Shown piece after piece: positions 1 through 64,000 of a DNA stretch of 64,000 nucleotides. The stretch is from Colwellia polaris. GTDB lineage: Bacteria > Pseudomonadota > Gammaproteobacteria > Enterobacterales > Alteromonadaceae. Each line of letters starts with the position of its first letter. Position 1 is the first letter of the stretch. The notes under the pieces are model-generated. The model was not told where the DNA came from. It made no database searches and saw only the letters and a program-made list of their open reading frames with translations. A program made the position numbers and the translations under genes. The stretch is taken from positions 248,001 to 312,000 of the forward strand of contig NZ_NBOE01000001.1 of NCBI RefSeq assembly GCF_002104515.1, in the 5' to 3' direction.

Positions 1-211
1 GCTCTTCTTTCATCGCGCGAACAATGATAATAACGCTAGCTATTATTTTTTTGTCATGCTGTTGCAAAGCTTGTTGCTGAGCTATTTCTTTTTGCTTTTG
101 TGCCAGTGTTTGCTGTTTTAACTGTCGCAATAGTTTTACGGCTATGGCGGCTAATACTGCAATAATAACAAAAGCCAATAATGCAAGGTAAACCCATGGA
201 TTTGATAGCAT
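1..211 (-). CDS. DUF2489-type membrane-anchored protein, 3' part cut by window edge
   Basis: The minus strand is open from an ATG at 211 to the window edge, so only the first 70 codons are present. The start MLSNPWVYLALLAF leads into a single N-terminal membrane segment (about residues 5-28), followed by a Gln/Lys-rich stretch that should form a coiled coil. This architecture and the position directly after yihI match the DUF2489 proteins of Alteromonadales and Vibrionales, whose function is not established. It starts 10 nt after the yihI stop, so the two are probably cotranscribed. In related genomes hemN often follows, but that region is outside the window. Confidence 0.6.
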   Translation of the reverse strand, partial: MLSNPWVYLALLAFVIIAVLAAIAVKLLRQLKQQTLAQKQKEIAQQQALQQHDKKIIASVIIIVRAMKEE

Positions 212-220
212 TGATGTTAC

Positions 221-793
221 CTATTCAAATTTGGTTAAATCACTATTATTAAATTTGTCCCATAGATCATCTTCTGAGTCTGATTTTTTAGGCTGTGCTA
301 CAACATCATCTTCATCATCTAGGCCTAACGCATCACTGATTTTTTCGTGTTGTTCCATTAGGGTATTATAGTAGTCAATTTCTTCTGATGATAAAGCTAT
401 GTCATCATCTTGTTTTTCAAGAATCTCAAGCAATCTTGGATCTTGCTCAATGCGACTTAATTGATCTGCTAATGACTCGCCTGTTTCAACTGCGCGGATG
501 CCTGCGATAGGGGAGTTATCTTGCACTTTCTTCGCTGGTTTGGTTTTTATTGGCGCACTAATCGGCTTACCTAAATCGATAGGCGTTTTATTGCCAATAC
601 GAGGATCTTTATGCTTAGCAGAAGTTTGGCTTTGAGTAACTTTTTTCGTGGCTTCTTTTTGACGGTTACCCGCTTCGTTACCATTAGATTTTTTTGCTCT
701 ACGCGGTTTTGGTTCGACTAATTTTTTTTTGTCATCTTTTAGGATGCCAATAGAACCTGTGCCCGGTTTGCGTGATTTTTTCGTACGAGACAT
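221..793 (-). CDS. yihI: Der GTPase-activating protein YihI
   Basis: The 190-aa product starts MSRTKKSRKPGTGSIGI, with a strongly basic N-terminal half (KPRRAKK, repeated Lys/Arg) and an acidic C-terminal half rich in Asp/Glu (DDEDDVVAQ near residue 160). This is the layout of YihI, a cytoplasmic protein that stimulates the GTPase activity of the ribosome-assembly factor Der (EngA) through its acidic region. The basic N-terminal part is disordered in the family and varies in length. Upstream lies a CsrB/CsrC-like RNA gene, matching the E. coli order in which csrC lies next to yihI. Identification rests on charge layout, N-terminal motif and synteny. Confidence 0.85.
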   Translation of the reverse strand: MSRTKKSRKPGTGSIGILKDDKKKLVEPKPRRAKKSNGNEAGNRQKEATKKVTQSQTSAKHKDPRIGNKTPIDLGKPISAPIKTKPAKKVQDNSPIAGIRAVETGESLADQLSRIEQDPRLLEILEKQDDDIALSSEEIDYYNTLMEQHEKISDALGLDDEDDVVAQPKKSDSEDDLWDKFNNSDLTKFE

Positions 794-864
794 AGTAATA
801 ACTTAAAATAATGAACAATTAGGTTTATTTTACGACATTCCGCACTAAACAGCGATAGAAAGAA

Positions 865-893
865 AAAAAGCGACGTAAATAACGTCGCTTTTT
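865..893 (-). terminator. Rho-independent terminator of the CsrB/C-like RNA
   Basis: A perfect 12-bp stem (865-876 with 882-893) has a 5-nt loop and GC-rich core GCGACGT/ACGTCGC. On the minus strand it is followed by a run of T residues. It separates the RNA gene from yihI, whose start is 72 nt further on. Confidence 0.8.
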
Positions 894-1206
894 GAGAAAA
901 TGCGGCAATTGCCAACATATAAATCCCGATTCTTAAGTGGCTGTCCTAGCCTTTTGTTACAGTCCCTGTGAGTTTAATAATTTCTAATATTATTTTTTAT
1001 TATTATCGTAGCACTTTATTTTATTTTTATCGGTCATCCTGACACTTTCTTGGGCTATCCTTTATGTCTAATATAGACAAAATATTCAATGCTTTCCCTA
1101 AGCAGTAGTAAACCATCCCTATTGTAAATATTGTTCTGCGTTAAATAACGCTTACTTGCTGTCCGTGCTGTGACTATCCATTTTGTTAGTTGCTATCTAC
1201 GTAGCT
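865..1206 (-). ncRNA. csrB/csrC-like: CsrB/CsrC-like regulatory RNA that would titrate CsrA
   Basis: On the minus strand nine GGA motifs lie within 256 nt (minus-strand GGA at + positions 924, 944, 963, 1037, 1058, 1095, 1116, 1162 and 1177). Several sit in loops of small perfect hairpins: GTCA-GGA-TGAC (1033-1043), GGCT-aggac-AGCC (939-951), ACAG-GGA-CTGT (959-969), GCTT-aggga-AAGC (1091-1103). The region ends in a 12-bp terminator hairpin with a T run at 865-893. There is no credible protein frame. GGA in hairpin loops is the CsrA-binding signature, and CsrB/CsrC RNAs of this size (about 250-370 nt) sequester CsrA under BarA/UvrY control. In E. coli csrC lies beside yihI, as here. The 5' end is inferred from a promoter match and may be off by tens of bases. 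Confidence 0.78.
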
Positions 1207-1212
1207 GCCCAT

Positions 1213-1240
1213 ACTTTACGTGAGTTTCGACAAGCATCAA
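1213..1240 (-). promoter_or_regulatory. Candidate promoter of the CsrB/C-like RNA
   Basis: On the minus strand TTGATG (1240-1235) is followed after 16 bp by TAAAGT (1218-1213), which would start transcription near 1206, just before the GGA-rich region. A TGTAAG half-site (1370-1365) lies about 160 bp upstream. GacA/UvrY sites are usually TGTAAG-N6-CTTACA, and the second half is not present here, so activation by UvrY is only suggested. Confidence 0.4.
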
Positions 1241-1401
1241 GTGCTTTTTTTCGTTTTTTTACTAACTCAAAAGCTAAAACTCAGCAAGTCTTTGTTTTTA
1301 AGTGTAATAAAATTGTTAAAATATGTAATTTATTTTTTATTAATTTCTATTTTATGGTCAATGTCTTACAAAAAAGCTTACTTTGAAGGGTAATTTGTTT
1401 G

Positions 1402-1439
1402 CAAGCCTTACTTACGAAGCTCTTCGTTATTAAGGCTTG
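1402..1439. repeat. Nested inverted repeat downstream of the VOC gene
   Basis: CAAGCCTTA (1402-1410) pairs with TAAGGCTTG (1431-1439), and inside them ACGAA (1414-1418) pairs with TTCGT (1423-1427) around GCTC. The two-level hairpin lies just after the stop of the VOC gene on the minus strand and may end its transcript, but no T run follows on either side. Confidence 0.45.
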
Positions 1440-1460
1440 TAGCAATGTTCTGGTTAAAAT

Positions 1461-1994
1461 TTAGTCGTTTAACTCATGTAACCAAGCGGCATGTGTTGGT
1501 GCTTTTTTAGTTTTTGACCATTCTTCTACCATCAGTGGAGCGACCCGTTTAAGTTCAGCATATTGCTCTTTTGTACCAATATTGGCTGCTAACTCTAAAC
1601 GATGTCCATTTGGGTCGAAGAAGTAAATTGATTTAAATACACCATGATTTACCGGGCCTAATATATCTATTCCCTGTGACTCTAAATCGTTTTTTGCTGA
1701 GATTAAAGCGTCTAAATCTTCAACTTCTAGAGCGATATGTTGTACCCATGTAGGTGTGTTTTCATCGCGACCCATGTCAGGAGAATTTGGAATTTCAAAA
1801 AATGCGAGTATATTGCCCATGCCTGCATCTAAAAATATATGCATGTAAGGATCAGGCGCCTTGGTTGACGGCACTTCATTTTCTGCAATCGCAACCGTCA
1901 GTTCCATGTTTAAATGTTTTTGGTACCAGTCGACAGTTTCTTTGGCATCTTTACAGCGATAAGCCACGTGGTGAAAGCGTTTTAAATTAATCAT
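1461..1994 (-). CDS. VOC (glyoxalase/dioxygenase fold) family protein
   Basis: The 177-aa product begins MINLKRFHHVAYRCKDA, the usual opening of a vicinal-oxygen-chelate protein with the first metal-ligand His in FHHVAY. A second motif, WVQHIALEVEDLD, lies mid-protein, and FDPNGHRLELAAN carries the Glu-type metal ligand near residue 140. The metal-dependent reaction cannot be deduced; relatives include ring-cleavage dioxygenases. In-frame starts exist further upstream (2051 and 2078), but none has a good ribosome site and the family fold starts at 1994, so I prefer that. It follows the M61 peptidase gene in the undisrupted arrangement. Confidence 0.75.
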   Translation of the reverse strand: MINLKRFHHVAYRCKDAKETVDWYQKHLNMELTVAIAENEVPSTKAPDPYMHIFLDAGMGNILAFFEIPNSPDMGRDENTPTWVQHIALEVEDLDALISAKNDLESQGIDILGPVNHGVFKSIYFFDPNGHRLELAANIGTKEQYAELKRVAPLMVEEWSKTKKAPTHAAWLHELND

Positions 1995-2145
1995 AGGGTT
2001 AGCACTTAAATTATAAGTTGAGCGAATATCGGATAAGTTAATTTTTACCATAACTCGATAATTCGCCCTAATTTTCATTCCAGTTTAGCAGCAAGAAGTT
2101 GTCAGTTTTTGCGTACGCTTAAGTTTACAATAACTTATTAAGAGC

Positions 2146-3108
2146 TTAGCCTTGAGGAATAATAGCTTGCCATAGCTTAGCTAAACTCTCGTCGACAACG
2201 TTAAAAGCTATGCCTGCTAAAGGTGAGTCGATAATGGTTATTGTCGATTTTAAAAGTTGATCGTCTCTAAAAAAGTGGCAGTTTAGTTCACTATTTTCAG
2301 CTTGATGATCAAATATGGCTTGTATTGATTGTTCGGTAACTTTGACATGATCAACGGCAATAAGTACATCGTTAACCGCAATGCCAGCTTTAGCCGCAGG
2401 TGACTCTTCTAATACTTGGGTAATGGTTAAACCAAAAGGCTGTGCCTTATATTGTGCGCCTAAATAAGCATGAAAGTTTGTAGCAGAAGTTGTTTCTACA
2501 CTGTTTAGTTTTTTAAACTTATGCTTTTGTAGTTCAACGCCAACTTTAGCTAACTCGGCTGTTAGATCAATACGTTCAGTGCTATATAAGTGGTGTTTAA
2601 ATGCTGCTGTAATATCTTCGCCACAAAGTAGGTTGGCTATATTAATAAAGTCTTCTTCGCTAGTACCAACATTCGTCCGCCCAAAATGTATCCATAATTC
2701 TCGCATTAAGGTATCTAAGCTGTATTGGTTATTAGATTTTTCACGAATTGTTAAATCTAACCACAAAGCGATGAACGCTCCTTTAACGTAATAACTTACT
2801 ATGTTGTTTACGGCGTCTGGGCCTTGTTGATAAAACTTGGTCCAGGCATCAAAACTAGAGGCCGTGATGCTTTGTTTTAACTCACCTACTCCGCGACTAA
2901 TGCGTGTAGCTCCTTTTGCCAAAATAGTTAAGTATTCTTCAAAAGTAATGATGCCGGTGCGATAAAGTGCAAAGTCATCGTAATAAGAGGTTATGCCTTC
3001 AAAAGCCCATAACTGTTTGGTATAGCTTTCTTGTTGTAAATTGTAAGGAATAAATTCTTTTGGTTTTATACGACAAACATTCCAAGCATGGAAGTATTTG
3101 CCATACAT
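2146..3108 (-). pseudogene. C-terminal half of host M61 glycyl aminopeptidase, cut off by element insertion
   Basis: From residue 8 on, the sequence is an M61 peptidase after the HExxH motif: AWNVCRIKPKEF, then LWAFEGITSYYDDF with the third zinc ligand Glu, and a C-terminal PDZ domain (about residues 215-300). The zinc His pair and the N-terminal domain are at 22814-23710, on the far side of the element. Joining the two through one ATGGAA core gives 597 in-frame codons including the stop. The first codons (MYGKYFH) come from the element, so the element supplies an ATG at 3108 in frame with the remnant. No clear ribosome site precedes it. Without HExxH the fragment cannot be a peptidase; a stable PDZ-containing product is possible but unsupported. 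Confidence 0.93.
3088..3093. other. Left attachment core (ATGGAA), host-element junction
   Basis: Left of the core is host peptidase sequence (...CATTCCAAGC); right of it is element (GTATTTGCC...). The core reads TTCCAT on the minus strand, the Phe-His codons of HEYFH. Serine recombinases exchange strands within a 2-bp centre, so the true crossover dinucleotide lies somewhere in these six bases. Confidence 0.88.
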
Positions 3109-3211
3109 TTAACCAAAATAAAGAAATTATAATAATTATTATATTTTAATTAGTTAAATAAATCGTTAATATCAATTATTAGTGGATATAGGCTTTAATA
3201 CAGTGACGTAT

Positions 3212-3856
3212 ATGACAATAAAAAATCAAACTCTCCAAATAGCAACAACTTTCATTTTATTATTTATTACTTTTCAATCATTTGCATTTGAGCAAAAATT
3301 ACCAAATAAAGTTATCCAAGAAAATCCAATTACAAATATTGAAAAAAATAATAATTTCGATTCTGTATTCCTTAATAATTATATTCATGAAAATAAGGTG
3401 ACAACAGAGCAATTAGCAATTCAGAGTACTGAAATAAAGCATCTACAGAATAATTTTAATAAGCAAGTAACTAAAAACGAAGGCCTAGAAAATCAAATAT
3501 TGTCGCTTAAAAAACAGCTATATCAAGTAAAGTCAAATGTAGATGCAAGTGATAATAGTAGCAGTATTGCTAGTGTATTATTAACGGCCGTAGCCGTTAT
3601 AGTTACCACTCTTGGGGTTATAATCGCGGTTATAACTTTTATCGGTTACAAGGATATAGTTCAAAGAGCGGAAGATAAGGCTAGAGAAATTACAGCTTCT
3701 TTAATTAACAAAACAGCAAATGATGAGATGACTAGACTCATTGACAGTGGCGCATTTGAATCTCATATAACTCAGGCTGTTGATAGAGTTGTATATAAAG
3801 ATTTATATGCAGATGAAGAACTTACAAATGACGATGACACTAGTGTAAATAAATAA
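3212..3856 (+). CDS. Secreted or periplasmic coiled-coil protein with one membrane segment
   Basis: The 214-aa product starts MTIKNQTLQIATTFILLF, a signal peptide with likely cleavage after SFA. A helical Gln/Lys/Glu-rich coiled coil spans about residues 50-108, followed by one strongly hydrophobic segment (about 119-145) and a charged C-terminal tail. I do not recognise a named family. A GTG start at 3182 would add ten residues; neither start has a clear ribosome site, and 3212 is chosen because it gives a normal signal peptide. It is the first rightward gene of the element and lies 11 nt before the ImmA gene, so it is probably in one transcript with it and the beta-family gene. A role as membrane partner of that module is inference. 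Confidence 0.7.
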   Translation: MTIKNQTLQIATTFILLFITFQSFAFEQKLPNKVIQENPITNIEKNNNFDSVFLNNYIHENKVTTEQLAIQSTEIKHLQNNFNKQVTKNEGLENQILSLKKQLYQVKSNVDASDNSSSIASVLLTAVAVIVTTLGVIIAVITFIGYKDIVQRAEDKAREITASLINKTANDEMTRLIDSGAFESHITQAVDRVVYKDLYADEELTNDDDTSVNK

Positions 3857-3867
3857 GGCAAATTTTT

Positions 3868-4362
3868 ATGAGAACATCTCAAGAGTGGAATCAATTAAGT
3901 GATCAAAATAAAGAATTGATAATTAGCTTTCAACAAAATTTTCCAATCCCTGTTGGTGCTATTGCTAAAAAATTAGGAATAATAGTTAAAAAGTCCACTT
4001 TACCTGCGGGTATTTCTGGTGAAATTAAAGAAGAAGACAATGTTTGTATTATTCGAGTGAATAGACATGATGTTAAAGCTAGACAACGATTTACTCTTGC
4101 TCATGAAATAGCGCATTTTTTACTTCATAAGCACTTACTAAGAGATGGCATCACTGATGATATTTTATATAGATCAAACCAATCTGATGCAATAGAAGCA
4201 CAAGCAAATCGACTAGCTGCTGATTTAATTATGCCACCAAGTTTAGTCAATCAAGCTATGAATATTTATCAAGATAAAAAAGATGAACAAAAATATGAAC
4301 TGATAGCTCAAGAAGCTGAAGTATCAACGGTTGCTTTGAAGATTCGATTGGGTAAAAAATAG
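3868..4362 (+). CDS. ImmA/IrrE family metallopeptidase
   Basis: The 164-aa protein has the zinc motif HEIAH at residues 79-83 in the context RFTLAHEIAHFLLH, and the downstream ligand region EAQANRLAADLIMP (Glu near 110), typical of the ImmA/IrrE (COG2856) family. Characterised members cleave repressors, as ImmA of ICEBs1 does with ImmR, or regulators of the DdrO type. The usual N-terminal HTH is absent, so this is the peptidase-only form. Its stop codon TAG (4360-4362) overlaps the Shine-Dalgarno AGGAG of the next gene, indicating tight coupling to the beta-family gene. The substrate is unknown; no ImmR-like repressor is evident in the element. Confidence 0.88.
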   Translation: MRTSQEWNQLSDQNKELIISFQQNFPIPVGAIAKKLGIIVKKSTLPAGISGEIKEEDNVCIIRVNRHDVKARQRFTLAHEIAHFLLHKHLLRDGITDDILYRSNQSDAIEAQANRLAADLIMPPSLVNQAMNIYQDKKDEQKYELIAQEAEVSTVALKIRLGKK

Positions 4363-4371
4363 GAGAATAAC

Positions 4372-5499
4372 TTGTTTCTTGAAATTGAAAATAAAAATTT
4401 TAAATATATTCCTATTTTAGCTATTAAACCTGCTGAAATGTCAGCTTTAGAGGAGCTACCAGAAAAAGATAAAGACATATTATTACCTTTGTTCTCTTTA
4501 AAAGGCTGGGCAGGCTCTAAAAAATTAAAAAACACACCAGAACGTATATCTAAAGCTTTTGGAACGAAAAACTGGATAGCTGATATAGATCAATCTTTTA
4601 TCAAAGATAAAACTAAATCAGCGGATGGAGAATACCCTAGAGAGGTTTACCATCAAATTGAGGAGTTGCTTGATCCGAATGATGGTTACTCCAATTGGTT
4701 TGAATATTTAAAAGAGTTACCAAATGCTATTCCTTGCTTGCAGCTCGGAGATGAAAAGGTTATTAGTGAACAAATTCAGAAATTGACTTCTTTAGATAGA
4801 GGATTAGTTACTAAATTTGACTTTAATTTCATTCAATCAGAAGTTTATATAGAAATTTTAAAATCTATAGCTTCTGAAAACTATGAAGATAACTTAGTTA
4901 TTTTTGATTTTGAAGAAGTGACTGTTGATACGGTAAATTCAGCACCGTTAATTGCTTCTGTAATTCAAGAAGCTCACCTTATACTCCCTGACGCATTGTT
5001 TGCGGTTTCTGGCACATCATTTCCTAATGGGTTTGCAAATCAACATTTAGGTGAAAACCCTATAAGAGAAAGACAGCTCTTTCAAAAAGTAATTAATTTA
5101 TGCGAAGGTATTAGGTTCGTATACTCCGATAAAGGTAGTGCAAAAGCAGAACAACAAAATGGTGGAGGTGGTATCCCCCCTTATCCAAGAATAGACTACC
5201 CATTAAAAAATGATTGGAGATTTGTAAGACATGAATTTGATGATCCATATGATATTCAAGATGGCGAAAAAATCGAATTATATAAAAAGGCTTCTATTGA
5301 GTTAATGGGGATGGATTATTGGATTAAAAATTTACACCTTTGGGGAACTCAACTTATTGAATTGACAGCCAAAGGCGATAAAATGGGGATTAGTAATCCT
5401 ATGAAGGCTACAGCCGTAAGAATTAATATACATCTCCATCAACAACTTCATTATGATGTTATTGAAGTTGTAGATACAGATGAAGATTGGGAAGATTAA
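4372..5499 (+). CDS. Beta-family protein (phage T4-type 'beta protein' domain)
   Basis: The 375-aa product reads KYIPILAIKPAEMSALEELP at its start, the opening pattern of beta-family proteins (Y-x-PIL-K-x-E-x-xAL-xxL), and ends with a pattern like their C terminus (W...GTQLIELTAKGDKMG.SNP, then a His-rich INIHLHQQLHYD). The start is TTG at 4372, chosen because AGGAG lies 6 nt upstream and overlaps the ImmA stop. Biochemical function of the family is not established; members are common in mobile elements and near defence genes, often next to sce7726-type proteins, as here. It is convergent with that gene, and the two stop codons share the palindrome TTAA. Confidence 0.68.
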   Translation: MFLEIENKNFKYIPILAIKPAEMSALEELPEKDKDILLPLFSLKGWAGSKKLKNTPERISKAFGTKNWIADIDQSFIKDKTKSADGEYPREVYHQIEELLDPNDGYSNWFEYLKELPNAIPCLQLGDEKVISEQIQKLTSLDRGLVTKFDFNFIQSEVYIEILKSIASENYEDNLVIFDFEEVTVDTVNSAPLIASVIQEAHLILPDALFAVSGTSFPNGFANQHLGENPIRERQLFQKVINLCEGIRFVYSDKGSAKAEQQNGGGGIPPYPRIDYPLKNDWRFVRHEFDDPYDIQDGEKIELYKKASIELMGMDYWIKNLHLWGTQLIELTAKGDKMGISNPMKATAVRINIHLHQQLHYDVIEVVDTDEDWED

Positions 5500-6254
5500 A
5501 CTGTAATAAGTGTTTGATTTAATTTATACAGTTTCTTAACTTTTGGGTCTTTTTTTAGTTTGTTTTCCCATTCATTCCACAATTTTTGTTGATTGATTTT
5601 ATTTGTTTTTTCGTTTTTTCTTTCTTCAATATAGTGGCTGAGATGTATGATATCTTGAGGTGATACATTCCTATTTTTCACTTCATCCCAAAATTTTAGG
5701 TTAGTCGAAAGATACCTAGAAGAAATACTAGTTAGTACAGCTTCCCTTAAATTATGAATTGAACTTTGTAGTAGTTTTTCCTCAAGGTGTTTTCGATTTT
5801 TTGCTGAAATATCAATATTTAGCTTTTTACTTAATTTTAATAACTCATTAGATTTTAATAAATTAATTAATTTTTCTTTATTCTGATTTTTTTCAACTTT
5901 ACCGCGTTGTTTTATTAAGAATTCATTATTCTTTACTTCCCAAACACTTACATTGCTAGGAACTAACTGAAGTGTCGCACCTACATGTTTTGATGCGACA
6001 ATGATTACAACTTTATCGAAATACTCTAAATATTTTTCAACTTGCCCTTCTAATCGATATAAAGAGTCAGCTTCACTTTTTATTTCATACCCAATAATTT
6101 TTCTATTATCAATGGTTATTAAATCAGCTCTTCTAGATAGGTTATCAAGAGTAAATTCATTAATTATAGATACACTTTTATCTAAACCATCATGATTAAT
6201 TAAATGGTTTATTAATAGTGCTTTGATATCTATTTCTAATAGTTTTTTATTCAT
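5496..6254 (-). CDS. sce7726-like protein with PD-(D/E)xK nuclease-type residues
   Basis: The 252-aa protein has an N-terminal domain of about 95 residues with RRADLI (Asp44), GYEIKSEADS (Glu57-x-Lys59) and a following helix with Gln71 (GQVEKYLEYFD). The order D...ExK...Q on a beta-alpha core is that of PD-(D/E)xK nucleases and of the sce7726 family. The C-terminal half is helical and Lys-rich. The gene ends convergently with the beta-family gene with a 4-nt shared TTAA. A DNA-cleaving role in defence or element maintenance is inference; the fold call is from motifs only. It starts 24 nt after the stop of the cargo M61 gene on the other side, and is itself downstream of that gene on the same strand. 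Confidence 0.62.
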   Translation of the reverse strand: MNKKLLEIDIKALLINHLINHDGLDKSVSIINEFTLDNLSRRADLITIDNRKIIGYEIKSEADSLYRLEGQVEKYLEYFDKVVIIVASKHVGATLQLVPSNVSVWEVKNNEFLIKQRGKVEKNQNKEKLINLLKSNELLKLSKKLNIDISAKNRKHLEEKLLQSSIHNLREAVLTSISSRYLSTNLKFWDEVKNRNVSPQDIIHLSHYIEERKNEKTNKINQQKLWNEWENKLKKDPKVKKLYKLNQTLITV

Positions 6255-6278
6255 ATTTTATATTTTAATTTATTAAAA

Positions 6279-8075
6279 TTATTTAATACTATTCCAAAAT
6301 TTTACTTTTTCTTTATCGAATATATTTAATTGAGTTAACTCGTTAATTGGCAACGTAAGAAGTATGCAAGCATTATATAATTCACCATTACGAATATAAG
6401 TAATATTATATTCTTTATTTAATGCCAAGCTATTAATAACATCAGAAAAGTTTCCTTTACTCACTACAATATTATCAATAGCAATAATATTATCTTGAAC
6501 GCTAATTCCTGCTTTTTCGGCAGGTAAATCTTCTAACACCTGAGTTACTTCTATACCTAATTTAGCTTCTTTAAACATAAAACCGATAAATGGAGTATGG
6601 TTGTCTGTTGAAATTTCTAATAGTGAATTAGCTTTTGACGGTACTTTTTCAAGCTTTACGCCAAATTCAGCCAATAAATCAGTAAGTGGAACTGGTGATT
6701 TATCATTTAATAAATGATTAAATTCTTGCGTTAAATTTGTTTGAGTTAATTCATTAACGATATTAATAATGGTATCTAATTGAGTACCTTTATAATCAAC
6801 ACCTTTATTAATAAATTCAGCCCATAAAGTACGCATTACATCATCTAATGATTTAGTTGCATTGGTGGTCTTGCGAATGGTTAAATCGAGCCACAGAGCG
6901 ATTAACGAGCCTTTAGTGTAGTAACTAACAATGTTATTAGTTGCATCAGCCCCTTGTTGATAAAATTTTGTCCATGTGTAGAAACTGGATTCAATTAAAT
7001 TTTGTTTTAATTGACCTTTACCACGGTTTACACGGCTAATAGTTTTACTTTTCAGCTTTAAATAATCTTCAAATGAAACAATACCAGTTCTGAATAAACT
7101 AAAATCATCATAATATGAAGTAATACCTTCATATGCCCAAAGCTGTTGAGTGTAACTTTCATTATTTAATGAATATGGAACAAATTCTTCAGGTTTAATT
7201 CTGCAAACGTTCCAATTATGAAAATATTCATGCGAAATTAAGCTTAATAAAGTTTTATAACCATCGGATAATTCTTCAGGCTTATTTATATTCGGAAAAT
7301 CAAACGTTGAACATAATAATGCCGTAGAGTTTTTATGTTCTAAACCACCAAAACCATTAGGTAAAATATTAGTTAAAAACCAATATTCTTTAAATGGTGG
7401 TTTACCACCTGTATTTTTTTCAAATAAATCTATATGGTGCTGACAAAGCTTAGTTGTATCTCTAACCAACCTTTCCGTATCAGCATAATGTTTACCATTT
7501 AAAATTAAATAATGAGTTGTTCCTGCAACCTCAAACTCTAGGTGAGTAAAATCACCAATTTCTACAGGACAATCGATTAACTCGGCATAATTATCACTTT
7601 CATAAATACCAAAGCTATAAAGCGATGTTGTACTCGTTCTCTGTAAACCTGTTGCTACTTTCCATGACTCTGTGAAGCTTGGCTTTATTAAGTTTACTTG
7701 ATGCTTATTATTTTGAAATTCATTAACAGATATAAATAAGCTTGTACCATTAAAAAATGCTCTATTTTGATCTAAATAAGCGGTTCTAACTGAACTATCA
7801 AATGCATAAACTTGATACTCAATAATGCATTCATCACCATTAGTTTCAACCGACCAGTTTTGTTTATCAATCAGTATTATTTCTAAATTATCATTACCTT
7901 TTTTGGCAGCAAGATTAATAATGTTTTTAGAAAAATCGCGAACCATATAAGAACCAGGGATCCATGCAGGTAAAGATAAATTTAAAACTGATTGTGGATG
8001 TTTAGGTATTTCAACTCTTACATTAAATATATGTTTATTGGCATCATCAAAGTGAACAGAATATTTTAAAGTCAT
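6279..8075 (-). CDS. Element-borne full-length M61 glycyl aminopeptidase with PDZ domain (replacement copy)
   Basis: The 598-aa protein is complete: N-terminal beta domain (LPAWIPGSYMVRDFSKNI near 36-52), zinc motif HEYFHNW (residues 282-288), third ligand Glu in WAYEGITSYYDDF (about 316), and C-terminal PDZ domain (about 495-560). M61 enzymes release N-terminal glycine or alanine from peptides; with no signal peptide it should be cytoplasmic. It is clearly homologous along its full length to the split host gene (596 codons when rejoined), and conserved blocks are near identical. The DNA has diverged, including across the integration core (TTTCAT here, TTCCAT in the host). I infer that it restores the activity lost by insertion. 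It is on the same strand as the host gene and has its own upstream region (8076-8392). Confidence 0.93.
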   Translation of the reverse strand: MTLKYSVHFDDANKHIFNVRVEIPKHPQSVLNLSLPAWIPGSYMVRDFSKNIINLAAKKGNDNLEIILIDKQNWSVETNGDECIIEYQVYAFDSSVRTAYLDQNRAFFNGTSLFISVNEFQNNKHQVNLIKPSFTESWKVATGLQRTSTTSLYSFGIYESDNYAELIDCPVEIGDFTHLEFEVAGTTHYLILNGKHYADTERLVRDTTKLCQHHIDLFEKNTGGKPPFKEYWFLTNILPNGFGGLEHKNSTALLCSTFDFPNINKPEELSDGYKTLLSLISHEYFHNWNVCRIKPEEFVPYSLNNESYTQQLWAYEGITSYYDDFSLFRTGIVSFEDYLKLKSKTISRVNRGKGQLKQNLIESSFYTWTKFYQQGADATNNIVSYYTKGSLIALWLDLTIRKTTNATKSLDDVMRTLWAEFINKGVDYKGTQLDTIINIVNELTQTNLTQEFNHLLNDKSPVPLTDLLAEFGVKLEKVPSKANSLLEISTDNHTPFIGFMFKEAKLGIEVTQVLEDLPAEKAGISVQDNIIAIDNIVVSKGNFSDVINSLALNKEYNITYIRNGELYNACILLTLPINELTQLNIFDKEKVKFWNSIK

Positions 8076-8202
8076 TTTTATTTTCTTAGGCTTTTAATTT
8101 TATTTACTAATTTTATGACTTAATCATACATGATTTTAATAGATATAAATGCCAGTTAAATTTATCAGTTAATAAATAAACCATTAGCTAATCACTTTAA
8201 TA

Positions 8203-8232
8203 GGGTTTGCTAGTTCTAGCTCTAGTAAACCC
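8203..8232. repeat. Strong inverted repeat with three CTAG motifs
   Basis: GGGTTT-g-CTAG (8203-8213) pairs with CTAG-t-AAACCC (8222-8232) around an 8-nt loop that itself holds CTAG. On the + strand it is followed by AATTTTTT, so it could terminate transcription, yet no + strand gene ends just before it. CTAG at 2-nt spacing three times could also be an operator or part of the transfer origin. Confidence 0.6.
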
Positions 8233-8284
8233 AATTTTTTACGATAAATTTTAATTATGTAGAAAGCGTACATATTTTTTAAAA

Positions 8285-8344
8285 ACATTTTTCAAATGTG
8301 TACTCACTACACTTTTTTCAAAAGTTATTCGCTCACGTTGTGAG
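8285..8344 (+). other. Candidate origin of transfer (oriT) upstream of the relaxase
   Basis: The 8076-8392 gap separates the divergent M61 and relaxase genes. In it, directly before the relaxase, are three close inverted repeats: ACATTT-ttc-AAATGT (8285-8299), GTGTA-ctcac-TACAC (8298-8312) and CTCAC-gtt-GTGAG (8332-8344). The strand complementary to 8298-8312 reads GTGTAGTGAGTACAC, which resembles the TAGTGTG-type nick region of MobV plasmids only in part. Location and structure fit an oriT; the nick site is not identified. A Rho-independent-like hairpin lies at 8203-8232 in the same gap. Confidence 0.45.
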
Positions 8345-8392
8345 TGAGAAGGAGAGAAAGAAGAAAAATATAATTAAAATTAAGGTAAGAAA

Positions 8393-9388
8393 ATGAAAAC
8401 TATAAAAACAATAATAAGAACAGAAAAAATAAAAACCATTCAACAGCTTCACAATGTTGGTGCTCATAATAATCGCTTAAAAGATGTGCCGAATGCATCA
8501 CCTAACCATGATATTAAAAGGCTGATAGGTACTACGAATTTAGTATTTGATGTTAAAAAATATTTAGAGAAACATGATTTATCAATAGGTGGTTTACGAA
8601 AAAATGCAGTGATTTGTAATGAATTACTGTTGACGCTTTCACCAGAATATTTTGATGAGAACGAACTAGATTTTAAAAATAAATTTAATAAAAAAAACAC
8701 GTTAGACTTTATTAAAAAAGCTAAAGATTTTTTGATAAATAAATACGGAAATAAATTAGTGCATTTATCGGTACATTTAGACGAATCGACACCTCATATT
8801 CACGCTGTTGTCGTACCTACATACTTAGATAACGTTTCAGGTAAACACAAGTTAGCAGCTAAAAGGTTCTTTGATAGATCAGATTTACAATTACTTCAAA
8901 AAGAGTACTGCGAAACATTTAAATCAATTAAAGAATATAAATTTTCATATCAAGAAAAATCAACTGCGAAGCATCAGGATTTAAAATCTTTCTATAAAAA
9001 CCTTGATGATACAAAAAAAGCGTTAACTGTTGAAGCTGTAGGCTTAAAGCAGAGAGTTCAATTATTGGAAAACAAAAATAAAGCTCTAATACAAGAAGTA
9101 AAATCTAGTTTTATTGAAAAAGTAAATTTAACAGATGAGCTAATTACAGAACAAGAAAAAGTAATAAAGCTTGAGAGCTTTATTACTAAAACATTGATGA
9201 TAGTAGAAAAAGTCGCTCCGCTGATTATTAATAAGTTACGGAATATATTTATAAAAAAAGATAATAATTTTTTTAATAAATATTTAGATAAAAAAAGAGC
9301 AAATAAAAAAGAGCATAAGAATACAGTTAATAAAAGCGAACAACCTAGAAACTCTATTATTAAACCTAAGTCAAAGCCTAGCGACTAA
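8393..9388 (+). CDS. MobV-type (Pre/Mob) relaxase
   Basis: The 331-aa product carries the MobV signatures: HNNR at residues 25-28 and HLDESTPHIHAVVVP at 128-142, the metal-binding HxDExTPHxH motif. Such relaxases nick oriT and lead a single strand through a conjugation channel. The N-terminal 190 residues are the catalytic domain; a coiled coil follows (about 200-260) and then a Lys-rich tail. The start at 8393 follows TAAGG. A good terminator comes after the stop. It makes the element mobilizable rather than self-transmissible, since no mating-pair genes are seen. Very AT-rich codon use sets it apart from the host genes. Confidence 0.88.
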   Translation: MKTIKTIIRTEKIKTIQQLHNVGAHNNRLKDVPNASPNHDIKRLIGTTNLVFDVKKYLEKHDLSIGGLRKNAVICNELLLTLSPEYFDENELDFKNKFNKKNTLDFIKKAKDFLINKYGNKLVHLSVHLDESTPHIHAVVVPTYLDNVSGKHKLAAKRFFDRSDLQLLQKEYCETFKSIKEYKFSYQEKSTAKHQDLKSFYKNLDDTKKALTVEAVGLKQRVQLLENKNKALIQEVKSSFIEKVNLTDELITEQEKVIKLESFITKTLMIVEKVAPLIINKLRNIFIKKDNNFFNKYLDKKRANKKEHKNTVNKSEQPRNSIIKPKSKPSD

Positions 9389-9399
9389 TTATTATTTCG

Positions 9400-9427
9400 A
9401 AGCACACTGTTTAAGTGTGCTTTTTTA
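9400..9427 (+). terminator. Rho-independent terminator after the relaxase
   Basis: AGCACACT (9401-9408) pairs with AGTGTGCT (9414-9421) around a 5-nt loop, followed by TTTTTT. It lies 13 nt after the relaxase stop. Confidence 0.85.
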
Positions 9428-9518
9428 TTCTTTTGATTCATCATATTGAATCTTATTAATTATTTAAAAGTGGCATAAGGCATTACGCTAATAATGCTTT
9501 TCTAGGAAAAGCTTAACT

Positions 9519-10196
9519 TTATTTGCTGAATTTACGTGAGGCTAAACCAAGTAGTCCCATAGCAAAAATAACTAACGTAGAAGGCTCAGGTACTTCTAAA
9601 GAGTCCTGTAATGAGTTTTTAACTAATAATGTACTATAAGAATCATACCCAAGATTTCTTATACTATCGAAATTTCCATTATCTCTTAATAAAATATCAT
9701 CAGATACGCCTAAATGAAGCGTATAATTTCGATATTCTACATATGAAAGTCCATCTGCACCTTCAAAAAAACCATAGGCTTTAAATGCTTCACCAGAGCC
9801 ATAAGGAGATGCTTTGTTATAGCCTATTAGTTCAAAAACACCATCAAATACACTTTCGGTTTTGGCATCATTATTCTTATCACGAGCAAGAAATTGACCA
9901 TCACCGTATCTATCAGGTGTTTCTATATCAGCTTCAACACCATCTAAGTTAGCAACATTTGCCCACATGACATAAACTTCATCTACTGTTGGTAATCTCC
10001 AACCTTCATAGTCACCATCAGTTGATAACTGACTTGAAATAAAACTAAAAGACTGTCCGTTATTAACACCAAAATCCATCCACTCAAGTGATGTGGTTGA
10101 ATCGATAAAACTGTCACGGTCTGTATCAGTAATTAACCCTGCACTAGCATTAAAGCAAGAAAAAACAAAAGCCATTCCCCAAAATAAATTTTTCAT
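9519..10196 (-). CDS. PEP-CTERM protein with DUF1566/Lcl-type domain
   Basis: The 225-aa protein has an N-terminal signal peptide (MKNLFWGMAFVFSCFNASA) and a C-terminal sorting signal starting VPEPSTLVIFAMGLLGL and ending RKFSK: the PEP motif, a transmembrane helix and a basic tail, the target of exosortase. Between them GWRLPTVDEVYVMW and SLEWMD are the hallmarks of the DUF1566/Lcl-type fold. Such proteins are processed at the outer face of the inner membrane and exported, often in biofilm-forming Gram-negatives. It is the last of three minus-strand secreted genes; the lipoprotein gene upstream ends 20 nt before it. No exosortase is encoded in this window, so function would depend on the host. 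Confidence 0.85.
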   Translation of the reverse strand: MKNLFWGMAFVFSCFNASAGLITDTDRDSFIDSTTSLEWMDFGVNNGQSFSFISSQLSTDGDYEGWRLPTVDEVYVMWANVANLDGVEADIETPDRYGDGQFLARDKNNDAKTESVFDGVFELIGYNKASPYGSGEAFKAYGFFEGADGLSYVEYRNYTLHLGVSDDILLRDNGNFDSIRNLGYDSYSTLLVKNSLQDSLEVPEPSTLVIFAMGLLGLASRKFSK

Positions 10197-10215
10197 ATTA
10201 ATACTTCCTTTGTAG

Positions 10216-10545
10216 CTACAAATTTAAACCAGTAATTTTGAACTCACCGTCAACTTTTTCTACAACAATTGGCATAGACATCTCTTCTTCACCAAGCATA
10301 AATAGAAACTTTTCTTCCGATATTTTTTTTATTTCTTCGCCACAATTAGCTTTTTTACGCGCTGATTCTGTCAAATATGGAAAGTTAACAAGTTTTGAAT
10401 CAGTGCTTAGTTCGCTAAGAGTTTCAGTATCTATCTTTTTAAATGCTTCACAATAATCAGCTATAACTGTTCGAGCATTATCTTCTGGTGTGCTGCAAGC
10501 TGAGAGTAAAATAACGGCAAACAGTGAAAACGATCTAAATTTCAT
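10216..10545 (-). CDS. Small putative lipoprotein
   Basis: The 109-aa product starts MKFRSFSLFAVILLSAC, a lipoprotein signal with lipobox LSAC; the mature protein is short, acidic and contains two further Cys. The start at 10545 follows GAAGGA; a longer frame is possible but would bury the signal peptide. The C terminus (VEKVDGEFKITGL) resembles the end of the next lipoprotein upstream (IEKVDGSYFVVDV), suggesting two related DUF4878/NTF2-like small lipoproteins, a family call I hold weakly. It lies 13 nt after that gene's stop, so the two are one transcript, with the PEP-CTERM gene after it. Confidence 0.7.
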   Translation of the reverse strand: MKFRSFSLFAVILLSACSTPEDNARTVIADYCEAFKKIDTETLSELSTDSKLVNFPYLTESARKKANCGEEIKKISEEKFLFMLGEEEMSMPIVVEKVDGEFKITGLNL

Positions 10546-10558
10546 TTGAATTTCCTTC

Positions 10559-10924
10559 TTAATCAACATCAACCACAAAATATGAACCGTCAACTTTCTC
10601 AATATCCATATTGAAAACTCCACGTTCAAAATAAAATTTAGTTCTTTCTTTTTTAGGGACTGATTTTTTTACTTCACACGACATGCGATCAGATAGGGTT
10701 GCCCAAGAATCTGGATTATCGTCAACTTCTTTTTTAAGCTTTTTCAAATCATTTTTATTTAGCATCACTTCAAGTTGTTCAAAGTTTGCATCAAGCATCT
10801 CTTCACACGCTTTACTTGCAAAGTTTTCGATAGTTAAAGTAGATAGCTGTTCTTTTGTTTGAAGGTCACTACAAGCAGAGAGAGATAATGCCAATATCGG
10901 CAAAGTTAATAGCATCTTGTTCAT
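10559..10924 (-). CDS. Small putative lipoprotein, relative of its downstream neighbour
   Basis: The 121-aa protein starts MNKMLLTLPILALSLSACS, with lipobox LSAC. The mature part has a conserved Cys pair (KACEEM and MSCEVKK) and ends with the IEKVDGSYFVVDV motif shared with the neighbouring lipoprotein. The upstream in-frame ATGs at 10948 and 10936 are less likely because the signal peptide starts here. First gene of a three-gene minus-strand unit; the region 10925-11080 should hold the promoter. It may be controlled by the nearby ECF sigma factor, but I see no convincing ECF promoter. Function unknown. Confidence 0.7.
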   Translation of the reverse strand: MNKMLLTLPILALSLSACSDLQTKEQLSTLTIENFASKACEEMLDANFEQLEVMLNKNDLKKLKKEVDDNPDSWATLSDRMSCEVKKSVPKKERTKFYFERGVFNMDIEKVDGSYFVVDVD

Positions 10925-11080
10925 TTTAAAATCCATTCCACAATTCATAAATAAAGTAAATGTATGGAAAAAACAGGACGGATAAAAGACACGTATTTCT
11001 AGTCGAAAACACGTAAACTTTTTTTAATTTTTATTGGAAGGTATCAACTCTATAATTTTAGAAGTGAGCTGATGTTTAAC

Positions 11081-11656
11081 TTAAGCTGTTTGTAGGTTCA
11101 GGATCCAATTTTTAGAGAACTTTAAATCTTTATCTATTAAGCTTTCTGAAACACTTTGTAAATTCGCAATTTCTTTGTTTTTAAAGCCTAAAAAATATCG
11201 CATTTGAAATGTTTCGGCTTGCCTAGGGTGCTGTTTAGCTAATTTGCTCAAGCCCTGTTCAATAGAAATATAATTTAAATATTCAACTGTACTTGAATCT
11301 TCTTGGTTGCCAAGTTTGGGGGCTTCTTTCTGTGTTCTTTTATCTGCGGTCAGTTTTCGATAATGATCAACTAAAATGTGTCTCATAATTTTACTAACTA
11401 ACAGAAAAAACTCTTTGCTATTTTCAGCATCTATCTCATTTTTAGCCGTTAATTTCAAAAAAGCTTCATGCACCAAAGAGGTTGTTGAGTGAATAACATC
11501 GTCAACATGGTTAGTATCATCTTGATATTTTATTACTTTTTTTCTTGTTTGAGATGCAATAAGCTTAAATCTATCGTAAGTAAAAGAGAACAGTTTGTCT
11601 TCTGAGTGTTTATGCCCTTTAGACCAATCTAATATGATACTTGTTAATGCTTCCAA
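11081..11656 (-). CDS. ECF sigma factor of the type linked to Ser/Thr kinases (ECF43/Sig-70_X6-like)
   Basis: The 191-aa protein has region sigma2 (about residues 25-95; TTSLVHEAFLKL, then IMRHILVDHYRK) and sigma4 (about 130-185; ETFQMRYFLGFKNKEIANLQSVSE). In sigma2.2 the usual acidic DAED motif is replaced by HSTTSLVHEAF. In Vibrio parahaemolyticus EcfP, an ECF43 factor, the missing charge is supplied by phosphorylation of a threonine by the adjacent kinase PknT; the same arrangement is seen here with the divergent kinase gene 89 bp away. The start is TTG at 11656 with GGAG 6 nt upstream. Target promoters are unknown; the nearby element genes are candidates. Confidence 0.85.
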   Translation of the reverse strand: MEALTSIILDWSKGHKHSEDKLFSFTYDRFKLIASQTRKKVIKYQDDTNHVDDVIHSTTSLVHEAFLKLTAKNEIDAENSKEFFLLVSKIMRHILVDHYRKLTADKRTQKEAPKLGNQEDSSTVEYLNYISIEQGLSKLAKQHPRQAETFQMRYFLGFKNKEIANLQSVSESLIDKDLKFSKNWILNLQTA

Positions 11657-11745
11657 TGCTTACTCCTACTAGATGACAACCTATCTTTAGTATTACAATA
11701 TGAAACAATAGCTTAAATTAATTTCACTAGGAAGCCAAAAATAAA

Positions 11746-14592
11746 ATGTTCACGGAAGACTTATTTGAATTATTTAGTGAATACGAATCGCTTCCTGAGA
11801 CTCAAAAACCAGCGTTTTTAGCTGAGTTAAAAGCGCAATATCCTGACAAAGCAGAACAATTAAAACTACTAACCCAAGATAGTAATGACTTTACTGAGCA
11901 CTTTTTAGAAAACATTTCTAGCTATAGTGAAAATATGGCTATACCAAGTATTAGTGAGGGTGATAATTTTGGTGTTTATACCATTGTAAAACCTATTGGT
12001 TCTGGCGGTATGGGACAAGTTTATTTAGCCAAGCGTAATGACGGGTTAATTGAACAGCAAGTGGCTATTAAATTTCTTCACCCTGCGTTATATCAATTAA
12101 ATTCAACGCAAACCTTACTCAACGAAGCACAAGCATTAGCCTCATTAAATCATCCTAACATTGCCACTGTTTTAGATGTTGTAAAAATGCCTGATGGGAT
12201 AATTTACATGGTGATGGAATATATTGAAGGGTGTACGTTAACCGAATATCTCGCGAAAAATAATTTATCTGTAAAAGAAAAGCTCAACCTCTTTTTGACC
12301 ATTGCTGATGCCGTACAAGAAGCGCATTCACAACGTATTATTCATGCAGATATCAAAGCCTCAAATATTCTGATAAACCATAAAAATCATCCACAGTTAA
12401 TTGACTTTGGCATTATGCAATTTGTCGGGAGTAAGGAAGAAAAATCCAATACCTTTATTAATCAATATTTGTGTGCCATGACGGTGAATTACGCAGCACC
12501 AGAGCAATTACAAGGTCAACCAGCGAGTATTCATAGTGATGTATATGCTTTAGGAGGATTGTTATATTTTATCCTGTCAGGTCAAACACCTTTTGAAGAA
12601 GTAGGCGGCACATTACCTGACAAAATTAAAGCAATTACAGAGCAAGAAATTCCGCCCTGCAAAATAAGCCAAAAGCTAAAGTTTAGACAAGACATTAATT
12701 GGGTATTATCAACCTGTTTAGCAAAACAACCAGAGCAACGCTTTAGATCGGTAGAAGCTCTATATTTAGAATTAAGTTATTATCAAAACAATCAGCCATT
12801 AAGTACAAAAAACTCGTTATTTTATAAATTAGTAAAATCATGGCAACGGCATAAAGTAACTTATGTATTAAGCCTTTCTGTCGTCATACTTATTATCACG
12901 TTTACCAGTAAAGTTTGGTACGACAACATAAAAATCAAACAATCGTATCAAGAGTTAACTCGGTCTTATATAAATCAGTATACAACGCTGCAAGAGATTA
13001 CAAATCAATCAGATGTTATTGAACTACCTTCATCAGAATCCATACCACTTAATTTGTATATTAAGCTAGCCTTTCAAAAATACGATTTAGAAGTGGGAAG
13101 CAGTGCTGTTAATGGTTTGCAAACTATGAATCAACTAAAGCTATTGTTACTTGAAAATAAATTTAGTGATGACAAAACTTTACATCTAGTGGAATATCGC
13201 GCATTTCTAGTAAAGAACAAGGTTATTAATTCAGATGAAATGATTAAAGCCTTCAGACGAAGTTTTAACGATATATTAGTGCGTAACGATTTAACGCCAG
13301 AAGAAAGAATAAATATTATTTTTGTCACCATGAATTTAGGGAAGTTACATTACGTTAAAATCAAATTGAAAAAGGAATTAGAACAACTTGATAAAACACT
13401 TATTGTAGAAGCACTATCGCCGTCAGAAAGTATTAAATACAACCTAATAAAAGCATTTTATTTTAGTGATATTGCAACTAATATCAGCATTAACCCAACA
13501 AATTTTAGCCAAAAGGCGTTAGCTATAGCGGAAAAACATTCGGATGAAATCCCTTCAGAACTCTATTTAGTAACGCTGTACCTTAATGTTAAAACAATAG
13601 AAAAATATCAAGGATTCAGTATTGATTATTTTAAAATGGTTCAAAAGTCACATATCTATCTGTCTAAGGTGAATTTTAGCGTTGATAATAATGGAGTAAT
13701 GAATTTATATTCGAGAATTAATCAAACACTGCTTTTTGATCAATTTAAAAGTTTTCCTTTTACGAATATTGAAAACTCTAAACTAAAAGAAGACAAAACG
13801 TCTAGTATAAGAGAGGCGCAATATTTGTTTATTACGGGTCAGTATGAGCAATCAACGGAAGCATTTGAAATAATAAAGAATCAAGTTGTTGAAGAAAATG
13901 GCGTTAAAGGTTTTGAGATGATTAACCTAGAGTCAAATATCATCGAGTTAAATTTAAAAAAAGGGGTAATTGGCGAGTCTTTATTACTTATAAATGAAAC
14001 CTTATTACCGCATTACATAAAATATGAATCGGATAATTCAAAAGCTTCTGCGATGTTAAAGTTCTGTGTTCCACTGAGTTATCATTTAGCAAAAGAAGAG
14101 CTAGATAAATTTTGTAAGCAACCCTACTTGTTAACGAAATCAGCTTTAGGTGAAAAGAACTTCTGGACAGACTATACCTTAACTCAATTAGTATGGTGGT
14201 ACGGTTTAAACTCGTACAGTGAGGGTGAAAAAACTCATGTTAAGCGATTAGAAAACATCTTACCCAATAGTTCACATCACTTGAAAATTCAGCAACTAGA
14301 ATCATTAATTTATTACTTTATTAATCGTAATAATGTGGTAAAAGCTAATATTTATCTTGAACTGTTAGATACAACCATCAAAGACTACGCTGGCAATTCA
14401 TATATCGTCCATATCGACCGCTCTAAAATATTCAGAGCTGAAGTAAAGGTATTAGAAAGCCATAAAGAGTCAGCAGTTGCATTACTTAAAGAGGTTTCGA
14501 ATACCGTGTGCCAGTATGCACCTAAAAACTACCTTAGAATGCATTTAAACCAAGTGGCAGACAACGTTGGCATAATTGATATTTGTTTTTAG
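11746..14592 (+). CDS. Transmembrane Ser/Thr protein kinase with large C-terminal sensor-like region
   Basis: The 948-aa protein has a short N-terminal domain, a Hanks-type kinase domain (about 75-345) with glycine loop GSGGMGQVY (85-93), catalytic Lys109 (VAIKF), catalytic loop HADIKASN (200-207), DFG (220-222) and APE (251-253), then one transmembrane helix (about 371-391) and about 550 residues outside the cytoplasm. The C-terminal region is helical and repeat-like (TPR-type), without a recognised ligand-binding fold. The loop has HAD instead of HRD, so it is a non-RD kinase. Paired with the divergent ECF factor, it probably phosphorylates that factor in response to an envelope signal. Its end is convergent with the zinc-finger membrane protein gene. 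Confidence 0.88.
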   Translation: MFTEDLFELFSEYESLPETQKPAFLAELKAQYPDKAEQLKLLTQDSNDFTEHFLENISSYSENMAIPSISEGDNFGVYTIVKPIGSGGMGQVYLAKRNDGLIEQQVAIKFLHPALYQLNSTQTLLNEAQALASLNHPNIATVLDVVKMPDGIIYMVMEYIEGCTLTEYLAKNNLSVKEKLNLFLTIADAVQEAHSQRIIHADIKASNILINHKNHPQLIDFGIMQFVGSKEEKSNTFINQYLCAMTVNYAAPEQLQGQPASIHSDVYALGGLLYFILSGQTPFEEVGGTLPDKIKAITEQEIPPCKISQKLKFRQDINWVLSTCLAKQPEQRFRSVEALYLELSYYQNNQPLSTKNSLFYKLVKSWQRHKVTYVLSLSVVILIITFTSKVWYDNIKIKQSYQELTRSYINQYTTLQEITNQSDVIELPSSESIPLNLYIKLAFQKYDLEVGSSAVNGLQTMNQLKLLLLENKFSDDKTLHLVEYRAFLVKNKVINSDEMIKAFRRSFNDILVRNDLTPEERINIIFVTMNLGKLHYVKIKLKKELEQLDKTLIVEALSPSESIKYNLIKAFYFSDIATNISINPTNFSQKALAIAEKHSDEIPSELYLVTLYLNVKTIEKYQGFSIDYFKMVQKSHIYLSKVNFSVDNNGVMNLYSRINQTLLFDQFKSFPFTNIENSKLKEDKTSSIREAQYLFITGQYEQSTEAFEIIKNQVVEENGVKGFEMINLESNIIELNLKKGVIGESLLLINETLLPHYIKYESDNSKASAMLKFCVPLSYHLAKEELDKFCKQPYLLTKSALGEKNFWTDYTLTQLVWWYGLNSYSEGEKTHVKRLENILPNSSHHLKIQQLESLIYYFINRNNVVKANIYLELLDTTIKDYAGNSYIVHIDRSKIFRAEVKVLESHKESAVALLKEVSNTVCQYAPKNYLRMHLNQVADNVGIIDICF

Positions 14593-14598
14593 ATAAGT

Positions 14599-14635
14599 AA
14601 ATACCTTACTCCAGCGACTTAAATCCAAGGTATTT
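14599..14635. terminator. Inverted repeat between convergent kinase and membrane-protein genes
   Basis: AAATACCTT (14599-14607) pairs with AAGGTATTT (14627-14635) with a 19-nt loop. It overlaps the last codons of the minus-strand gene and lies just after the kinase stop, so it may serve as a weak two-way terminator. Confidence 0.4.
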
Positions 14636-16213
14636 ATTGAGTGCTGGAATTTTAATCTTTGCTAGTTGCCCTTTTAACCTTGAGTGAATGTCGCGTCTTG
14701 AACGCATAATGACTATTAACATTGATACTAATAATAAGTTAAAGCCAAAGTTTATCCACAGTTGCCAGTGGGAAGGTGAAAAACCTGCCCAAATTTCGTT
14801 TACAACTGGTTTGGAGAATTGAACATTAAGAATATATATAAAAAAAGTACTAACCAACCACCAACGACAGAGTTTCCACTTACCAATAGTTTTAGGAGAA
14901 GACAGCATTTTCATTAAAAGGTATCCAACAATTACGCCACCAATAGCTGATGAAGCAACTGTATTTCCCCCTATTCCTCGAAAAGAATCGAAGTAAAAAT
15001 CGAAGTGCTGAACTAGTAATTCCACTCCAAGATTTTGAAAAGTCAGAGGTCCGCCTCCTTGGATTGCATCTAATATGCTTAACCCAACCGTTAATGCCAT
15101 AAAAAAAACAAACCACAGTAAGCTTTTGGCAATAAAAGAAAATATAGAGACTTTATTGGCTTTTCCCTGTTTGTAGCCTTTAGCATAGGTTAAGAAACAT
15201 TGCCTAGTTTGCTCTGCAATGTCACTTGTTACGCTAGACGTTTGTATATGGCGAAACTCTATGCTGTCGATAGGCTTTTTACAGTTCTGCCCTATGTCAT
15301 CACCAAATTTAGCGTTAAATAACAATTGTGCAGCGGTTTCATCCCTACTATCTATTAATTCTAACTCATGTATAACTGCCGTATTAAATATCCCTGAGAG
15401 GGATTCAACCATATAGTTTGAACCAATAAATGTCGATAATTTAGGTGCTTGGTTTGACACACTCGTTTGGCATTGAGTTAATTGAATATTACCGTACACA
15501 AATATCCGACATCCTTTTTGGGGAATAAAATCTTGTTTATATGTTTCTTTATCCCAAGTTATTTGCTGATGTAACTGACAATAATCAGGTGATTGTTCGG
15601 ACACTTTTTTCACATACCCATCAAACCAAGCCATTGACGTGCCATCTGGACAGCTATATTTGTTTACTCTTTGGGCTGTAACATAAACGATATATTTAGT
15701 AACGAAGCCTCCATGGCCTTTACATGAATCACATGTTTTTTCATAATTTTCAGCTATTTCTCTTGTTCTCCTTTCTCCCGAAGCGTTTGTATATGATTCT
15801 GTTCGATATTTAGTCCCGTGAACTCGCCCACTACTATTACAGGTAGTGCAACGCTCTGAATAGCTTGACTCTATTTCAAAAAGTGGACAACTGGTGTGAT
15901 CAAAGAAATAGAATGGACTTTCTTGTAAAACTTCGTTCAGGCGCACTTGGGCTTGAGTATCGTTCTGCTCGTTAGCTAAATTGTGGTACTGATTTATCCA
16001 GCTTTTAAATTCGCTATAGGTTTGACTGACACCGTGTGCGTGCGATCCAGGACGGGTGCTTTTTACTTTATAGTCAGCCGTGATACGAATTGCTTGTTCT
16101 ATACGAACGGTTTGTTCTTCGTATTTTACGTCATCAACTTTAAAAGTTAAATTATTTTGGCCTAGTGTGTTAACTGCTTCTTGATCGAGTCTATCAATAA
16201 TCATACTTTCCAC
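14606..16213 (-). CDS. Membrane protein with DnaJ-type zinc-finger motifs, unknown function
   Basis: The 535-aa protein has a soluble N-terminal part holding two DnaJ-like zinc knuckles, CTTCNSSG (Cys122, Cys125) and CDSCKGHG (Cys161, Cys164), about 35 residues apart, enough for one zinc site. From about residue 355 there are four hydrophobic segments, two of them within FVFFMALTVGLSIL and FGFNLLLVSMLIVIM. I do not recognise the family. It starts with GTG at 16213 with AAGGAAG 7 nt upstream and only 2 nt after the stop of the PEGA protein gene, so it is coupled to it. A role in envelope signalling with the PEGA proteins and kinase is inferred from position. Confidence 0.72.
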   Translation of the reverse strand: MESMIIDRLDQEAVNTLGQNNLTFKVDDVKYEEQTVRIEQAIRITADYKVKSTRPGSHAHGVSQTYSEFKSWINQYHNLANEQNDTQAQVRLNEVLQESPFYFFDHTSCPLFEIESSYSERCTTCNSSGRVHGTKYRTESYTNASGERRTREIAENYEKTCDSCKGHGGFVTKYIVYVTAQRVNKYSCPDGTSMAWFDGYVKKVSEQSPDYCQLHQQITWDKETYKQDFIPQKGCRIFVYGNIQLTQCQTSVSNQAPKLSTFIGSNYMVESLSGIFNTAVIHELELIDSRDETAAQLLFNAKFGDDIGQNCKKPIDSIEFRHIQTSSVTSDIAEQTRQCFLTYAKGYKQGKANKVSIFSFIAKSLLWFVFFMALTVGLSILDAIQGGGPLTFQNLGVELLVQHFDFYFDSFRGIGGNTVASSAIGGVIVGYLLMKMLSSPKTIGKWKLCRWWLVSTFFIYILNVQFSKPVVNEIWAGFSPSHWQLWINFGFNLLLVSMLIVIMRSRRDIHSRLKGQLAKIKIPALNKYLGFKSLE

Positions 16214-16215
16214 AA

Positions 16216-16575
16216 TTAACTTCCTTGTTTTGGCTTTAAAGTAATATCTCTAACATAGAAATGTTGATTTAATTTCACAACTTTTTTCTTTTTTTGATAG
16301 CCCTGAGAAGAAACTTCAATAATATACTCCCCCTCAGGTAATAGCATGTATCTTTCATATTTCTGCTTAATATTCATTATTTTAATATCTGCATAAATAG
16401 GCCAAGTATTTATAACTAAAGGGAACTCTTTTTCTTTTGTCTCTTTATGAGAAAAAGATGAAGTCTTGGAATATTTCCGATCTATATCACTAGGAGCTGA
16501 AGTAGATATTTTGTAAGTAATAAAGGAGGCTAGGAGAATCAGCCAAATGCCGAATAACTGAGGAATAGATAACAC
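16216..16575 (-). CDS. Small membrane-anchored PEGA-domain protein
   Basis: The 119-aa product has an N-terminal membrane helix (PQLFGIWLILLASFITYK) followed by a PEGA-type domain: IKIMNIKQKYERYMLLPEGE then YIIEVSSQGYQKKKKVV. PEGA domains are short beta-sandwich modules on the outer face of the membrane, often in proteins tied to Ser/Thr kinases or cell-surface assemblies. The start is GTG at 16575 because AAGGA lies 10 nt upstream; a GTG at 16608 is also in frame. The domain matches the C terminus of the 767-aa membrane protein upstream (IRIMNIAPKYQSGMHLKPGA), so the two are probably partners or duplicates. Confidence 0.75.
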   Translation of the reverse strand: MLSIPQLFGIWLILLASFITYKISTSAPSDIDRKYSKTSSFSHKETKEKEFPLVINTWPIYADIKIMNIKQKYERYMLLPEGEYIIEVSSQGYQKKKKVVKLNQHFYVRDITLKPKQGS

Positions 16576-16760
16576 GCTGCAAACATCCTTATTATAATAA
16601 TTGAACACTAAAATACATTGCCAGAGAGCTAATTGTCAATTAAAACAAGTACCTGATGTTGTATGTTAAACAAAATTTTTATATCTTTTGCTTAACTGAT
16701 TATTGGTAGACAACAAAGCGACTAAAGCTGTCAACCATGTGGTTGATTATATAGCATTAA

Positions 16761-16800
16761 AGTGCTCTAAGTGGAAAATAACCATATTATTTTCAGCACT
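16761..16800. repeat. Inverted repeats in the gap between the two PEGA genes
   Basis: GAAAATAA (16774-16781) pairs with TTATTTTC (16787-16794), and outside it AGTGCT (16761-16766) pairs with AGCACT (16795-16800) with an asymmetric bulge. A second hairpin, TCAACC-atgt-GGTTGA, lies nearby at about 16728-16743. The 267-bp gap may contain a terminator for the GDPD/PEGA transcript and a separate promoter for the small PEGA gene. No T run is evident on the minus strand. Confidence 0.4.
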
Positions 16801-16842
16801 ATATCTTTAATACAATTTTTGATAGAACTTAAAGGTTCTAAT

Positions 16843-19146
16843 TTAATGCAAAATGACTTCTAAGTTCTGTTCTCCTGCTAATAACTGATGCCATTCGCGA
16901 TAGGTTTCGTATCCGTTAGCTGATACTTGTATATCGTAAGCCCCTGGCTTTAAATGCATTCCTGATTGATATTTAGGAGCAATATTCATAATTCGAATTG
17001 TCGTATTCTCGACATTAGGCAAGATAGTTAGACGTGTTATTCCTTTTATTACGTCTTTCATATTTTTCTTTTGATTATTAGAAAGCTGCCACTGAGGAAG
17101 TTGCTCATCTAACTTAGCTAAAACATGAATAAATGGCTTGGTATTTTGATAAATATTTGTTTTATTTTCAAAGGCTAATCCCATAGGGTGCAATACAGGT
17201 TGGGCATGCAATGTCCAACGTAGTGCATATGAAAACACCGAATTACTAGCATTTTCAACCTTGACTAAAAAATAATTCACGGGGCTATTTGTTTGTGCTG
17301 TAAATTGATTGCCAACCAACATGACAGGTAAAATAATTAATAAAATAGGGGGTAATGACTTAATTGCAAATGTAACACTTTTTCTTTGACCTTCTAGCCA
17401 GTTAGGTTTAATAACTTCGACTAATTTAACAGGTAGTTTAATGAGCGTTAAACAGATAAGAAATAAGCTAAGTGACATCGAAATAGGAGGAATAATTACA
17501 GACCTCAGAGCTTGCTTTCCTACTTCGGCATACTTTTCACCATCTTCAAAATGTTGCCTCGCATCTTCTATCATATCTAGATAACGCTGTGTTCGTTTTT
17601 CAATATTTGGATCTAGAACATAACGTTTAAAGTTTGCTTGATTCCAGTCAGATTTGATGTTGTGTACATAGGTGTCGCCCATTTGTAATTTAATTTTCTT
17701 TTGTACACTAGGGTGAAGCTGAAATGAATCCCAATCAAGGTTTATTGGTAAGTCTAATCCTTTCTTCTTCATTGCTTGCTGCCACTGTTTATCGGCATCG
17801 GCTTTAACTTTATTAGCCACTGACTGAGCAAATTCATTACGATTAGTAATTTTCCAATTTTTAGAGAGGGTTAACCCTTTTTCAGTAAGCGATTTACGTA
17901 TGCGCTGTTGAGTTACATTATGCGTTCTAAAAGTCGTCAAGGTTTGAATCCCCATAGGGTAGCCTGTTTCACTTTTAAATTGCGCCTGAAAATTAGGATG
18001 TTGTAAAATTTTTAACTGATAATGCTCAGGATCATCCGTATATTTATATCGCTTATCTTTTATTCCGCCGTCACCTCCAGTAGCTAAACTTAAACCTTGC
18101 ATTACAGTAGTGAGGCCACCAGTAAGCAAACCTGAAAGCAGAGTATTTGCTGTATTCTCCAAGCCACTTACATCTTCCACAATAAGCCAATAACTCGGCT
18201 CCACATAACCTAGACCCGCTTTATCAATTTCCCTTTTATATCTCGCATGCAATCGTTCAATACACTTGGCTTTTCGGCTTCTTTGAGAATACTTTTTATA
18301 TTTCTCAGAGCAGCGATTTGTTGATTCATGGTATTGATATATTTTAGGACCATATTTTTGCGCTCTGGCTTCAGCGCGAGCAATAAATGTTTTGTTCGCT
18401 TGTTGGTATTTTTCCCATCCTTGATTGACTTCTTGCTCTACATTTTTCCAATAACCTTGCTCACGGTTAGGGATATCTGCGAGGGTTTGGTTATACTTAT
18501 TGGAGCCTTTAGCATACTCGCTGTAGTTGCCTGAAAGTCGATCGTAAAGTGCTGAATAGTCTTGAAAATGTTGGGTAAAATCTTGATATGCTTTCTTTTG
18601 AACAAATTGTTTAATAATGTCTTTTTTATGGCTCTCTAGATTGTCAGCTAAAGTTTCGTCAGCATATAGTAATCCACCAAATAGAGCTAAAAAGGTTAGG
18701 TTTTCTGACGTTTTCATCTCTTGTGCGTCATACTCTAAGTCGGCTACTTCTAATGCATTAATTGCTAAAGCATCTCGAAACACAGCACTTAAAACTGCGT
18801 ATTCCCGCTCTTGTGAACTTGAAGGAGCGATTAGTAAATTTTCTACTAGTGCTTTTTGACCAAAATAAACCGTTGGCCATATGATTGCTGCAAGGATTAA
18901 AAGCGATATGACACCTTTGCTTGTGCTTTTATAAAATTTGGCAGGCAATAAATCGGCGATTAATAAAGTGACTCCTATTCCTGAAATAGCTCTCCCATAA
19001 ATTTCTAACTGTTCAAGAGCACTTTCTTCTGGAGTACCTAAGCCAATAAGAGAGACTAATTGGGCATTAAAAATGGCTTCAGGTATCAGGTATGCGGCAC
19101 TGAGTATTAAAAATGTTGCACGCCAAAATGTTGATTTTAACCTCAT
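16843..19146 (-). CDS. Large membrane protein with C-terminal PEGA domain
   Basis: The 767-aa protein has about three N-terminal membrane helices (first 100 residues), a long charged, helical central region (about 110-550) rich in Lys/Gln/Tyr, two further helices (about 560-620) and a C-terminal PEGA domain (about 700-767: TTIRIMNIAPKYQSGMHLKPG, GAYDIQVSANGYETYREW). I know no named family for it. It starts at 19146 in the TAATG overlap with the stop of the GDPD-like gene, so translation is coupled. The combination of PEGA domain, membrane segments and lipid-type phosphodiesterase neighbour points to the cell envelope; the exact role is unknown. Confidence 0.75.
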   Translation of the reverse strand: MRLKSTFWRATFLILSAAYLIPEAIFNAQLVSLIGLGTPEESALEQLEIYGRAISGIGVTLLIADLLPAKFYKSTSKGVISLLILAAIIWPTVYFGQKALVENLLIAPSSSQEREYAVLSAVFRDALAINALEVADLEYDAQEMKTSENLTFLALFGGLLYADETLADNLESHKKDIIKQFVQKKAYQDFTQHFQDYSALYDRLSGNYSEYAKGSNKYNQTLADIPNREQGYWKNVEQEVNQGWEKYQQANKTFIARAEARAQKYGPKIYQYHESTNRCSEKYKKYSQRSRKAKCIERLHARYKREIDKAGLGYVEPSYWLIVEDVSGLENTANTLLSGLLTGGLTTVMQGLSLATGGDGGIKDKRYKYTDDPEHYQLKILQHPNFQAQFKSETGYPMGIQTLTTFRTHNVTQQRIRKSLTEKGLTLSKNWKITNRNEFAQSVANKVKADADKQWQQAMKKKGLDLPINLDWDSFQLHPSVQKKIKLQMGDTYVHNIKSDWNQANFKRYVLDPNIEKRTQRYLDMIEDARQHFEDGEKYAEVGKQALRSVIIPPISMSLSLFLICLTLIKLPVKLVEVIKPNWLEGQRKSVTFAIKSLPPILLIILPVMLVGNQFTAQTNSPVNYFLVKVENASNSVFSYALRWTLHAQPVLHPMGLAFENKTNIYQNTKPFIHVLAKLDEQLPQWQLSNNQKKNMKDVIKGITRLTILPNVENTTIRIMNIAPKYQSGMHLKPGAYDIQVSANGYETYREWHQLLAGEQNLEVILH

Positions 19147-20576
19147 TATTTTTCGCTTCCTTTGCGTAATTCTATCTTAATTGCTTCTTCTGAACTGAGA
19201 TTAACAGCAGAGCCTGCTTCTTTTTTTCCTGCCGTAGTGTTTAGGATCACAGGAGTGTATTTGAGTGCTGTAATTCTTTTGCCTATTGATTTTAATTGAT
19301 CACCAATTGCTGGATATAAACCGCTATCAAAATAGAGGTTAATTTGATCTAGCCGCTCAAGATCAAGATCTTGTGGTAACATAGTCAAACGTTTGCTTAA
19401 GCCTGATATGGCAATATGTTTTTTCATTTCAGGCAATCCATATTCGCTACAAAAGCCATACAAAGTATCGTCAATAATTACTGAAGTTGGTCTACTTTTA
19501 CTCTTTATGCTTAATAAAGATTTCGCATGATATGCTTGGCCGTTAATTGTATAAGTTGCAATAGGAATGCCTTGTTGGTCTACCAACCTTTTTATCTTGC
19601 TAGCACGTTGCCCATACTGACGAATATCCATTGCTAATCCGTAGTTATTTTTCAATGATTTTTTCAATTTAGCCATACCAAGAACATCGTCATAGCGATA
19701 CTCCTTATAACGGCGACTTGCCACTCCTGCTAAGTCTTCAAGTAAGCTTTTGTTGCGTAAAAATATGGGATCAGCCCCCGCACCTTTTTCAAGATCATTA
19801 CGTAATACGGCCAGTGAACGATTTGCTGGACTTTGAATAAACGACAAAAACACACTTGAGTTAATATCCCGCATTCTGGAGAGGTTTTTTAGTGTTAAGC
19901 TAGAATAAAAATAACGCCCTTGTCCAATAAGTTTGAAAGCTAAATAATCCAACATTTCCAAATCTCGGATAGATGCTTTAGTTTTTATTTCAATATTTAA
20001 AAGCTGTTTTGATTTTGCGTTACGAGAAAATGCGCTTGCAATTTGCCTAAAGCTTGGTGGTAATGTACTAAGTAGGCGACCTGTATTTTGATCTCTAATA
20101 CGTAAATATCCCCATTCCTTTTCATATCTAAGAGATTCAATTTTACGCCGTTTATTATCTACTGTACCTGTTTCACGCCCTGTTTGAGCATCATGGTGAA
20201 CAACCCAAACATCATCTCTTGTAACCCTTACATCTATTTCTACGACATCAAAGTTATTATCTAAAGCATCTATTAAAGCGTTAACCGAATTTTCAGGGTG
20301 TCTCACCGCACCACGATGACTTTGCACTTGATAGTTTGCACATTGCGGGGCATTGATATAATTAATATTACCTAACCGAGATTTATAAAATCCTCGTGCA
20401 GCTAACGCTTTTGAAAGCGATGAAGTCTGTTGTTGAGTAGCAGAGTTATCATTTGTGCTTTTGGAACGACTAGATTGTTTAGATGTACTGGAACAACTAC
20501 TAATGAGTATAAGAGCTAAAAGGATAGAAAAAATTTTGCATATATCATTACTTGTTAGGAGATGCTTTAAATTCAT
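19146..20576 (-). CDS. Glycerophosphodiester phosphodiesterase-family lipoprotein
   Basis: The 476-aa product has a lipoprotein signal (FSILLALILISSC, lipobox ISSC near residue 30) and a GDPD TIM-barrel: QSHRGAVRHPENS (His and Arg for catalysis, Glu for metal), VVEIDVRVTRDDVWVVHHD (EID metal ligands and second catalytic His). GDPDs hydrolyse glycerophosphodiesters to glycerol-3-phosphate and an alcohol. About 100 C-terminal residues after the barrel are extra and unassigned. The start at 20576 is chosen over an ATG at 20618 because it follows AAAGGA and begins the signal peptide; the longer form would overlap the recombinase gene. It overlaps the next gene by TAATG. Confidence 0.85.
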   Translation of the reverse strand: MNLKHLLTSNDICKIFSILLALILISSCSSTSKQSSRSKSTNDNSATQQQTSSLSKALAARGFYKSRLGNINYINAPQCANYQVQSHRGAVRHPENSVNALIDALDNNFDVVEIDVRVTRDDVWVVHHDAQTGRETGTVDNKRRKIESLRYEKEWGYLRIRDQNTGRLLSTLPPSFRQIASAFSRNAKSKQLLNIEIKTKASIRDLEMLDYLAFKLIGQGRYFYSSLTLKNLSRMRDINSSVFLSFIQSPANRSLAVLRNDLEKGAGADPIFLRNKSLLEDLAGVASRRYKEYRYDDVLGMAKLKKSLKNNYGLAMDIRQYGQRASKIKRLVDQQGIPIATYTINGQAYHAKSLLSIKSKSRPTSVIIDDTLYGFCSEYGLPEMKKHIAISGLSKRLTMLPQDLDLERLDQINLYFDSGLYPAIGDQLKSIGKRITALKYTPVILNTTAGKKEAGSAVNLSSEEAIKIELRKGSEK

Positions 20577-20598
20577 TGGTAATAGGGTCCTTTCAGAA

Positions 20599-22812
20599 TT
20601 ACTTTGTAATATTCTCATAATATGGATTCTCTTTTACAGGCTTTTTAGGCTCAGGAATTTTAAATAATTCAGGGTATTTACCTAAAATAAAATGGGGAGG
20701 GTGAACCGTATCTACTTGTTTGATTTTCCAATCGTCAAACATTGAATCAATTTTGTTGAAATGATCGGTAATGCTTTTAAATTTATCAATGTTTTGTACG
20801 CCTGAAACTTGAATATCTAGCTCTTTACCTGCGACTAATTTCTGAATTTGCTCTGTAGCTAGTTTAAAAATACTGTCAAACACTGAATCATCATACGGTT
20901 CAATTTCTTCACGATCTTGACCAAATTTTAAATATTTATTTTCCTGATAATATTTATTGTTGAGTCTAATTGCTCGATTAATTTTATGAATATAATCAAG
21001 ATCAGGGTGCATTTTATTTCTTATCATAACTATATGTTCTGATGAAAATTCTGCACTTGCCTCATAAAAGCTTTTATCTACAGGAAAGCGAACTAAAAAG
21101 GTTTCAGAAAAGTCGTCAGGGTTTATATCAAACACCACCTGATCATCGACAATTGATAAAGTTGATAAAAATGCTTTTCTAAGTTTATTTTTGTTCAATA
21201 AGATAGTGGCATATTTGTTATGACCATCGAGCAATATACCGTTTATTGATATTCTAATTAAGTTATGTAGTTTATGCTTTTGTTCAAAATCATCACTTTG
21301 CATAACTTGCTTGTATATATCGCACATATTATTGAGCGATTGATTTGCTAAACTTATGCTTTCATTAATCTCTAATATTTCACTTTTTAGCTTATCTTCT
21401 TGATTATCTATTGCCTGTAATAAAAGATTTTTTTCATCGATTTGTTTCGCTATTTGCTGAATATTGCCCGTTGTTATATTTGAACTTAATAACGTCAAAT
21501 TTTCAATTTGTTGGTTAATCTCTAATTTCTTAGCATCAACTTTTTCTAATTCATTTTTAATTGAATTGACTCTCATGTTTCGATTTTTATTGTTAAACAA
21601 CAAAGTAAAATTAATTTCTTTAATAAATTTAAAAAATAATTTTTCTAAGTAATCAAAACGAATAGGTTTATTTGTACAACCAGCTTTGTTCGCATAATCA
21701 ATACACTTACAGTTTGGGTAAACTATTTTTCTTCCTGTTTTTTTATTGGTATAAGTGCTGGTGTAATGTGAAAAGTTTTTACCGCATTCTATACAAATCA
21801 ATAACCCTGTGAAGATATTCCCTTTGTTACCAGTTCGCCCACCAATTCCTCGTTTTATTTTTTGCGGCTTTTTCCCATGATCTTTATTGTTAAATATAGT
21901 AATACATCGTTCTTCTGCTTTTTCTTGCGCTTTATTAAATAAAGTTTCAGAGATAATCGCAGGATAAAAATTTTCTATCTTTTCACCTGTAGGTGTTGAT
22001 ACTCGTCTTTTAGTTTCAGGATCTTCTTGCTTCGTGCAAATATCTAACTGTCCAAGAACTCGCTTATTTTTGAAAAGATTTACAATGCTGGATGTTTTCC
22101 ACTTTCTACCCGTAAAAGAAAGTGTACCCTCTTCATTTAAAATAGAACAAATAGTGGGTTTACCGTACACAAGAGACATTTCAAAAATACGTTTAACAAC
22201 TTCAACTTGTTCAGGGATTGGCTCTAATCGCCACTCGTTAGAATTTTCGATTTGAACCTGTTTAAACCATTTTGGGTGAGAATTTAACTTTCTACCAACA
22301 CCATTTCGGTAACTTTTCCATTTTTCAGCATAAGCTTCTTTTATCCTGCTCGATTTAATTTCTGACTCCATATTTGCTCTAGATAATTGCATTAGAGCGA
22401 GCATAATGCTGTCAGGTGAGGCTTTTTGTTTGTATAACTGCTGATCACTTAATGTGATTACATTTACACCTTTATTTAATAATGAAAGAAAGCTTACTAA
22501 AGCTTCATGTGGATGTGCTCTTGAGTATCGATCTAAACTTTCCATGATCAAATAAAACGGTTTAGATTTAACATCAACCTTTTCATCTTCAATAGCTTGA
22601 ACAAGTGCGCCCAATCCACCTTTAGTGAATTGTTCATCGTGATAAGCACTTTTTCCTAGGTCTTCAACTTCACTTAAAACTTCTAAGTCATGCCTTTCCT
22701 TGAATGTTTCAAATGATTCTTTTTGCCTTCTAAGACTATCGCCTTGGGCTTGTTCAATAGATGAAAATCGGCGATATGAAATCGCATTCCCTGATAATTT
22801 TTCTGTGATCAT
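20599..22812 (-). CDS. Large serine recombinase (integrase of the element)
   Basis: The 737-aa protein begins with the resolvase domain: ISYRRFSSIEQAQGDSLRRQ, where Ser17 in Y-R-R-F-S is the likely nucleophile, and MESLDRYSR for the conserved Asp-Arg region. A recombinase DNA-binding domain follows (about 180-290), then a zinc ribbon (CIECGK near 340 and paired Cys 30-40 residues on), a coiled coil (about 410-490) and an unusually long C-terminal region to 737. Large serine recombinases integrate between short attP and attB sites and need a directionality factor to excise. The ATG at 22812 is 1 nt after the stop of the truncated host peptidase, without a Shine-Dalgarno, so it probably relies on translational coupling. 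Confidence 0.93.
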   Translation of the reverse strand: MITEKLSGNAISYRRFSSIEQAQGDSLRRQKESFETFKERHDLEVLSEVEDLGKSAYHDEQFTKGGLGALVQAIEDEKVDVKSKPFYLIMESLDRYSRAHPHEALVSFLSLLNKGVNVITLSDQQLYKQKASPDSIMLALMQLSRANMESEIKSSRIKEAYAEKWKSYRNGVGRKLNSHPKWFKQVQIENSNEWRLEPIPEQVEVVKRIFEMSLVYGKPTICSILNEEGTLSFTGRKWKTSSIVNLFKNKRVLGQLDICTKQEDPETKRRVSTPTGEKIENFYPAIISETLFNKAQEKAEERCITIFNNKDHGKKPQKIKRGIGGRTGNKGNIFTGLLICIECGKNFSHYTSTYTNKKTGRKIVYPNCKCIDYANKAGCTNKPIRFDYLEKLFFKFIKEINFTLLFNNKNRNMRVNSIKNELEKVDAKKLEINQQIENLTLLSSNITTGNIQQIAKQIDEKNLLLQAIDNQEDKLKSEILEINESISLANQSLNNMCDIYKQVMQSDDFEQKHKLHNLIRISINGILLDGHNKYATILLNKNKLRKAFLSTLSIVDDQVVFDINPDDFSETFLVRFPVDKSFYEASAEFSSEHIVMIRNKMHPDLDYIHKINRAIRLNNKYYQENKYLKFGQDREEIEPYDDSVFDSIFKLATEQIQKLVAGKELDIQVSGVQNIDKFKSITDHFNKIDSMFDDWKIKQVDTVHPPHFILGKYPELFKIPEPKKPVKENPYYENITK

Positions 22813-22813
22813 T

Positions 22814-23710
22814 CTAAGCAGCTAATGGAAGATTATTTATTTTGGTTAATTGTAGCACTGAATGGAAATATTCATGCGAGCATAAACTTAAGAATGTTTT
22901 GTAATTTTCAGTACGCTCTGATGATTTTTGCGCATTGGGTAAGTCGAAGCGGCTCGCTTGTAATATCGTTGAGTTTTTATGCTCTAAACCACCAAATCCG
23001 TTGGCGAGTAAATGGGTAATGAACCAATATTCTTTGAACGGCGCCTCACCGAACAAATTAATATGGTGCTGACATAACTTACTAACATCGTCGGCTAATT
23101 GTTGTGTGTCACCATAATGTTTACTGGTAAATACTAAGTGATGCACCACACCTTCTACGGTAAATTCAGTGCTATCGAACTCCCCAATGGCTACTGGGCA
23201 ATCAATTAAATGTTGGTAGTTATCGGCAATATAATTACCGAACTGATACTTTTCTGTGCCTTTTTCTCGGGGTAACCCTGTAGCTACACGCCACTGATTA
23301 TGTTCAGCTAAGGCTGAGGGTTGTATTTTAAGCTGACAAGGTTGTGCGCTTAATTCTTCAACTTGTAAAAATGTTGAACTACCGTTGAAAAAACCACGTT
23401 GGCTGTCTAAATAGGCGGTGCGTACGGATAGATCGAAAGCGAATACTTGATAACGCACTTGTACTTGTTCATCACTTGCCTGTAATAACCAGGTTTGTTT
23501 GTCAGTTTTAGTTAATTCAATAACTTCACCTACACTGTTAACGGCAGCAATTTCGGTAATGTTTTTCGCAAAATCACGGATCATATAACTGCCCGGCAAC
23601 CAAGCGGGTAGCGTTAGGGTATAGCTTTGATTTATCGTGCTTTTAAAAGACAGTAATACCTCAAATAAGTGACTATTTGGGTTAAGAGGAGAAATTTGAT
23701 ATTGGATCAT
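22814..23710 (-). pseudogene. N-terminal half of host M61 glycyl aminopeptidase, cut off by element insertion
   Basis: Residues 1-283 align with the N-terminal half of the element's M61 protein (LPAWLPGSYMIRDFAKNI; LDSQRGFFNGSSTF; GFGGLEHKNST) and end exactly at the last His of HEYFH. Then 15 codons of element sequence (SVLQLTKINNLPLAA) precede the stop, 1 nt before the recombinase ATG. The start at 23710 matches the cargo copy; an in-frame start exists at 23722. The product keeps HEYFH but lacks the Glu ligand and PDZ, so it should be inactive. Its transcription may now drive the recombinase. Confidence 0.93.
22862..22867. other. Right attachment core (ATGGAA), element-host junction
   Basis: Left of the core is element sequence (...TAGCACTGA), right of it host peptidase sequence (ATATTCATGCG...). 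Reconstructed attB is CCAAGC-ATGGAA-ATATTC; reconstructed attP is GCACTGA-ATGGAA-GTATTTG. attB contains the near palindrome TTCCA-agca-TGGAA at the crossover. Confidence 0.88.
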
Positions 23711-23825
23711 ATTGGCGCACAAATGTTGACTAGATATTTGTGCTCCAATGTAGCAGAGTTATTTCAATAAAACAGCCTGAAAATAAGCGTTAGCGGCGAC
23801 TATTTAATATTCTTATTTTTTTAAG

Positions 23826-24686
23826 CTAGTTTAAAATAACGGTTTTGTCTTTATTGATACAAATACGTTGTTCGGCATGCATTTTTACCGCATGGCATAG
23901 CGCCGTAGCTTCTAAGTCGTGTCCTGAATGCACCATTTGCTCAATAGTAAAAGCATGATTGATCGGCTTGACTTCTTGCACAATAATCGGCCCTTCATCA
24001 AGGTCAGCGGTAACATAATGTGCAGTAGCACCAATGATTTTAACGCCGCGTTTATGTGCTTGATGATAAGGTTTTGCACCTTTAAAGCTAGGGAGAAATG
24101 AATGATGAATATTAATGGCTTGGCCGCGTAACTTATTACAAAGTTCATCGGATAATATTTGCATGTAACGAGCAAGTATTAATAAATTGCCATTATAGTG
24201 TTGATAAATGTCTAATAAGGCTTGCTCTTGCTGGGCTTTATTTTCTTTATTAACTGGTAAGTAATGAAAAGGTACATTGTGCCATTGTGCTAGCGCCTGA
24301 CAGTCTTGATGATTTGAGGTTATCGCTACAATGTTTACCGGTAATACGCCGGCTTTCCATTTGGTTAATAACGACACTAAACAATGATCGTCTTTTGAAA
24401 CTGCAATAACTACATTTGGAAAGTTTTCTTTTTTGCGCAGTTGATAATTCATGTTTAGTGGTTTTGCTAAGAGTTCAATGGCTTGGCTAAACTCTTCAAA
24501 ACTTACCGTTAGTTCCCGATCATCAAAAGCAATGCGTGAAAAAAATGTATCGGTATAAGGGTCACTGTATTGGCTAGTTTCAGTAATAAACGCGCCATGT
24601 TCGAATAAGCTTTGGCTAACTTTTGCCAGTACGCCAGAAGTATCTGGGCATTGCCAAGTTAAAATATAGTGGTGGGTGTTTGTCAT
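23826..24686 (-). CDS. purU: Formyltetrahydrofolate deformylase
   Basis: The 286-aa protein has an N-terminal ACT domain (YILTWQCPDTSGVLAKVSQS) and a C-terminal formyltransferase-fold domain with the catalytic Asn-His-Asp set: NIHHSFLPSFKGAKPY, then TADLDEGPIIVQEV. PurU hydrolyses 10-formyl-THF to THF and formate, supplying formate for purine synthesis by PurT and balancing the one-carbon pool. In the family the ACT domain binds glycine and methionine. Length is normal for PurU. It is upstream of the split M61 gene on the same strand, with 115 bp between them. Confidence 0.95.
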   Translation of the reverse strand: MTNTHHYILTWQCPDTSGVLAKVSQSLFEHGAFITETSQYSDPYTDTFFSRIAFDDRELTVSFEEFSQAIELLAKPLNMNYQLRKKENFPNVVIAVSKDDHCLVSLLTKWKAGVLPVNIVAITSNHQDCQALAQWHNVPFHYLPVNKENKAQQEQALLDIYQHYNGNLLILARYMQILSDELCNKLRGQAINIHHSFLPSFKGAKPYHQAHKRGVKIIGATAHYVTADLDEGPIIVQEVKPINHAFTIEQMVHSGHDLEATALCHAVKMHAEQRICINKDKTVILN

Positions 24687-24769
24687 ATTGAAAAAATTCT
24701 ATGGTTATATGTATGTAGTTTTACATTTTACTGACTCATTGATAAATACTTTTGAGCTATATGTTAATG

Positions 24770-25015
24770 CTAATTGGCAGGCTCGTTTTCATCGCTGAAT
24801 TTACTTTTATGTTGAATATAAAGTGTCTCAACTTTTTCTCTTGCCCAAGGGGTTTTTCTAAGAAATTTTAAGCTTGAGTTAATGCTGGGATCATCAGTAA
24901 AACAACGAATTTTTATTTCTTTGCCTAGATATGTAAAACCAAAGTGTTCAACTAATTGGGTAACAATGGTTTTTAACGTTATCCCGTGTAAAGGGTTGTA
25001 GGGTTGGTGATCCAT
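24770..25015 (-). CDS. VF530 family DNA-binding protein
   Basis: The 81-aa protein reads [20 protein letters not shown], with [20 protein letters not shown] following at residue 39; these are the typical VF530 (DUF2132) signatures. The founding Vibrio fischeri member has a solved structure and was described as a DNA-binding helical fold; cellular role is not established. Length is standard (75-85 aa). It lies between purU and the peroxiredoxin gene, all on the minus strand, with a terminator in front separating it from the latter. Confidence 0.85.
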
Positions 25016-25078
25016 ATTTTAGGCCTTAACTAATTTGTACTCTACTCTACCACGGTGTGACTCAATAGGTAAAAACAA

Positions 25079-25101
25079 AAAACGACGCAGTGCGCCGTTT
25101 T
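25079..25101 (-). terminator. Rho-independent terminator after the peroxiredoxin gene
   Basis: AAAACG-a-CGC (25079-25088) pairs with GCG-c-CGTTTT (25092-25101), one internal mismatch and a 3-nt loop. On the minus strand it runs into TTTTTTG. It separates the peroxiredoxin-glutaredoxin gene from VF530. Confidence 0.75.
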
Positions 25102-25173
25102 ATCAAGCTTTTAATTACATAATGATTAAGCTAAACAATGTGAGAATAAAGCTTAGCTTATTGGCCGTAATTT

Positions 25174-25902
25174 TTAACTAAAATAAGCTTCTAATGCTTC
25201 GCTACCGCCAATGTTTTTGCCATCGATAAATACTTGTGGAACAGTATCAGAATTAGTTATGGCTTTAAACATGGTTAAATTAACATCTTTACCTACTTCT
25301 AACTCTTCAAATGTTAAGCCTTTTTCAGTTAACAATGCTTTTGCTTTTTTACAGTATGGACAAGTTGGTTTACTAAATACGGTAATCGCAGATACTTGAC
25401 ATGCCGCAGGATTAATATGCTTTAACATAGTGTCAGCGTCTGAAACTTCAAACGGGTCGCCTGGTAAGTCAGGTTCGATGAACATTTTCTCAATAACGCC
25501 ATTTTTCACTAGCATGGCATAACGCCAGCTACGCTTACCAAAGCCAATATCAGCTTTATCTACAAGCATGCCCATAGCATCAGTAAATTGCCCATTACCG
25601 TCTGGTATAAAGCTAATATTGTCAGCATCTTGAGCTTCAGCCCATGCATTCATAACGAAGGTGTCGTTAACAGACATACAAATAATTTCATCGACACCAT
25701 TTTTAAATAGTGTTGGCGCTAATTCGTTGTATCGAGGTAAATGTGAAGATGAACAGGTAGGGGTAAAAGCACCAGGCAATGAAAAAACCACTACAGTTTT
25801 ATTGTTAAAAATTTCATCACTAGTACGTGTTGTCCACTCGTCATTCGCTCTTAATGTGAATGTAACATTAGGGACTTTCTGTTGCTCTTTATTTTCTAAC
25901 AT
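25174..25902 (-). CDS. Peroxiredoxin-glutaredoxin hybrid (glutathione-dependent peroxidase)
   Basis: The 242-aa protein fuses a Prx5-type peroxiredoxin (residues 1-160; peroxidatic Cys50 in PGAFTPTCSSSH) to a glutaredoxin (about 170-242; active site CPYC, Cys181 and Cys184, and TVPQVFIDG with the cis-Pro). Such hybrids, known from Haemophilus and Vibrio, reduce hydrogen peroxide and alkyl peroxides with electrons from glutathione through the fused glutaredoxin. The start follows GGAG on the minus strand. It is divergent from hutG; OxyR control is common for this gene type, but I see no clear OxyR site. Confidence 0.95.
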   Translation of the reverse strand: MLENKEQQKVPNVTFTLRANDEWTTRTSDEIFNNKTVVVFSLPGAFTPTCSSSHLPRYNELAPTLFKNGVDEIICMSVNDTFVMNAWAEAQDADNISFIPDGNGQFTDAMGMLVDKADIGFGKRSWRYAMLVKNGVIEKMFIEPDLPGDPFEVSDADTMLKHINPAACQVSAITVFSKPTCPYCKKAKALLTEKGLTFEELEVGKDVNLTMFKAITNSDTVPQVFIDGKNIGGSEALEAYFS

Positions 25903-26195
25903 AATGGCTCCGTTTATAGTTTATAAAATAGTAGTGTTGTTCGACATGCACTTATTATCGAATATGGCTGCTTATTAATAAAGTGATTAATATTGCACTT
26001 AATAATCAATAAAAGCGATTGATAACTAAGTTGTACACGATTTTATGTATGCAAACTATATTTAATGCTATTTATTCTGCTTGAAAGTAGCTTCAGTATT
26101 AATGCTAAGGGCAAATATTTCCAAGATGAATTTATCTTTAAAGACCGAAATGGTTTCCAGTTTTGCTTATGAAGTGGTAAATTATATTTAAAAAG

Positions 26196-26207
26196 TTGTA
26201 TATACAA
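26196..26207. promoter_or_regulatory. HutC-like operator upstream of hutGF
   Basis: TTGTATATACAA is a perfect 12-bp palindrome, ending 20 bp before the hutG start. It matches the TGTATA-type sites bound by HutC, the GntR-family repressor of histidine use that is released by urocanate. It overlaps where RNA polymerase or the initiating ribosome would sit. The 25903-26227 gap is otherwise an AT-rich divergent promoter region between the peroxiredoxin gene and hutG, with no gene in it. Confidence 0.75.
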
Positions 26208-26227
26208 TTTAAATTAAGAGGGATTAT

Positions 26228-27040
26228 ATGTCGAACAGCTACACGTTAATTAAAGGCTCTGTACCTTTACTTATTAGTATGCCGCACAACGGTGAAGCCA
26301 TTCCAGATGCTATTGCTAAGGTGATGACAGATAAAGGGCGTGAAGTAGCCGATACTGACTGGTATATGGATCGTTTATACGCGTTTGCTAAAGAATTGGG
26401 TGCGTACATATTAATTCCTAAGTTTAGTCGTTACGTTGTTGACCTAAACCGTGATCCTGAAGGCGTTGATTTATATCCCGGCGCTAATAATACTGAACTT
26501 TGTCCAACGACAGCTTTTGACTTATCACCTTTGTACCAAGCCGGTTGTGAGCCTACTCCGGCGCAAATAAAGGAACGTGTAAAGTGCTATTGGCAACCGT
26601 ATCATCAAGCTTTAGCGACAACAATGCAGGAAATCAAAGCTGAGTTTGGCCAAGCGTTGTTACTTGAAGCTCATTCAATTCTTTCACATGTACCGAGGTT
26701 TTTTCAGGGCCAATTACCTGATTTTAATTTTGGTAATGCTGACGGTAAAAGTTGTGCCGCTGAATTAATTTCAACGATAGCTAACTTAGATTACGCGCCT
26801 TATAGCATGGTATGCAATGGCCGATTTAAAGGCGGTTATATCACGCGAGCGTTCGGTAAACCTGATAACGGCTTCCATGCGCTTCAATTAGAGCTGTCGC
26901 AATTTACTTATATGAATGAACAAGCGATGACTTACGATGAAAAGTTGGCGCAGCAAGTACAACCTAAGCTTGAGACCTTAGTGAAGGCAATGATTGCTTT
27001 CACCCAAACAGCGCAGCCAAACAAAACTGTTACAGATTAA
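26228..27040 (+). CDS. hutG: N-formylglutamate deformylase
   Basis: The 270-aa protein has PLLISMPHNGEAIPD (metal His), ADTDWYMDRLY, LLEAHSILSHVPRFF and NGRFKGGYITRAFGKP followed by HALQLELSQ, all characteristic of HutG. It hydrolyses N-formyl-L-glutamate to glutamate and formate, last step of the five-step histidine route. The start is preceded by GAGGG. It is 11 nt before hutF, so the pair works in sequence: HutF deiminates formiminoglutamate and HutG removes formate. hutH, hutU and hutI are not in the window. Confidence 0.95.
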   Translation: MSNSYTLIKGSVPLLISMPHNGEAIPDAIAKVMTDKGREVADTDWYMDRLYAFAKELGAYILIPKFSRYVVDLNRDPEGVDLYPGANNTELCPTTAFDLSPLYQAGCEPTPAQIKERVKCYWQPYHQALATTMQEIKAEFGQALLLEAHSILSHVPRFFQGQLPDFNFGNADGKSCAAELISTIANLDYAPYSMVCNGRFKGGYITRAFGKPDNGFHALQLELSQFTYMNEQAMTYDEKLAQQVQPKLETLVKAMIAFTQTAQPNKTVTD

Positions 27041-27051
27041 TAGGTGAAATA

Positions 27052-28416
27052 ATGAAACTGTTTGTCAAAAAAATATTGTTAGCTGATGGTTGGGCAAATG
27101 ATAAAACCTTAACAATTGAACAAGGCATTATTACTGATATTACCTCTGGCTATGTCGCTGGCGCTGAACGTGCAAAAGGCGTGGTTATTCCGGGCATGGT
27201 CAACTGTCACTCTCATGCTTTTCAACGTGCTTTTGCAGGATTTAGTGAGCAAGGGAGCGAAGGCAATGACAGCTTTTGGACTTGGCGCAATATTATGTAT
27301 AAATTTCTGGGGCAATTAAACGCGAAAGATGTGCAGGTTATTGCGAGTCAGCTTTATATTGAAATGCTGAAAACGGGCTATACCCGAGTTGCTGAGTTTC
27401 ATTACCTTCATCATGAAATTGACGGTAAAAACCATGAAAACCTAGCCGCTATGGCGAAAGCTATTTTTGATGCCGCTAAAGATTCAGGTATAGGTTTAAC
27501 ATTACTACCAGTGTTGTATCGCTTTAGCGGTTTTGGCCCTGAGGTTGCTACTGATGGCCAAAAACGCTTTATTAATAGTGTGGAGCAGTTTAACGATTTA
27601 GTTAGCGAATGCTTTAATCTCGCAAAAAAACAAGACAACTGTAATGTCGGCATTGCACCGCACTCTTTGCGCGCAGTAGATAAAAGCTCATTGCTCGCGG
27701 CCGTTGAGCATGTTCGCATGCTCGATGCACAAGCACCTATTCATATCCACATTGCTGAGCAGCAAAAAGAAGTTGAAGACTGCTTAACGCATTATGGCCA
27801 AAGGCCTGTACAGTGGTTACTTAATAATGCTGAATTAGACAAAAACTGGTGTTTAATCCATGCAACGCATATCGACGAACAAGAGCGCCAAGGTATAATT
27901 GCCAGTAAAGCTATTGCAGGTATTTGCCCAACCACGGAAGCTAATTTAGGGGATGGCATATTCCCTACGGATGAATTTTTGCTGGAAAATGGCACTTTCG
28001 CTATTGGTTCTGATAGTCATATTTCAGTTAATCCTATTGAAGAGTTACGTTGGCTTGAATATGCACAGCGACTAAGTAAACAAAAGCGCGCATTGTTAGC
28101 GAATAACGAGCAGAAGTCGGTTGGACTAAACTTATGGCAAAAAGCTGCTGCCGGAGGTGCGCAAAGTACCAATAGTAATACGGGAGCATTAGCGATAAAT
28201 AAACAAGCGGATTTATTAGTGTTAGATGATAGCCAATTACGCTTATTTGCTCACGATGATAAGCATTTACTCGATAGTATAATATTTGCAAGTCAACGCA
28301 ACCCGATACTTGACGTTATGGTAAATGGACAGTGGATTATACGTGATACCGAACATGTTCTAGGGCAAGAGAGTGCAGAACGATTTGCACAGGTACTGGC
28401 GAAGTTATCGGCCTAG
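27052..28416 (+). CDS. hutF: Formimidoylglutamate deiminase
   Basis: The 454-aa amidohydrolase has PGMVNCHSHAFQRAFAG (HxH metal motif near residue 55), IHIAEQQKEVEDC, CLIHATHIDEQE and the HutF signature ICPTTEANLGDGIFP followed by IGSDSHISVNPIEELRW, with metal-ligand Asp. HutF converts N-formimidoyl-L-glutamate to N-formyl-L-glutamate and ammonia. It is cotranscribed with hutG from a promoter with a HutC-like operator. A strong two-way hairpin follows at 28529. Confidence 0.95.
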   Translation: MKLFVKKILLADGWANDKTLTIEQGIITDITSGYVAGAERAKGVVIPGMVNCHSHAFQRAFAGFSEQGSEGNDSFWTWRNIMYKFLGQLNAKDVQVIASQLYIEMLKTGYTRVAEFHYLHHEIDGKNHENLAAMAKAIFDAAKDSGIGLTLLPVLYRFSGFGPEVATDGQKRFINSVEQFNDLVSECFNLAKKQDNCNVGIAPHSLRAVDKSSLLAAVEHVRMLDAQAPIHIHIAEQQKEVEDCLTHYGQRPVQWLLNNAELDKNWCLIHATHIDEQERQGIIASKAIAGICPTTEANLGDGIFPTDEFLLENGTFAIGSDSHISVNPIEELRWLEYAQRLSKQKRALLANNEQKSVGLNLWQKAAAGGAQSTNSNTGALAINKQADLLVLDDSQLRLFAHDDKHLLDSIIFASQRNPILDVMVNGQWIIRDTEHVLGQESAERFAQVLAKLSA

Positions 28417-28528
28417 TTAGTTGTTTCGTTTGCTGCTTAGTTTTCTGGTTAGTTATCCGCTTAGATGTATTAATAAGTTGTGCAGTCTAGGTGGTTTTAC
28501 TTGAGCTTAACGCAAACGTTAAACAAAG

Positions 28529-28560
28529 TATGACGATTAGCAAGCAGGCTAATCGTCATA
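28529..28560. terminator. Two-way terminator hairpin between convergent genes
   Basis: TATGACGATTAGC (28529-28541) pairs perfectly with GCTAATCGTCATA (28548-28560) around AAGCAG. It lies between the stops of hutF (+) and the small membrane-anchored protein gene (-). The T runs are weak on both sides, so efficiency is uncertain. Confidence 0.65.
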
Positions 28561-28572
28561 TATTAATGATGT

Positions 28573-28929
28573 TTATAATAAATTACTGTATTTACTAATG
28601 GTAAAGCAAACCTTAGTAAAATTATCGCGATGTAACTTTGGTGTTTGCTTTTTAGTTTTACAATGTTGCTCGTTAAAGTTTTTTACTTTTTCACGGCTAC
28701 TGGTTATTTCTGTAACAAATGCTTTTTCTTGGCTGTTAAATTGGCCAAAATCCTTTACTAAATCTTGATAAATTTTATCTGATTTTAGACGAACTTTTGT
28801 GTCAGTTGCATCTGAAAAATAACTGAGTACTGTTTGTTTTTGTTTAAATAACCAGCTATTTAGCTCTTCATTAGGGTAATAATGAAAATATAATGCAGCG
28901 GCGACGATCAAGATCAATAATTTTTTCAT
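28573..28929 (-). CDS. Small membrane-anchored or secreted protein, unknown
   Basis: The 118-aa product starts MKKLLILIVAAALYFHYY, an N-terminal hydrophobic helix serving as anchor or signal, then a charged helical domain with one CysX..Cys pair (EQHCKTKKQ and VCFTISK) near the C terminus that could form a disulfide outside the cytoplasm. No family recognised. The start at 28929 follows AAGG and gives a clean hydrophobic N terminus; a start at 28959 would add ten residues. It lies divergently from ccoG. Confidence 0.65.
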   Translation of the reverse strand: MKKLLILIVAAALYFHYYPNEELNSWLFKQKQTVLSYFSDATDTKVRLKSDKIYQDLVKDFGQFNSQEKAFVTEITSSREKVKNFNEQHCKTKKQTPKLHRDNFTKVCFTISKYSNLL

Positions 28930-29161
28930 ACCTTGCCTTATAATCATGTGCGCGTACAAATAACATGTTGTTAGATGATGTTATTGAAGCTATTACACAC
29001 AGTATTATCGATTTTTTAGACGAAATGCCATAAGAATAGCGCTAGAGTACTCAATTTTATACCTACAAAGCAATTCTTTACAATTTATTGCTAATTTTTT
29101 GATAAGAAATGCTAACTGATCCGTTATAATCAAATAGCCTTAATGTCTTAAAGGAACCGTT

Positions 29162-30595
29162 TTGAACTCTAAAGATAAAAACATTCAAGCTAGTCAGCAA
29201 ATTCCAATTAAAAATGTTCAAATTCATCAGCCGGTTAAAAGTGAATCATATGCGCCTCGAGATCAAATTTATGTTCGAAAAGTAAAAGGCGTATTTCAAC
29301 AACTTCGCAAGAAGATGAATTTTTTCTTTTTAGCATTATTTGCCGTTTTACCTTGGTTACAATATAACGGTCATCAAGCCATTTTATTTGATATAAGTGA
29401 GCAGCGCTTTACTTTGTGGAGCGTTACGCTTTGGCCGCAAGATTTAACCTTGCTGGCATGGATATTTATTCTTAGCGCATTCCTACTATTTTTTGTGACA
29501 ACCTTTTTGGGCCGTGTATGGTGCGGTTACCTTTGCCCTCAAACAGTATGGACTTTTATTTTTATTTGGTTTGAAGAAAAAATAGAAGGTACTGCCAACC
29601 AGCGAAAAAAGCTTGATAGCCAAGCAATGAATGCAAATAAATTTTGGCGAAAAGCACTTAAACACTTCTGTTGGGGCTTTTTCTCTATTTTAACGGCTTT
29701 AACTTTCGCCGGTTACTTTGTGCCAATGCGTGAGGTATTCGTTGATTTCTTCACCTTTAACGCCTCGTTTGCCTTAGCGGCAACTGTATGGTTTTTTGCA
29801 TTTTGTACTTATGGTAATGCTGGTTGGATGCGCGAAATTATGTGTTTACATATGTGTCCGTATGCACGTTTTCAATCAGCTATGTTTGATAAGGATACTT
29901 TAACGGTTTCATATGATGCAAAGCGTGGCGAAAATCGCGGACCACGTAGTCGAAAAGATGTACCAAAAGATGTTGGTTTAGGCGATTGTATCGATTGTAA
30001 TTTATGTGTTCAGGTTTGCCCTACCGGTATTGATATTCGAAACGGGTTGCAATATGAGTGCATTAACTGTGGTGCCTGTGTAGATGCCTGTGATGATGTT
30101 ATGGAACGTATGCGTTACGACAAAGGTTTAATACGCTACACGACCGAACATGAATTAGAAGGTAAGAAGGTTCATTTTGTACGTGGGAAACTCATAGGCT
30201 ATGCGCTTGTTTTAATTGTAATGACCAGTTTGTTGGTGATTGAAATGGCTAACAGAGTACCGGTATCTTTAGACATTATTCGAGATAGAAACGAGCTAGC
30301 TAAAGAGAACTTTAACGGTGATATTGAGAATGTATATACGCTGAAAATACTGAATAAATCTCAAACAGATAATCACTATCGCTTGTCAATAAAAGGCATT
30401 GAAAATACTAAATGGCACGGCGAACAAGAAGTGTTTGTTAAGGCGGCTAAAGTGTTCACCTTACCCATTAGTATTTCAGTAGACCCATACGAATTAGAGG
30501 GTTATATGACAGATATAAGTTTTGTTGTTGAATTAGTATCAGACACGGATGAGGTTAAGCTTGAACATGAAAGCCGCTTCTTTAATAAGCGCTAA
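29162..30595 (+). CDS. ccoG: Cytochrome c oxidase accessory protein CcoG (FixG-like, copper/iron-sulfur membrane protein)
   Basis: The 477-aa protein has an N-terminal soluble stretch, about five membrane helices, GRVWCGYLCPQTVW in the first third, the ferredoxin pair CIDCNLCVQVCPTG and CINCGACVDACD (about residues 280-315), and a C-terminal immunoglobulin-like domain outside the membrane. CcoG is a Cu reductase-type factor for assembly of cbb3 oxidase; family knowledge, not seen here. The start is TTG at 29162 with AAGGA 6 nt upstream. Its stop overlaps the srkA start in TAATG. ccoNOQP is not in the window. Confidence 0.93.
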   Translation: MNSKDKNIQASQQIPIKNVQIHQPVKSESYAPRDQIYVRKVKGVFQQLRKKMNFFFLALFAVLPWLQYNGHQAILFDISEQRFTLWSVTLWPQDLTLLAWIFILSAFLLFFVTTFLGRVWCGYLCPQTVWTFIFIWFEEKIEGTANQRKKLDSQAMNANKFWRKALKHFCWGFFSILTALTFAGYFVPMREVFVDFFTFNASFALAATVWFFAFCTYGNAGWMREIMCLHMCPYARFQSAMFDKDTLTVSYDAKRGENRGPRSRKDVPKDVGLGDCIDCNLCVQVCPTGIDIRNGLQYECINCGACVDACDDVMERMRYDKGLIRYTTEHELEGKKVHFVRGKLIGYALVLIVMTSLLVIEMANRVPVSLDIIRDRNELAKENFNGDIENVYTLKILNKSQTDNHYRLSIKGIENTKWHGEQEVFVKAAKVFTLPISISVDPYELEGYMTDISFVVELVSDTDEVKLEHESRFFNKR

Positions 30596-31572
30596 TGTCA
30601 GTATTTGATTTTACCTCGCTATCGCCGGATTTAATTCTTGATGGTTTAGAAAGCACAGGCCTAATTGTTGATAGTGGTTTATTAGCATTAAATAGTTATG
30701 AAAACCGTGTTTATCAATTTCACGATATTGATAAAACAAAATATGTTACTAAGTTTTATCGTCCACAACGCTGGACTGAAGCGCAAATTAGAGAAGAACA
30801 TAGGTTTTCTTTCGAACTAGCAGATAATGAATTACCGCTAGTAGCGCCAATGAAAATTAATGGTGAGTCTTTGTTTTCATATGAAGGCTATCACTTTGCA
30901 ATATTTCCGTGTCGTGGTGGCCGAATTTTTGAGGTTGATAACTTAGACCAATTAGAATGGATGGGGCGTTTTCTCGGACGTATTCATGCCGTTGCCGCGA
31001 AAAATAATTTCACTGAACGACCTGCATTTAACAGTGAAGAAATGTTACAGCAGGCGCAATTGGTCATCGAAAAGTCTAATTTTGTTTCGCCTAGCTTAAC
31101 ATTGCCGTTCTTCACTATTTTAGAGCAAGTAATCAAGCTTGCGAGCCAGCAATATCAACCTACATCAGAAATTCGCCTTCATGGTGATTGTCATGCGGGT
31201 AACATTCTATGGACAGATAAAGGCCCTCACTTTGTTGATCTTGATGATTGCAGAACAGGGCCAGCAGTACAAGATATATGGATGATGCTCAGTGGTGACC
31301 GTCAACAACAGTTACTGCAGCTAGATACTATATTGTCAGGCTACGATGAATTTCATAGCTTTGAGACCAATCAATTGCCTTTAATTGAATCATTGCGTAC
31401 TATGCGAGTAGTTAATTATATGGCTTGGCTATGCAAACGTTGGCAAGACCCTGCTTTTCCTCATAATTTTCCTTGGTTTAATACTGAGAAATATTGGGAA
31501 CAACAAATTTTGATGCTAAAAGAGCAAATGTCGGCATTACAGCAGCCTCCGTTAAGCTTACTGCCTTATTAA
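30595..31572 (+). CDS. srkA: Stress response kinase A (YihE)
   Basis: The 325-aa protein has the aminoglycoside-phosphotransferase/choline kinase fold with RLHGDCHAGNILW (catalytic Asp, Asn) and HFVDLDDCRTGP (metal Asp). This is SrkA/YihE, a soluble Ser/Thr kinase that in E. coli protects from MazF-mediated and envelope stress death and is controlled by Cpx. Length matches. It starts in the TAATG overlap with ccoG, so the two are translationally coupled. dsbA follows after 52 nt, the same srkA-dsbA order as in E. coli. Confidence 0.93.
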   Translation: MSVFDFTSLSPDLILDGLESTGLIVDSGLLALNSYENRVYQFHDIDKTKYVTKFYRPQRWTEAQIREEHRFSFELADNELPLVAPMKINGESLFSYEGYHFAIFPCRGGRIFEVDNLDQLEWMGRFLGRIHAVAAKNNFTERPAFNSEEMLQQAQLVIEKSNFVSPSLTLPFFTILEQVIKLASQQYQPTSEIRLHGDCHAGNILWTDKGPHFVDLDDCRTGPAVQDIWMMLSGDRQQQLLQLDTILSGYDEFHSFETNQLPLIESLRTMRVVNYMAWLCKRWQDPAFPHNFPWFNTEKYWEQQILMLKEQMSALQQPPLSLLPY

Positions 31573-31624
31573 GTCAGTTTAGCCATGTTATTTTTATTTT
31601 TTAATGATTAGGAAGTATATTTTT

Positions 31625-32257
31625 ATGAAAAAGTTAGTGAGCGTATTCGCTTTAATGTTGTTACCAGTATTCGCATTCGCAGCAAATTATACTGAAGGCG
31701 AGCATTACACTAAAGTTAATGAAGAAATTACCGCTAAGCCAGAAGTACGCGAGTTTTTCTCATTTTATTGTCCTCATTGTTTTCAATTTGAACCATTTAT
31801 GGCGAAGTTAAAAACCTCTATTCCAGAAGATACTAAGTTCGTAATGAACCACGTTGACTTTTTACGTGCTGCTTCTCCTAAAGTGCAAGGCATGTTAACT
31901 AAAGCTGTTGTTGTTGCGCACCAAATGGGTGTAGAGAAAAAAGTAATTGGCGCAATGTTCAATTATATACATATACAAAAAGCGGTATTTACATCAGAAA
32001 AAGATATTCGTAATGTTTTCGTTCTAAATGGTGCCGATGGCGAAAAATTCGATAAGTTGATGAAAAGCTTTGGTATGGTAAGTAAAGCGAAAGCTATGAA
32101 GAAGCAACAGAATTACTTTGCCAGCAAAGGTGCTTTAAAAGGCGTGCCAGCAGTAATTGTTAACGGTAAATACCGTGTTGATGCACAAGGCTTAGACCGC
32201 AATAACTTTGAGCAAGATTACATTAACCTAGTAAATTACTTATTAACGCTAAAATAA
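31625..32257 (+). CDS. dsbA: Periplasmic thiol:disulfide interchange protein DsbA
   Basis: The 210-aa precursor has signal MKKLVSVFALMLLPVFAFA and active site CPHC (Cys49, Cys52) in FFSFYCPHCFQFE, with the cis-proline loop KGVPAVIVNGKY. DsbA puts disulfides into newly exported proteins and is reoxidised by DsbB. The start at 31625 is chosen because it begins the signal peptide with AGGA 11 nt upstream. It follows srkA and ends at a strong terminator. Confidence 0.96.
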   Translation: MKKLVSVFALMLLPVFAFAANYTEGEHYTKVNEEITAKPEVREFFSFYCPHCFQFEPFMAKLKTSIPEDTKFVMNHVDFLRAASPKVQGMLTKAVVVAHQMGVEKKVIGAMFNYIHIQKAVFTSEKDIRNVFVLNGADGEKFDKLMKSFGMVSKAKAMKKQQNYFASKGALKGVPAVIVNGKYRVDAQGLDRNNFEQDYINLVNYLLTLK

Positions 32258-32282
32258 ATAAGATTACTCAGGTGATATGAAC

Positions 32283-32305
32283 AAGAGGCTACGGCCTCTT
32301 TTTTT
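32283..32305 (+). terminator. Rho-independent terminator after dsbA
   Basis: AAGAGGC (32283-32289) pairs with GCCTCTT (32294-32300) around TACG, followed by TTTTT. It lies 26 nt after the dsbA stop. Confidence 0.92.
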
Positions 32306-32490
32306 ATTGCCTGAACACTTATTGTCTAAACACATAATTATAAAAATCTAATTATAAACACCTAATCGCTAAGCACTTAAAAGTTAAAAGCTTAGTGCTG
32401 TTTGCTGTGTTTATAATGACGAGTTAATTGCGAGGAGATTCTCAATTAATCAGGGCTAAACCTTTCTTTTATATAAAACAGCCAAAGTGA

Positions 32491-33156
32491 CTATTGCAAA
32501 GGTAAGTTGTGGTGATTTTTGCGATATAGGTAAGCACTTAGCAAGAGCGCGATGCCAAAAAGTATAACGCTGCTGATCAGTTGCTGCTGACCATTCACCT
32601 GCAATCCTGCTCCCATTAATGAGAATATGGTCATTTGCGGTATAAAACCGAGAGCGGAACCCAAAATATAGGGCGACACAGGTGTTCTAGCGGTTCCTGC
32701 AAGTACATTGGTTAAGAAATTAGAGCCGGCGGGCACTAGTCGAATAATTAGGGCTTTCATAAAAGTGTTGTGACGAAAAAAATAGCTTACTTTAGCTAAA
32801 GGTTGAGGATAGTTTTTCTCAACAAGGTTATGAAATAATTTTCGCGCCAAGAATAATGTCATTAAGCAGCCTATGATGGCGGATGTAGTAGCTACTAGCA
32901 CACCAAAGCCAGCGCCAAATAGAAAGCCGGCACTTAATGCCGCAATTTGGCGTGGTAGCCCTATCGCTATTGCAGGAGCGAGTAGTAGACCAAATAGTAA
33001 AGCGCCAAATAAGGTTTTTGGTATGAGGGTATTCAAATATTGTTGAATATAATCGCCATAACTACCTAAAAATATTGTCGCTAAAGTAATTGCAAACAAT
33101 AAAGACACAATTGTGGCGAACAAGGTTAATTTGGCGGCAGAATTATTATTAATCAC
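32491..33156 (-). CDS. TVP38/TMEM64 family (DedA-superfamily) membrane protein
   Basis: The 221-aa protein is an integral membrane protein with about five helices and the signature FLFGAGFGVLVATTSAIIGC, then AFIIRLVPAGSNFLTN-like ALIIRLVPAGSNFLTNVLAG, of the VTT (SNARE-associated) domain. Relatives include E. coli YdjX/YdjZ and the scramblase TMEM41B; substrates in bacteria are not settled. The start is GTG at 33156, weakly preceded by AAAGA. It is a lone minus-strand gene between dsbA and the propeller protein gene. Confidence 0.88.
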   Translation of the reverse strand: MINNNSAAKLTLFATIVSLLFAITLATIFLGSYGDYIQQYLNTLIPKTLFGALLFGLLLAPAIAIGLPRQIAALSAGFLFGAGFGVLVATTSAIIGCLMTLFLARKLFHNLVEKNYPQPLAKVSYFFRHNTFMKALIIRLVPAGSNFLTNVLAGTARTPVSPYILGSALGFIPQMTIFSLMGAGLQVNGQQQLISSVILFGIALLLSAYLYRKNHHNLPLQ

Positions 33157-33366
33157 GCGTAATCTTTATCATTTTAAATATCGTTGCTCACCAGTAAATA
33201 CAGTAAAACTCTGCACATACGATGTGGTTATTTGTGATGGAAAATACACTGAAATTATAGCTGTAAATAGTGTCGTATGTTAGACAAACTTATTTAAGAC
33301 TAGCGTGATTGCAAAACTAAAACAGGTATTGTTACTGGGCCCAGCTAAATGAAACTAGTTTAATTA

Positions 33367-35484
33367 TTAGCTAAATTTTTGTAAAATTTTGGCCTTCGCT
33401 GCATTAAATTCCACTTCATTTAAATAACCTTGTTTTTTCATCATAACGAGTTTGTCTAGATCCGCAACAAGTGCACTATTAGTATCACTAGCTTCATTGC
33501 CATCAATTGCATTGGTGCTAGTTTCTGTTGCTATATTGATGGTGCTTGGCTCGATAAAATCATTATTGTTTTGAGTTACCATGGTTGAGTTGTCTTCAAA
33601 AAACTCAGGCTCAGGAGTACTTGAAGTTGTCGTTTTGCTATTAGGCGTAGTTGTTTTTTTAATAACTGGCTTAGCTTTTATTTTTCGTTTTGTGGTTGCA
33701 GCTGGATTTTTTAGTTCTGAAAACAGCCATTGCCAGTCGATAGCTTTATCAATTATTTGTTGATATTTTAACTTAGTATGGCGAATATTCCCCACTCGAT
33801 AATAAAGGCAGATCATGTACTTTTGCTTATGTTCATCGCTCAAGCACAGCTGTATTTTCCTGTGCTTGTCATTCATCATTTTTATGCGATGTTCATTACC
33901 AAAAGTGGCTAAGACTAAATCTTCTAGCTCGTTAGAGAAAGGCTGATCTTCATTCGCACTCACCGTTGAGATAACTTCATCGTTTAATAATATTTCACTA
34001 CCAACAAGAGACGATATATTGATACTTATTTCAGGGGTTTTATTGTGTCGCTTATAAAGTGATACAGACTGAGTTTGCAGATTGACTTCAAAGTTTGCCC
34101 ATTGACGCTGAAAGAAGCTTTGTTTCTGAGCCTGTTTGTTTCTGTAATACCAAATAATGCCGATTAAAATAAGCACAAAACAAAATGTTATCCACAATAA
34201 GTTAGGTTTAGTTGAGTCAGTTGTTAAGTCTTGTTTGTCAATAACATTAGTTAGCACCGCAGTCGGTTTTTTAATTGCATATAAACGTTGCTGACTATGC
34301 TCAAGCAGTAATAACTCGCCATTATGCTTTTGATGTAAACTAAATTGTGACTGGCCCTTGGTATTATGATTGATCAGTTTATGCGAAATATTTCTGCTAG
34401 GTGTACTGTCATCGTTGACTGAGTTAATGGTTAAAGCGTTGAGTTGCCATTCATTTTCATTCTCTTGTAAATGTAATACTTTTCCCCATAAACTTTTTAA
34501 ATCTCGGCCTTGGTAAACTAAGGTTTTGTGCTTTTTAGCTGTCTTAAGTAAGTGTTTTTTAATTTGATTATCAGGAACAGCTTCGCGCCAATCATCACCT
34601 ATTTTGGCCTCAATAAGTACTTTACTATCTGTTTGGTTATACTGCACCAGCAGGCTATAGGTACTTTGTTTTATCCAGTCGAAATGCTGAGTTTTTTGTC
34701 CGGCAATGAAAATAATTTCATTCTGTATATCAGCTACTTTTGTAAAAGGATTATCTACGGGGATGGTATAATTCTGTAAACCATACTTTTCAGGTTTTAT
34801 GCGTAATATAGCACCAGCATAAAGGGCTTCATTTTTTAAAGTTTCGTTACGTGCAAGGGCTATAAATAGCAAACCAAAATCATCATGCCAAGGCTCAATA
34901 TACGGATTAAAACTGAGTTGCTGAATGGCCTCATTCACTTGCATAATTGCAATACGTAGTACTTCATTTTGTAAACTTACTTGAGGAGTTGAATGCTGAA
35001 GATTTGTAACTTTCCAGCGCGTTACAACAGTATCGTAAAGTGGTTTAACTTCAGTATTAACAGGGGATAATTTTGGAGATGAACTATTAATTTTTTCAGT
35101 ATGAGCGGTATAAAAAATGTGATAACCGTCTTTGTCACGATAATGGAAGTTTGGGTCTAAGGTAATTGCAGTTAACGTAATAATATCAGGATTTTGTAGC
35201 GCTAATTTCAGATCGAAAAAGGCAGTGGAAGACACTTTGTTATTATGTAATTGATATATGTTTCCAGCTCGTGATGCAATAAAGTAATGATCTTGGTCAC
35301 CTAGAACAGGTAATATTGTTTGCCACTGGTCGTTGTCTAATGCCGCATTATCAAGGCTTGCAATTGCAGATAACTCGAGTTCATTTACTGCTGAAGTTTG
35401 AGCATACACCGTGAAATTAATAACGGTTAGTATGATAAAAACTAATCTTAATTTACAACGATTGAAGCAACTTCCTTTATGCAT
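33367..35484 (-). CDS. Membrane-anchored beta-propeller (glucose/sorbosone dehydrogenase-like) protein with C-terminal SHOCT domain
   Basis: The 705-aa protein has a signal sequence (RLVFIILTVINFTVYA), a propeller-like region (about 30-400) with ITLDPNFHYRDKDGYHIFY and WHDDFGLLFIALAR as in PQQ sugar dehydrogenases, a single membrane helix (FCFVLILIGIIWYY near 430), a charged cytoplasmic part, a Thr/Lys-rich linker, and a SHOCT-like C terminus (LDKLVMMKKQGYLNEVEF). PQQ-binding residues could not be confirmed and the catalytic His is not evident, so it may be a sensor, not an enzyme. SHOCT domains are small oligomerisation motifs. Function unknown. It precedes the SSB-like gene on the same strand (44 nt gap). 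Confidence 0.65.
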   Translation of the reverse strand: MHKGSCFNRCKLRLVFIILTVINFTVYAQTSAVNELELSAIASLDNAALDNDQWQTILPVLGDQDHYFIASRAGNIYQLHNNKVSSTAFFDLKLALQNPDIITLTAITLDPNFHYRDKDGYHIFYTAHTEKINSSSPKLSPVNTEVKPLYDTVVTRWKVTNLQHSTPQVSLQNEVLRIAIMQVNEAIQQLSFNPYIEPWHDDFGLLFIALARNETLKNEALYAGAILRIKPEKYGLQNYTIPVDNPFTKVADIQNEIIFIAGQKTQHFDWIKQSTYSLLVQYNQTDSKVLIEAKIGDDWREAVPDNQIKKHLLKTAKKHKTLVYQGRDLKSLWGKVLHLQENENEWQLNALTINSVNDDSTPSRNISHKLINHNTKGQSQFSLHQKHNGELLLLEHSQQRLYAIKKPTAVLTNVIDKQDLTTDSTKPNLLWITFCFVLILIGIIWYYRNKQAQKQSFFQRQWANFEVNLQTQSVSLYKRHNKTPEISINISSLVGSEILLNDEVISTVSANEDQPFSNELEDLVLATFGNEHRIKMMNDKHRKIQLCLSDEHKQKYMICLYYRVGNIRHTKLKYQQIIDKAIDWQWLFSELKNPAATTKRKIKAKPVIKKTTTPNSKTTTSSTPEPEFFEDNSTMVTQNNNDFIEPSTINIATETSTNAIDGNEASDTNSALVADLDKLVMMKKQGYLNEVEFNAAKAKILQKFS

Positions 35485-35527
35485 TAAATATTACTTCCTT
35501 TGATGATTTATCATAGGCAGCTATCGT

Positions 35528-36181
35528 TTAATTTTTGCTTATTAAAACAGCTTGTTGAGCATCTATGAATTGGTTTTTATTCTTATTATTAAGATAGCTT
35601 AATTTCCCGTCAACTATTATTTGATCATTTATTTTTCCATGCTCGGCAAGGTAGAGTGCTTGTTTGCCCCAAACGTGTATCGGTCGCTGTATTTTAACCA
35701 GGTGATACTTGTGAGTAATAAGAGAAAAAATTTGCTGCTCAGACTCAACAGTTATTTCTGTTAACTCTTTGTTATGCTCGGTGGTTAGTACATTTATCTC
35801 AGAGGTTATTTTACCTGAGTAATGAATTTGATTAATAGATTGAGCGTAACCTTTTGGGAACGTTTGGGCGTAACTCGCGTGGATGATTTCACGATTATTT
35901 TTTTTACTATTAATTAAATAGCCTTGCACTAAAATAATGTCACCTTTTTCGGCAAATATAAGTGCACGTTCAACAATATCACCTATAACTTTGACCGTAT
36001 GATAACTTGTCCATTCTTTGAATTTATTAGTGGTTTTATCAAACCAACGACTATGTGTTGCTAGTGTGAACTCAGCGAAAGCAACCACAGGATTAGCCTG
36101 ATAGCGAATATCAGGCTTGTTTACTAAGTTGCCTAATAACGTTACGGTGCATAAATGGTTTTGAGGTAATTCAGTTAACAT
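35528..36181 (-). CDS. SSB-like protein with two OB folds
   Basis: The 217-aa protein starts like single-stranded DNA binding proteins: CTVTLLGNLVNKPDIRYQ then FAEFTLATHSRWFD, EWTSYHTVKVIGDIVERAL and GDIILVQGYL (residues 10-90). The second half (about 115-217) repeats an OB-type pattern (IHVWGKQALYLAEHGKIND). The usual acidic DDxxxPF tail of SSB is missing. It may be a paralogous SSB, distinct from the essential one, of unknown partner. It lies between the DUF3802-like gene and the propeller gene on the minus strand. Confidence 0.72.
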   Translation of the reverse strand: MLTELPQNHLCTVTLLGNLVNKPDIRYQANPVVAFAEFTLATHSRWFDKTTNKFKEWTSYHTVKVIGDIVERALIFAEKGDIILVQGYLINSKKNNREIIHASYAQTFPKGYAQSINQIHYSGKITSEINVLTTEHNKELTEITVESEQQIFSLITHKYHLVKIQRPIHVWGKQALYLAEHGKINDQIIVDGKLSYLNNKNKNQFIDAQQAVLISKN

Positions 36182-36223
36182 AGGTTACTTATGATAAAGG
36201 GGTTAATTGGTCGACAGTAAATG

Positions 36224-36565
36224 CTATTGATTAATTTCAGTATCAAATAAATTTTTAATTAAAATAGCAAATTCTTTGATAAAAGCTGATTGCTGAGCAG
36301 ATACTGGGCTATTGACCACACCAGACAAAATCTCTTGCAAGTCATAAACTATAACATCAATTTCTCGAATAATGGTATTACGTTGTTCAAAAGTTAAGCT
36401 TTCGTTTTGGCTGCATAAAGCCATAATCTGTTCGCTCATTTCCAGTTCAATAACTTCTAACACTGAATCACCAGTATTATCGATAGTTGAACTGTTTTCA
36501 AATAAGCTTAAATGCGCAGTTAGATATTCAATTATATGAATGTAACCATCTGTATGGGTTATCAT
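36224..36565 (-). CDS. DUF3802-like small protein
   Basis: The 113-aa protein begins MITHTDGYIHIIEYLTAHLS and is acidic and all helical, matching small DUF3802 proteins of Vibrionales and Alteromonadales in length and opening. No function is known. The start at 36565 is preferred over one at 36580 because the family begins with this Met. It is followed by the SSB-like gene after 42 nt. Confidence 0.6.
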   Translation of the reverse strand: MITHTDGYIHIIEYLTAHLSLFENSSTIDNTGDSVLEVIELEMSEQIMALCSQNESLTFEQRNTIIREIDVIVYDLQEILSGVVNSPVSAQQSAFIKEFAILIKNLFDTEINQ

Positions 36566-36724
36566 TGTTTTTTCTTTCATGCTTTATTCTTACGGTACTT
36601 TAATGTTGTTCATTAATACAAAACTGAAAAATGTCTATGCATTAAAAAATAATATATCAATATAGGTTAATGAAAATTGGCACCTATTACTAGGAAAGTA
36701 TAAGTGCCCTTGATAATTAAGCCA

Positions 36725-37522
36725 TTATGCAGCAGTGTTGGTACTTTCAAATATTTTGTCAGCAGATGCGGCAACAAAACCCGTGTAGAGCTCACCGTTT
36801 TCCATTGGGTAACGTTTGGCAAATTCGTAAAAACAGCTTGGAATAGCAACGGTTTTATCTGAAAACTCAACCATTACGTGATCTGCCATCGTAGAAGATT
36901 GTTCTAATTTTACGCCTTCATCACCTTTGATCTCGCCACCTGTGGTGTTGAGCTTAAACCCACCCGCTTTAACGGCTTCGTTTACAGCTTCTATAGAGTC
37001 GAAGTTGGCTAAGTGATTAATGCTTACTGTGAAATGGTTGGCACGGTAACCCCAAGCTGCTACCCAAGCGGCATATTCGCTTTCGCTAAGTAAGTCTAAG
37101 TATTCTTGATGGCTAACCTGCCAGTGTGTACCTGAGTATAAAAAGCTTTCTGCATTAATGGCAGCTTCTTCTATGCCAGCGACCATTTTTTCGATAATTG
37201 CTTGAACGCGAGGTGAAAACTCCTCCACTAACAATTCACTAATAAATACTTTAGGCAGGTTAGTGTCGGTATGCTCAAAGTGTTTTGCATAAAGCTTTTT
37301 AGCTTCGAAATGGTATTCACCACCTTCTTTGTAACCTAAGTTAAGTAAGTGTGCTGAGATTTTTTCGATATTAACTTTCGCAATATTAAATGTGCGGTAA
37401 GCAACATGATCATTGATGAGTTCTTCACCGTTGCTTAAAAGTTGGTGTACTTTATCTGCTGAAGGAGTAACTTCCAGATAGTTTTGCCATATGTTGTTAA
37501 ATAAATCTTTAACCGGTGTCAT
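36725..37522 (-). CDS. DUF1338 family protein (2-oxoadipate dioxygenase/decarboxylase superfamily)
   Basis: The 265-aa protein has NDHVAYRTFN (metal His, near residue 38), ESEYAAWVAAWGYRANHFTV (second His) and the C-terminal VMVEFSDK, the metal set of the DUF1338/HglS family related to YdcJ. Some members act on 2-oxoadipate in lysine breakdown; the substrate here is unknown, although its place after astD suggests a link with amino acid use. A terminator lies between astD and this gene, so it may have its own promoter. Confidence 0.82.
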   Translation of the reverse strand: MTPVKDLFNNIWQNYLEVTPSADKVHQLLSNGEELINDHVAYRTFNIAKVNIEKISAHLLNLGYKEGGEYHFEAKKLYAKHFEHTDTNLPKVFISELLVEEFSPRVQAIIEKMVAGIEEAAINAESFLYSGTHWQVSHQEYLDLLSESEYAAWVAAWGYRANHFTVSINHLANFDSIEAVNEAVKAGGFKLNTTGGEIKGDEGVKLEQSSTMADHVMVEFSDKTVAIPSCFYEFAKRYPMENGELYTGFVAASADKIFESTNTAA

Positions 37523-37687
37523 GTTAATTTCCTAAATACTTAAATAAAATTAGTGTCAATATCTCAAATTTACTGAGCGGTATATGTGGTTATTGAGTTA
37601 ATCTTTCAATAGTGTATTGAAGAAATTTTAAGCAAAGAACGATGAATAACCACTCAGGATGGGTGGCTATATTTGGTCGATATTTTT

Positions 37688-37717
37688 AAAAAAGCTGGGA
37701 CGGATCCCAGCTTTTTT
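37688..37717. terminator. Rho-independent terminator after astD
   Basis: AGCTGGGA (37693-37700) pairs with TCCCAGCT (37705-37712) around CGGA, with A and T runs on each side that extend the stem. It works on both strands and lies 40 nt after the astD stop. Confidence 0.9.
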
Positions 37718-37757
37718 TAATGGGCAGTAATGTTTCATTTCGGTGCGTTTGTACTGA

Positions 37758-39275
<1,518 letters not shown>

Positions 39276-39287
39276 TTATCTTACTGA

Positions 39288-40304
39288 TTAATTGGAAACT
39301 AGGCGTACCCAGTCTCCTTCTTTAACCATTAATGCATCGGCAACCGTTTGTGATAACACGACCTGTTTGGCGGTATCTCGTAGCAATATGGCGGCTTGTG
39401 TTGCTCTGAAATCAGCAACTTTGTCATTACAAATGATGTAGTTATTGTCGTTTGCAACGTCACCAATGATAACTTGACGCTTTTTGCTTAGACGTACTGT
39501 TTTCACCGATGCTGTTTGTGTTTCAACCGTTGGGCCGGCATCAAAAATATCAACATAACCGCGACGCGAGAAACCTTCTGCTTCAAGTAACCTTAAGGCA
39601 GGTACTGTTTTCGGGTGTACTTTGTTAATCACGCGTTGTGCATCTTTACTTAACAAGTTGACGTAAATTGGGTATTTAGGCATTAATTCAGCAATGAACT
39701 CTTTTTTACCTATCCCTGTAAGGTAATCAGCCGTAGGGAAATCGAGAGAGAAAAAGTGCTCTTCTAACCATTTCCAAAAAGGAGATTCGCCATTTTCATC
39801 TGAAACACCGCGCATTTCTGCAATAACAGTTTCTGCGAAACGTTCAGTATGCTCTGCCATAAATAGAAAACGAAAACGTGATAAAAAGCGTCCGTTACGG
39901 TTTTTACGGTGAGTTTCGCTCAAAAATAAGGTGCAGATTTCAGAAGCGCCTGTGTAGTCATTACACAAGGATAATGTTTCAACAGTGTTGTAAATATTAA
40001 GCTCACGAGAGCTGTGCACAACTTTACCTAAATGGTAATGATAAAATGCATCATCTAGACCAACAGCAGATTCAATACCACTTGTACCAACTACCGCGCC
40101 TGTTTCTGTATCTTCCATAACAAACAGGTAGCCTTCATTGCCAGGCTGTGAAACTATGCTTTTAAAAGACACTTCAGCGTGAGAAATGCGTTTTTTTAGT
40201 AGTTCTTCATTTACGGGCAGTGATGTAAAACCATGTCCTGACTCAACAGCAATACGATGCAATGCATCATAATCACTGCTTTGAATAGGGCGTATTATAA
40301 TCAT
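39288..40304 (-). CDS. astA: Arginine N-succinyltransferase
   Basis: The 338-aa protein has the AstA/AruF pattern: MIIIRPIQSSDYDALHRIA, GTSGIESAVG, YHLGKVVHSSRELN and EICTLFLSETHRKNRNGRFL with LLEAEGFSRRGYVDIFDAGP near the C terminus. It transfers succinyl from succinyl-CoA to arginine, the first step of the pathway. It lies 57 nt upstream of astD and 70 nt downstream of astC on the same strand. Confidence 0.96.
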   Translation of the reverse strand: MIIIRPIQSSDYDALHRIAVESGHGFTSLPVNEELLKKRISHAEVSFKSIVSQPGNEGYLFVMEDTETGAVVGTSGIESAVGLDDAFYHYHLGKVVHSSRELNIYNTVETLSLCNDYTGASEICTLFLSETHRKNRNGRFLSRFRFLFMAEHTERFAETVIAEMRGVSDENGESPFWKWLEEHFFSLDFPTADYLTGIGKKEFIAELMPKYPIYVNLLSKDAQRVINKVHPKTVPALRLLEAEGFSRRGYVDIFDAGPTVETQTASVKTVRLSKKRQVIIGDVANDNNYIICNDKVADFRATQAAILLRDTAKQVVLSQTVADALMVKEGDWVRLVSN

Positions 40305-40374
40305 AGAAAACTCTCAATGAGACGCTCAAATACCGGACTATTGTCAGGCTTTTGAGCGCTATTATATTGGAAAC

Positions 40375-41607
<1,233 letters not shown>

Positions 41608-41662
41608 TTAGGATATTGTAATTAATCATTGTTTTGCGATAGCTAACGCTAACAAAACTACA

Positions 41663-41693
41663 TGCATTAACGAGTGATGCATTATTAAATGCA
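41663..41693. promoter_or_regulatory. TGCAT palindrome cluster upstream of astC
   Basis: TGCAT-tattaa-ATGCA (41678-41693) is a perfect interrupted palindrome, with another TGCATTA at 41663-41669. It lies 75-105 bp upstream of the astC start and may be an operator. It has a 6-bp centre and not the TGAAT-N4-ATTCA form of ArgR boxes, so I do not assign it to ArgR. The rest of the 454-bp gap 41590-42043 is AT-rich, with no gene. Confidence 0.35.
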
Positions 41694-42043
41694 CGACAAA
41701 TTAAAAATAGGCACGGATTATGACAGAAAAAACAGGTATTGTCTTGTCAAAATGCGCTGAAGCCCTTATAAAATAAAGGCCTCTCCGTTTTTATTCATTT
41801 TTATTGCATAACTATATTTGCGTTTTTTTTGCACTCTATGGCTAGTTATTAGCGTTTTATGTCAGCTTAGCAGATCTGTAAATACTTATGATATTTCATA
41901 ATTAATCAAAAATAATTTGGCGATTGAGGCTTTTTTAGTGATTTTATCGCTATTTTTTTGATATTTAACCGAAGAATAGTCGATATAAGGCAATATATAT
42001 TGGTAAAGATGTGTTTGAGTAATGAGGAAAAGAGCAGTAAAGG

Positions 42044-43084
42044 TTAATTAAAAATTAATTTAATATGATCAATATCGCTTTTCTTTAGTAAGCTAATGTC
42101 AGTTTTTGTTAAGCGCCCAGCCATTAATAATGTTTTTGCTTCTTCAGTACTTATAAGGTCTTCTTTAGCTAAACTTCTAAAGGCAACATAAGCTTTGGCT
42201 TTGGTGACTAATTTTGCAATTGGACACATATGCTTTATGTCTGTCGCATAAGCAAGATCGAATAAAGGCTCTGTAATTTGTAGGCGATCAAAGCGCATAA
42301 GCTCAACCATATCTGCCGCTACTTTACTGCTGCGCTCTAGTAATTGTTCAAGTAATAAATCAGGCGCTGTATCAAGTGTTACTAATACGTCATGTAGCTT
42401 TTTATCTTTATTGTCGTATGCGGCACGTAAGTCTTTATTATACAGATCGCTATAGGCATCTAAAAAGCCGCGAGTTACGGCTAATAATCCTAAGTTACTG
42501 AGCATGCCTGCAGTAAATGCTGTGAACTCATCTAACCCTTCTTCTTTGGCTAAACGCTGAGATGCCAGTGCAATTGATAAACTATCGTTCCACAATTTTC
42601 GCTTCATTAACGGATAAGGGGAGGTACTTGTGGGCAACCAGTGTTTTAGCATAAATGTGGGCATGACTAACTTTAGGTTATCTAAGCCTACATAGCTTAA
42701 GGCTAAACTTGGCTCAGTTACCTGTATGTCTGAACGTTTGCGATACTGAGGCTTATTAACCAAATTAATTAATTCATTACAAAGCCAGGGAAGTGACTTA
42801 GCCAAAGGAGTAATGCGGTTAATACTCGCTGCTTTTACCGCTAATATTTCCATAATAGAAGGTGCAGCATCTTCAATTTTTAGTACATTGGTGTAAAGGT
42901 TTTCTTTATTATCAAACACTTTATTTACTTGGTTATTAACACGTTTATAAAACTTGTTTTTAACTTGTGTTTTAAAGTGTTCTTCACCGTGTGCTTGTAT
43001 AATTTTATTTTTGTTTGCTTCTTCTTCAATCGCTAATAACTCACGCCTGCGATTAAACTGTTCACTGTCTTGATGCTTAGTCAT
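42044..43084 (-). CDS. HDOD domain protein
   Basis: The 346-aa protein has an N-terminal basic helical part (about 1-70) and a domain with FTAGMLSNLGLLAVTRGF and related repeats, as in HDOD proteins, which resemble HD phosphohydrolases but lack most metal ligands. They act in signal transduction, often with cyclic di-GMP systems. The start is uncertain: ATG at 43084 opens a hydrophilic N terminus of usual type; ATG at 43189 adds 35 residues. Neither has a ribosome site. It lies between astC and pabA, on the minus strand. Confidence 0.72.
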   Translation of the reverse strand: MTKHQDSEQFNRRRELLAIEEEANKNKIIQAHGEEHFKTQVKNKFYKRVNNQVNKVFDNKENLYTNVLKIEDAAPSIMEILAVKAASINRITPLAKSLPWLCNELINLVNKPQYRKRSDIQVTEPSLALSYVGLDNLKLVMPTFMLKHWLPTSTSPYPLMKRKLWNDSLSIALASQRLAKEEGLDEFTAFTAGMLSNLGLLAVTRGFLDAYSDLYNKDLRAAYDNKDKKLHDVLVTLDTAPDLLLEQLLERSSKVAADMVELMRFDRLQITEPLFDLAYATDIKHMCPIAKLVTKAKAYVAFRSLAKEDLISTEEAKTLLMAGRLTKTDISLLKKSDIDHIKLIFN

Positions 43085-43265
43085 ATTGATTTTGCCATTT
43101 TTTTGATTGGCAAAATCCTTACTTATCGCAAGACTTAACACGCGATTGTAAATAGGTAAGACTAATTTGTTATTTTCAAAAATATGCATCAGAACTTCAT
43201 TGTTAGTTATGTGTGAACAATCGATAAATAAGACATTAGCTAGGTTATCGACCTGTTGTTATATT

Positions 43266-43874
43266 TCATGAGGTTAAAATATTATCATCTATATGATTGG
43301 CGTATTGGTCAATAAAATTTTGTAATAATTGATGGCCTTGCTCTGTTAAAACAGACTCAGGATGAAATTGTACGCTAGCAATAGCTAATGTTTTGTGCTG
43401 TAAAGCCATGATTTCTTGTTGACCATTTTCGGTGATCCAAGCAGTTACTTCGAGGTCATTAGGTAAAGAATTTTTATCAACAATTAACGAATGATATCGG
43501 GTAACGGTTAATGGTTGTTTTAACGCATGAAACAAACCTTGCTCATTATGGCTAATCAAACTGGTTTTACCGTGCATGACTTTATTTGCTTTAATAACTT
43601 TTGCACCGAAATGTTGGGCAATACATTGGTGCCCTAAGCAAACACCTAATATGGCAATGCGGCCTTTAAACTTTTCGATAATCGCCAAAGATAAACCTGC
43701 CGCGTTTGGATCGCAAGGCCCTGGAGAAATCACAATATATTGTGGTGCTAATGATTCAATATCGGCTAAGTTGATTTCATCATTTCGACATACCTTAACC
43801 TCTTGTCCTAATGCCTGAAAATAATGCACTAAGTTAAAGGTAAAAGAGTCGTAATTGTCGATCATTAATAACAA
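43266..43874 (-). CDS. pabA: Aminodeoxychorismate/anthranilate synthase glutamine amidotransferase subunit
   Basis: The 202-aa class I glutamine amidotransferase starts [18 protein letters not shown] and has the nucleophile Cys79 in [12 protein letters not shown] and the His-Glu pair in [14 protein letters not shown]. PabA gives ammonia to PabB for aminodeoxychorismate in folate synthesis. TrpG has the same fold and many bacteria use one for both; no trp genes are adjacent, so pabA is favoured. It stands alone on the minus strand. Confidence 0.9.
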
Positions 43875-43998
43875 AAAAACACCTGCATAAAAGTAAATCG
43901 TAACGCGGGCGTTATTCTAATCTTTTATTGTTAGCCATTCTACCTTTAGTGGCTCTAATAGGAATTGTTAGCATCTTGATTTAGCGACGCTGGATTTA

Positions 43999-45042
43999 TT
44001 ATAGGCTGAACCTTTTGTAGAATGCGGTTAACTGTTGCAGAGCCTGTTCTGAGGGAATTAACCTGAAGTTGATTTTTTCACCAGGGCGCATTTGGCTTAA
44101 GCGAAATAAGTCTGTTTGAATTATAGTGCCTAAAACTGGATAGCCGCCCATGGTTTGTCGCTCTTTCATTAATACGATGGGTTGTTCGTTTTCAGGAAAT
44201 TGCACCATCCCATAAGTAACGGGCATTGATAGCAAACAATGGCTTCGCAATTGTCTTGAAAGTAGTGGCTCGGTAGCTGCTGGCTTTTGTAAATGGGTAA
44301 CGCTCAGACGATACCCCATGCGATTACTATCAGGTAAAACACTATATTCTGTGTTTAAAAATTTTTGTTGCTGTTTATGGCCCATTGCTAGAAATAAACT
44401 GCTGGGTATCATACGAATGGTGAGTTCTTTTTGAGAATAAAATAGTGCTGGTAGGGCAGTTGGCGTGTTTGAAGCCAATAGTTTATCTACTTTATTCTCA
44501 GAAGGCTCAGTTAATATTTTAGCTTGTGGTGTAAAAAATAATTTGCTGCCAACAGTTAATTTTTCTCCCATAAAGCCCAAGGCCATTTCATTTATTGTTT
44601 GTGCATAGCTGCCTAGCCAAGGCTGTTGTGTTGGTTCACAAGTAAAACCTCCGAATACAGCAAGGTAACTATGCAAACCCGCTTTTGGCATTGCCAAGTC
44701 AAGTATATCACCAGCTTGTAGATGAAAACGTTGCCAAGGTTTAATTGCAACATGGTTTATTTTAGCTTGGCAATCAGCACCTGTTATCGCAATGGTACAG
44801 GCAGATTTGGCTTCAAAACTTATTTGACCTAGGGTAATTTCGATTGCCGCACAGCGACTTTGTTCAAGCGAAATATCATTAGCCATTAATGGCTCGCTAA
44901 TCAATTTGTTGGCACTCAGAAAAGCAAATTCATCGGCGGCGCCACTGGCACTAAAACCTAAATGTTGGGCATTCAGGCGGCCAAGATCTTGAATACTTGC
45001 CTGACCATTGATACTGATAATTTCCAGGTGATGTTGGCTCAT
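43999..45042 (-). CDS. pxpC: 5-oxoprolinase subunit PxpC
   Basis: The 347-aa protein has the allophanate hydrolase subunit 2-like fold (biotin-dependent carboxyltransferase family) with QDLGRLNAQHLGFSASGAAD and RMGYRLSVTH, and MKERQTMGGYPVLGTI near the C terminus. With PxpA and PxpB it forms ATP-dependent 5-oxoprolinase, which opens pyroglutamate to glutamate. Start and pxpB stop overlap in ATGA, so the two are coupled. Confidence 0.93.
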   Translation of the reverse strand: MSQHHLEIISINGQASIQDLGRLNAQHLGFSASGAADEFAFLSANKLISEPLMANDISLEQSRCAAIEITLGQISFEAKSACTIAITGADCQAKINHVAIKPWQRFHLQAGDILDLAMPKAGLHSYLAVFGGFTCEPTQQPWLGSYAQTINEMALGFMGEKLTVGSKLFFTPQAKILTEPSENKVDKLLASNTPTALPALFYSQKELTIRMIPSSLFLAMGHKQQQKFLNTEYSVLPDSNRMGYRLSVTHLQKPAATEPLLSRQLRSHCLLSMPVTYGMVQFPENEQPIVLMKERQTMGGYPVLGTIIQTDLFRLSQMRPGEKINFRLIPSEQALQQLTAFYKRFSL

Positions 45043-45827
45043 GAATTTATACCTTGTTTTAGCGCAATAAATTCAGCTTGAGTAATGGCATAAAACTTTA
45101 CATTCTGTCCAACGTTGATGGTGGCATTAAATTCACCATTTATGCTTGAAAACATAGGTAATGGTGTTTGACCAATAATGTGCCAGCCGCCGGGGCTTTC
45201 AATCGGGTAAATAGCACTTTGCTGCTCAGCAATGGCAACGGCGCCTTGAGGCACTTTTAAACGTGGCGAAGACTTTCTCGGTAAATGAAGTGCTGTCGGT
45301 AAGCTAGCGAGGTAACAAAAGCCCGGTGTAAAACCTAAGGCGTAGCCATGATAAGTTTGAGCACTGTGCTGTTTAATAACCTCGTCCACCGACATGTTAC
45401 AGCGCTGTGCAACATCCGCTAGATCCCATTGTTGCTCTGTATCATAGTAAACAGGGATATTTATACAGTCATCATTTTGTTGACTTAGTTCTTTAATTAC
45501 TGGTTTGTTATCACGACTCTTTACTTGGTTTTGTAAGTTATTTTGCTGATGTTTGGCTAGAGCCCTAATTTTATCAATAAGCTGAGCACTGGTGGTTAAT
45601 TGCAAGTTGAAATAAACCATTAAGCAATGATAACTCGCTACCGACTCTACAATCAGCGCATTTAATTGCTGGGTAATAATTTTTTGAAAGGCGATAATTT
45701 CATTATGTTGTGACAGTGATATTTTTGCTTGCCAGCTAAGTAACAACGCATTTTCCGCGACTACTTCAATGGCAATTTCGGTGTTATGCACTTCTAAAAT
45801 TTCAGTACTTTGTGACGCATTTTTCAT
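45039..45827 (-). CDS. pxpB: 5-oxoprolinase subunit PxpB
   Basis: The 262-aa protein has the allophanate hydrolase subunit 1-like (KipI) fold with HQTYHGYALGFTPGFCYL-like YHGYALGFTPGFCYL, LPRKSSPRLKVPQGAVAIA and QSAIYPIESPGGWHIIGQTP, all diagnostic. It is longer than usual by an insertion near residues 95-120 (KSRDNKPVIKELSQQ). Partner of PxpC, with a 4-nt overlap. It lies 50 nt after pxpA. Confidence 0.94.
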   Translation of the reverse strand: MKNASQSTEILEVHNTEIAIEVVAENALLLSWQAKISLSQHNEIIAFQKIITQQLNALIVESVASYHCLMVYFNLQLTTSAQLIDKIRALAKHQQNNLQNQVKSRDNKPVIKELSQQNDDCINIPVYYDTEQQWDLADVAQRCNMSVDEVIKQHSAQTYHGYALGFTPGFCYLASLPTALHLPRKSSPRLKVPQGAVAIAEQQSAIYPIESPGGWHIIGQTPLPMFSSINGEFNATINVGQNVKFYAITQAEFIALKQGINS

Positions 45828-45877
45828 TATATTATGACTTATATTTTTTATCTTCTAACTGCTTGTTACGCCTATAT

Positions 45878-46621
45878 TTATGCATTTTTTTGCGTATCAA
45901 TAGTTGCTCGCAAAGCTTTGATCATCGCCAAGGCATTGGGTGTATCGCCATGAACACATAATGCATCAATATGGAATTGTAAGGGCTTTTGGTTAACGCT
46001 GAGTAAAGGCTTATTGTTAAGCAAACTTTTACAACGGCTAACGACATCTTGATTGTTACTTAATACCGCTCCAGCTGTTGAGCGAGGTACTAACAAGCCG
46101 CTATCGAGATAGGCGCGATCTGCAAAGGCTTCATAATAGAGTGCAATATGATGTTTTTTGGCTACTTGATCAAACTTCTCGATGTCGCTAATTGCTTGTA
46201 TCATTAAAGATAGTGTTTGATTCGTTTTTTGATTTAATTGCGCGATAGCGATACACAAATTTTCAAACAACGCTAGGTCTTGCATCATATCGTTATACAA
46301 AGCGCCATGCGGTTTTACATAGGAAAGTTGAGCATTTTCGGCTGAACACAGAGCTTGTAAAGCACCTATTTGATATTGCACATTGGCGATTAATTCGCTT
46401 TGAGATAAGTGCATTGATTGACGGCCAAAATTTTCCACATCGGGATAACTTGGGTGTGCGCCAATAATTACCTGATATTGTTTTGCTAGTTTAATGGTTT
46501 TTTTGATCGTTAAAGGGTCTGAGCCGTGAAATCCACATGCGATATTCGCCATATCAATTAAAGGCATAATATCGGCATCGTTATTTTCTTTAAACTCGCC
46601 TAAATCACAATTTAATTTCAT
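45878..46621 (-). CDS. pxpA: 5-oxoprolinase subunit PxpA
   Basis: The 247-aa LamB/YcsF protein starts MKLNCDLGEFKEN, with ANIACGFHGSDP, IGAHPSYPDVENFGRQ, YVKPHGALYNDM and CVHGDTPNALAM, all typical. It is the catalytic partner of PxpBC for pyroglutamate. It is 14 nt after the MOSC-ferredoxin gene, same strand, so one operon: MOSC-pxpA-pxpB-pxpC. Confidence 0.95.
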   Translation of the reverse strand: MKLNCDLGEFKENNDADIMPLIDMANIACGFHGSDPLTIKKTIKLAKQYQVIIGAHPSYPDVENFGRQSMHLSQSELIANVQYQIGALQALCSAENAQLSYVKPHGALYNDMMQDLALFENLCIAIAQLNQKTNQTLSLMIQAISDIEKFDQVAKKHHIALYYEAFADRAYLDSGLLVPRSTAGAVLSNNQDVVSRCKSLLNNKPLLSVNQKPLQFHIDALCVHGDTPNALAMIKALRATIDTQKNA

Positions 46622-46635
46622 GATATCTCCCCTTA

Positions 46636-47844
46636 TTAATCATCAGCAATATGTCGACGCTGCCTTGCCGGGTGACTTATCACCACATCAGTAAGGGGAG
46701 TACTGCAACAACTTAAGATATAACCTTGTTGTTGTTCTTGGTCAGATAAGCCGTCTTGACAAGTTTGCTCTACTTCACCTTGCTCTAACATTACCTTGCA
46801 GCTGCCACACATGCCAGCTCGGCAAGAGTATGGCAGTATTAAACCTGCATCTTCGCCTTGCTCAAGCAATGTTTGGGTATTATTTCCAGTAATGGTTTTA
46901 TTAAAGCTACTGAATGTTAGTACGGGTTTACTCGTTTTCGTGCTCAAGACTGTTTCCTTTTCCAATGTGGGCTTTATGTCATTTGAAGTGGGGTTAACCG
47001 ATGACTTATTACTGAGCGTAAAAGTAGGGGCTGTTTGGCGTTTTATTACTTCAACCTGATCCCCCTGTTTTATTTGGCCTTGATTAAGTGCTACTAAATT
47101 TTGCCCAAATAAAATATCACCATTAGCTAATTGGCGAAAATTTTTGAGTGTTTTTAAAGGCTCTTGTTGTGGACTTTTTTCACCTGTTTCAGGGTTCACT
47201 GTGGTGAAAACACATCGAGTGCAAGGTTTCGTTATTTCAAACTCTACTTCACCAATGCGAATATGCTGCCAAGTATCTTCAGCAAAAGCTTCACAGTTAT
47301 TCACAACAATATTGGCTCGAAATTGTGCCATCGAAATTTTATGCGTTTCAGGCTTATATCGACTATTTAAATTATCCAGTGATGCTTGTGAGATCAGCAG
47401 TAAAGGGTAGCCATCTGCAAATCCAACTTGGCTATTTTTGTTTTTTACGAAACGCTGAGAGTCGGCGCCAAAAAACAATAATTGGCAAGGTTGTTTGAGA
47501 TAACGCGTAAACCACAGATTAATGTTGTTATTACATTGCTGTGCATTAATGGTGTCTTGCCACACAGTTACAGCAATATAGTTTTGGCTAAGTTGCTGGT
47601 ATTCGATCAATAAAGCTGGCATATCTGGTGCCGTGATCATAATACCCTTTGCCGTTAAGTTTGCCTGAATTAAGCACAAACTAGGGTGCGTGCGTGCGGT
47701 GATAAACTCACCTTTATCGTTAGCAACAATAAAACGCCGGTCACAAGCTAAACCAAGTTCTTCAACCCAGCTATTTGACAACTCAATACCAGCACTAGAT
47801 TTAATAGGATAAATATTGATATTTTGTAGGATGGCTTGGCTCAT
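46636..47844 (-). CDS. MOSC domain protein with C-terminal 2Fe-2S ferredoxin (YcbX type)
   Basis: The 402-aa protein starts MSQAILQNINIYPIKSSAGI, the MOSC N-terminal domain, followed by the MOSC domain with FEITKPCTRCVFTTVNPETG (Cys for molybdenum cofactor) and, after a linker (about 265-315), a plant-type ferredoxin PYSCRAGMCGSCKVML with a distal Cys in EQTCQDGLSD. YcbX reduces N-hydroxylated compounds using a molybdenum cofactor and electrons passed through the ferredoxin. The start at 47844 has AAGGGAG upstream. Heading the pxp operon is unusual. Confidence 0.92.
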   Translation of the reverse strand: MSQAILQNINIYPIKSSAGIELSNSWVEELGLACDRRFIVANDKGEFITARTHPSLCLIQANLTAKGIMITAPDMPALLIEYQQLSQNYIAVTVWQDTINAQQCNNNINLWFTRYLKQPCQLLFFGADSQRFVKNKNSQVGFADGYPLLLISQASLDNLNSRYKPETHKISMAQFRANIVVNNCEAFAEDTWQHIRIGEVEFEITKPCTRCVFTTVNPETGEKSPQQEPLKTLKNFRQLANGDILFGQNLVALNQGQIKQGDQVEVIKRQTAPTFTLSNKSSVNPTSNDIKPTLEKETVLSTKTSKPVLTFSSFNKTITGNNTQTLLEQGEDAGLILPYSCRAGMCGSCKVMLEQGEVEQTCQDGLSDQEQQQGYILSCCSTPLTDVVISHPARQRRHIADD

Positions 47845-48086
47845 GAGCTCCCTTAATACTTTTAATGATAAGGTTAATGGTAACGTTAATTTAGAGAATG
47901 ATGAACTTAACTTTTCCAATTAAGCCATTCATATTGCGATAAGTGTTAATGCCCTTGATAGTGGGCAAAATGCCATGATTTTGCAATATGTATTTTCGTT
48001 AGATTAAGGTATATTGAGCCCATTGTGATTTAAACCTTAGCGCTAACGAGCAAAAGTTGTGTTAGTGCTAATAAAAATGGGCTTTT

Positions 48087-49454
48087 ATGCATCTTCATAT
48101 CTTAGGTATTTGCGGCACTTTTATGGGCGGTATTGCCGCTATTGCCAAACAAATGGGCTTTCGTGTTTCAGGTTGTGACGCTAACGTTTATCCGCCAATG
48201 AGCACTCAGCTCGAACAATTGGGTATTGAATTAAAATCAGGCTACTTAGTCGAACACTTAGCAGATGAGCCTGATTTGGTTATTGTTGGTAATGCCATGG
48301 CACGTGGCAACTCAATGGTAGAATATATGCTCGATAGAAAAATTGCTTACACTTCAGGCCCGCAATGGCTATTAGATAACGTATTGAAAGATCGCTGGGT
48401 ATTGGCAGTTTCAGGCACGCATGGCAAAACCACAACCAGTTCTATGTTAACCTGGATATTGCAATATGCAGGCATGGAACCGGGCTTTTTAATTGGCGGC
48501 ATGCCACAAAATTTTGATTTCTCTGCTCGATTAGGCAATGCCCCATTTTTTGTTATTGAAGCCGATGAATACGATACGGCATTTTTTGATAAGCGTTCTA
48601 AGTTTGTCCATTACCGTCCGAATACGTTAGTGATTAATAACATGGAGTTTGACCATGCTGATATTTTTAATGATATCAGCGATATTCAACGTCAATTCCA
48701 TCATTTAATTCGCATGGTGCCGAGTAACGGGCTGATATTATCCCCCAAAAATGAGCTAGCCATTACTGAAACTTTAGCCATGGGATGTTGGACGCCGACT
48801 GAGTATAGTGTTGACCAAGAACATAAAACAGCTGGCTGGCATGCTGAAAAATGTATTGCCGATGGCAGTGAGTTTATCGTCAGCTTTGAAGGTGTAAAGC
48901 AAGGGCAAGTAAAATGGGGGTTAATTGGCGACTTTAATATCGACAATGGCTTAATGGCCATTGCAGCAGCGCGCCATGCTGGTGTACCAAGCGCTGTTGC
49001 TATTGAAGCATTAGCAAGTTTTGTGAATACAAAACGTAGGTTAGAGCTAAAAGGTGAAGTGAATCAGGTCAGGGTTTTTGACGATTTTGCTCATCACCCA
49101 ACCGCCATTGCAAAAACTTTAGCAGGTATGCGAGCCAATGTTGGTAATAAGCGGGTAATAGCGATATTGGAGCCAAGATCAAATACCATGAAATCAGGTG
49201 TACATAAAGACACCTTAGCTAACTCACTTGCTGATGCCGATATCGTTTTTGTTTATCAAGGAGAGCAAGTAAAGTGGTCGGTTGATGCATTAATTGCTGA
49301 CTGTAAACAACCTTGTATTGTCGGTGATAATGTTGACCAAATGGTTGTTGATATTATCAAACAAACTAAAACAGGCGATACATTACTTGTAATGAGTAAT
49401 GGTGGCTTTGGCGGTATTCATGACAAGTTATTATCAGCACTTGCTAAACTATAA
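48087..49454 (+). CDS. mpl: UDP-N-acetylmuramate:L-Ala-gamma-D-Glu-meso-DAP ligase
   Basis: The 455-aa Mur ligase has the N-terminal Rossmann fold (LHILGICGTFMGGIAAIAKQ), ATP loop AVSGTHGKTTTSSML (about 108-120) and C-terminal FDDFAHHPTAIAKTLAG. Mpl joins recycled murein tripeptide to UDP-MurNAc, bypassing the stepwise MurCDE route. The opening GICGTFMGGIA distinguishes it from MurC. It is divergent from the MOSC gene and is followed by ubiX. Confidence 0.96.
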   Translation: MHLHILGICGTFMGGIAAIAKQMGFRVSGCDANVYPPMSTQLEQLGIELKSGYLVEHLADEPDLVIVGNAMARGNSMVEYMLDRKIAYTSGPQWLLDNVLKDRWVLAVSGTHGKTTTSSMLTWILQYAGMEPGFLIGGMPQNFDFSARLGNAPFFVIEADEYDTAFFDKRSKFVHYRPNTLVINNMEFDHADIFNDISDIQRQFHHLIRMVPSNGLILSPKNELAITETLAMGCWTPTEYSVDQEHKTAGWHAEKCIADGSEFIVSFEGVKQGQVKWGLIGDFNIDNGLMAIAAARHAGVPSAVAIEALASFVNTKRRLELKGEVNQVRVFDDFAHHPTAIAKTLAGMRANVGNKRVIAILEPRSNTMKSGVHKDTLANSLADADIVFVYQGEQVKWSVDALIADCKQPCIVGDNVDQMVVDIIKQTKTGDTLLVMSNGGFGGIHDKLLSALAKL

Positions 49455-49550
49455 TAGCTAAAGTAATTGGTATTGATAATTAAACTAATTATTCATTTAC
49501 CGAGTATAAAGACCATTAGCATTAATTAACGTTATCTTTAAGGTGTAGGT

Positions 49551-50213
49551 TTGCAAAATACAGCCACAACAATTAATAACAATACTGAGTTTAATCAGAA
49601 AATAACCTTAGCCATTACTGGTGCCTCAGGCTCAGCTTATGCATTAAGGTTATTAGAATGTTTAGTCGCGGCAAATTATCAGGTGTATCTTTTGTGCTCA
49701 AGTGCTGCGCGAGTAGTTTTTGATACAGAAGTCGGCGTGAAAATACCCGGTTCGCCCGATGCCGCTAGCCAATTTTTTATTGACAGACTTAAAGCAAAAC
49801 CCGAGCAAATTATTGTTTTTGGCAAAGAACAGTGGTTTTCTCCAGTTGCTTCTGGCTCAGCAGCGCCAAAAACTATGGTCGTTTGCCCGTGTTCTACTGG
49901 TACGCTTGCGGCAATTAGCCAAGGGATGAGTGATAACCTGATTGAACGCGCGGCCGATGTAGTGATTAAAGAGCGCGGACAATTAATTTTAGTGCCGCGC
50001 GAAACACCTTTTTCAACCATACATTTACAAAATATGCTGACGTTATCGCAAATGGGCGTAACCATTATGCCGGCAGCGCCAGGTTTTTATCATCAACCTG
50101 AAACGATAAACGATCTGATTGATTTTATGGTCGGTAGAATGCTTGACCATTTAAATATCGAGCAAGCTATTATGCCGCGTTGGGGCTATCAAGCTGGTAC
50201 AGTAAGCACGTAA
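49551..50213 (+). CDS. ubiX: Flavin prenyltransferase UbiX
   Basis: The 220-aa protein has [19 protein letters not shown]-type Rossmann start ([17 protein letters not shown]), [26 protein letters not shown] and [19 protein letters not shown]. UbiX attaches dimethylallyl to FMN to make the prenyl-FMN cofactor of UbiD, needed in ubiquinone synthesis. The start is TTG at 49551 with AAGG upstream. It lies 96 nt after mpl, same strand. Confidence 0.95.
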
Positions 50214-50324
50214 AACGAGAAAAACTGGCTTTTCAGTCGTCGCTTGTTATCGATATTGTACAATTGAATAATATCGACATACCTAACAGCCTAAAGTTAA
50301 GTAAAGGTAAAAGTAAATTATTAG

Positions 50325-50618
50325 CTAGTCGGCGTTTACACTGACTTTGCTTTTTGCTTTAAGAATTTTAATATCAACGCCGTCAAGCAACAGCATTACG
50401 TCTGCAAGTAACCTTTTAAGTTCAGTAACTTCACTGGGAATACTTTTTTTGAGCTTTTGCACGTAAGCAACAGCTTCACGATTGTGAATAACTTCCAATA
50501 ACGCTCTCAATGTCTCGGTATCATCGGGGTTAATTGCAGGTAATTTCTTCTCACTAGCTGCATTGTACAGAGCATAAGTTGCAACTAAACTTGCTTGTGC
50601 TTCTTCCAGTCTTTTCAT
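50325..50618 (-). CDS. Small helical protein, unknown
   Basis: The 97-aa product begins MKRLEEAQASLVATYALYNA and is predicted helical with Leu-rich heptads (EVTELKRLLADVMLLLDG). No signal or membrane segment; no family recognised. Codon use resembles that of the neighbours. It is alone on the minus strand between ubiX and the amidohydrolase gene, both on the plus strand. I hold it as a real gene from length and composition. Confidence 0.55.
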   Translation of the reverse strand: MKRLEEAQASLVATYALYNAASEKKLPAINPDDTETLRALLEVIHNREAVAYVQKLKKSIPSEVTELKRLLADVMLLLDGVDIKILKAKSKVSVNAD

Positions 50619-50899
50619 TAAAAATCATTCCTTGTTTTTATTGTTATGTTACGTAGCAGTTCTATTTTAAAGCGCGAGTTAGTGTTTTATTAGAGCCTTT
50701 ATCTACCATACTGAAAAATAAAAATATTGTCTATTTTTTCTGCATAACTGATAAGTTGTCTGAGTAATCTATCTAGTGCTTTGTAACAGGTATTGAACGG
50801 TAAATAATGACTATTTATCGCATTAGACTTAAGTTTTTTGTAATGATGTGTTGTAGTAAGGTTATAACAATAATTGATATAGCTGATCAGGTTAAATGT

Positions 50900-53800
50900 A
50901 TGTCTAGATTTACTACTCGTATAACGTCACTCGCTCTTAGCATTGCTCTAATAACAGGTGCAAGCCATCAAGCTTTTGCTGAAAATAATACTCAAGCAAC
51001 AGCCGATAAAACCAAAATCGAAAAATGGTCGGTAAATAATCCACAAGGTGAATTTACCACCGCCAACATTGATGTTCGCCAAGGTACATGGATGAATGTT
51101 GATATAAGCCCTGATGGCAAAACCATTGCATTCGATTTACTTGGCGATATTTACACTTTACCTATTGAAGGTGGTGAAGCTACTGCGTTAATGACTGATA
51201 TTGCATGGCAAATGCAACCACGCTTTAGCCCAGATGGTAAACATATTGCTTTTACTTCTGACGAAGATGGCGGTGATAACTTATGGATCATGAATGCAGA
51301 CGGTAGTGCTGGCAAAGCGGTTAGCTCTGAAACTTTTCGTTTACTAAATAGTCCTGCATGGTCGCCTGATGGAAATTACCTTGTTGGTCGTAAACATTAT
51401 ACGGGGTCTCGCTCGCTTGGTGCTGGTGAAGTTTGGATGTACCACAAAACCGGTGGTAATGGCGTTATGTTGACTAAACGCCCAAATGAGCAAAAAGATT
51501 TAGGTGAACCTGCATTTTCACATGACGGTAAGTACGTCTATTTTTCACAAGATGCAACACCAGGAAAAACTTTCCACTACAGTAAAGATTCAGAGAAAGG
51601 CATTTATAAGATTAAGCGTTTAGATCTTGAATCTGGCGAAATTAAAGTTGTTGTTTCTGGTAAAGGTGGAGCTATTCGCCCGGTACCTTCACCAGATGGT
51701 AAATACTTAGCTTACATTAGCCGAGATGACTTCCAATCTAACTTGTACTTATATGACTTAACGAGTGGTAAAGAAAGTTTAATTTTTGAAAACTTAGATC
51801 GAGATATGCAAGAAACATGGGCAATTCATGGTGTGTATCCCAACATGGCTTGGTTGCCAAATAGCTCAGGAATGGTGTTTTGGTCTGGTGGAGAAATTAA
51901 CAAACTTGATCTAAAAAGCAAGAAAACTACCGTTATTCCTTTTCACGTTAAAACCGAGAAAAAAATACAAACAGCGTTACGCTTTCAACAAGATATTGAT
52001 CAAGACAACTTTGATGTAAAAATGTTGCGTGATGTTGAGATATCACCCGATGGCAGCAAGGTGGTTTATGAATCAATGGGACATATTTATGTTCGCAGTA
52101 TTGATGATGGTAAAGCCAAAGGTAAAGCAAAACGCTTAACCAAACAAAAATCGCACTTTGAGTTGAACCCTAGCTTCTCTCGTGATGGTAGAACGGTTGT
52201 TTACAGTACGTGGGATGATAATAAACTTGGCGATATTCGTATGGTTTCTTCACGTGGTGGTAAAGGGCGTGTGTTAACTCAGGAACCAGGAAAGTACGTA
52301 GAACCGAGCTTTTCCCCTGATGGTAAAACCGTGGTATTTCGCAAAGTAGCCGGTGGTTATATTACTGATCCTACATGGGGTTTAAACCCTGGCATTTACA
52401 CTGTGGCTGTGAAAAAGGGCACACCTAAGTTAATTACAGAATCAGGTGCATTACCGCACTTTGGTGCTAAAAATGATCGTATTTATGTTTTACAAAACGG
52501 TGAAACACCACAACTAGTAAAAGTAAGTCTACAAGCTTCAGCCGGCGCTGAGAAAGAGCAAGCAGTTTACCAAGGTAAATTTGCGACTGAATATAAAGTA
52601 TCTCCTGATGGTAAATATTTGGCTTTTGCTGAACGCTTTAAAGTGTTTGTAACACCGTTTGTTGAGCGTGGCCAAGTGATCGATATTGGTCCAAAAGCGA
52701 AAAACTTACCGGTAGAGCAATTATCATTACGCGCAGGTGAAAGCATAAATTGGAATGGCGCATCTAATGAAATTTATTGGAGCTTAGGGCCAGATTTATA
52801 TCAAGCCAGTGTTGCTGGTTTGTTTGATATCACTAATGAATCTGAGGTTGCTGACGCTGATAACACAGCTGACCCCGTTAAAACTTATTTAGGTTTTAAA
52901 GAAAAAGCAGATAAACCTTCAGGCCGTGTTGCTTTCGTTGGTGGTAAAGTGATCACCATGGAAGCCGAACAAGTTATCGACAATGGCGTTGTGGTGGTAG
53001 AAGGCAATAAAATTATTGCTGTGGGTAAAAATGGTGAAGTAGATATTCCGTCGAATGCCAAAGTGATTGATATTGCGGGTAAGTCGATTATGCCAGGCTT
53101 AATTGATGCGCATGCACATGGTCCACAAGGTAGTGACGAAATTATTCCACAACAAAACTGGAAAAACTATGCAGGTTTAGCTTTAGGTGTAACAACGGTT
53201 CATGATCCGTCGAACGATACAACCGAGTTTTTTGCCGCCAGTGAAATGCAAAAAGCAGGCGATATTGTTGGGCCGCGATTATTTTCGACAGGTAGTATTT
53301 TATACGGTGCAACCGTAGCAGGTTATACTTCACATGTTGATAGTTTAGACGATGCAAAATTTCATATTGAACGTTTGAAAAAGGCCGGTGTGTTTAGTGT
53401 TAAAAGCTATAACCAACCACGTCGTAACCAACGTCAACAAATGATACAAGCAGCTCGTGAGGCTGAAATATTAGTGGTACCAGAAGGCGGTTCTTTACTT
53501 CAACATAACTTGTCTATGATTATCGATGGTCATACAACGTTAGAACACTCTATTTCTACAGCAAAAATTTACGATGATATTAAGCAGTTATGGTCGCAAT
53601 CTGAAATGGCTTATACGCCAACTATGGGCGTAGCCTACGGTGGTATTTCAGGTGAACATTTTTGGTATGACACCACAGATGTTTGGAAGCATCCACGTTT
53701 GAGCAAATATGTACCAAGTGAGTTTTTAGACCCACGTTCAATGCGACGTACAAAAGCGCCACACCATCATTACAACCACCTAAACGTGGCAAAAGTCGCC

Positions 53801-54157
53801 AAAGAATTACAAGATTTAGGTGTTGTGGTTAATGCGGGCGGTCATGGCCAACGTGAAGGTTTAGCTATGCATTGGGAAATGTGGATGATGGCGCAAGGTG
53901 GCATGTCGCCATTAGAAGCTATACACACAGCAACCATGTCTTCTGCACATACCTTAGGTTTAGATAGCCAGTTAGGTTCACTTAAGGTAGGTAAACTTGC
54001 TGATATTTTGGTTGTAGATGGTGATGTAAGTACTGATATTCGTTTATCTGATCGCATTGTTTACACTATGATCAATGGCCGTTTATATAATGCAGAAACG
54101 ATGAATGAAGTGGGCAACTACGATAATAAGCGTGCCAAGTTTTACTTTGAAAAATAA
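50900..54157 (+). CDS. Secreted TolB-like propeller fused to amidohydrolase
   Basis: The 1085-aa precursor has a signal peptide ending AFA (about residue 28), a region of WD40-like PD40 repeats of TolB type (about 50-620; many SPDGK motifs such as ISPDGKTIAFDLLGD), and an amidohydrolase domain (about 675-1070) with metal motif LIDAHAHG (His738, His740), EHSISTAK with His and GLDSQLGSLKVGKLADI near the end. The pair is found in periplasmic hydrolases of Alteromonadales and Xanthomonadales; substrates are unknown, perhaps peptides. The start at 50900 gives a clean signal with AGG upstream; an in-frame ATG at 50807 would add 31 residues. Confidence 0.88.
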   Translation: MSRFTTRITSLALSIALITGASHQAFAENNTQATADKTKIEKWSVNNPQGEFTTANIDVRQGTWMNVDISPDGKTIAFDLLGDIYTLPIEGGEATALMTDIAWQMQPRFSPDGKHIAFTSDEDGGDNLWIMNADGSAGKAVSSETFRLLNSPAWSPDGNYLVGRKHYTGSRSLGAGEVWMYHKTGGNGVMLTKRPNEQKDLGEPAFSHDGKYVYFSQDATPGKTFHYSKDSEKGIYKIKRLDLESGEIKVVVSGKGGAIRPVPSPDGKYLAYISRDDFQSNLYLYDLTSGKESLIFENLDRDMQETWAIHGVYPNMAWLPNSSGMVFWSGGEINKLDLKSKKTTVIPFHVKTEKKIQTALRFQQDIDQDNFDVKMLRDVEISPDGSKVVYESMGHIYVRSIDDGKAKGKAKRLTKQKSHFELNPSFSRDGRTVVYSTWDDNKLGDIRMVSSRGGKGRVLTQEPGKYVEPSFSPDGKTVVFRKVAGGYITDPTWGLNPGIYTVAVKKGTPKLITESGALPHFGAKNDRIYVLQNGETPQLVKVSLQASAGAEKEQAVYQGKFATEYKVSPDGKYLAFAERFKVFVTPFVERGQVIDIGPKAKNLPVEQLSLRAGESINWNGASNEIYWSLGPDLYQASVAGLFDITNESEVADADNTADPVKTYLGFKEKADKPSGRVAFVGGKVITMEAEQVIDNGVVVVEGNKIIAVGKNGEVDIPSNAKVIDIAGKSIMPGLIDAHAHGPQGSDEIIPQQNWKNYAGLALGVTTVHDPSNDTTEFFAASEMQKAGDIVGPRLFSTGSILYGATVAGYTSHVDSLDDAKFHIERLKKAGVFSVKSYNQPRRNQRQQMIQAAREAEILVVPEGGSLLQHNLSMIIDGHTTLEHSISTAKIYDDIKQLWSQSEMAYTPTMGVAYGGISGEHFWYDTTDVWKHPRLSKYVPSEFLDPRSMRRTKAPHHHYNHLNVAKVAKELQDLGVVVNAGGHGQREGLAMHWEMWMMAQGGMSPLEAIHTATMSSAHTLGLDSQLGSLKVGKLADILVVDGDVSTDIRLSDRIVYTMINGRLYNAETMNEVGNYDNKRAKFYFEK

Positions 54158-54185
54158 CGTTTACTCTTTCATTTATTGAAACCAA

Positions 54186-54214
54186 GATAAAGCCCAGTCA
54201 TTCTGGGCTTTATC
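54186..54214 (+). terminator. Terminator hairpin after the amidohydrolase gene
   Basis: GATAAAGCCCAG (54186-54197) pairs perfectly with CTGGGCTTTATC (54203-54214) around TCATT. The following T run is weak (TATTCC), so it may act partly by Rho. Confidence 0.65.
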
Positions 54215-54529
54215 TATTCCCAGTTACTTCCTAACCCACTTCATTAGTTGCGAATATTTATGTGGATTACGACTGAAATATTAACTAAATTATTGAGCTC
54301 TTGTATGGCACCATTGGATAACATGTTTATTAAAAGGTGAACGATTAACGCGATAGAAACTAATATCAGCAAGAATGACGACTCTCCAGCTTATGTAAAA
54401 TACATTTTCGAACTGTTTTAGTTGCGCGAAAGTAATACATGCATTTCTAAGCGTGACTAAACATGGCAATATATTTCGCTTAAATTTACAAAAATTGCCA
54501 TGATTAATTAAGTAAACCCCTGCCCATAC

Positions 54530-54557
54530 TTGACATTAAACAACAGCAACTTAAAAT
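54530..54557 (+). promoter_or_regulatory. Sigma70-type promoter for the MHYT hybrid kinase
   Basis: TTGACA (54530-54535) and TAAAAT (54552-54557) are 16 bp apart. A start near 54564 would give an mRNA leader of about 144 nt before the ATG at 54708, preceded by AGGTG. The remainder of the 550-bp gap (54158-54707) has only the terminator and no gene I can see. Confidence 0.6.
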
Positions 54558-54707
54558 CAAATATTGGATACGTCAATATGTAATTTGATATATCTCATCG
54601 AATCAGCAGGCTTATTTCGACTATGTAAATTTTAATAAGTCGCTGCTAAAAACTAATGTTTAGCTATTGCTGCGCTAAATTTTTTATTGTTTAGGTGACG
54701 AAGTATT

Positions 54708-57700
54708 ATGCTAAACCAAATTTTCGAATTGTTTCAGTATTCAGATACTAGCCTTTTGGCGGTTTCATCACATAACCCATGGCTAGTATTACTGTCAGTC
54801 ACCATCGCCATCTTTGCATCTTACATGGGATTTCAGGTTGCTTCTCAAGCCTCAACGGCGACAGCTTTTCGTAAACATGTTTCATTATTAGTAGGCAGCT
54901 TTGCTTTAGGCGGTGGTGTGTGGTCAATGCACTTTATTGGCATGCTAGCACTTGAGTTGTGTACTACAGTTACCTATAAATTTGACTTAACGGTTGTTTC
55001 TGTTTTTCCGGCCATTGTAGCTTCGTGGGTCGCTTTGAATTTAATTACCCGTGAAAATATTAAAAGTTCGCAATTAGTGTTAGGCGGAGTGCTTGTTGGT
55101 GCGGGTATTGGCACGATGCACTATGTCGGCATGGCAGCTATGGATATGTCGGTGCTGCTTAGATATGACATTTTTATGTTTTGCCTTTCAATAGTGGTTG
55201 CGGTGGTGTTAGCCATATTGTCATTATGGATAAGTTTTGGGCTTAAGCAGTTTGGTGAAAGTAATCTAAGTCAAAACATGAAAATGCTAATATCGAGCTG
55301 TGTAATGGGCGCAGCTATTTCAGGTATGCACTATACAGGTATGGCTGCAGCGCGCTTTGTGTTGCCGCCAGGTTTTGAAATTTCCAACCAAACCAACGCC
55401 ATTTCGCTATATCTTGCATTAGGGATAACGGTAATTACCGTTATCATCATAGGTATGGTTCTAGCTGTTAATGTACTTTTTAGTTATAAAAACAAATCTG
55501 TTATTGCTGAGCGCAATGAAAAACGACTTATCGCAATTATGGATACCGCTATTGATGGCGTAATTACTATCGATGCATCAGGAAAAATCATTAGTATAAA
55601 TAAAGCGGTAACAAAAATTTTAGGGTGGCAAGAAAGCGAGTTGCTTGATAGCAGTATTGGTATGATTGCTCCTGAATCTTTCCAGCATAATTTTAATCAC
55701 TATATCGACAACTATATTGAAACTCGCCATGCAAAACTTATAGGCTCTGAGCATGAACTGGAAATCATCGCGAAGAATAAAGAAGAAGTGCCGGTGCTTT
55801 TGTCTATTGGGCATGTTGAATTGAATGCACAGCATTTATTTGTAATTTTTATTTCTGATCTACGGGAGCGTCGAGAGATGGCCGCAGAATTACAGAAAAA
55901 AGATACACTTATTCATGCCCTATTAAAAAATATTCCTGGTATTGTTTATCGTTGTTTTGACCGTTCTGGCTGGCCATGTATTTTTCTAAACGATGAAGTT
56001 GAAAAAATACTGGGTTATCCAAAAGAAGATTTTTTAATGCCTGAGCCAAAGCGTAGTTTAGCTGATTTTATTCATCCTGAAGACCTAGATAGAATTGAGT
56101 CGACAGATTTACGCGGCCCAGATGGCTTTTGTAATGAACATAGGTTTATCGATCGATATGGCACAATAAAGTGGGTACTCGCTTATGGTCGTGCAAGTAA
56201 AATTGACGACAGCGATGAATATTATCTTGATGGCTTTATTATGGATATTAGTGAGCGAAAACAGATGGAATCTGAGCTGGTTTTAGCAAAAGAAGTCGCT
56301 GAAAAAGCGGCTGAAACTAGAGCGGCTTTCCTAGCAAATATGAGTCATGAAATTAGAACTCCCATGAACGCAGTTATTGGCTTTAGCGATATATTATTAG
56401 ATGACGAACTGAGTGCATACCAAAGAAAGCATCTTGGCACTATTAACCAGTCTGCCAAATCATTGTTACACATTCTTAATGATATACTCGACAGCGCAAA
56501 ACTTGATAAAGGTAAAACCCAGCTTGAGTATCGTGACTTTTCACTTGTTGAAGAAGTTGATGCCGTTGTTTCTACTTTGTGGCTACAAGCACAAAGTAAA
56601 GGTTTAGCGTTAACCCTGAATATTCACCCGAATGTACAAGAATACCATAATGGTGCGCCTGATCGCATCCGGCAAGTGCTAACCAACATTATTGGTAATG
56701 CAATCAAATTTACTGAAAAAGGCACAGTGAGTATTGATATTTTTCAGGCGGATAATCACGTGACAACTTTTGTGATTAAAGATACTGGCATTGGCATGAC
56801 AGCACCACAACTTGCTACGATATTTGAAGCATTCTCTCAAGCTGATGAATCGATGAGTCGACGCTTTGGCGGCACAGGCTTAGGCACAACAATTAGTAAG
56901 CAGTTAGTAGAGTTGATGAAAGGCAGTATAAGCGCAAAAAGTGTAGAAGGTGTAGGTTCAGAGTTTACCTTTAGCTTGCCATTGAAACCTGCAACTAAAG
57001 CAGTTGAGAACATAACCTCGCAGAAAACGGCCACCATACCTAAACTGCGTATTCTTATTGTTGATGATATAGAGCAAAATATTGACTTATTAGCTTTAAT
57101 GCTCAAGCGAAATGGGCATGAAGTAATAGAAGCCCGTGACGGTGAACAAGCATTAGTACAGATGCAAGAAAATGAGCTTGATATTGTATTGATGGATATT
57201 CAAATGCCGAAAATGGATGGTCTAACGGCAGCCAAACAGCGCCGACAGTTTGAAGCACTTAATGGTTTAACTAAGTTACCTATTATTGCGTTAACCGCTA
57301 GTGTATTACCGCAAGATAAAGCCTCGGCAGAACAAGCCGGTATGGACGGTTTTGCTAATAAACCCATCGACATGCAACAAATTAATCATGAGATATTAAG
57401 TGCACTTAATTTAGACAATGTCGCTCAAGAAAGTCATCAGAATATAGCGAGCACGGCGTTAGTTATCGATGTTAAAAAAGGTATTGAACTTTGGGGATCC
57501 AGAACGACTCTTTACTCAGAGATATCTCGTTTTCTCAAAGACGCTAAAACAGACGTTGTTCAACTTGAAGATATGCTAGAGCAACAAAATCTCCAACAAA
57601 TCTCTATGATATCTCATAAACTCAAAGGCGGTGCAGGTAATCTTTCGCTTAATCGATTTATGCTGAGCTTAGGCGCTTTAGAACAGTCAAGTAATGATCA

Positions 57701-58046
57701 CAATGTGGAGCTAATTGCTGAAAATATTGCGAAAGTTATTGCTGAACTTCACCAGGCGGTAAATTGCCTTAATAAAAAAGATATTGAGCAAGCAGCGGTG
57801 GCTTTGCAACCACTAGAAAACAGTGAAAATAGTAATGAAGAGCTGATTGAGATTTTGCAGCAACTTACCCCATATGTCAGTAATAATGAATTCAATGACG
57901 CGCTTTTGGATAAGCTTCAAAGCCATGTGTCTTCTAAAACTATTGAAATTAATAATATTATTGATGCATGTGAAAACTTTGAGTTTACTCAAGCACTTGA
58001 GCAAATTGAATCTTTGATTGAAACCCTTAAGCCAAGTTCGTCATAA
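54708..58046 (+). CDS. MHYT-sensor hybrid histidine kinase with PAS, REC and Hpt domains
   Basis: The 1112-aa protein has an MHYT sensor with seven membrane helices (about 1-265; repeated MHFIGM, MHYVGM, MHYTGM motifs that may bind copper), two PAS domains (about 270-390 and 400-515), a kinase core with phospho-acceptor His547 (ANMSHEIRTPMNAVIGF) and HATPase motifs (DTGIGM, GGTGLG), a receiver with Asp830 (LMDIQMPKMDG) and a C-terminal Hpt with His970 (SHKLKGGAGNLS). This gives a full phosphorelay in one chain. It likely passes the phosphate to the following HD-GYP regulator. The MHYT family senses oxygen, CO or NO, by inference in the family. Confidence 0.93.
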   Translation: MLNQIFELFQYSDTSLLAVSSHNPWLVLLSVTIAIFASYMGFQVASQASTATAFRKHVSLLVGSFALGGGVWSMHFIGMLALELCTTVTYKFDLTVVSVFPAIVASWVALNLITRENIKSSQLVLGGVLVGAGIGTMHYVGMAAMDMSVLLRYDIFMFCLSIVVAVVLAILSLWISFGLKQFGESNLSQNMKMLISSCVMGAAISGMHYTGMAAARFVLPPGFEISNQTNAISLYLALGITVITVIIIGMVLAVNVLFSYKNKSVIAERNEKRLIAIMDTAIDGVITIDASGKIISINKAVTKILGWQESELLDSSIGMIAPESFQHNFNHYIDNYIETRHAKLIGSEHELEIIAKNKEEVPVLLSIGHVELNAQHLFVIFISDLRERREMAAELQKKDTLIHALLKNIPGIVYRCFDRSGWPCIFLNDEVEKILGYPKEDFLMPEPKRSLADFIHPEDLDRIESTDLRGPDGFCNEHRFIDRYGTIKWVLAYGRASKIDDSDEYYLDGFIMDISERKQMESELVLAKEVAEKAAETRAAFLANMSHEIRTPMNAVIGFSDILLDDELSAYQRKHLGTINQSAKSLLHILNDILDSAKLDKGKTQLEYRDFSLVEEVDAVVSTLWLQAQSKGLALTLNIHPNVQEYHNGAPDRIRQVLTNIIGNAIKFTEKGTVSIDIFQADNHVTTFVIKDTGIGMTAPQLATIFEAFSQADESMSRRFGGTGLGTTISKQLVELMKGSISAKSVEGVGSEFTFSLPLKPATKAVENITSQKTATIPKLRILIVDDIEQNIDLLALMLKRNGHEVIEARDGEQALVQMQENELDIVLMDIQMPKMDGLTAAKQRRQFEALNGLTKLPIIALTASVLPQDKASAEQAGMDGFANKPIDMQQINHEILSALNLDNVAQESHQNIASTALVIDVKKGIELWGSRTTLYSEISRFLKDAKTDVVQLEDMLEQQNLQQISMISHKLKGGAGNLSLNRFMLSLGALEQSSNDHNVELIAENIAKVIAELHQAVNCLNKKDIEQAAVALQPLENSENSNEELIEILQQLTPYVSNNEFNDALLDKLQSHVSSKTIEINNIIDACENFEFTQALEQIESLIETLKPSSS

Positions 58047-58065
58047 AAATAAAGGAATAAACACA

Positions 58066-59049
58066 GTGCAAAAATCAAATAAAAGTATTTTAGTTGTTGA
58101 TGATGAACCAACCAATTTGCGTGTACTTAATCAAATACTCAATGACAGCTATAAGTTAATTTTTGCTAAAAGTGGCCAAGAAGCATTACGCTTGATTGAA
58201 AAAGAAGCGCCTAACTTGATTTTACTAGACGTAATGATGCCTAATATGACGGGTTATGAAGTTTGTGAGCATCTAAAGAAAAAAAGTCAGTTTAAATCGA
58301 TCCCCATCATCTTTATCACAGCATTAAGTGATCCTGAAGATGAAGCAAAGGGCTTAACTCTTGGTGCTGTAGATTATATCTCAAAACCTGTTTCGCCAGC
58401 CGTTGTTAAAGCTCGAGTTAAAACACACTTGTCTTTAGTTGATGCTGATGAACTTCGAAGCACTCGATTACAAGTGATTCAACGCTTGGGAAGAGCTTCT
58501 GAATATAAAGATAATGAAACAGGCATGCATATTATGCGCATGAGCCATTACTCTAAAATTATTGCTTTGGCCTACGGCTTTTCAGTAGAAGATGCTGATG
58601 ATTTATTCAATGCCGCGCCGATGCATGATATTGGAAAAATAGGCATTCCAGATAGCATTATGCTTAAGCCTGGCAAGCTCACTCATGAAGAGTTTGTTGT
58701 GATGAAAAATCACCCTATCATAGGGGCTGAAATATTAGGCGACTCAGACTCAGAATTAATCGCTTTGGCAAAACTGGTTTCTTTAACACATCATGAAAAG
58801 TGGGATGGAACAGGCTACCCTAACCAGTTAAAAGGCGAAGATATTCCCATTGAAGGCCGTATCGTTGCCTTGGCAGATGTTTTTGATGCGCTAACCAGTG
58901 TTAGGCCATACAAAGATGCTTGGACAGTTGAAGCAGCGATGGAGTTGATAAACAAAGAGAAAGGCAAGCACTTTGATCCACATCTTGTGGAGATTTTTGA
59001 ACCACTACTTGAGCAAATTCTTGAAATAAAAGAACGTTGGAAAGACTGA
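58066..59049 (+). CDS. Response regulator with HD-GYP phosphodiesterase domain
   Basis: The 327-aa protein has a receiver domain with Asp55 (LLDVMMPNMTGYEVCEHL) and an HD-GYP domain with HD at 187-188 (MHDIGKIGIPD) and the GYP loop HHEKWDGTGYPNQLKGEDIP. Complete HD-GYP domains hydrolyse c-di-GMP, so it should lower c-di-GMP on phosphorylation. The start is GTG at 58066 with AAAGGA 9 nt upstream; a TTG at 58018 is in frame but has no such site. It follows the hybrid kinase gene, 20 nt after its stop, so it is cotranscribed and probably its partner. Confidence 0.92.
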   Translation: MQKSNKSILVVDDEPTNLRVLNQILNDSYKLIFAKSGQEALRLIEKEAPNLILLDVMMPNMTGYEVCEHLKKKSQFKSIPIIFITALSDPEDEAKGLTLGAVDYISKPVSPAVVKARVKTHLSLVDADELRSTRLQVIQRLGRASEYKDNETGMHIMRMSHYSKIIALAYGFSVEDADDLFNAAPMHDIGKIGIPDSIMLKPGKLTHEEFVVMKNHPIIGAEILGDSDSELIALAKLVSLTHHEKWDGTGYPNQLKGEDIPIEGRIVALADVFDALTSVRPYKDAWTVEAAMELINKEKGKHFDPHLVEIFEPLLEQILEIKERWKD

Positions 59050-59350
59050 GGGTTACAATGTTAATTCAAAACAAATAGATACCATTTTCCCGTAAGTATA
59101 GATATTTAAATGACGGGTAAATACCCAAACAATCCTTAAATCAACAGAGCGCTCGTGTTTAATTATATCCCATATTTGTTGAGTCCATCACTTCACTCAC
59201 AGTAAGTAGCTTTAAAGAAGCTAGCTGTTACAAATTTCATCTCGCTTTATTTTTATCATCATGTCACTAATAGTTAGCTATTAAGTTGGCTATTATGTTA
59301 GTTATTTCTTTACTGAGTTAACTTCATGCATTGTGAGCTTATTTAAATGA

Positions 59351-59378
59351 TTAACTTCCTTAGGCTTTTCGTTATACT
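59351..59378 (+). promoter_or_regulatory. Candidate promoter for the DUF523/DUF1722 gene
   Basis: TTAACT (59351-59356) and TATACT (59373-59378) are 16 bp apart, about 45 bp before the start at 59422, itself preceded by AAAGGAAG. The remaining 59050-59421 gap (372 bp) shows an inverted repeat CCCGT...ACGGG (59088-59118 region) and no gene. Confidence 0.4.
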
Positions 59379-59421
59379 GAAATTAACTAAAGATTTATAA
59401 AATCAGTAAAAGGAAGCGAGT

Positions 59422-60366
59422 ATGGATAACAAGATATCAATTGGCATTAGTAGCTGCTTATTGGGTCATAAAGTGCGATTTGACTCGGGCCATAAAAACA
59501 ACTCATACATAAATAATACTTTAAGTGAGTATTTTGATTTTATTCCTTTTTGCCCAGAAGTTGATATTGGCTTGGGTATTCCTCGTGAAACCATTAGATT
59601 AGTTCTGCTCGATGATAAAGTGCATTGTGTAGGTTCAAAAAATCCGGATTTAGATGTAACAGAGCGACTTAAAGATTGTGCTGAGGAACAAAAAACATGG
59701 CAGCAAAACTTGAGTGGTTATATCTTGAAAAAAGACTCGCCTAGTTGCGGTATGGAACGGGTGAGATTATACAAAGGTGATATGCCTGATCGTATTGGTG
59801 TTGGAATTTACGCTCAAAAGCTCATGGAGAATTATCCAAATTTACCCGTTGAAGAAGAAGGGCGTTTGGGTGATGCAATATTACGTGAAAACTTTATTCA
59901 ACGAGTGTTTATTTATGCGCGCTGGCAAAAACTAGCGGCAGAAGGGTTTTCAATAAAAGCGTTGAACGATTTTCATGCCCAGCATAAGTATATTTTTATG
60001 AGCCATAACCAAGCTATGGCTAAAGAGTTAGGGCATTGGTTAGCGCAAGCCCATGGCGAAGTGCCTAGTGAAGTAATGCCGCAATACTTAACAAAAATGA
60101 TGACGTTACTAAAACTAAGAGCTTCTCGAAAAGGTCATGTAAATACGTTACACCACTTGCAAGGCTATTTGAAAAACTTTATTAGTGCCGATGACAAAGC
60201 TGAGCTGGTTGATATTATTGATCAATATCGCAATGGTTTACTACCACTGATAGTCCCAATAACGTTGCTGCGCCATCATTTTAGAAGGTTTCCAAACGAC
60301 TACATTACCGATTCATATTATATGAAACCTCATCCTAAAGAATTGATGCTATTAAATAGTTTATAA
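59422..60366 (+). CDS. DUF523 and DUF1722 (YbgA) fusion protein
   Basis: The 314-aa protein starts MDNKISIGISSCLLGHKVRF and has FCPEVDIGLGIPRE, GYILKKDSPSCGMERVRLY, which are DUF523 marks with conserved Cys. The C-terminal half (about 165-310) is the DUF1722/YbgA domain with FHAQHKYIFMSHNQ and ASRKGHVNTLHHLQGYLK. Cys-rich DUF523 proteins are suggested to bind metal or carry out sulfur chemistry (thiouracil desulfurase in some members), but the function of the fusion is unsettled. GNAT and GFA genes follow. Confidence 0.9.
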   Translation: MDNKISIGISSCLLGHKVRFDSGHKNNSYINNTLSEYFDFIPFCPEVDIGLGIPRETIRLVLLDDKVHCVGSKNPDLDVTERLKDCAEEQKTWQQNLSGYILKKDSPSCGMERVRLYKGDMPDRIGVGIYAQKLMENYPNLPVEEEGRLGDAILRENFIQRVFIYARWQKLAAEGFSIKALNDFHAQHKYIFMSHNQAMAKELGHWLAQAHGEVPSEVMPQYLTKMMTLLKLRASRKGHVNTLHHLQGYLKNFISADDKAELVDIIDQYRNGLLPLIVPITLLRHHFRRFPNDYITDSYYMKPHPKELMLLNSL

Positions 60367-60386
60367 AATGGCTTGAGGAAAGCGTA

Positions 60387-60821
60387 TTGAAAATTGAAGT
60401 GGTTGAAAACCCAGAGACCGAGTTAATTGCTTTTTTAGATAAAAAAATAGCTGAATTTAACTGGGCTCATTGGGAGGTAAGTGAACGTAAAGCAATTGCT
60501 GTAAAGCTAAACGCTGAAAACGGTGATGTTATTGCTGGCGCCGCTGGACGCACCTTCGGCGATTGGTTAATGATCAATACCTTATGGGTTTCTGAAACAC
60601 TACGCGGCCAACAAGTGGGTAGTAAAATATTGCATGAAATCGAACAAGCTGCGCAGGCCAGAGGTTGTAATAAAGCGTTACTCGACACTTTAAACTTTCA
60701 AGCTATGCCGTTTTATGAAAAACATGGTTATCAAGTACAGTGGACACAGCAAGGTTATCCAAAAACTGGTTGCAGATATTATATGATGAAAAATTTAACA
60801 CCTTTGCAGAGCGACTTATAA
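60387..60821 (+). CDS. GNAT family acetyltransferase
   Basis: The 144-aa product has the acetyl-CoA motif WVSETLRGQQVGSKILHE and the C-terminal ALLDTLNFQAMPFYEKHGY, both typical of GNAT enzymes. The start is TTG at 60387 with GAGGAA upstream. The acceptor is unknown. It lies 20 nt after the DUF523/DUF1722 gene and 3 nt before the GFA gene. Confidence 0.88.
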   Translation: MKIEVVENPETELIAFLDKKIAEFNWAHWEVSERKAIAVKLNAENGDVIAGAAGRTFGDWLMINTLWVSETLRGQQVGSKILHEIEQAAQARGCNKALLDTLNFQAMPFYEKHGYQVQWTQQGYPKTGCRYYMMKNLTPLQSDL

Positions 60822-60824
60822 TTC

Positions 60825-61235
60825 ATGTATAGCGGAAAGTGCTTATGTGGCGCGGTTGTCATTAGTGTGCGCGGAAAAATAAGCGATATTATCCATTGTC
60901 ACTGTTCACTTTGTCGGAAAAACTCTGGCACAGCTTATGCTACTAACGGCTTTGTTAATCAAACAGATTTTATTATTGAACAAGGTCACTCAGCGTTAAG
61001 TGCTTTTTCTTTTAAGCCAGGACGTACGCGTTATTTTTGTCAGCATTGCGGAAGCCCAGTTTATAGCAGCAATGAAGCTGATAAGTTAAGGGTTCGAGTG
61101 CGGCTAGGGATATTTGATTCTGACATTGTCGAGCGACCGATATCGCATAACTTTGTCGACTCTAAAGCCAACTGGGAAGAGTTTAATGCTGATTTACCGC
61201 ATTATTCGACCTTCGAGCCCAGCCGAAATAAATAA
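60825..61235 (+). CDS. GFA family (glutathione-dependent formaldehyde-activating enzyme-like) protein
   Basis: The 136-aa protein has the zinc-binding cysteines of the GFA fold: SGKCLCGAVVISVRG, IIHCHCSLCRKNSGT and YFCQHCGSPVYSS. Members bind glutathione or small thiols; the enzymatic role is debated. It starts 3 nt after the GNAT stop. Other members of the cluster are the formyltransferase and ABM-like genes. Confidence 0.9.
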   Translation: MYSGKCLCGAVVISVRGKISDIIHCHCSLCRKNSGTAYATNGFVNQTDFIIEQGHSALSAFSFKPGRTRYFCQHCGSPVYSSNEADKLRVRVRLGIFDSDIVERPISHNFVDSKANWEEFNADLPHYSTFEPSRNK

Positions 61236-61256
61236 TCAGTACAGGAAGACGTTTTG

Positions 61257-62060
61257 ATGAATATTGTGTTATTACTGAATAATGATATAGCCAGTAATTT
61301 AGCGTTAAATTTATTATTACCCGCGTTAGCACCACATAATATCAAGGTGTTTTTATCGAGCAAAGTGGGTGGTAATTTAACACGACCGCAAGCACTGCAA
61401 GATTTAGCGAGATTTGAACAGCATGATATTTATCAAGCTTTAGAGCAGCTTCCAAAGGTTAATGCTCAAAAGCTAATGTTTAAAACTTACCCAGAAATTA
61501 CTCAGCACCACGGTATTCAAATTGAAACTTTAAATCAGATAAACGCTGAACAAGGGATAGAAAAAATTCAGGCATTATCCCCTGATTTAATTATTTCCAT
61601 TCGTTATGGTGTTATTTTGAAAAACCCGATCATTGCCCTGTCAAAACACGGCGTTATTAATTTACATTCTGGTAAGTTGCCCGATTATCGCGGTGTTATG
61701 GCGACGTTCTGGGCATTGTTAAATGGTGATGAACAGCTGTCGACCAGCTTGCATTTTATCGATGATAGCTCGATAGATACAGGCCGAATTATTAATAACT
61801 CAACGCTAGCGGTGCAGCAAAATAAATCTTATCTTTGGCATGTATTGTCTTTATATGTTGGCGGTTGCCAATTAATTGAACAAGCGATTGAAACACTAGA
61901 TAACGACGGTAAAATCATCACTAAAAATCAGGGAAGTGCAGGTGAGTATTATACTTTCCCAAGCGCTGAGAAAATAACTGAGTTTAGCGCCAGATTTGGT
62001 CCATTGTATCAACCGAGTGACCTTGTTAATTTACTCACTTCATTAAAGCAAAGTGAGTAG
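61257..62060 (+). CDS. Formyltransferase-fold protein
   Basis: The 267-aa protein has the Asn-His-Asp triad region: INLHSGKLPDYRGVMATFW (Asn, His) and LHFIDDSSIDTGRI (Asp), similar to methionyl-tRNA or sugar formyltransferases and using 10-formyl-THF. The usual C-terminal tRNA-binding domain is missing, and the N-terminal region is unusual. Substrate unknown. The start is ATG at 61257 preceded by AGGAAG; the codon before it is TTG. Confidence 0.8.
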   Translation: MNIVLLLNNDIASNLALNLLLPALAPHNIKVFLSSKVGGNLTRPQALQDLARFEQHDIYQALEQLPKVNAQKLMFKTYPEITQHHGIQIETLNQINAEQGIEKIQALSPDLIISIRYGVILKNPIIALSKHGVINLHSGKLPDYRGVMATFWALLNGDEQLSTSLHFIDDSSIDTGRIINNSTLAVQQNKSYLWHVLSLYVGGCQLIEQAIETLDNDGKIITKNQGSAGEYYTFPSAEKITEFSARFGPLYQPSDLVNLLTSLKQSE

Positions 62061-62075
62061 CTAGCATTAATCATT

Positions 62076-62105
62076 GAGTTTGAGTTTGAGTTTGAGTTTG
62101 AGTTT
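62076..62105. repeat. GAGTTT tandem repeat, five units
   Basis: Five perfect copies of GAGTTT lie at 62076-62105, in the 62-bp gap between the formyltransferase and ABM-like genes, ending 17 bp before the latter's start. Copy number changes by slipped replication could alter the leader of the downstream gene without changing any reading frame. Confidence 0.9.
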
Positions 62106-62122
62106 AAGTAAAAGGAAAAAAT

Positions 62123-62407
62123 ATGAGCATAGTACGGGTAAACGAATTTACTGCTGCAGCAGAAAAATCATCAGAACTTTATACATTTTTACAAACATTG
62201 ATACCTTATATTTCATCTGCGAAAGGCTGTATTTCATGTGAATTGTTAAAACATAATGAGCATAGAGATCAGTTTATGATGATCGAGCGTTGGGATGAAA
62301 TAGAAAGCCATCAACTTGCTATTACCGATTATCCACAAGATAAGATGCAAGCCGCAATGAGCTTATTTGGTGCGGCGCCAAAAGGAACATACTACAAAGA
62401 AGGCTAA
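62123..62407 (+). CDS. Antibiotic biosynthesis monooxygenase (ABM) domain protein
   Basis: The 94-aa protein has the ABM dimeric ferredoxin-like fold: MSIVRVNEFTAAAEKSSEL, KGCISCELLKHNEHRDQFMM and ERWDEIESHQLAI. Small ABM proteins can be quinone-type monooxygenases or heme-degrading enzymes; the activity cannot be fixed. It has AAAGG upstream. The five-unit GAGTTT repeat is just before it. Confidence 0.88.
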   Translation: MSIVRVNEFTAAAEKSSELYTFLQTLIPYISSAKGCISCELLKHNEHRDQFMMIERWDEIESHQLAITDYPQDKMQAAMSLFGAAPKGTYYKEG

Positions 62408-62721
62408 GCCAGAAGCTAGGTAACCTGAGCGCTGGATAAGTAGTACTTGCTCAATCCTCCCTTTTAAGCCATTACCTGCGTTAAAACGTCGATAAATAGC
62501 CCGCTATTCATAAACGTTTTGCCTTGGAAATGGCATAAAATGAAGCATTGATGGTGTAAATTTGTGATGTTCACCTTACTATAGCATTTACTTTACCACC
62601 TAAGCTTTTGATTCACTTGAGTATTAAGCACTCATTATCCAGAGTTCAGGTTAAGCAATATTGTGGGTGATGTTATTAACAAGCTTTAGACTATTTCTAT
62701 TTTTTATGGAGCAAAATTAAT
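62408..62721. other. Gene-less interval
   Basis: This 314-bp stretch between the ABM-like gene and the DUF2238 gene has no frame with coding signs on either strand, and no clear hairpin terminator or repeat. It should hold the promoter for the DUF2238 gene, which has GGAG before its ATG. Confidence 0.6.
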
Positions 62722-63327
62722 ATGTTAAAAATGCTTTGGTTAAGCTTATTTTTTATTGTGCTGATTTGGTCAGGCATTGAGCCGAAAGACCAATTTACGT
62801 GGTTTTTAGAAGTATTACCGGCCATTATTGGCTTAGTGTTAATGGCGATAACGTTGAAGAGTTTTCCATTAACGCGGCTACTTTATAACTTTATTTTATT
62901 ACATTGTATTGTATTAATGGTTGGCGGACATTACACCTACGCAGAAGTGCCGCTGTTTGACACTATTGCCAATTGGCTGGGCTCTGAGCGAAATAACTAC
63001 GATAAAGTTGGGCATTTTTTCCAAGGTTTTGTTCCCGCTTTATTAGCGCGTGAAATTCTTATTCGCAAAGGTATTGTTAATGGTAAGGCATGGCTAAATG
63101 TTATTATTGTAGCTATTTGTCTAGCTTTTAGTGCCTTTTATGAGTTAATTGAGTGGTGGGTTGCGGTTGCTTCCGGTGAGAATGCAGAAGCATTTTTAGG
63201 TACTCAAGGGTATGTTTGGGACACGCAATCAGACATGGCTTTGGCGTTAGTTGGCGCTATTATTTCATTGATTGTTTTAGCTAAATATCATGATCGCCAA
63301 TTAGCTAAAATACGCGTCAAACCTTAG
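62722..63327 (+). CDS. DUF2238 (YjdF-like) inner membrane protein
   Basis: The 201-aa protein has about six membrane helices with HYTYAEVPLFDTIANWLG, YDKVGHFFQGFVPALLARE and FYELIEWWVAVASGENAEAF, ending with WDTQSDMALALVGAI; the DUF2238 signature with conserved His, Glu and Asp. Function is unknown; the charged residues inside the membrane suggest transport or catalysis. It is followed by a small lipoprotein gene. Confidence 0.93.
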   Translation: MLKMLWLSLFFIVLIWSGIEPKDQFTWFLEVLPAIIGLVLMAITLKSFPLTRLLYNFILLHCIVLMVGGHYTYAEVPLFDTIANWLGSERNNYDKVGHFFQGFVPALLAREILIRKGIVNGKAWLNVIIVAICLAFSAFYELIEWWVAVASGENAEAFLGTQGYVWDTQSDMALALVGAIISLIVLAKYHDRQLAKIRVKP

Positions 63328-63382
63328 TGCTTATATCTAACACTGTTACTGAAAAGTAAGCGCTTAACATTTAAGGTTACTC

Positions 63383-63544
63383 ATGAAAGTGAAGCTATTA
63401 TTTATCATTATTACGCTATTTTCGCTTGTGGCTTGCAGTTCTTTTTCTGTGAGTAATCAAGGCGCAAAAGTTACTGTTGGCAAAACGGTTGAACAACCTA
63501 ATGTTATTGTGAATGGTCAAGTTAACGATATTGACAAGCCCTAG
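63383..63544 (+). CDS. Very small lipoprotein (53 aa)
   Basis: An ATG at 63383 opens a 53-codon frame: MKVKLLFIIITLFSLVACSS is a lipoprotein signal with lipobox LVAC, then a short polar mature part. The start follows AAGG (63373-63376). Size and signal support translation, but function is unknown. The stop codon lies in the left arm of the following inverted repeat. Confidence 0.65.
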   Translation: MKVKLLFIIITLFSLVACSSFSVSNQGAKVTVGKTVEQPNVIVNGQVNDIDKP

Positions 63545-63566
63545 CGTTATAGCTGCTCTAGGGCTT
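63536..63566 (+). terminator. Inverted repeat at the end of the small lipoprotein gene
   Basis: AAGCCCTAG (63536-63544) pairs with CTAGGGCTT (63558-63566) around a 13-nt loop. It includes the lipoprotein stop codon and lies between two convergent genes, so it may terminate both. T run is short. Confidence 0.6.
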
Positions 63567-63588
63567 TAATATTGGTTATGTAAGTAAG

Positions 63589-64000
63589 CTAGGCAAGCAA
63601 GTTTTGCACTGCTGTTTTTAATTGTAATGCTAACGCTGCATTGGTTAATTTAGCTTGCTCAACATCAAAGTTTTCGAAAAAACTAGGTACCGATAACGAT
63701 GCTTTTACATCGCCTGCAAAGTAAGGTGCTGAGCCAATGGCCGCGGTTAATACATTTGCTGCTCCGCCTGGGCCAGGAGATGTTGAGAGTAAAATCATAG
63801 GTTTGTTTTGAAAAAGTTTTTGATTTATCCGCGAGGTCCAATCAAATAAATTTTTATAAGCGGCGCTGTAACTACCGTTATGTTCAGCAAATGAAATAAT
63901 AATGGCGTCACTTGCTCCCAACTTGTCAAAGAAAGCCCTTGCCGCTTCAGGTTGGCCCAATTCAGCTTCTTTATCTTGGCTAAAAAGTGGTATTTCATAA
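63589..64000 (-). CDS. NADPH-dependent FMN reductase family protein, 5' part cut by window edge
   Basis: The frame is open to the window edge, so the N terminus is missing. The 137-residue part seen begins YEIPLFSQDKEAE and has SFAEHNGSYSAAYKNLFDW and PMILLSTSPGPGGAANVL, as in flavodoxin-fold NAD(P)H:FMN reductases or quinone reductases (ArsH/ChrR type). A TTG at 63960 inside the frame is not a likely start because conserved sequence continues upstream. Convergent with the small lipoprotein gene. Confidence 0.85.
   Translation of the reverse strand, partial: YEIPLFSQDKEAELGQPEAARAFFDKLGASDAIIISFAEHNGSYSAAYKNLFDWTSRINQKLFQNKPMILLSTSPGPGGAANVLTAAIGSAPYFAGDVKASLSVPSFFENFDVEQAKLTNAALALQLKTAVQNLLA

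Follow-up and report, generated by a model that had tools for sequence, protein, structure and literature searches.

Genomic islands usually spare the gene that they enter by restoring one of its ends; in such integrations, as at icd and tRNA genes, attP holds a segment of the gene and the junction is a working recombinant gene (PMC10111431). The recA mobile element (RME) of Vibrio cholerae S24 interrupts recA (494 of 1065 bp) and brings along a complete, divergent recA, a functional copy of its own which, according to the authors, spares the cell; a circular excised form and the intact empty site were also reported (PMC4405046). An island of Pseudomonas putida KT2440 splits the essential tmk gene and supplies the lost activity, as was established there by genetics (PMC10653934), and in Clostridioides difficile RT027 a thyA insert lies in thyX (PMC6700662; mentioned in PMC4405046). 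Elements with large serine recombinases (LSRs) enter specific sites in coding genes, and in one instance diverse LSRs share a conserved site (PMC10083194). The comparisons made below refer to the parts of these publications considered here.

The window analysed in this work is the whole 64,000-nucleotide stretch of Colwellia polaris DNA from which all positions are counted. It contains an element of 19,774 bp (3088-22861), inserted in the host gene for an M61 peptidase and carrying a complete M61 gene of its own (eM61). The features of the split gene, its flanks and eM61 are as follows.

1461-2078, minus strand: host flank, VOC/glyoxalase gene (Pfam)
2146-3093, minus strand: 3' (C-terminal) part of the host M61 gene, with Peptidase_M61 and PDZ domains (Pfam; in-frame join)
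3088-3093: left core copy, ATGGAA (read in the sequence)
6279-8075, minus strand: eM61, complete M61 peptidase of 598 aa (Pfam M61 N-domain, M61 domain and PDZ)
22862-22867: right core copy, ATGGAA (read in the sequence)
22862-23722, minus strand: 5' (N-terminal) part of the host M61 gene, cut at HEYFH (Pfam Peptidase_M61_N, 183.7 bits; in-frame join)
23826-24686, minus strand: host flank, formyltransferase gene (Formyl_trans_N), named purU in the preliminary description of this DNA

The preliminary description had placed the element exactly in the HExxH codons, with ATGGAA at each junction, and both copies of the hexamer are indeed found there. That a single core copy restores the gene in frame was also borne out: excision in silico yields an uninterrupted ORF, 600 codons plus stop when started at TTG 23722 or 596 codons plus stop when counted from ATG 23710. 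The 100-bp stretches at the two ends of the element share eight pairs of 6-mers, two of which give an open in-frame join. As the second of these, TTGTAA (3041/22899), deletes the HExxH region, ATGGAA is the sole pair restoring the conserved M61 protein in full. Neither junction ORF is complete (302 and 320 aa), and that of the N-terminal part extends into element DNA, to 22814. The host halves contain no further stop or frameshift, which suggests that the insertion was probably a recent event.

Judging from its sequence, we consider it likely that the locus holds an LSR-borne, probably mobilizable integrative element which splits the M61 gene of its host and pays for the break with a complete foreign M61. 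It resembles the RME in that both are site-specific, split a conserved gene and bring a complete divergent copy of it, while the RME differs in its 'phage integrase', its length of 32.8 kb, its 9-bp inverted repeats, its DNA-repair cargo and its target recA, as against an LSR and a 6-bp core here (PMC4405046). Since the integrase and the ends differ, the element would work like the RME without being a member of the RME family. In the tmk island the activity of the broken gene is likewise supplied by the island, although the recombinases there are of the tyrosine type and the substitute is a phage-type dNMP kinase, which is no orthologue of tmk (PMC10653934). The C. difficile insert also breaks a gene and brings the same activity (PMC6700662). 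With the end-restoring integrations the element shares the preservation of the target function by the island, but whereas one of their junctions is a whole recombinant gene (PMC10111431), here neither junction ORF is intact and the element brings an entire second gene. Carried full copies of the target, unlike here, are not discussed for LSR elements in the considered part of PMC10083194. Among the best-ranked titles and abstract openings from an open-access collection with few subscription papers and preprints, none described an LSR element that carries an entire M61, miaE, tag or patatin-like gene matching its target (the targets found below). The principle is already known; what is added here is a recombinase class and target genes for which no precedent was found in the open-access literature searched, together with evidence of recurrence.

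The locus without the element was sought in relatives, as the preliminary description had proposed. An M61 match was found in 17 of 17 genus genomes and in 233 of 246 genomes of the family, and purU, M61 and VOC are consecutive, with M61 intact and of host type, in all but one of the 16 other genus genomes (15 of 16); in the exception, G004, an intact M61 of foreign type adjoins VOC. In a tree of 57 M61 proteins, the joined host M61 groups with those of the congeners, beside G007. No other M61 gene split within a contig was seen among the matches listed for the 246 family genomes, the partial match in G047 being cut by a contig end. Ten congeners have a second, weak M61 match (about 26-30 bits, frames of 334-402 aa). 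A DNA search of the 16 other genus genomes returned no element DNA beyond the M61 homology and a few short weak matches. The suggestion that the site would be present in many hosts holds at the level of the residues, which are conserved, but not for the exact core: TTCCAT occurs in only 4 of the 15 intact host-type congeners, the other 11 having TTTCAT (10) or TTTCAC (1).

The recombinase and the putative attachment site are located as follows.

20599-22812, minus strand: LSR of 737 aa (Pfam Resolvase, Recombinase and Zn_ribbon_recom; phrog_95 integrase, 5e-66)
3104-3119: attP arm TACATTTAACCAAAAT, inverted partner of 22839-22854 in the circle joint
22839-22854: attP arm ATTTTGGTTAATTGTA, inverted partner of 3104-3119 in the circle joint

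The LSR gene stands at the end of the element, its start 50 bp inside the right 6-bp core. In LSR elements, attP is expected to be a dyad centred on the core. The 16-bp arms ATTTTGGTTAATTGTA and TACATTTAACCAAAAT of the reconstructed circle joint are complementary at 15 of 16 positions and lie within 55 bp around the core. Over the joint, 20 of 30 pairs match, a value reached in 11 of 3000 shuffles and so not extreme; the same test on attB, attL and attR was equalled or bettered in 2598, 2683 and 678 of 3000 shuffles. Of these four sites, the circle joint alone has the dyad. The assembly is a draft of 28 contigs, which leaves room for an assembly or binning artefact, yet both junctions lie in one contig, an artefact would not be expected to give a dyad and an in-frame join, and a second element with a split gene and a copy stands on another contig of the same genome; this explanation is extremely improbable. 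The LSR at the element end, the in-frame join, the attP dyad and the intact M61 genes of relatives give good support to the interpretation in the preliminary description, namely that a site-specific element occupies the HEYFH codons and could be excised at one core copy. That description omitted the full-length M61 that the element carries, and hence how the host bears the break. One scan each of genome contigs and of viral contigs confirmed no close relative of the LSR, and searches in plasmids, phages and samples of 196 family, 394 order and 369 class genomes gave distant matches only, the best being 39% identical over part of the length; with no close LSR relative found, recurrence of exactly this element is not shown. 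Elsewhere in the genome, at G000:C25:206574-207563, there is an LSR frame broken by two stops, which shares 27% identity with residues 324-675 of the element LSR.

The carried enzyme, eM61, is identical to the joined host protein at 288 of 600 aligned positions (48%), unlike ThyA and ThyX, which belong to non-homologous enzyme classes. When aligned with PDB 4fgm_A, it retains HEYFH and the downstream EGITSYYDD, the residues of HEYFH and of the downstream glutamate motif being presumably catalytic. The M61 family is found at two places only in its own genome, namely eM61, in an open frame of 604, and the C half left by the break, in one of 320, so that eM61 is the sole intact M61 found there, and it is the only intact copy found here of a gene that relatives keep. 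At 48% identity, eM61 and the host M61 might differ in substrate. The two genes have the same orientation. A promoter scan at the eM61 start did no better than shuffles (5 found, against a shuffle mean of 3.6, sd 2.1). No relative of eM61 or of the 767-aa cargo protein was found in the viral contigs searched. In some other islands the integrity of the target gene is regulated (PMC10111431), and the host M61 could similarly be kept off and restored by timed excision, which here would indeed restore it. Such a switch requires a target that is inactive without replacement, and it would be defeated by the full replacement copy that is carried; we give this explanation very little probability. The core region of eM61 reads TTTCAT. 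The idea that it was specially recoded against re-insertion was dropped: the same codons are found in 10 of the 15 intact host-type congeners, so they may simply be inherited.

In the tree of M61 proteins, eM61 forms a pair with the M61 of G004 (support 100/99), inside a clade of nine rows (100/99; inner fork 84/99) whose remaining rows all come from one other genus of the family. Among them are rows whose last 580 residues are identical to records named Catenovulum and Gayadomonas; one more row of this Catenovulum-type genus, G099, branches elsewhere. Judged by this placement, eM61 is of Catenovulum-like, and foreign, origin. A simple count gives a dN/dS of about 0.10 between eM61 and the G004 gene (dS near 1), and purifying selection is therefore indicated in the eM61 lineage. 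The full-length M61 of G004 is 83.5% identical to eM61 and lies directly before VOC (L053 16855-18651), the downstream flank matching the host locus from about 15 bp past the stop codon. A foreign-type M61 thus occupies the native VOC side in G004. On the upstream side, purU is on another contig, 243 bp from its end (end of L324), and the upstream side of the M61 is accordingly either rearranged or unresolved. The DNA common to G004 and the element comprises the M61 gene and about 50 bp upstream only. The state of G004 is equally compatible with an old insertion from which the element and the host halves were lost and with capture of eM61 from a G004-like cell; as there is no trace of the element besides the M61 gene, the history of displacement is not favoured.

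The behaviour of the element may be pictured as follows. After a putative transfer, the recombinase, if active, would recombine attP of the circle with an attB among the HExxH codons and so split the only M61 gene of the host, and the damage would be offset by the Catenovulum-like M61, read from its own upstream region. Because the element brings a complete M61, the cell would keep an M61 enzyme and bear the break, provided that eM61 is expressed and equivalent. Precise excision would restore the host M61, while loss of the element in any other way would leave no M61. If the element stays, the host halves could decay and the foreign gene would then become the resident one, a state that G004 may show.

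Recurrence of the arrangement was surveyed in 53 LSR loci, mostly of 40 kb with several cut by contig ends (1.91 Mb in total). They comprise 18 relatives of this LSR (13 + 5), 32 of the 61 places listed for PF07508, where long open frames were preferred, and as further loci G082, chosen since a split miaE was already visible there, G026:C23 and this element. As controls, 80 loci chosen around M61 genes were used, which were shorter on average (1.43 Mb). A locus passed the strict screen when one ORF had partial matches at two places that lay well separated on the DNA and followed each other in the protein. This was the case in 7 of the 53 LSR loci (this element, G165, G113, G033, G082, G026 contig 23 and G293), all of which have an LSR and a full copy between the fragments, and in 1 of the 80 controls (L160), where five matching ORFs on both strands fall at the same three places, which looks like a DNA repeat. 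The difference gives a Fisher p of 0.007, or 0.033 when the two feature-chosen loci, this element and G082, are removed (5 of 51). Closer looks, applied to the LSR loci only and not to the controls, contributed three more (G358, G229 and G000:C12), so that 10 of the 53 LSR loci have a gene split and a full copy carried. The targets of the ten are M61 (one), miaE (five), tag (three) and a patatin-like gene (one). The copy is stop-free in all ten, its identity to the larger host fragment ranging from 47 to 92%. For one example of each other target, Pfam recognizes it as Patatin (34.4 bits), MiaE and Adenine_glyco. The break between the fragments lies at GGPKWF for the patatin-like gene and at CELKAAQ for miaE, both stretches being common to copy and host.

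These loci bear on two other explanations of eM61. It could be ordinary cargo kept for its own benefit, its presence in an element that splits M61 being a coincidence: it lies far from the LSR, amid other cargo, while in G165 and G113 the copy abuts the LSR, and it is only 48% identical to the host protein. The coincidence would, however, have to repeat itself for miaE, tag and the patatin-like gene, and the screen separates seven of 53 LSR loci from one repeat-like control in 80; we find this account quite improbable. Alternatively, the element could have been selected since its M61 outperforms that of the host, and not for repair of the damage. The authors of the RME ask whether the island recA is more efficient and cite the C. 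difficile insert (PMC4405046), the thyA of which is called catalytically more efficient (PMC6700662), and a foreign-type M61 is found in G004. Nothing in this analysis marks the Catenovulum-type enzyme as better, though, and a single mode for four unrelated targets would fit repair better, which makes adaptive replacement unlikely.

Two of the ten, G033 (miaE) and G229 (tag), had been candidates for end-restoration. This was rejected, and they are counted as full-copy loci, because separate N and C fragments exist in both, the C fragment of G229 consisting of 15 residues only. The nth gene at G127 and rimO at G166 and G080 do look like end-restoration, and further nth fragments lie near LSRs in G064, G102 and G177. 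At G080 (L211, L212), a full rimO is found beside an LSR, and two isolated N-terminal pieces of rimO follow at distances of about 6 and 10 kb, which would fit two end-restoring elements stacked at one site. The genome of C. polaris itself contains a second LSR element, at about 374500-401950 of G000:C12 (L271, L272, L327), in miaE, with about 26.7 kb between the fragments and a full-length miaE copy 62-64% identical to them.

An IQ-TREE phylogeny was built for 52 LSRs, one broken frame being omitted. The full-copy LSRs all fall in one group of 19 rows (support 93/93), giving 10 of 19 inside the group against 0 of 33 outside, and the full-copy label requires 5 changes on the tree against a shuffle average of 9.4 (0 of 500 as low), a clustering which comes partly from close relatives (five miaE and two tag rows). 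The element LSR groups with those of G308 and G165 (85/94), on long branches and in no fully supported small set. In nine of the 19 rows a copy was not found; eight of these (G118, G001, G048, G537, G471, G013, G030 and G101a) were viewed only about 17-21 kb inward of the LSR, and in the ninth, G308, the contig ends in the LSR. The gene beside G308, G013 and G030 we take to be comM/yifB. The same anatomy thus occurs with four unrelated genes, in one recombinase group and twice in one genome. The chances seem to us evenly balanced that this group of marine Alteromonadales LSRs follows a 'break one, bring one' mode, in which recombinase specificity for conserved codons and a whole foreign copy of the gene are paired, the pairing having been re-formed for at least four targets. 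Under such a mode, integration would be nearly free and loss other than by precise excision would be punished, and decay of the host halves would drive the in-situ replacement of core genes by foreign orthologues, of which G004 may be an example. If the anatomy holds, it would provide a concrete vehicle for such replacement of single-copy core genes, which is otherwise apparent chiefly from phylogenies, and recombinases paired with rescue genes that would be useful for insertion into conserved sites.

The relaxase gene and the remaining cargo are listed below.

3182-3856, plus strand: cargo ORF with no Pfam match
3868-4362, plus strand: ImmA/IrrE-type peptidase, defence-like cargo (Peptidase_M78; PADLOC capP 1e-29, PD-Lambda-2_B 2e-9)
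4372-5499, plus strand: Beta protein, defence-like cargo (Beta_protein 2e-51; PADLOC beta 3e-39, PD-Lambda-2_C 7e-9)
5496-6254, minus strand: sce7726-family protein, defence-like cargo (NCBIfam sce7726_fam; PADLOC cll 2e-51)
8393-9388, plus strand: MobV-like relaxase (Pfam Mob_Pre 84.2 bits; NCBIfam MobV 96.6 bits)
9519-10196, minus strand: cargo protein with PEP-CTERM motif (Pfam)
10216-10948, minus strand: two overlapping cargo ORFs with no Pfam match (10216-10629 and 10559-10948)
11081-11656, minus strand: ECF sigma factor (Pfam, NCBIfam)
11746-14592, plus strand: serine/threonine kinase (Pfam)
14606-19146, minus strand: three cargo ORFs with no Pfam match (14606-16213, 16216-16608 and 16843-19146)
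19146-20618, minus strand: glycerophosphodiester phosphodiesterase-like (GDPD-like) protein (Pfam)

The Mob_Pre match of the relaxase is over its cut-off, and that to MobV is just below the cut-off of 100. Since the Pfam matches of the 16 ORFs inside the element include no conjugation-channel family, the MobV-like relaxase suggests an element that is probably mobilizable. Relaxase matches were obtained in 9 of 246 family genomes including this one, the nearest other being 46% identical, and in the 40 kb around the two nearest relaxases (G042 and G182) no other element protein had a match. The sequence between eM61 and the relaxase gene, examined for an oriT, shows only AT-rich inverted repeats among the features listed. 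Between these two divergent genes, at 8203-8232, there is a stem-loop with a T tail, which is terminator-like and possibly part of an oriT region. The genes at 3868-6254, with an ImmA-type peptidase, a Beta protein, an sce7726/cll protein and weak matches to PD-Lambda-2 B and C, may form a defence module. Further along the element (11081-14592), the ECF sigma factor gene is divergent from that of the large serine/threonine kinase, and ORFs with no Pfam match adjoin the two.
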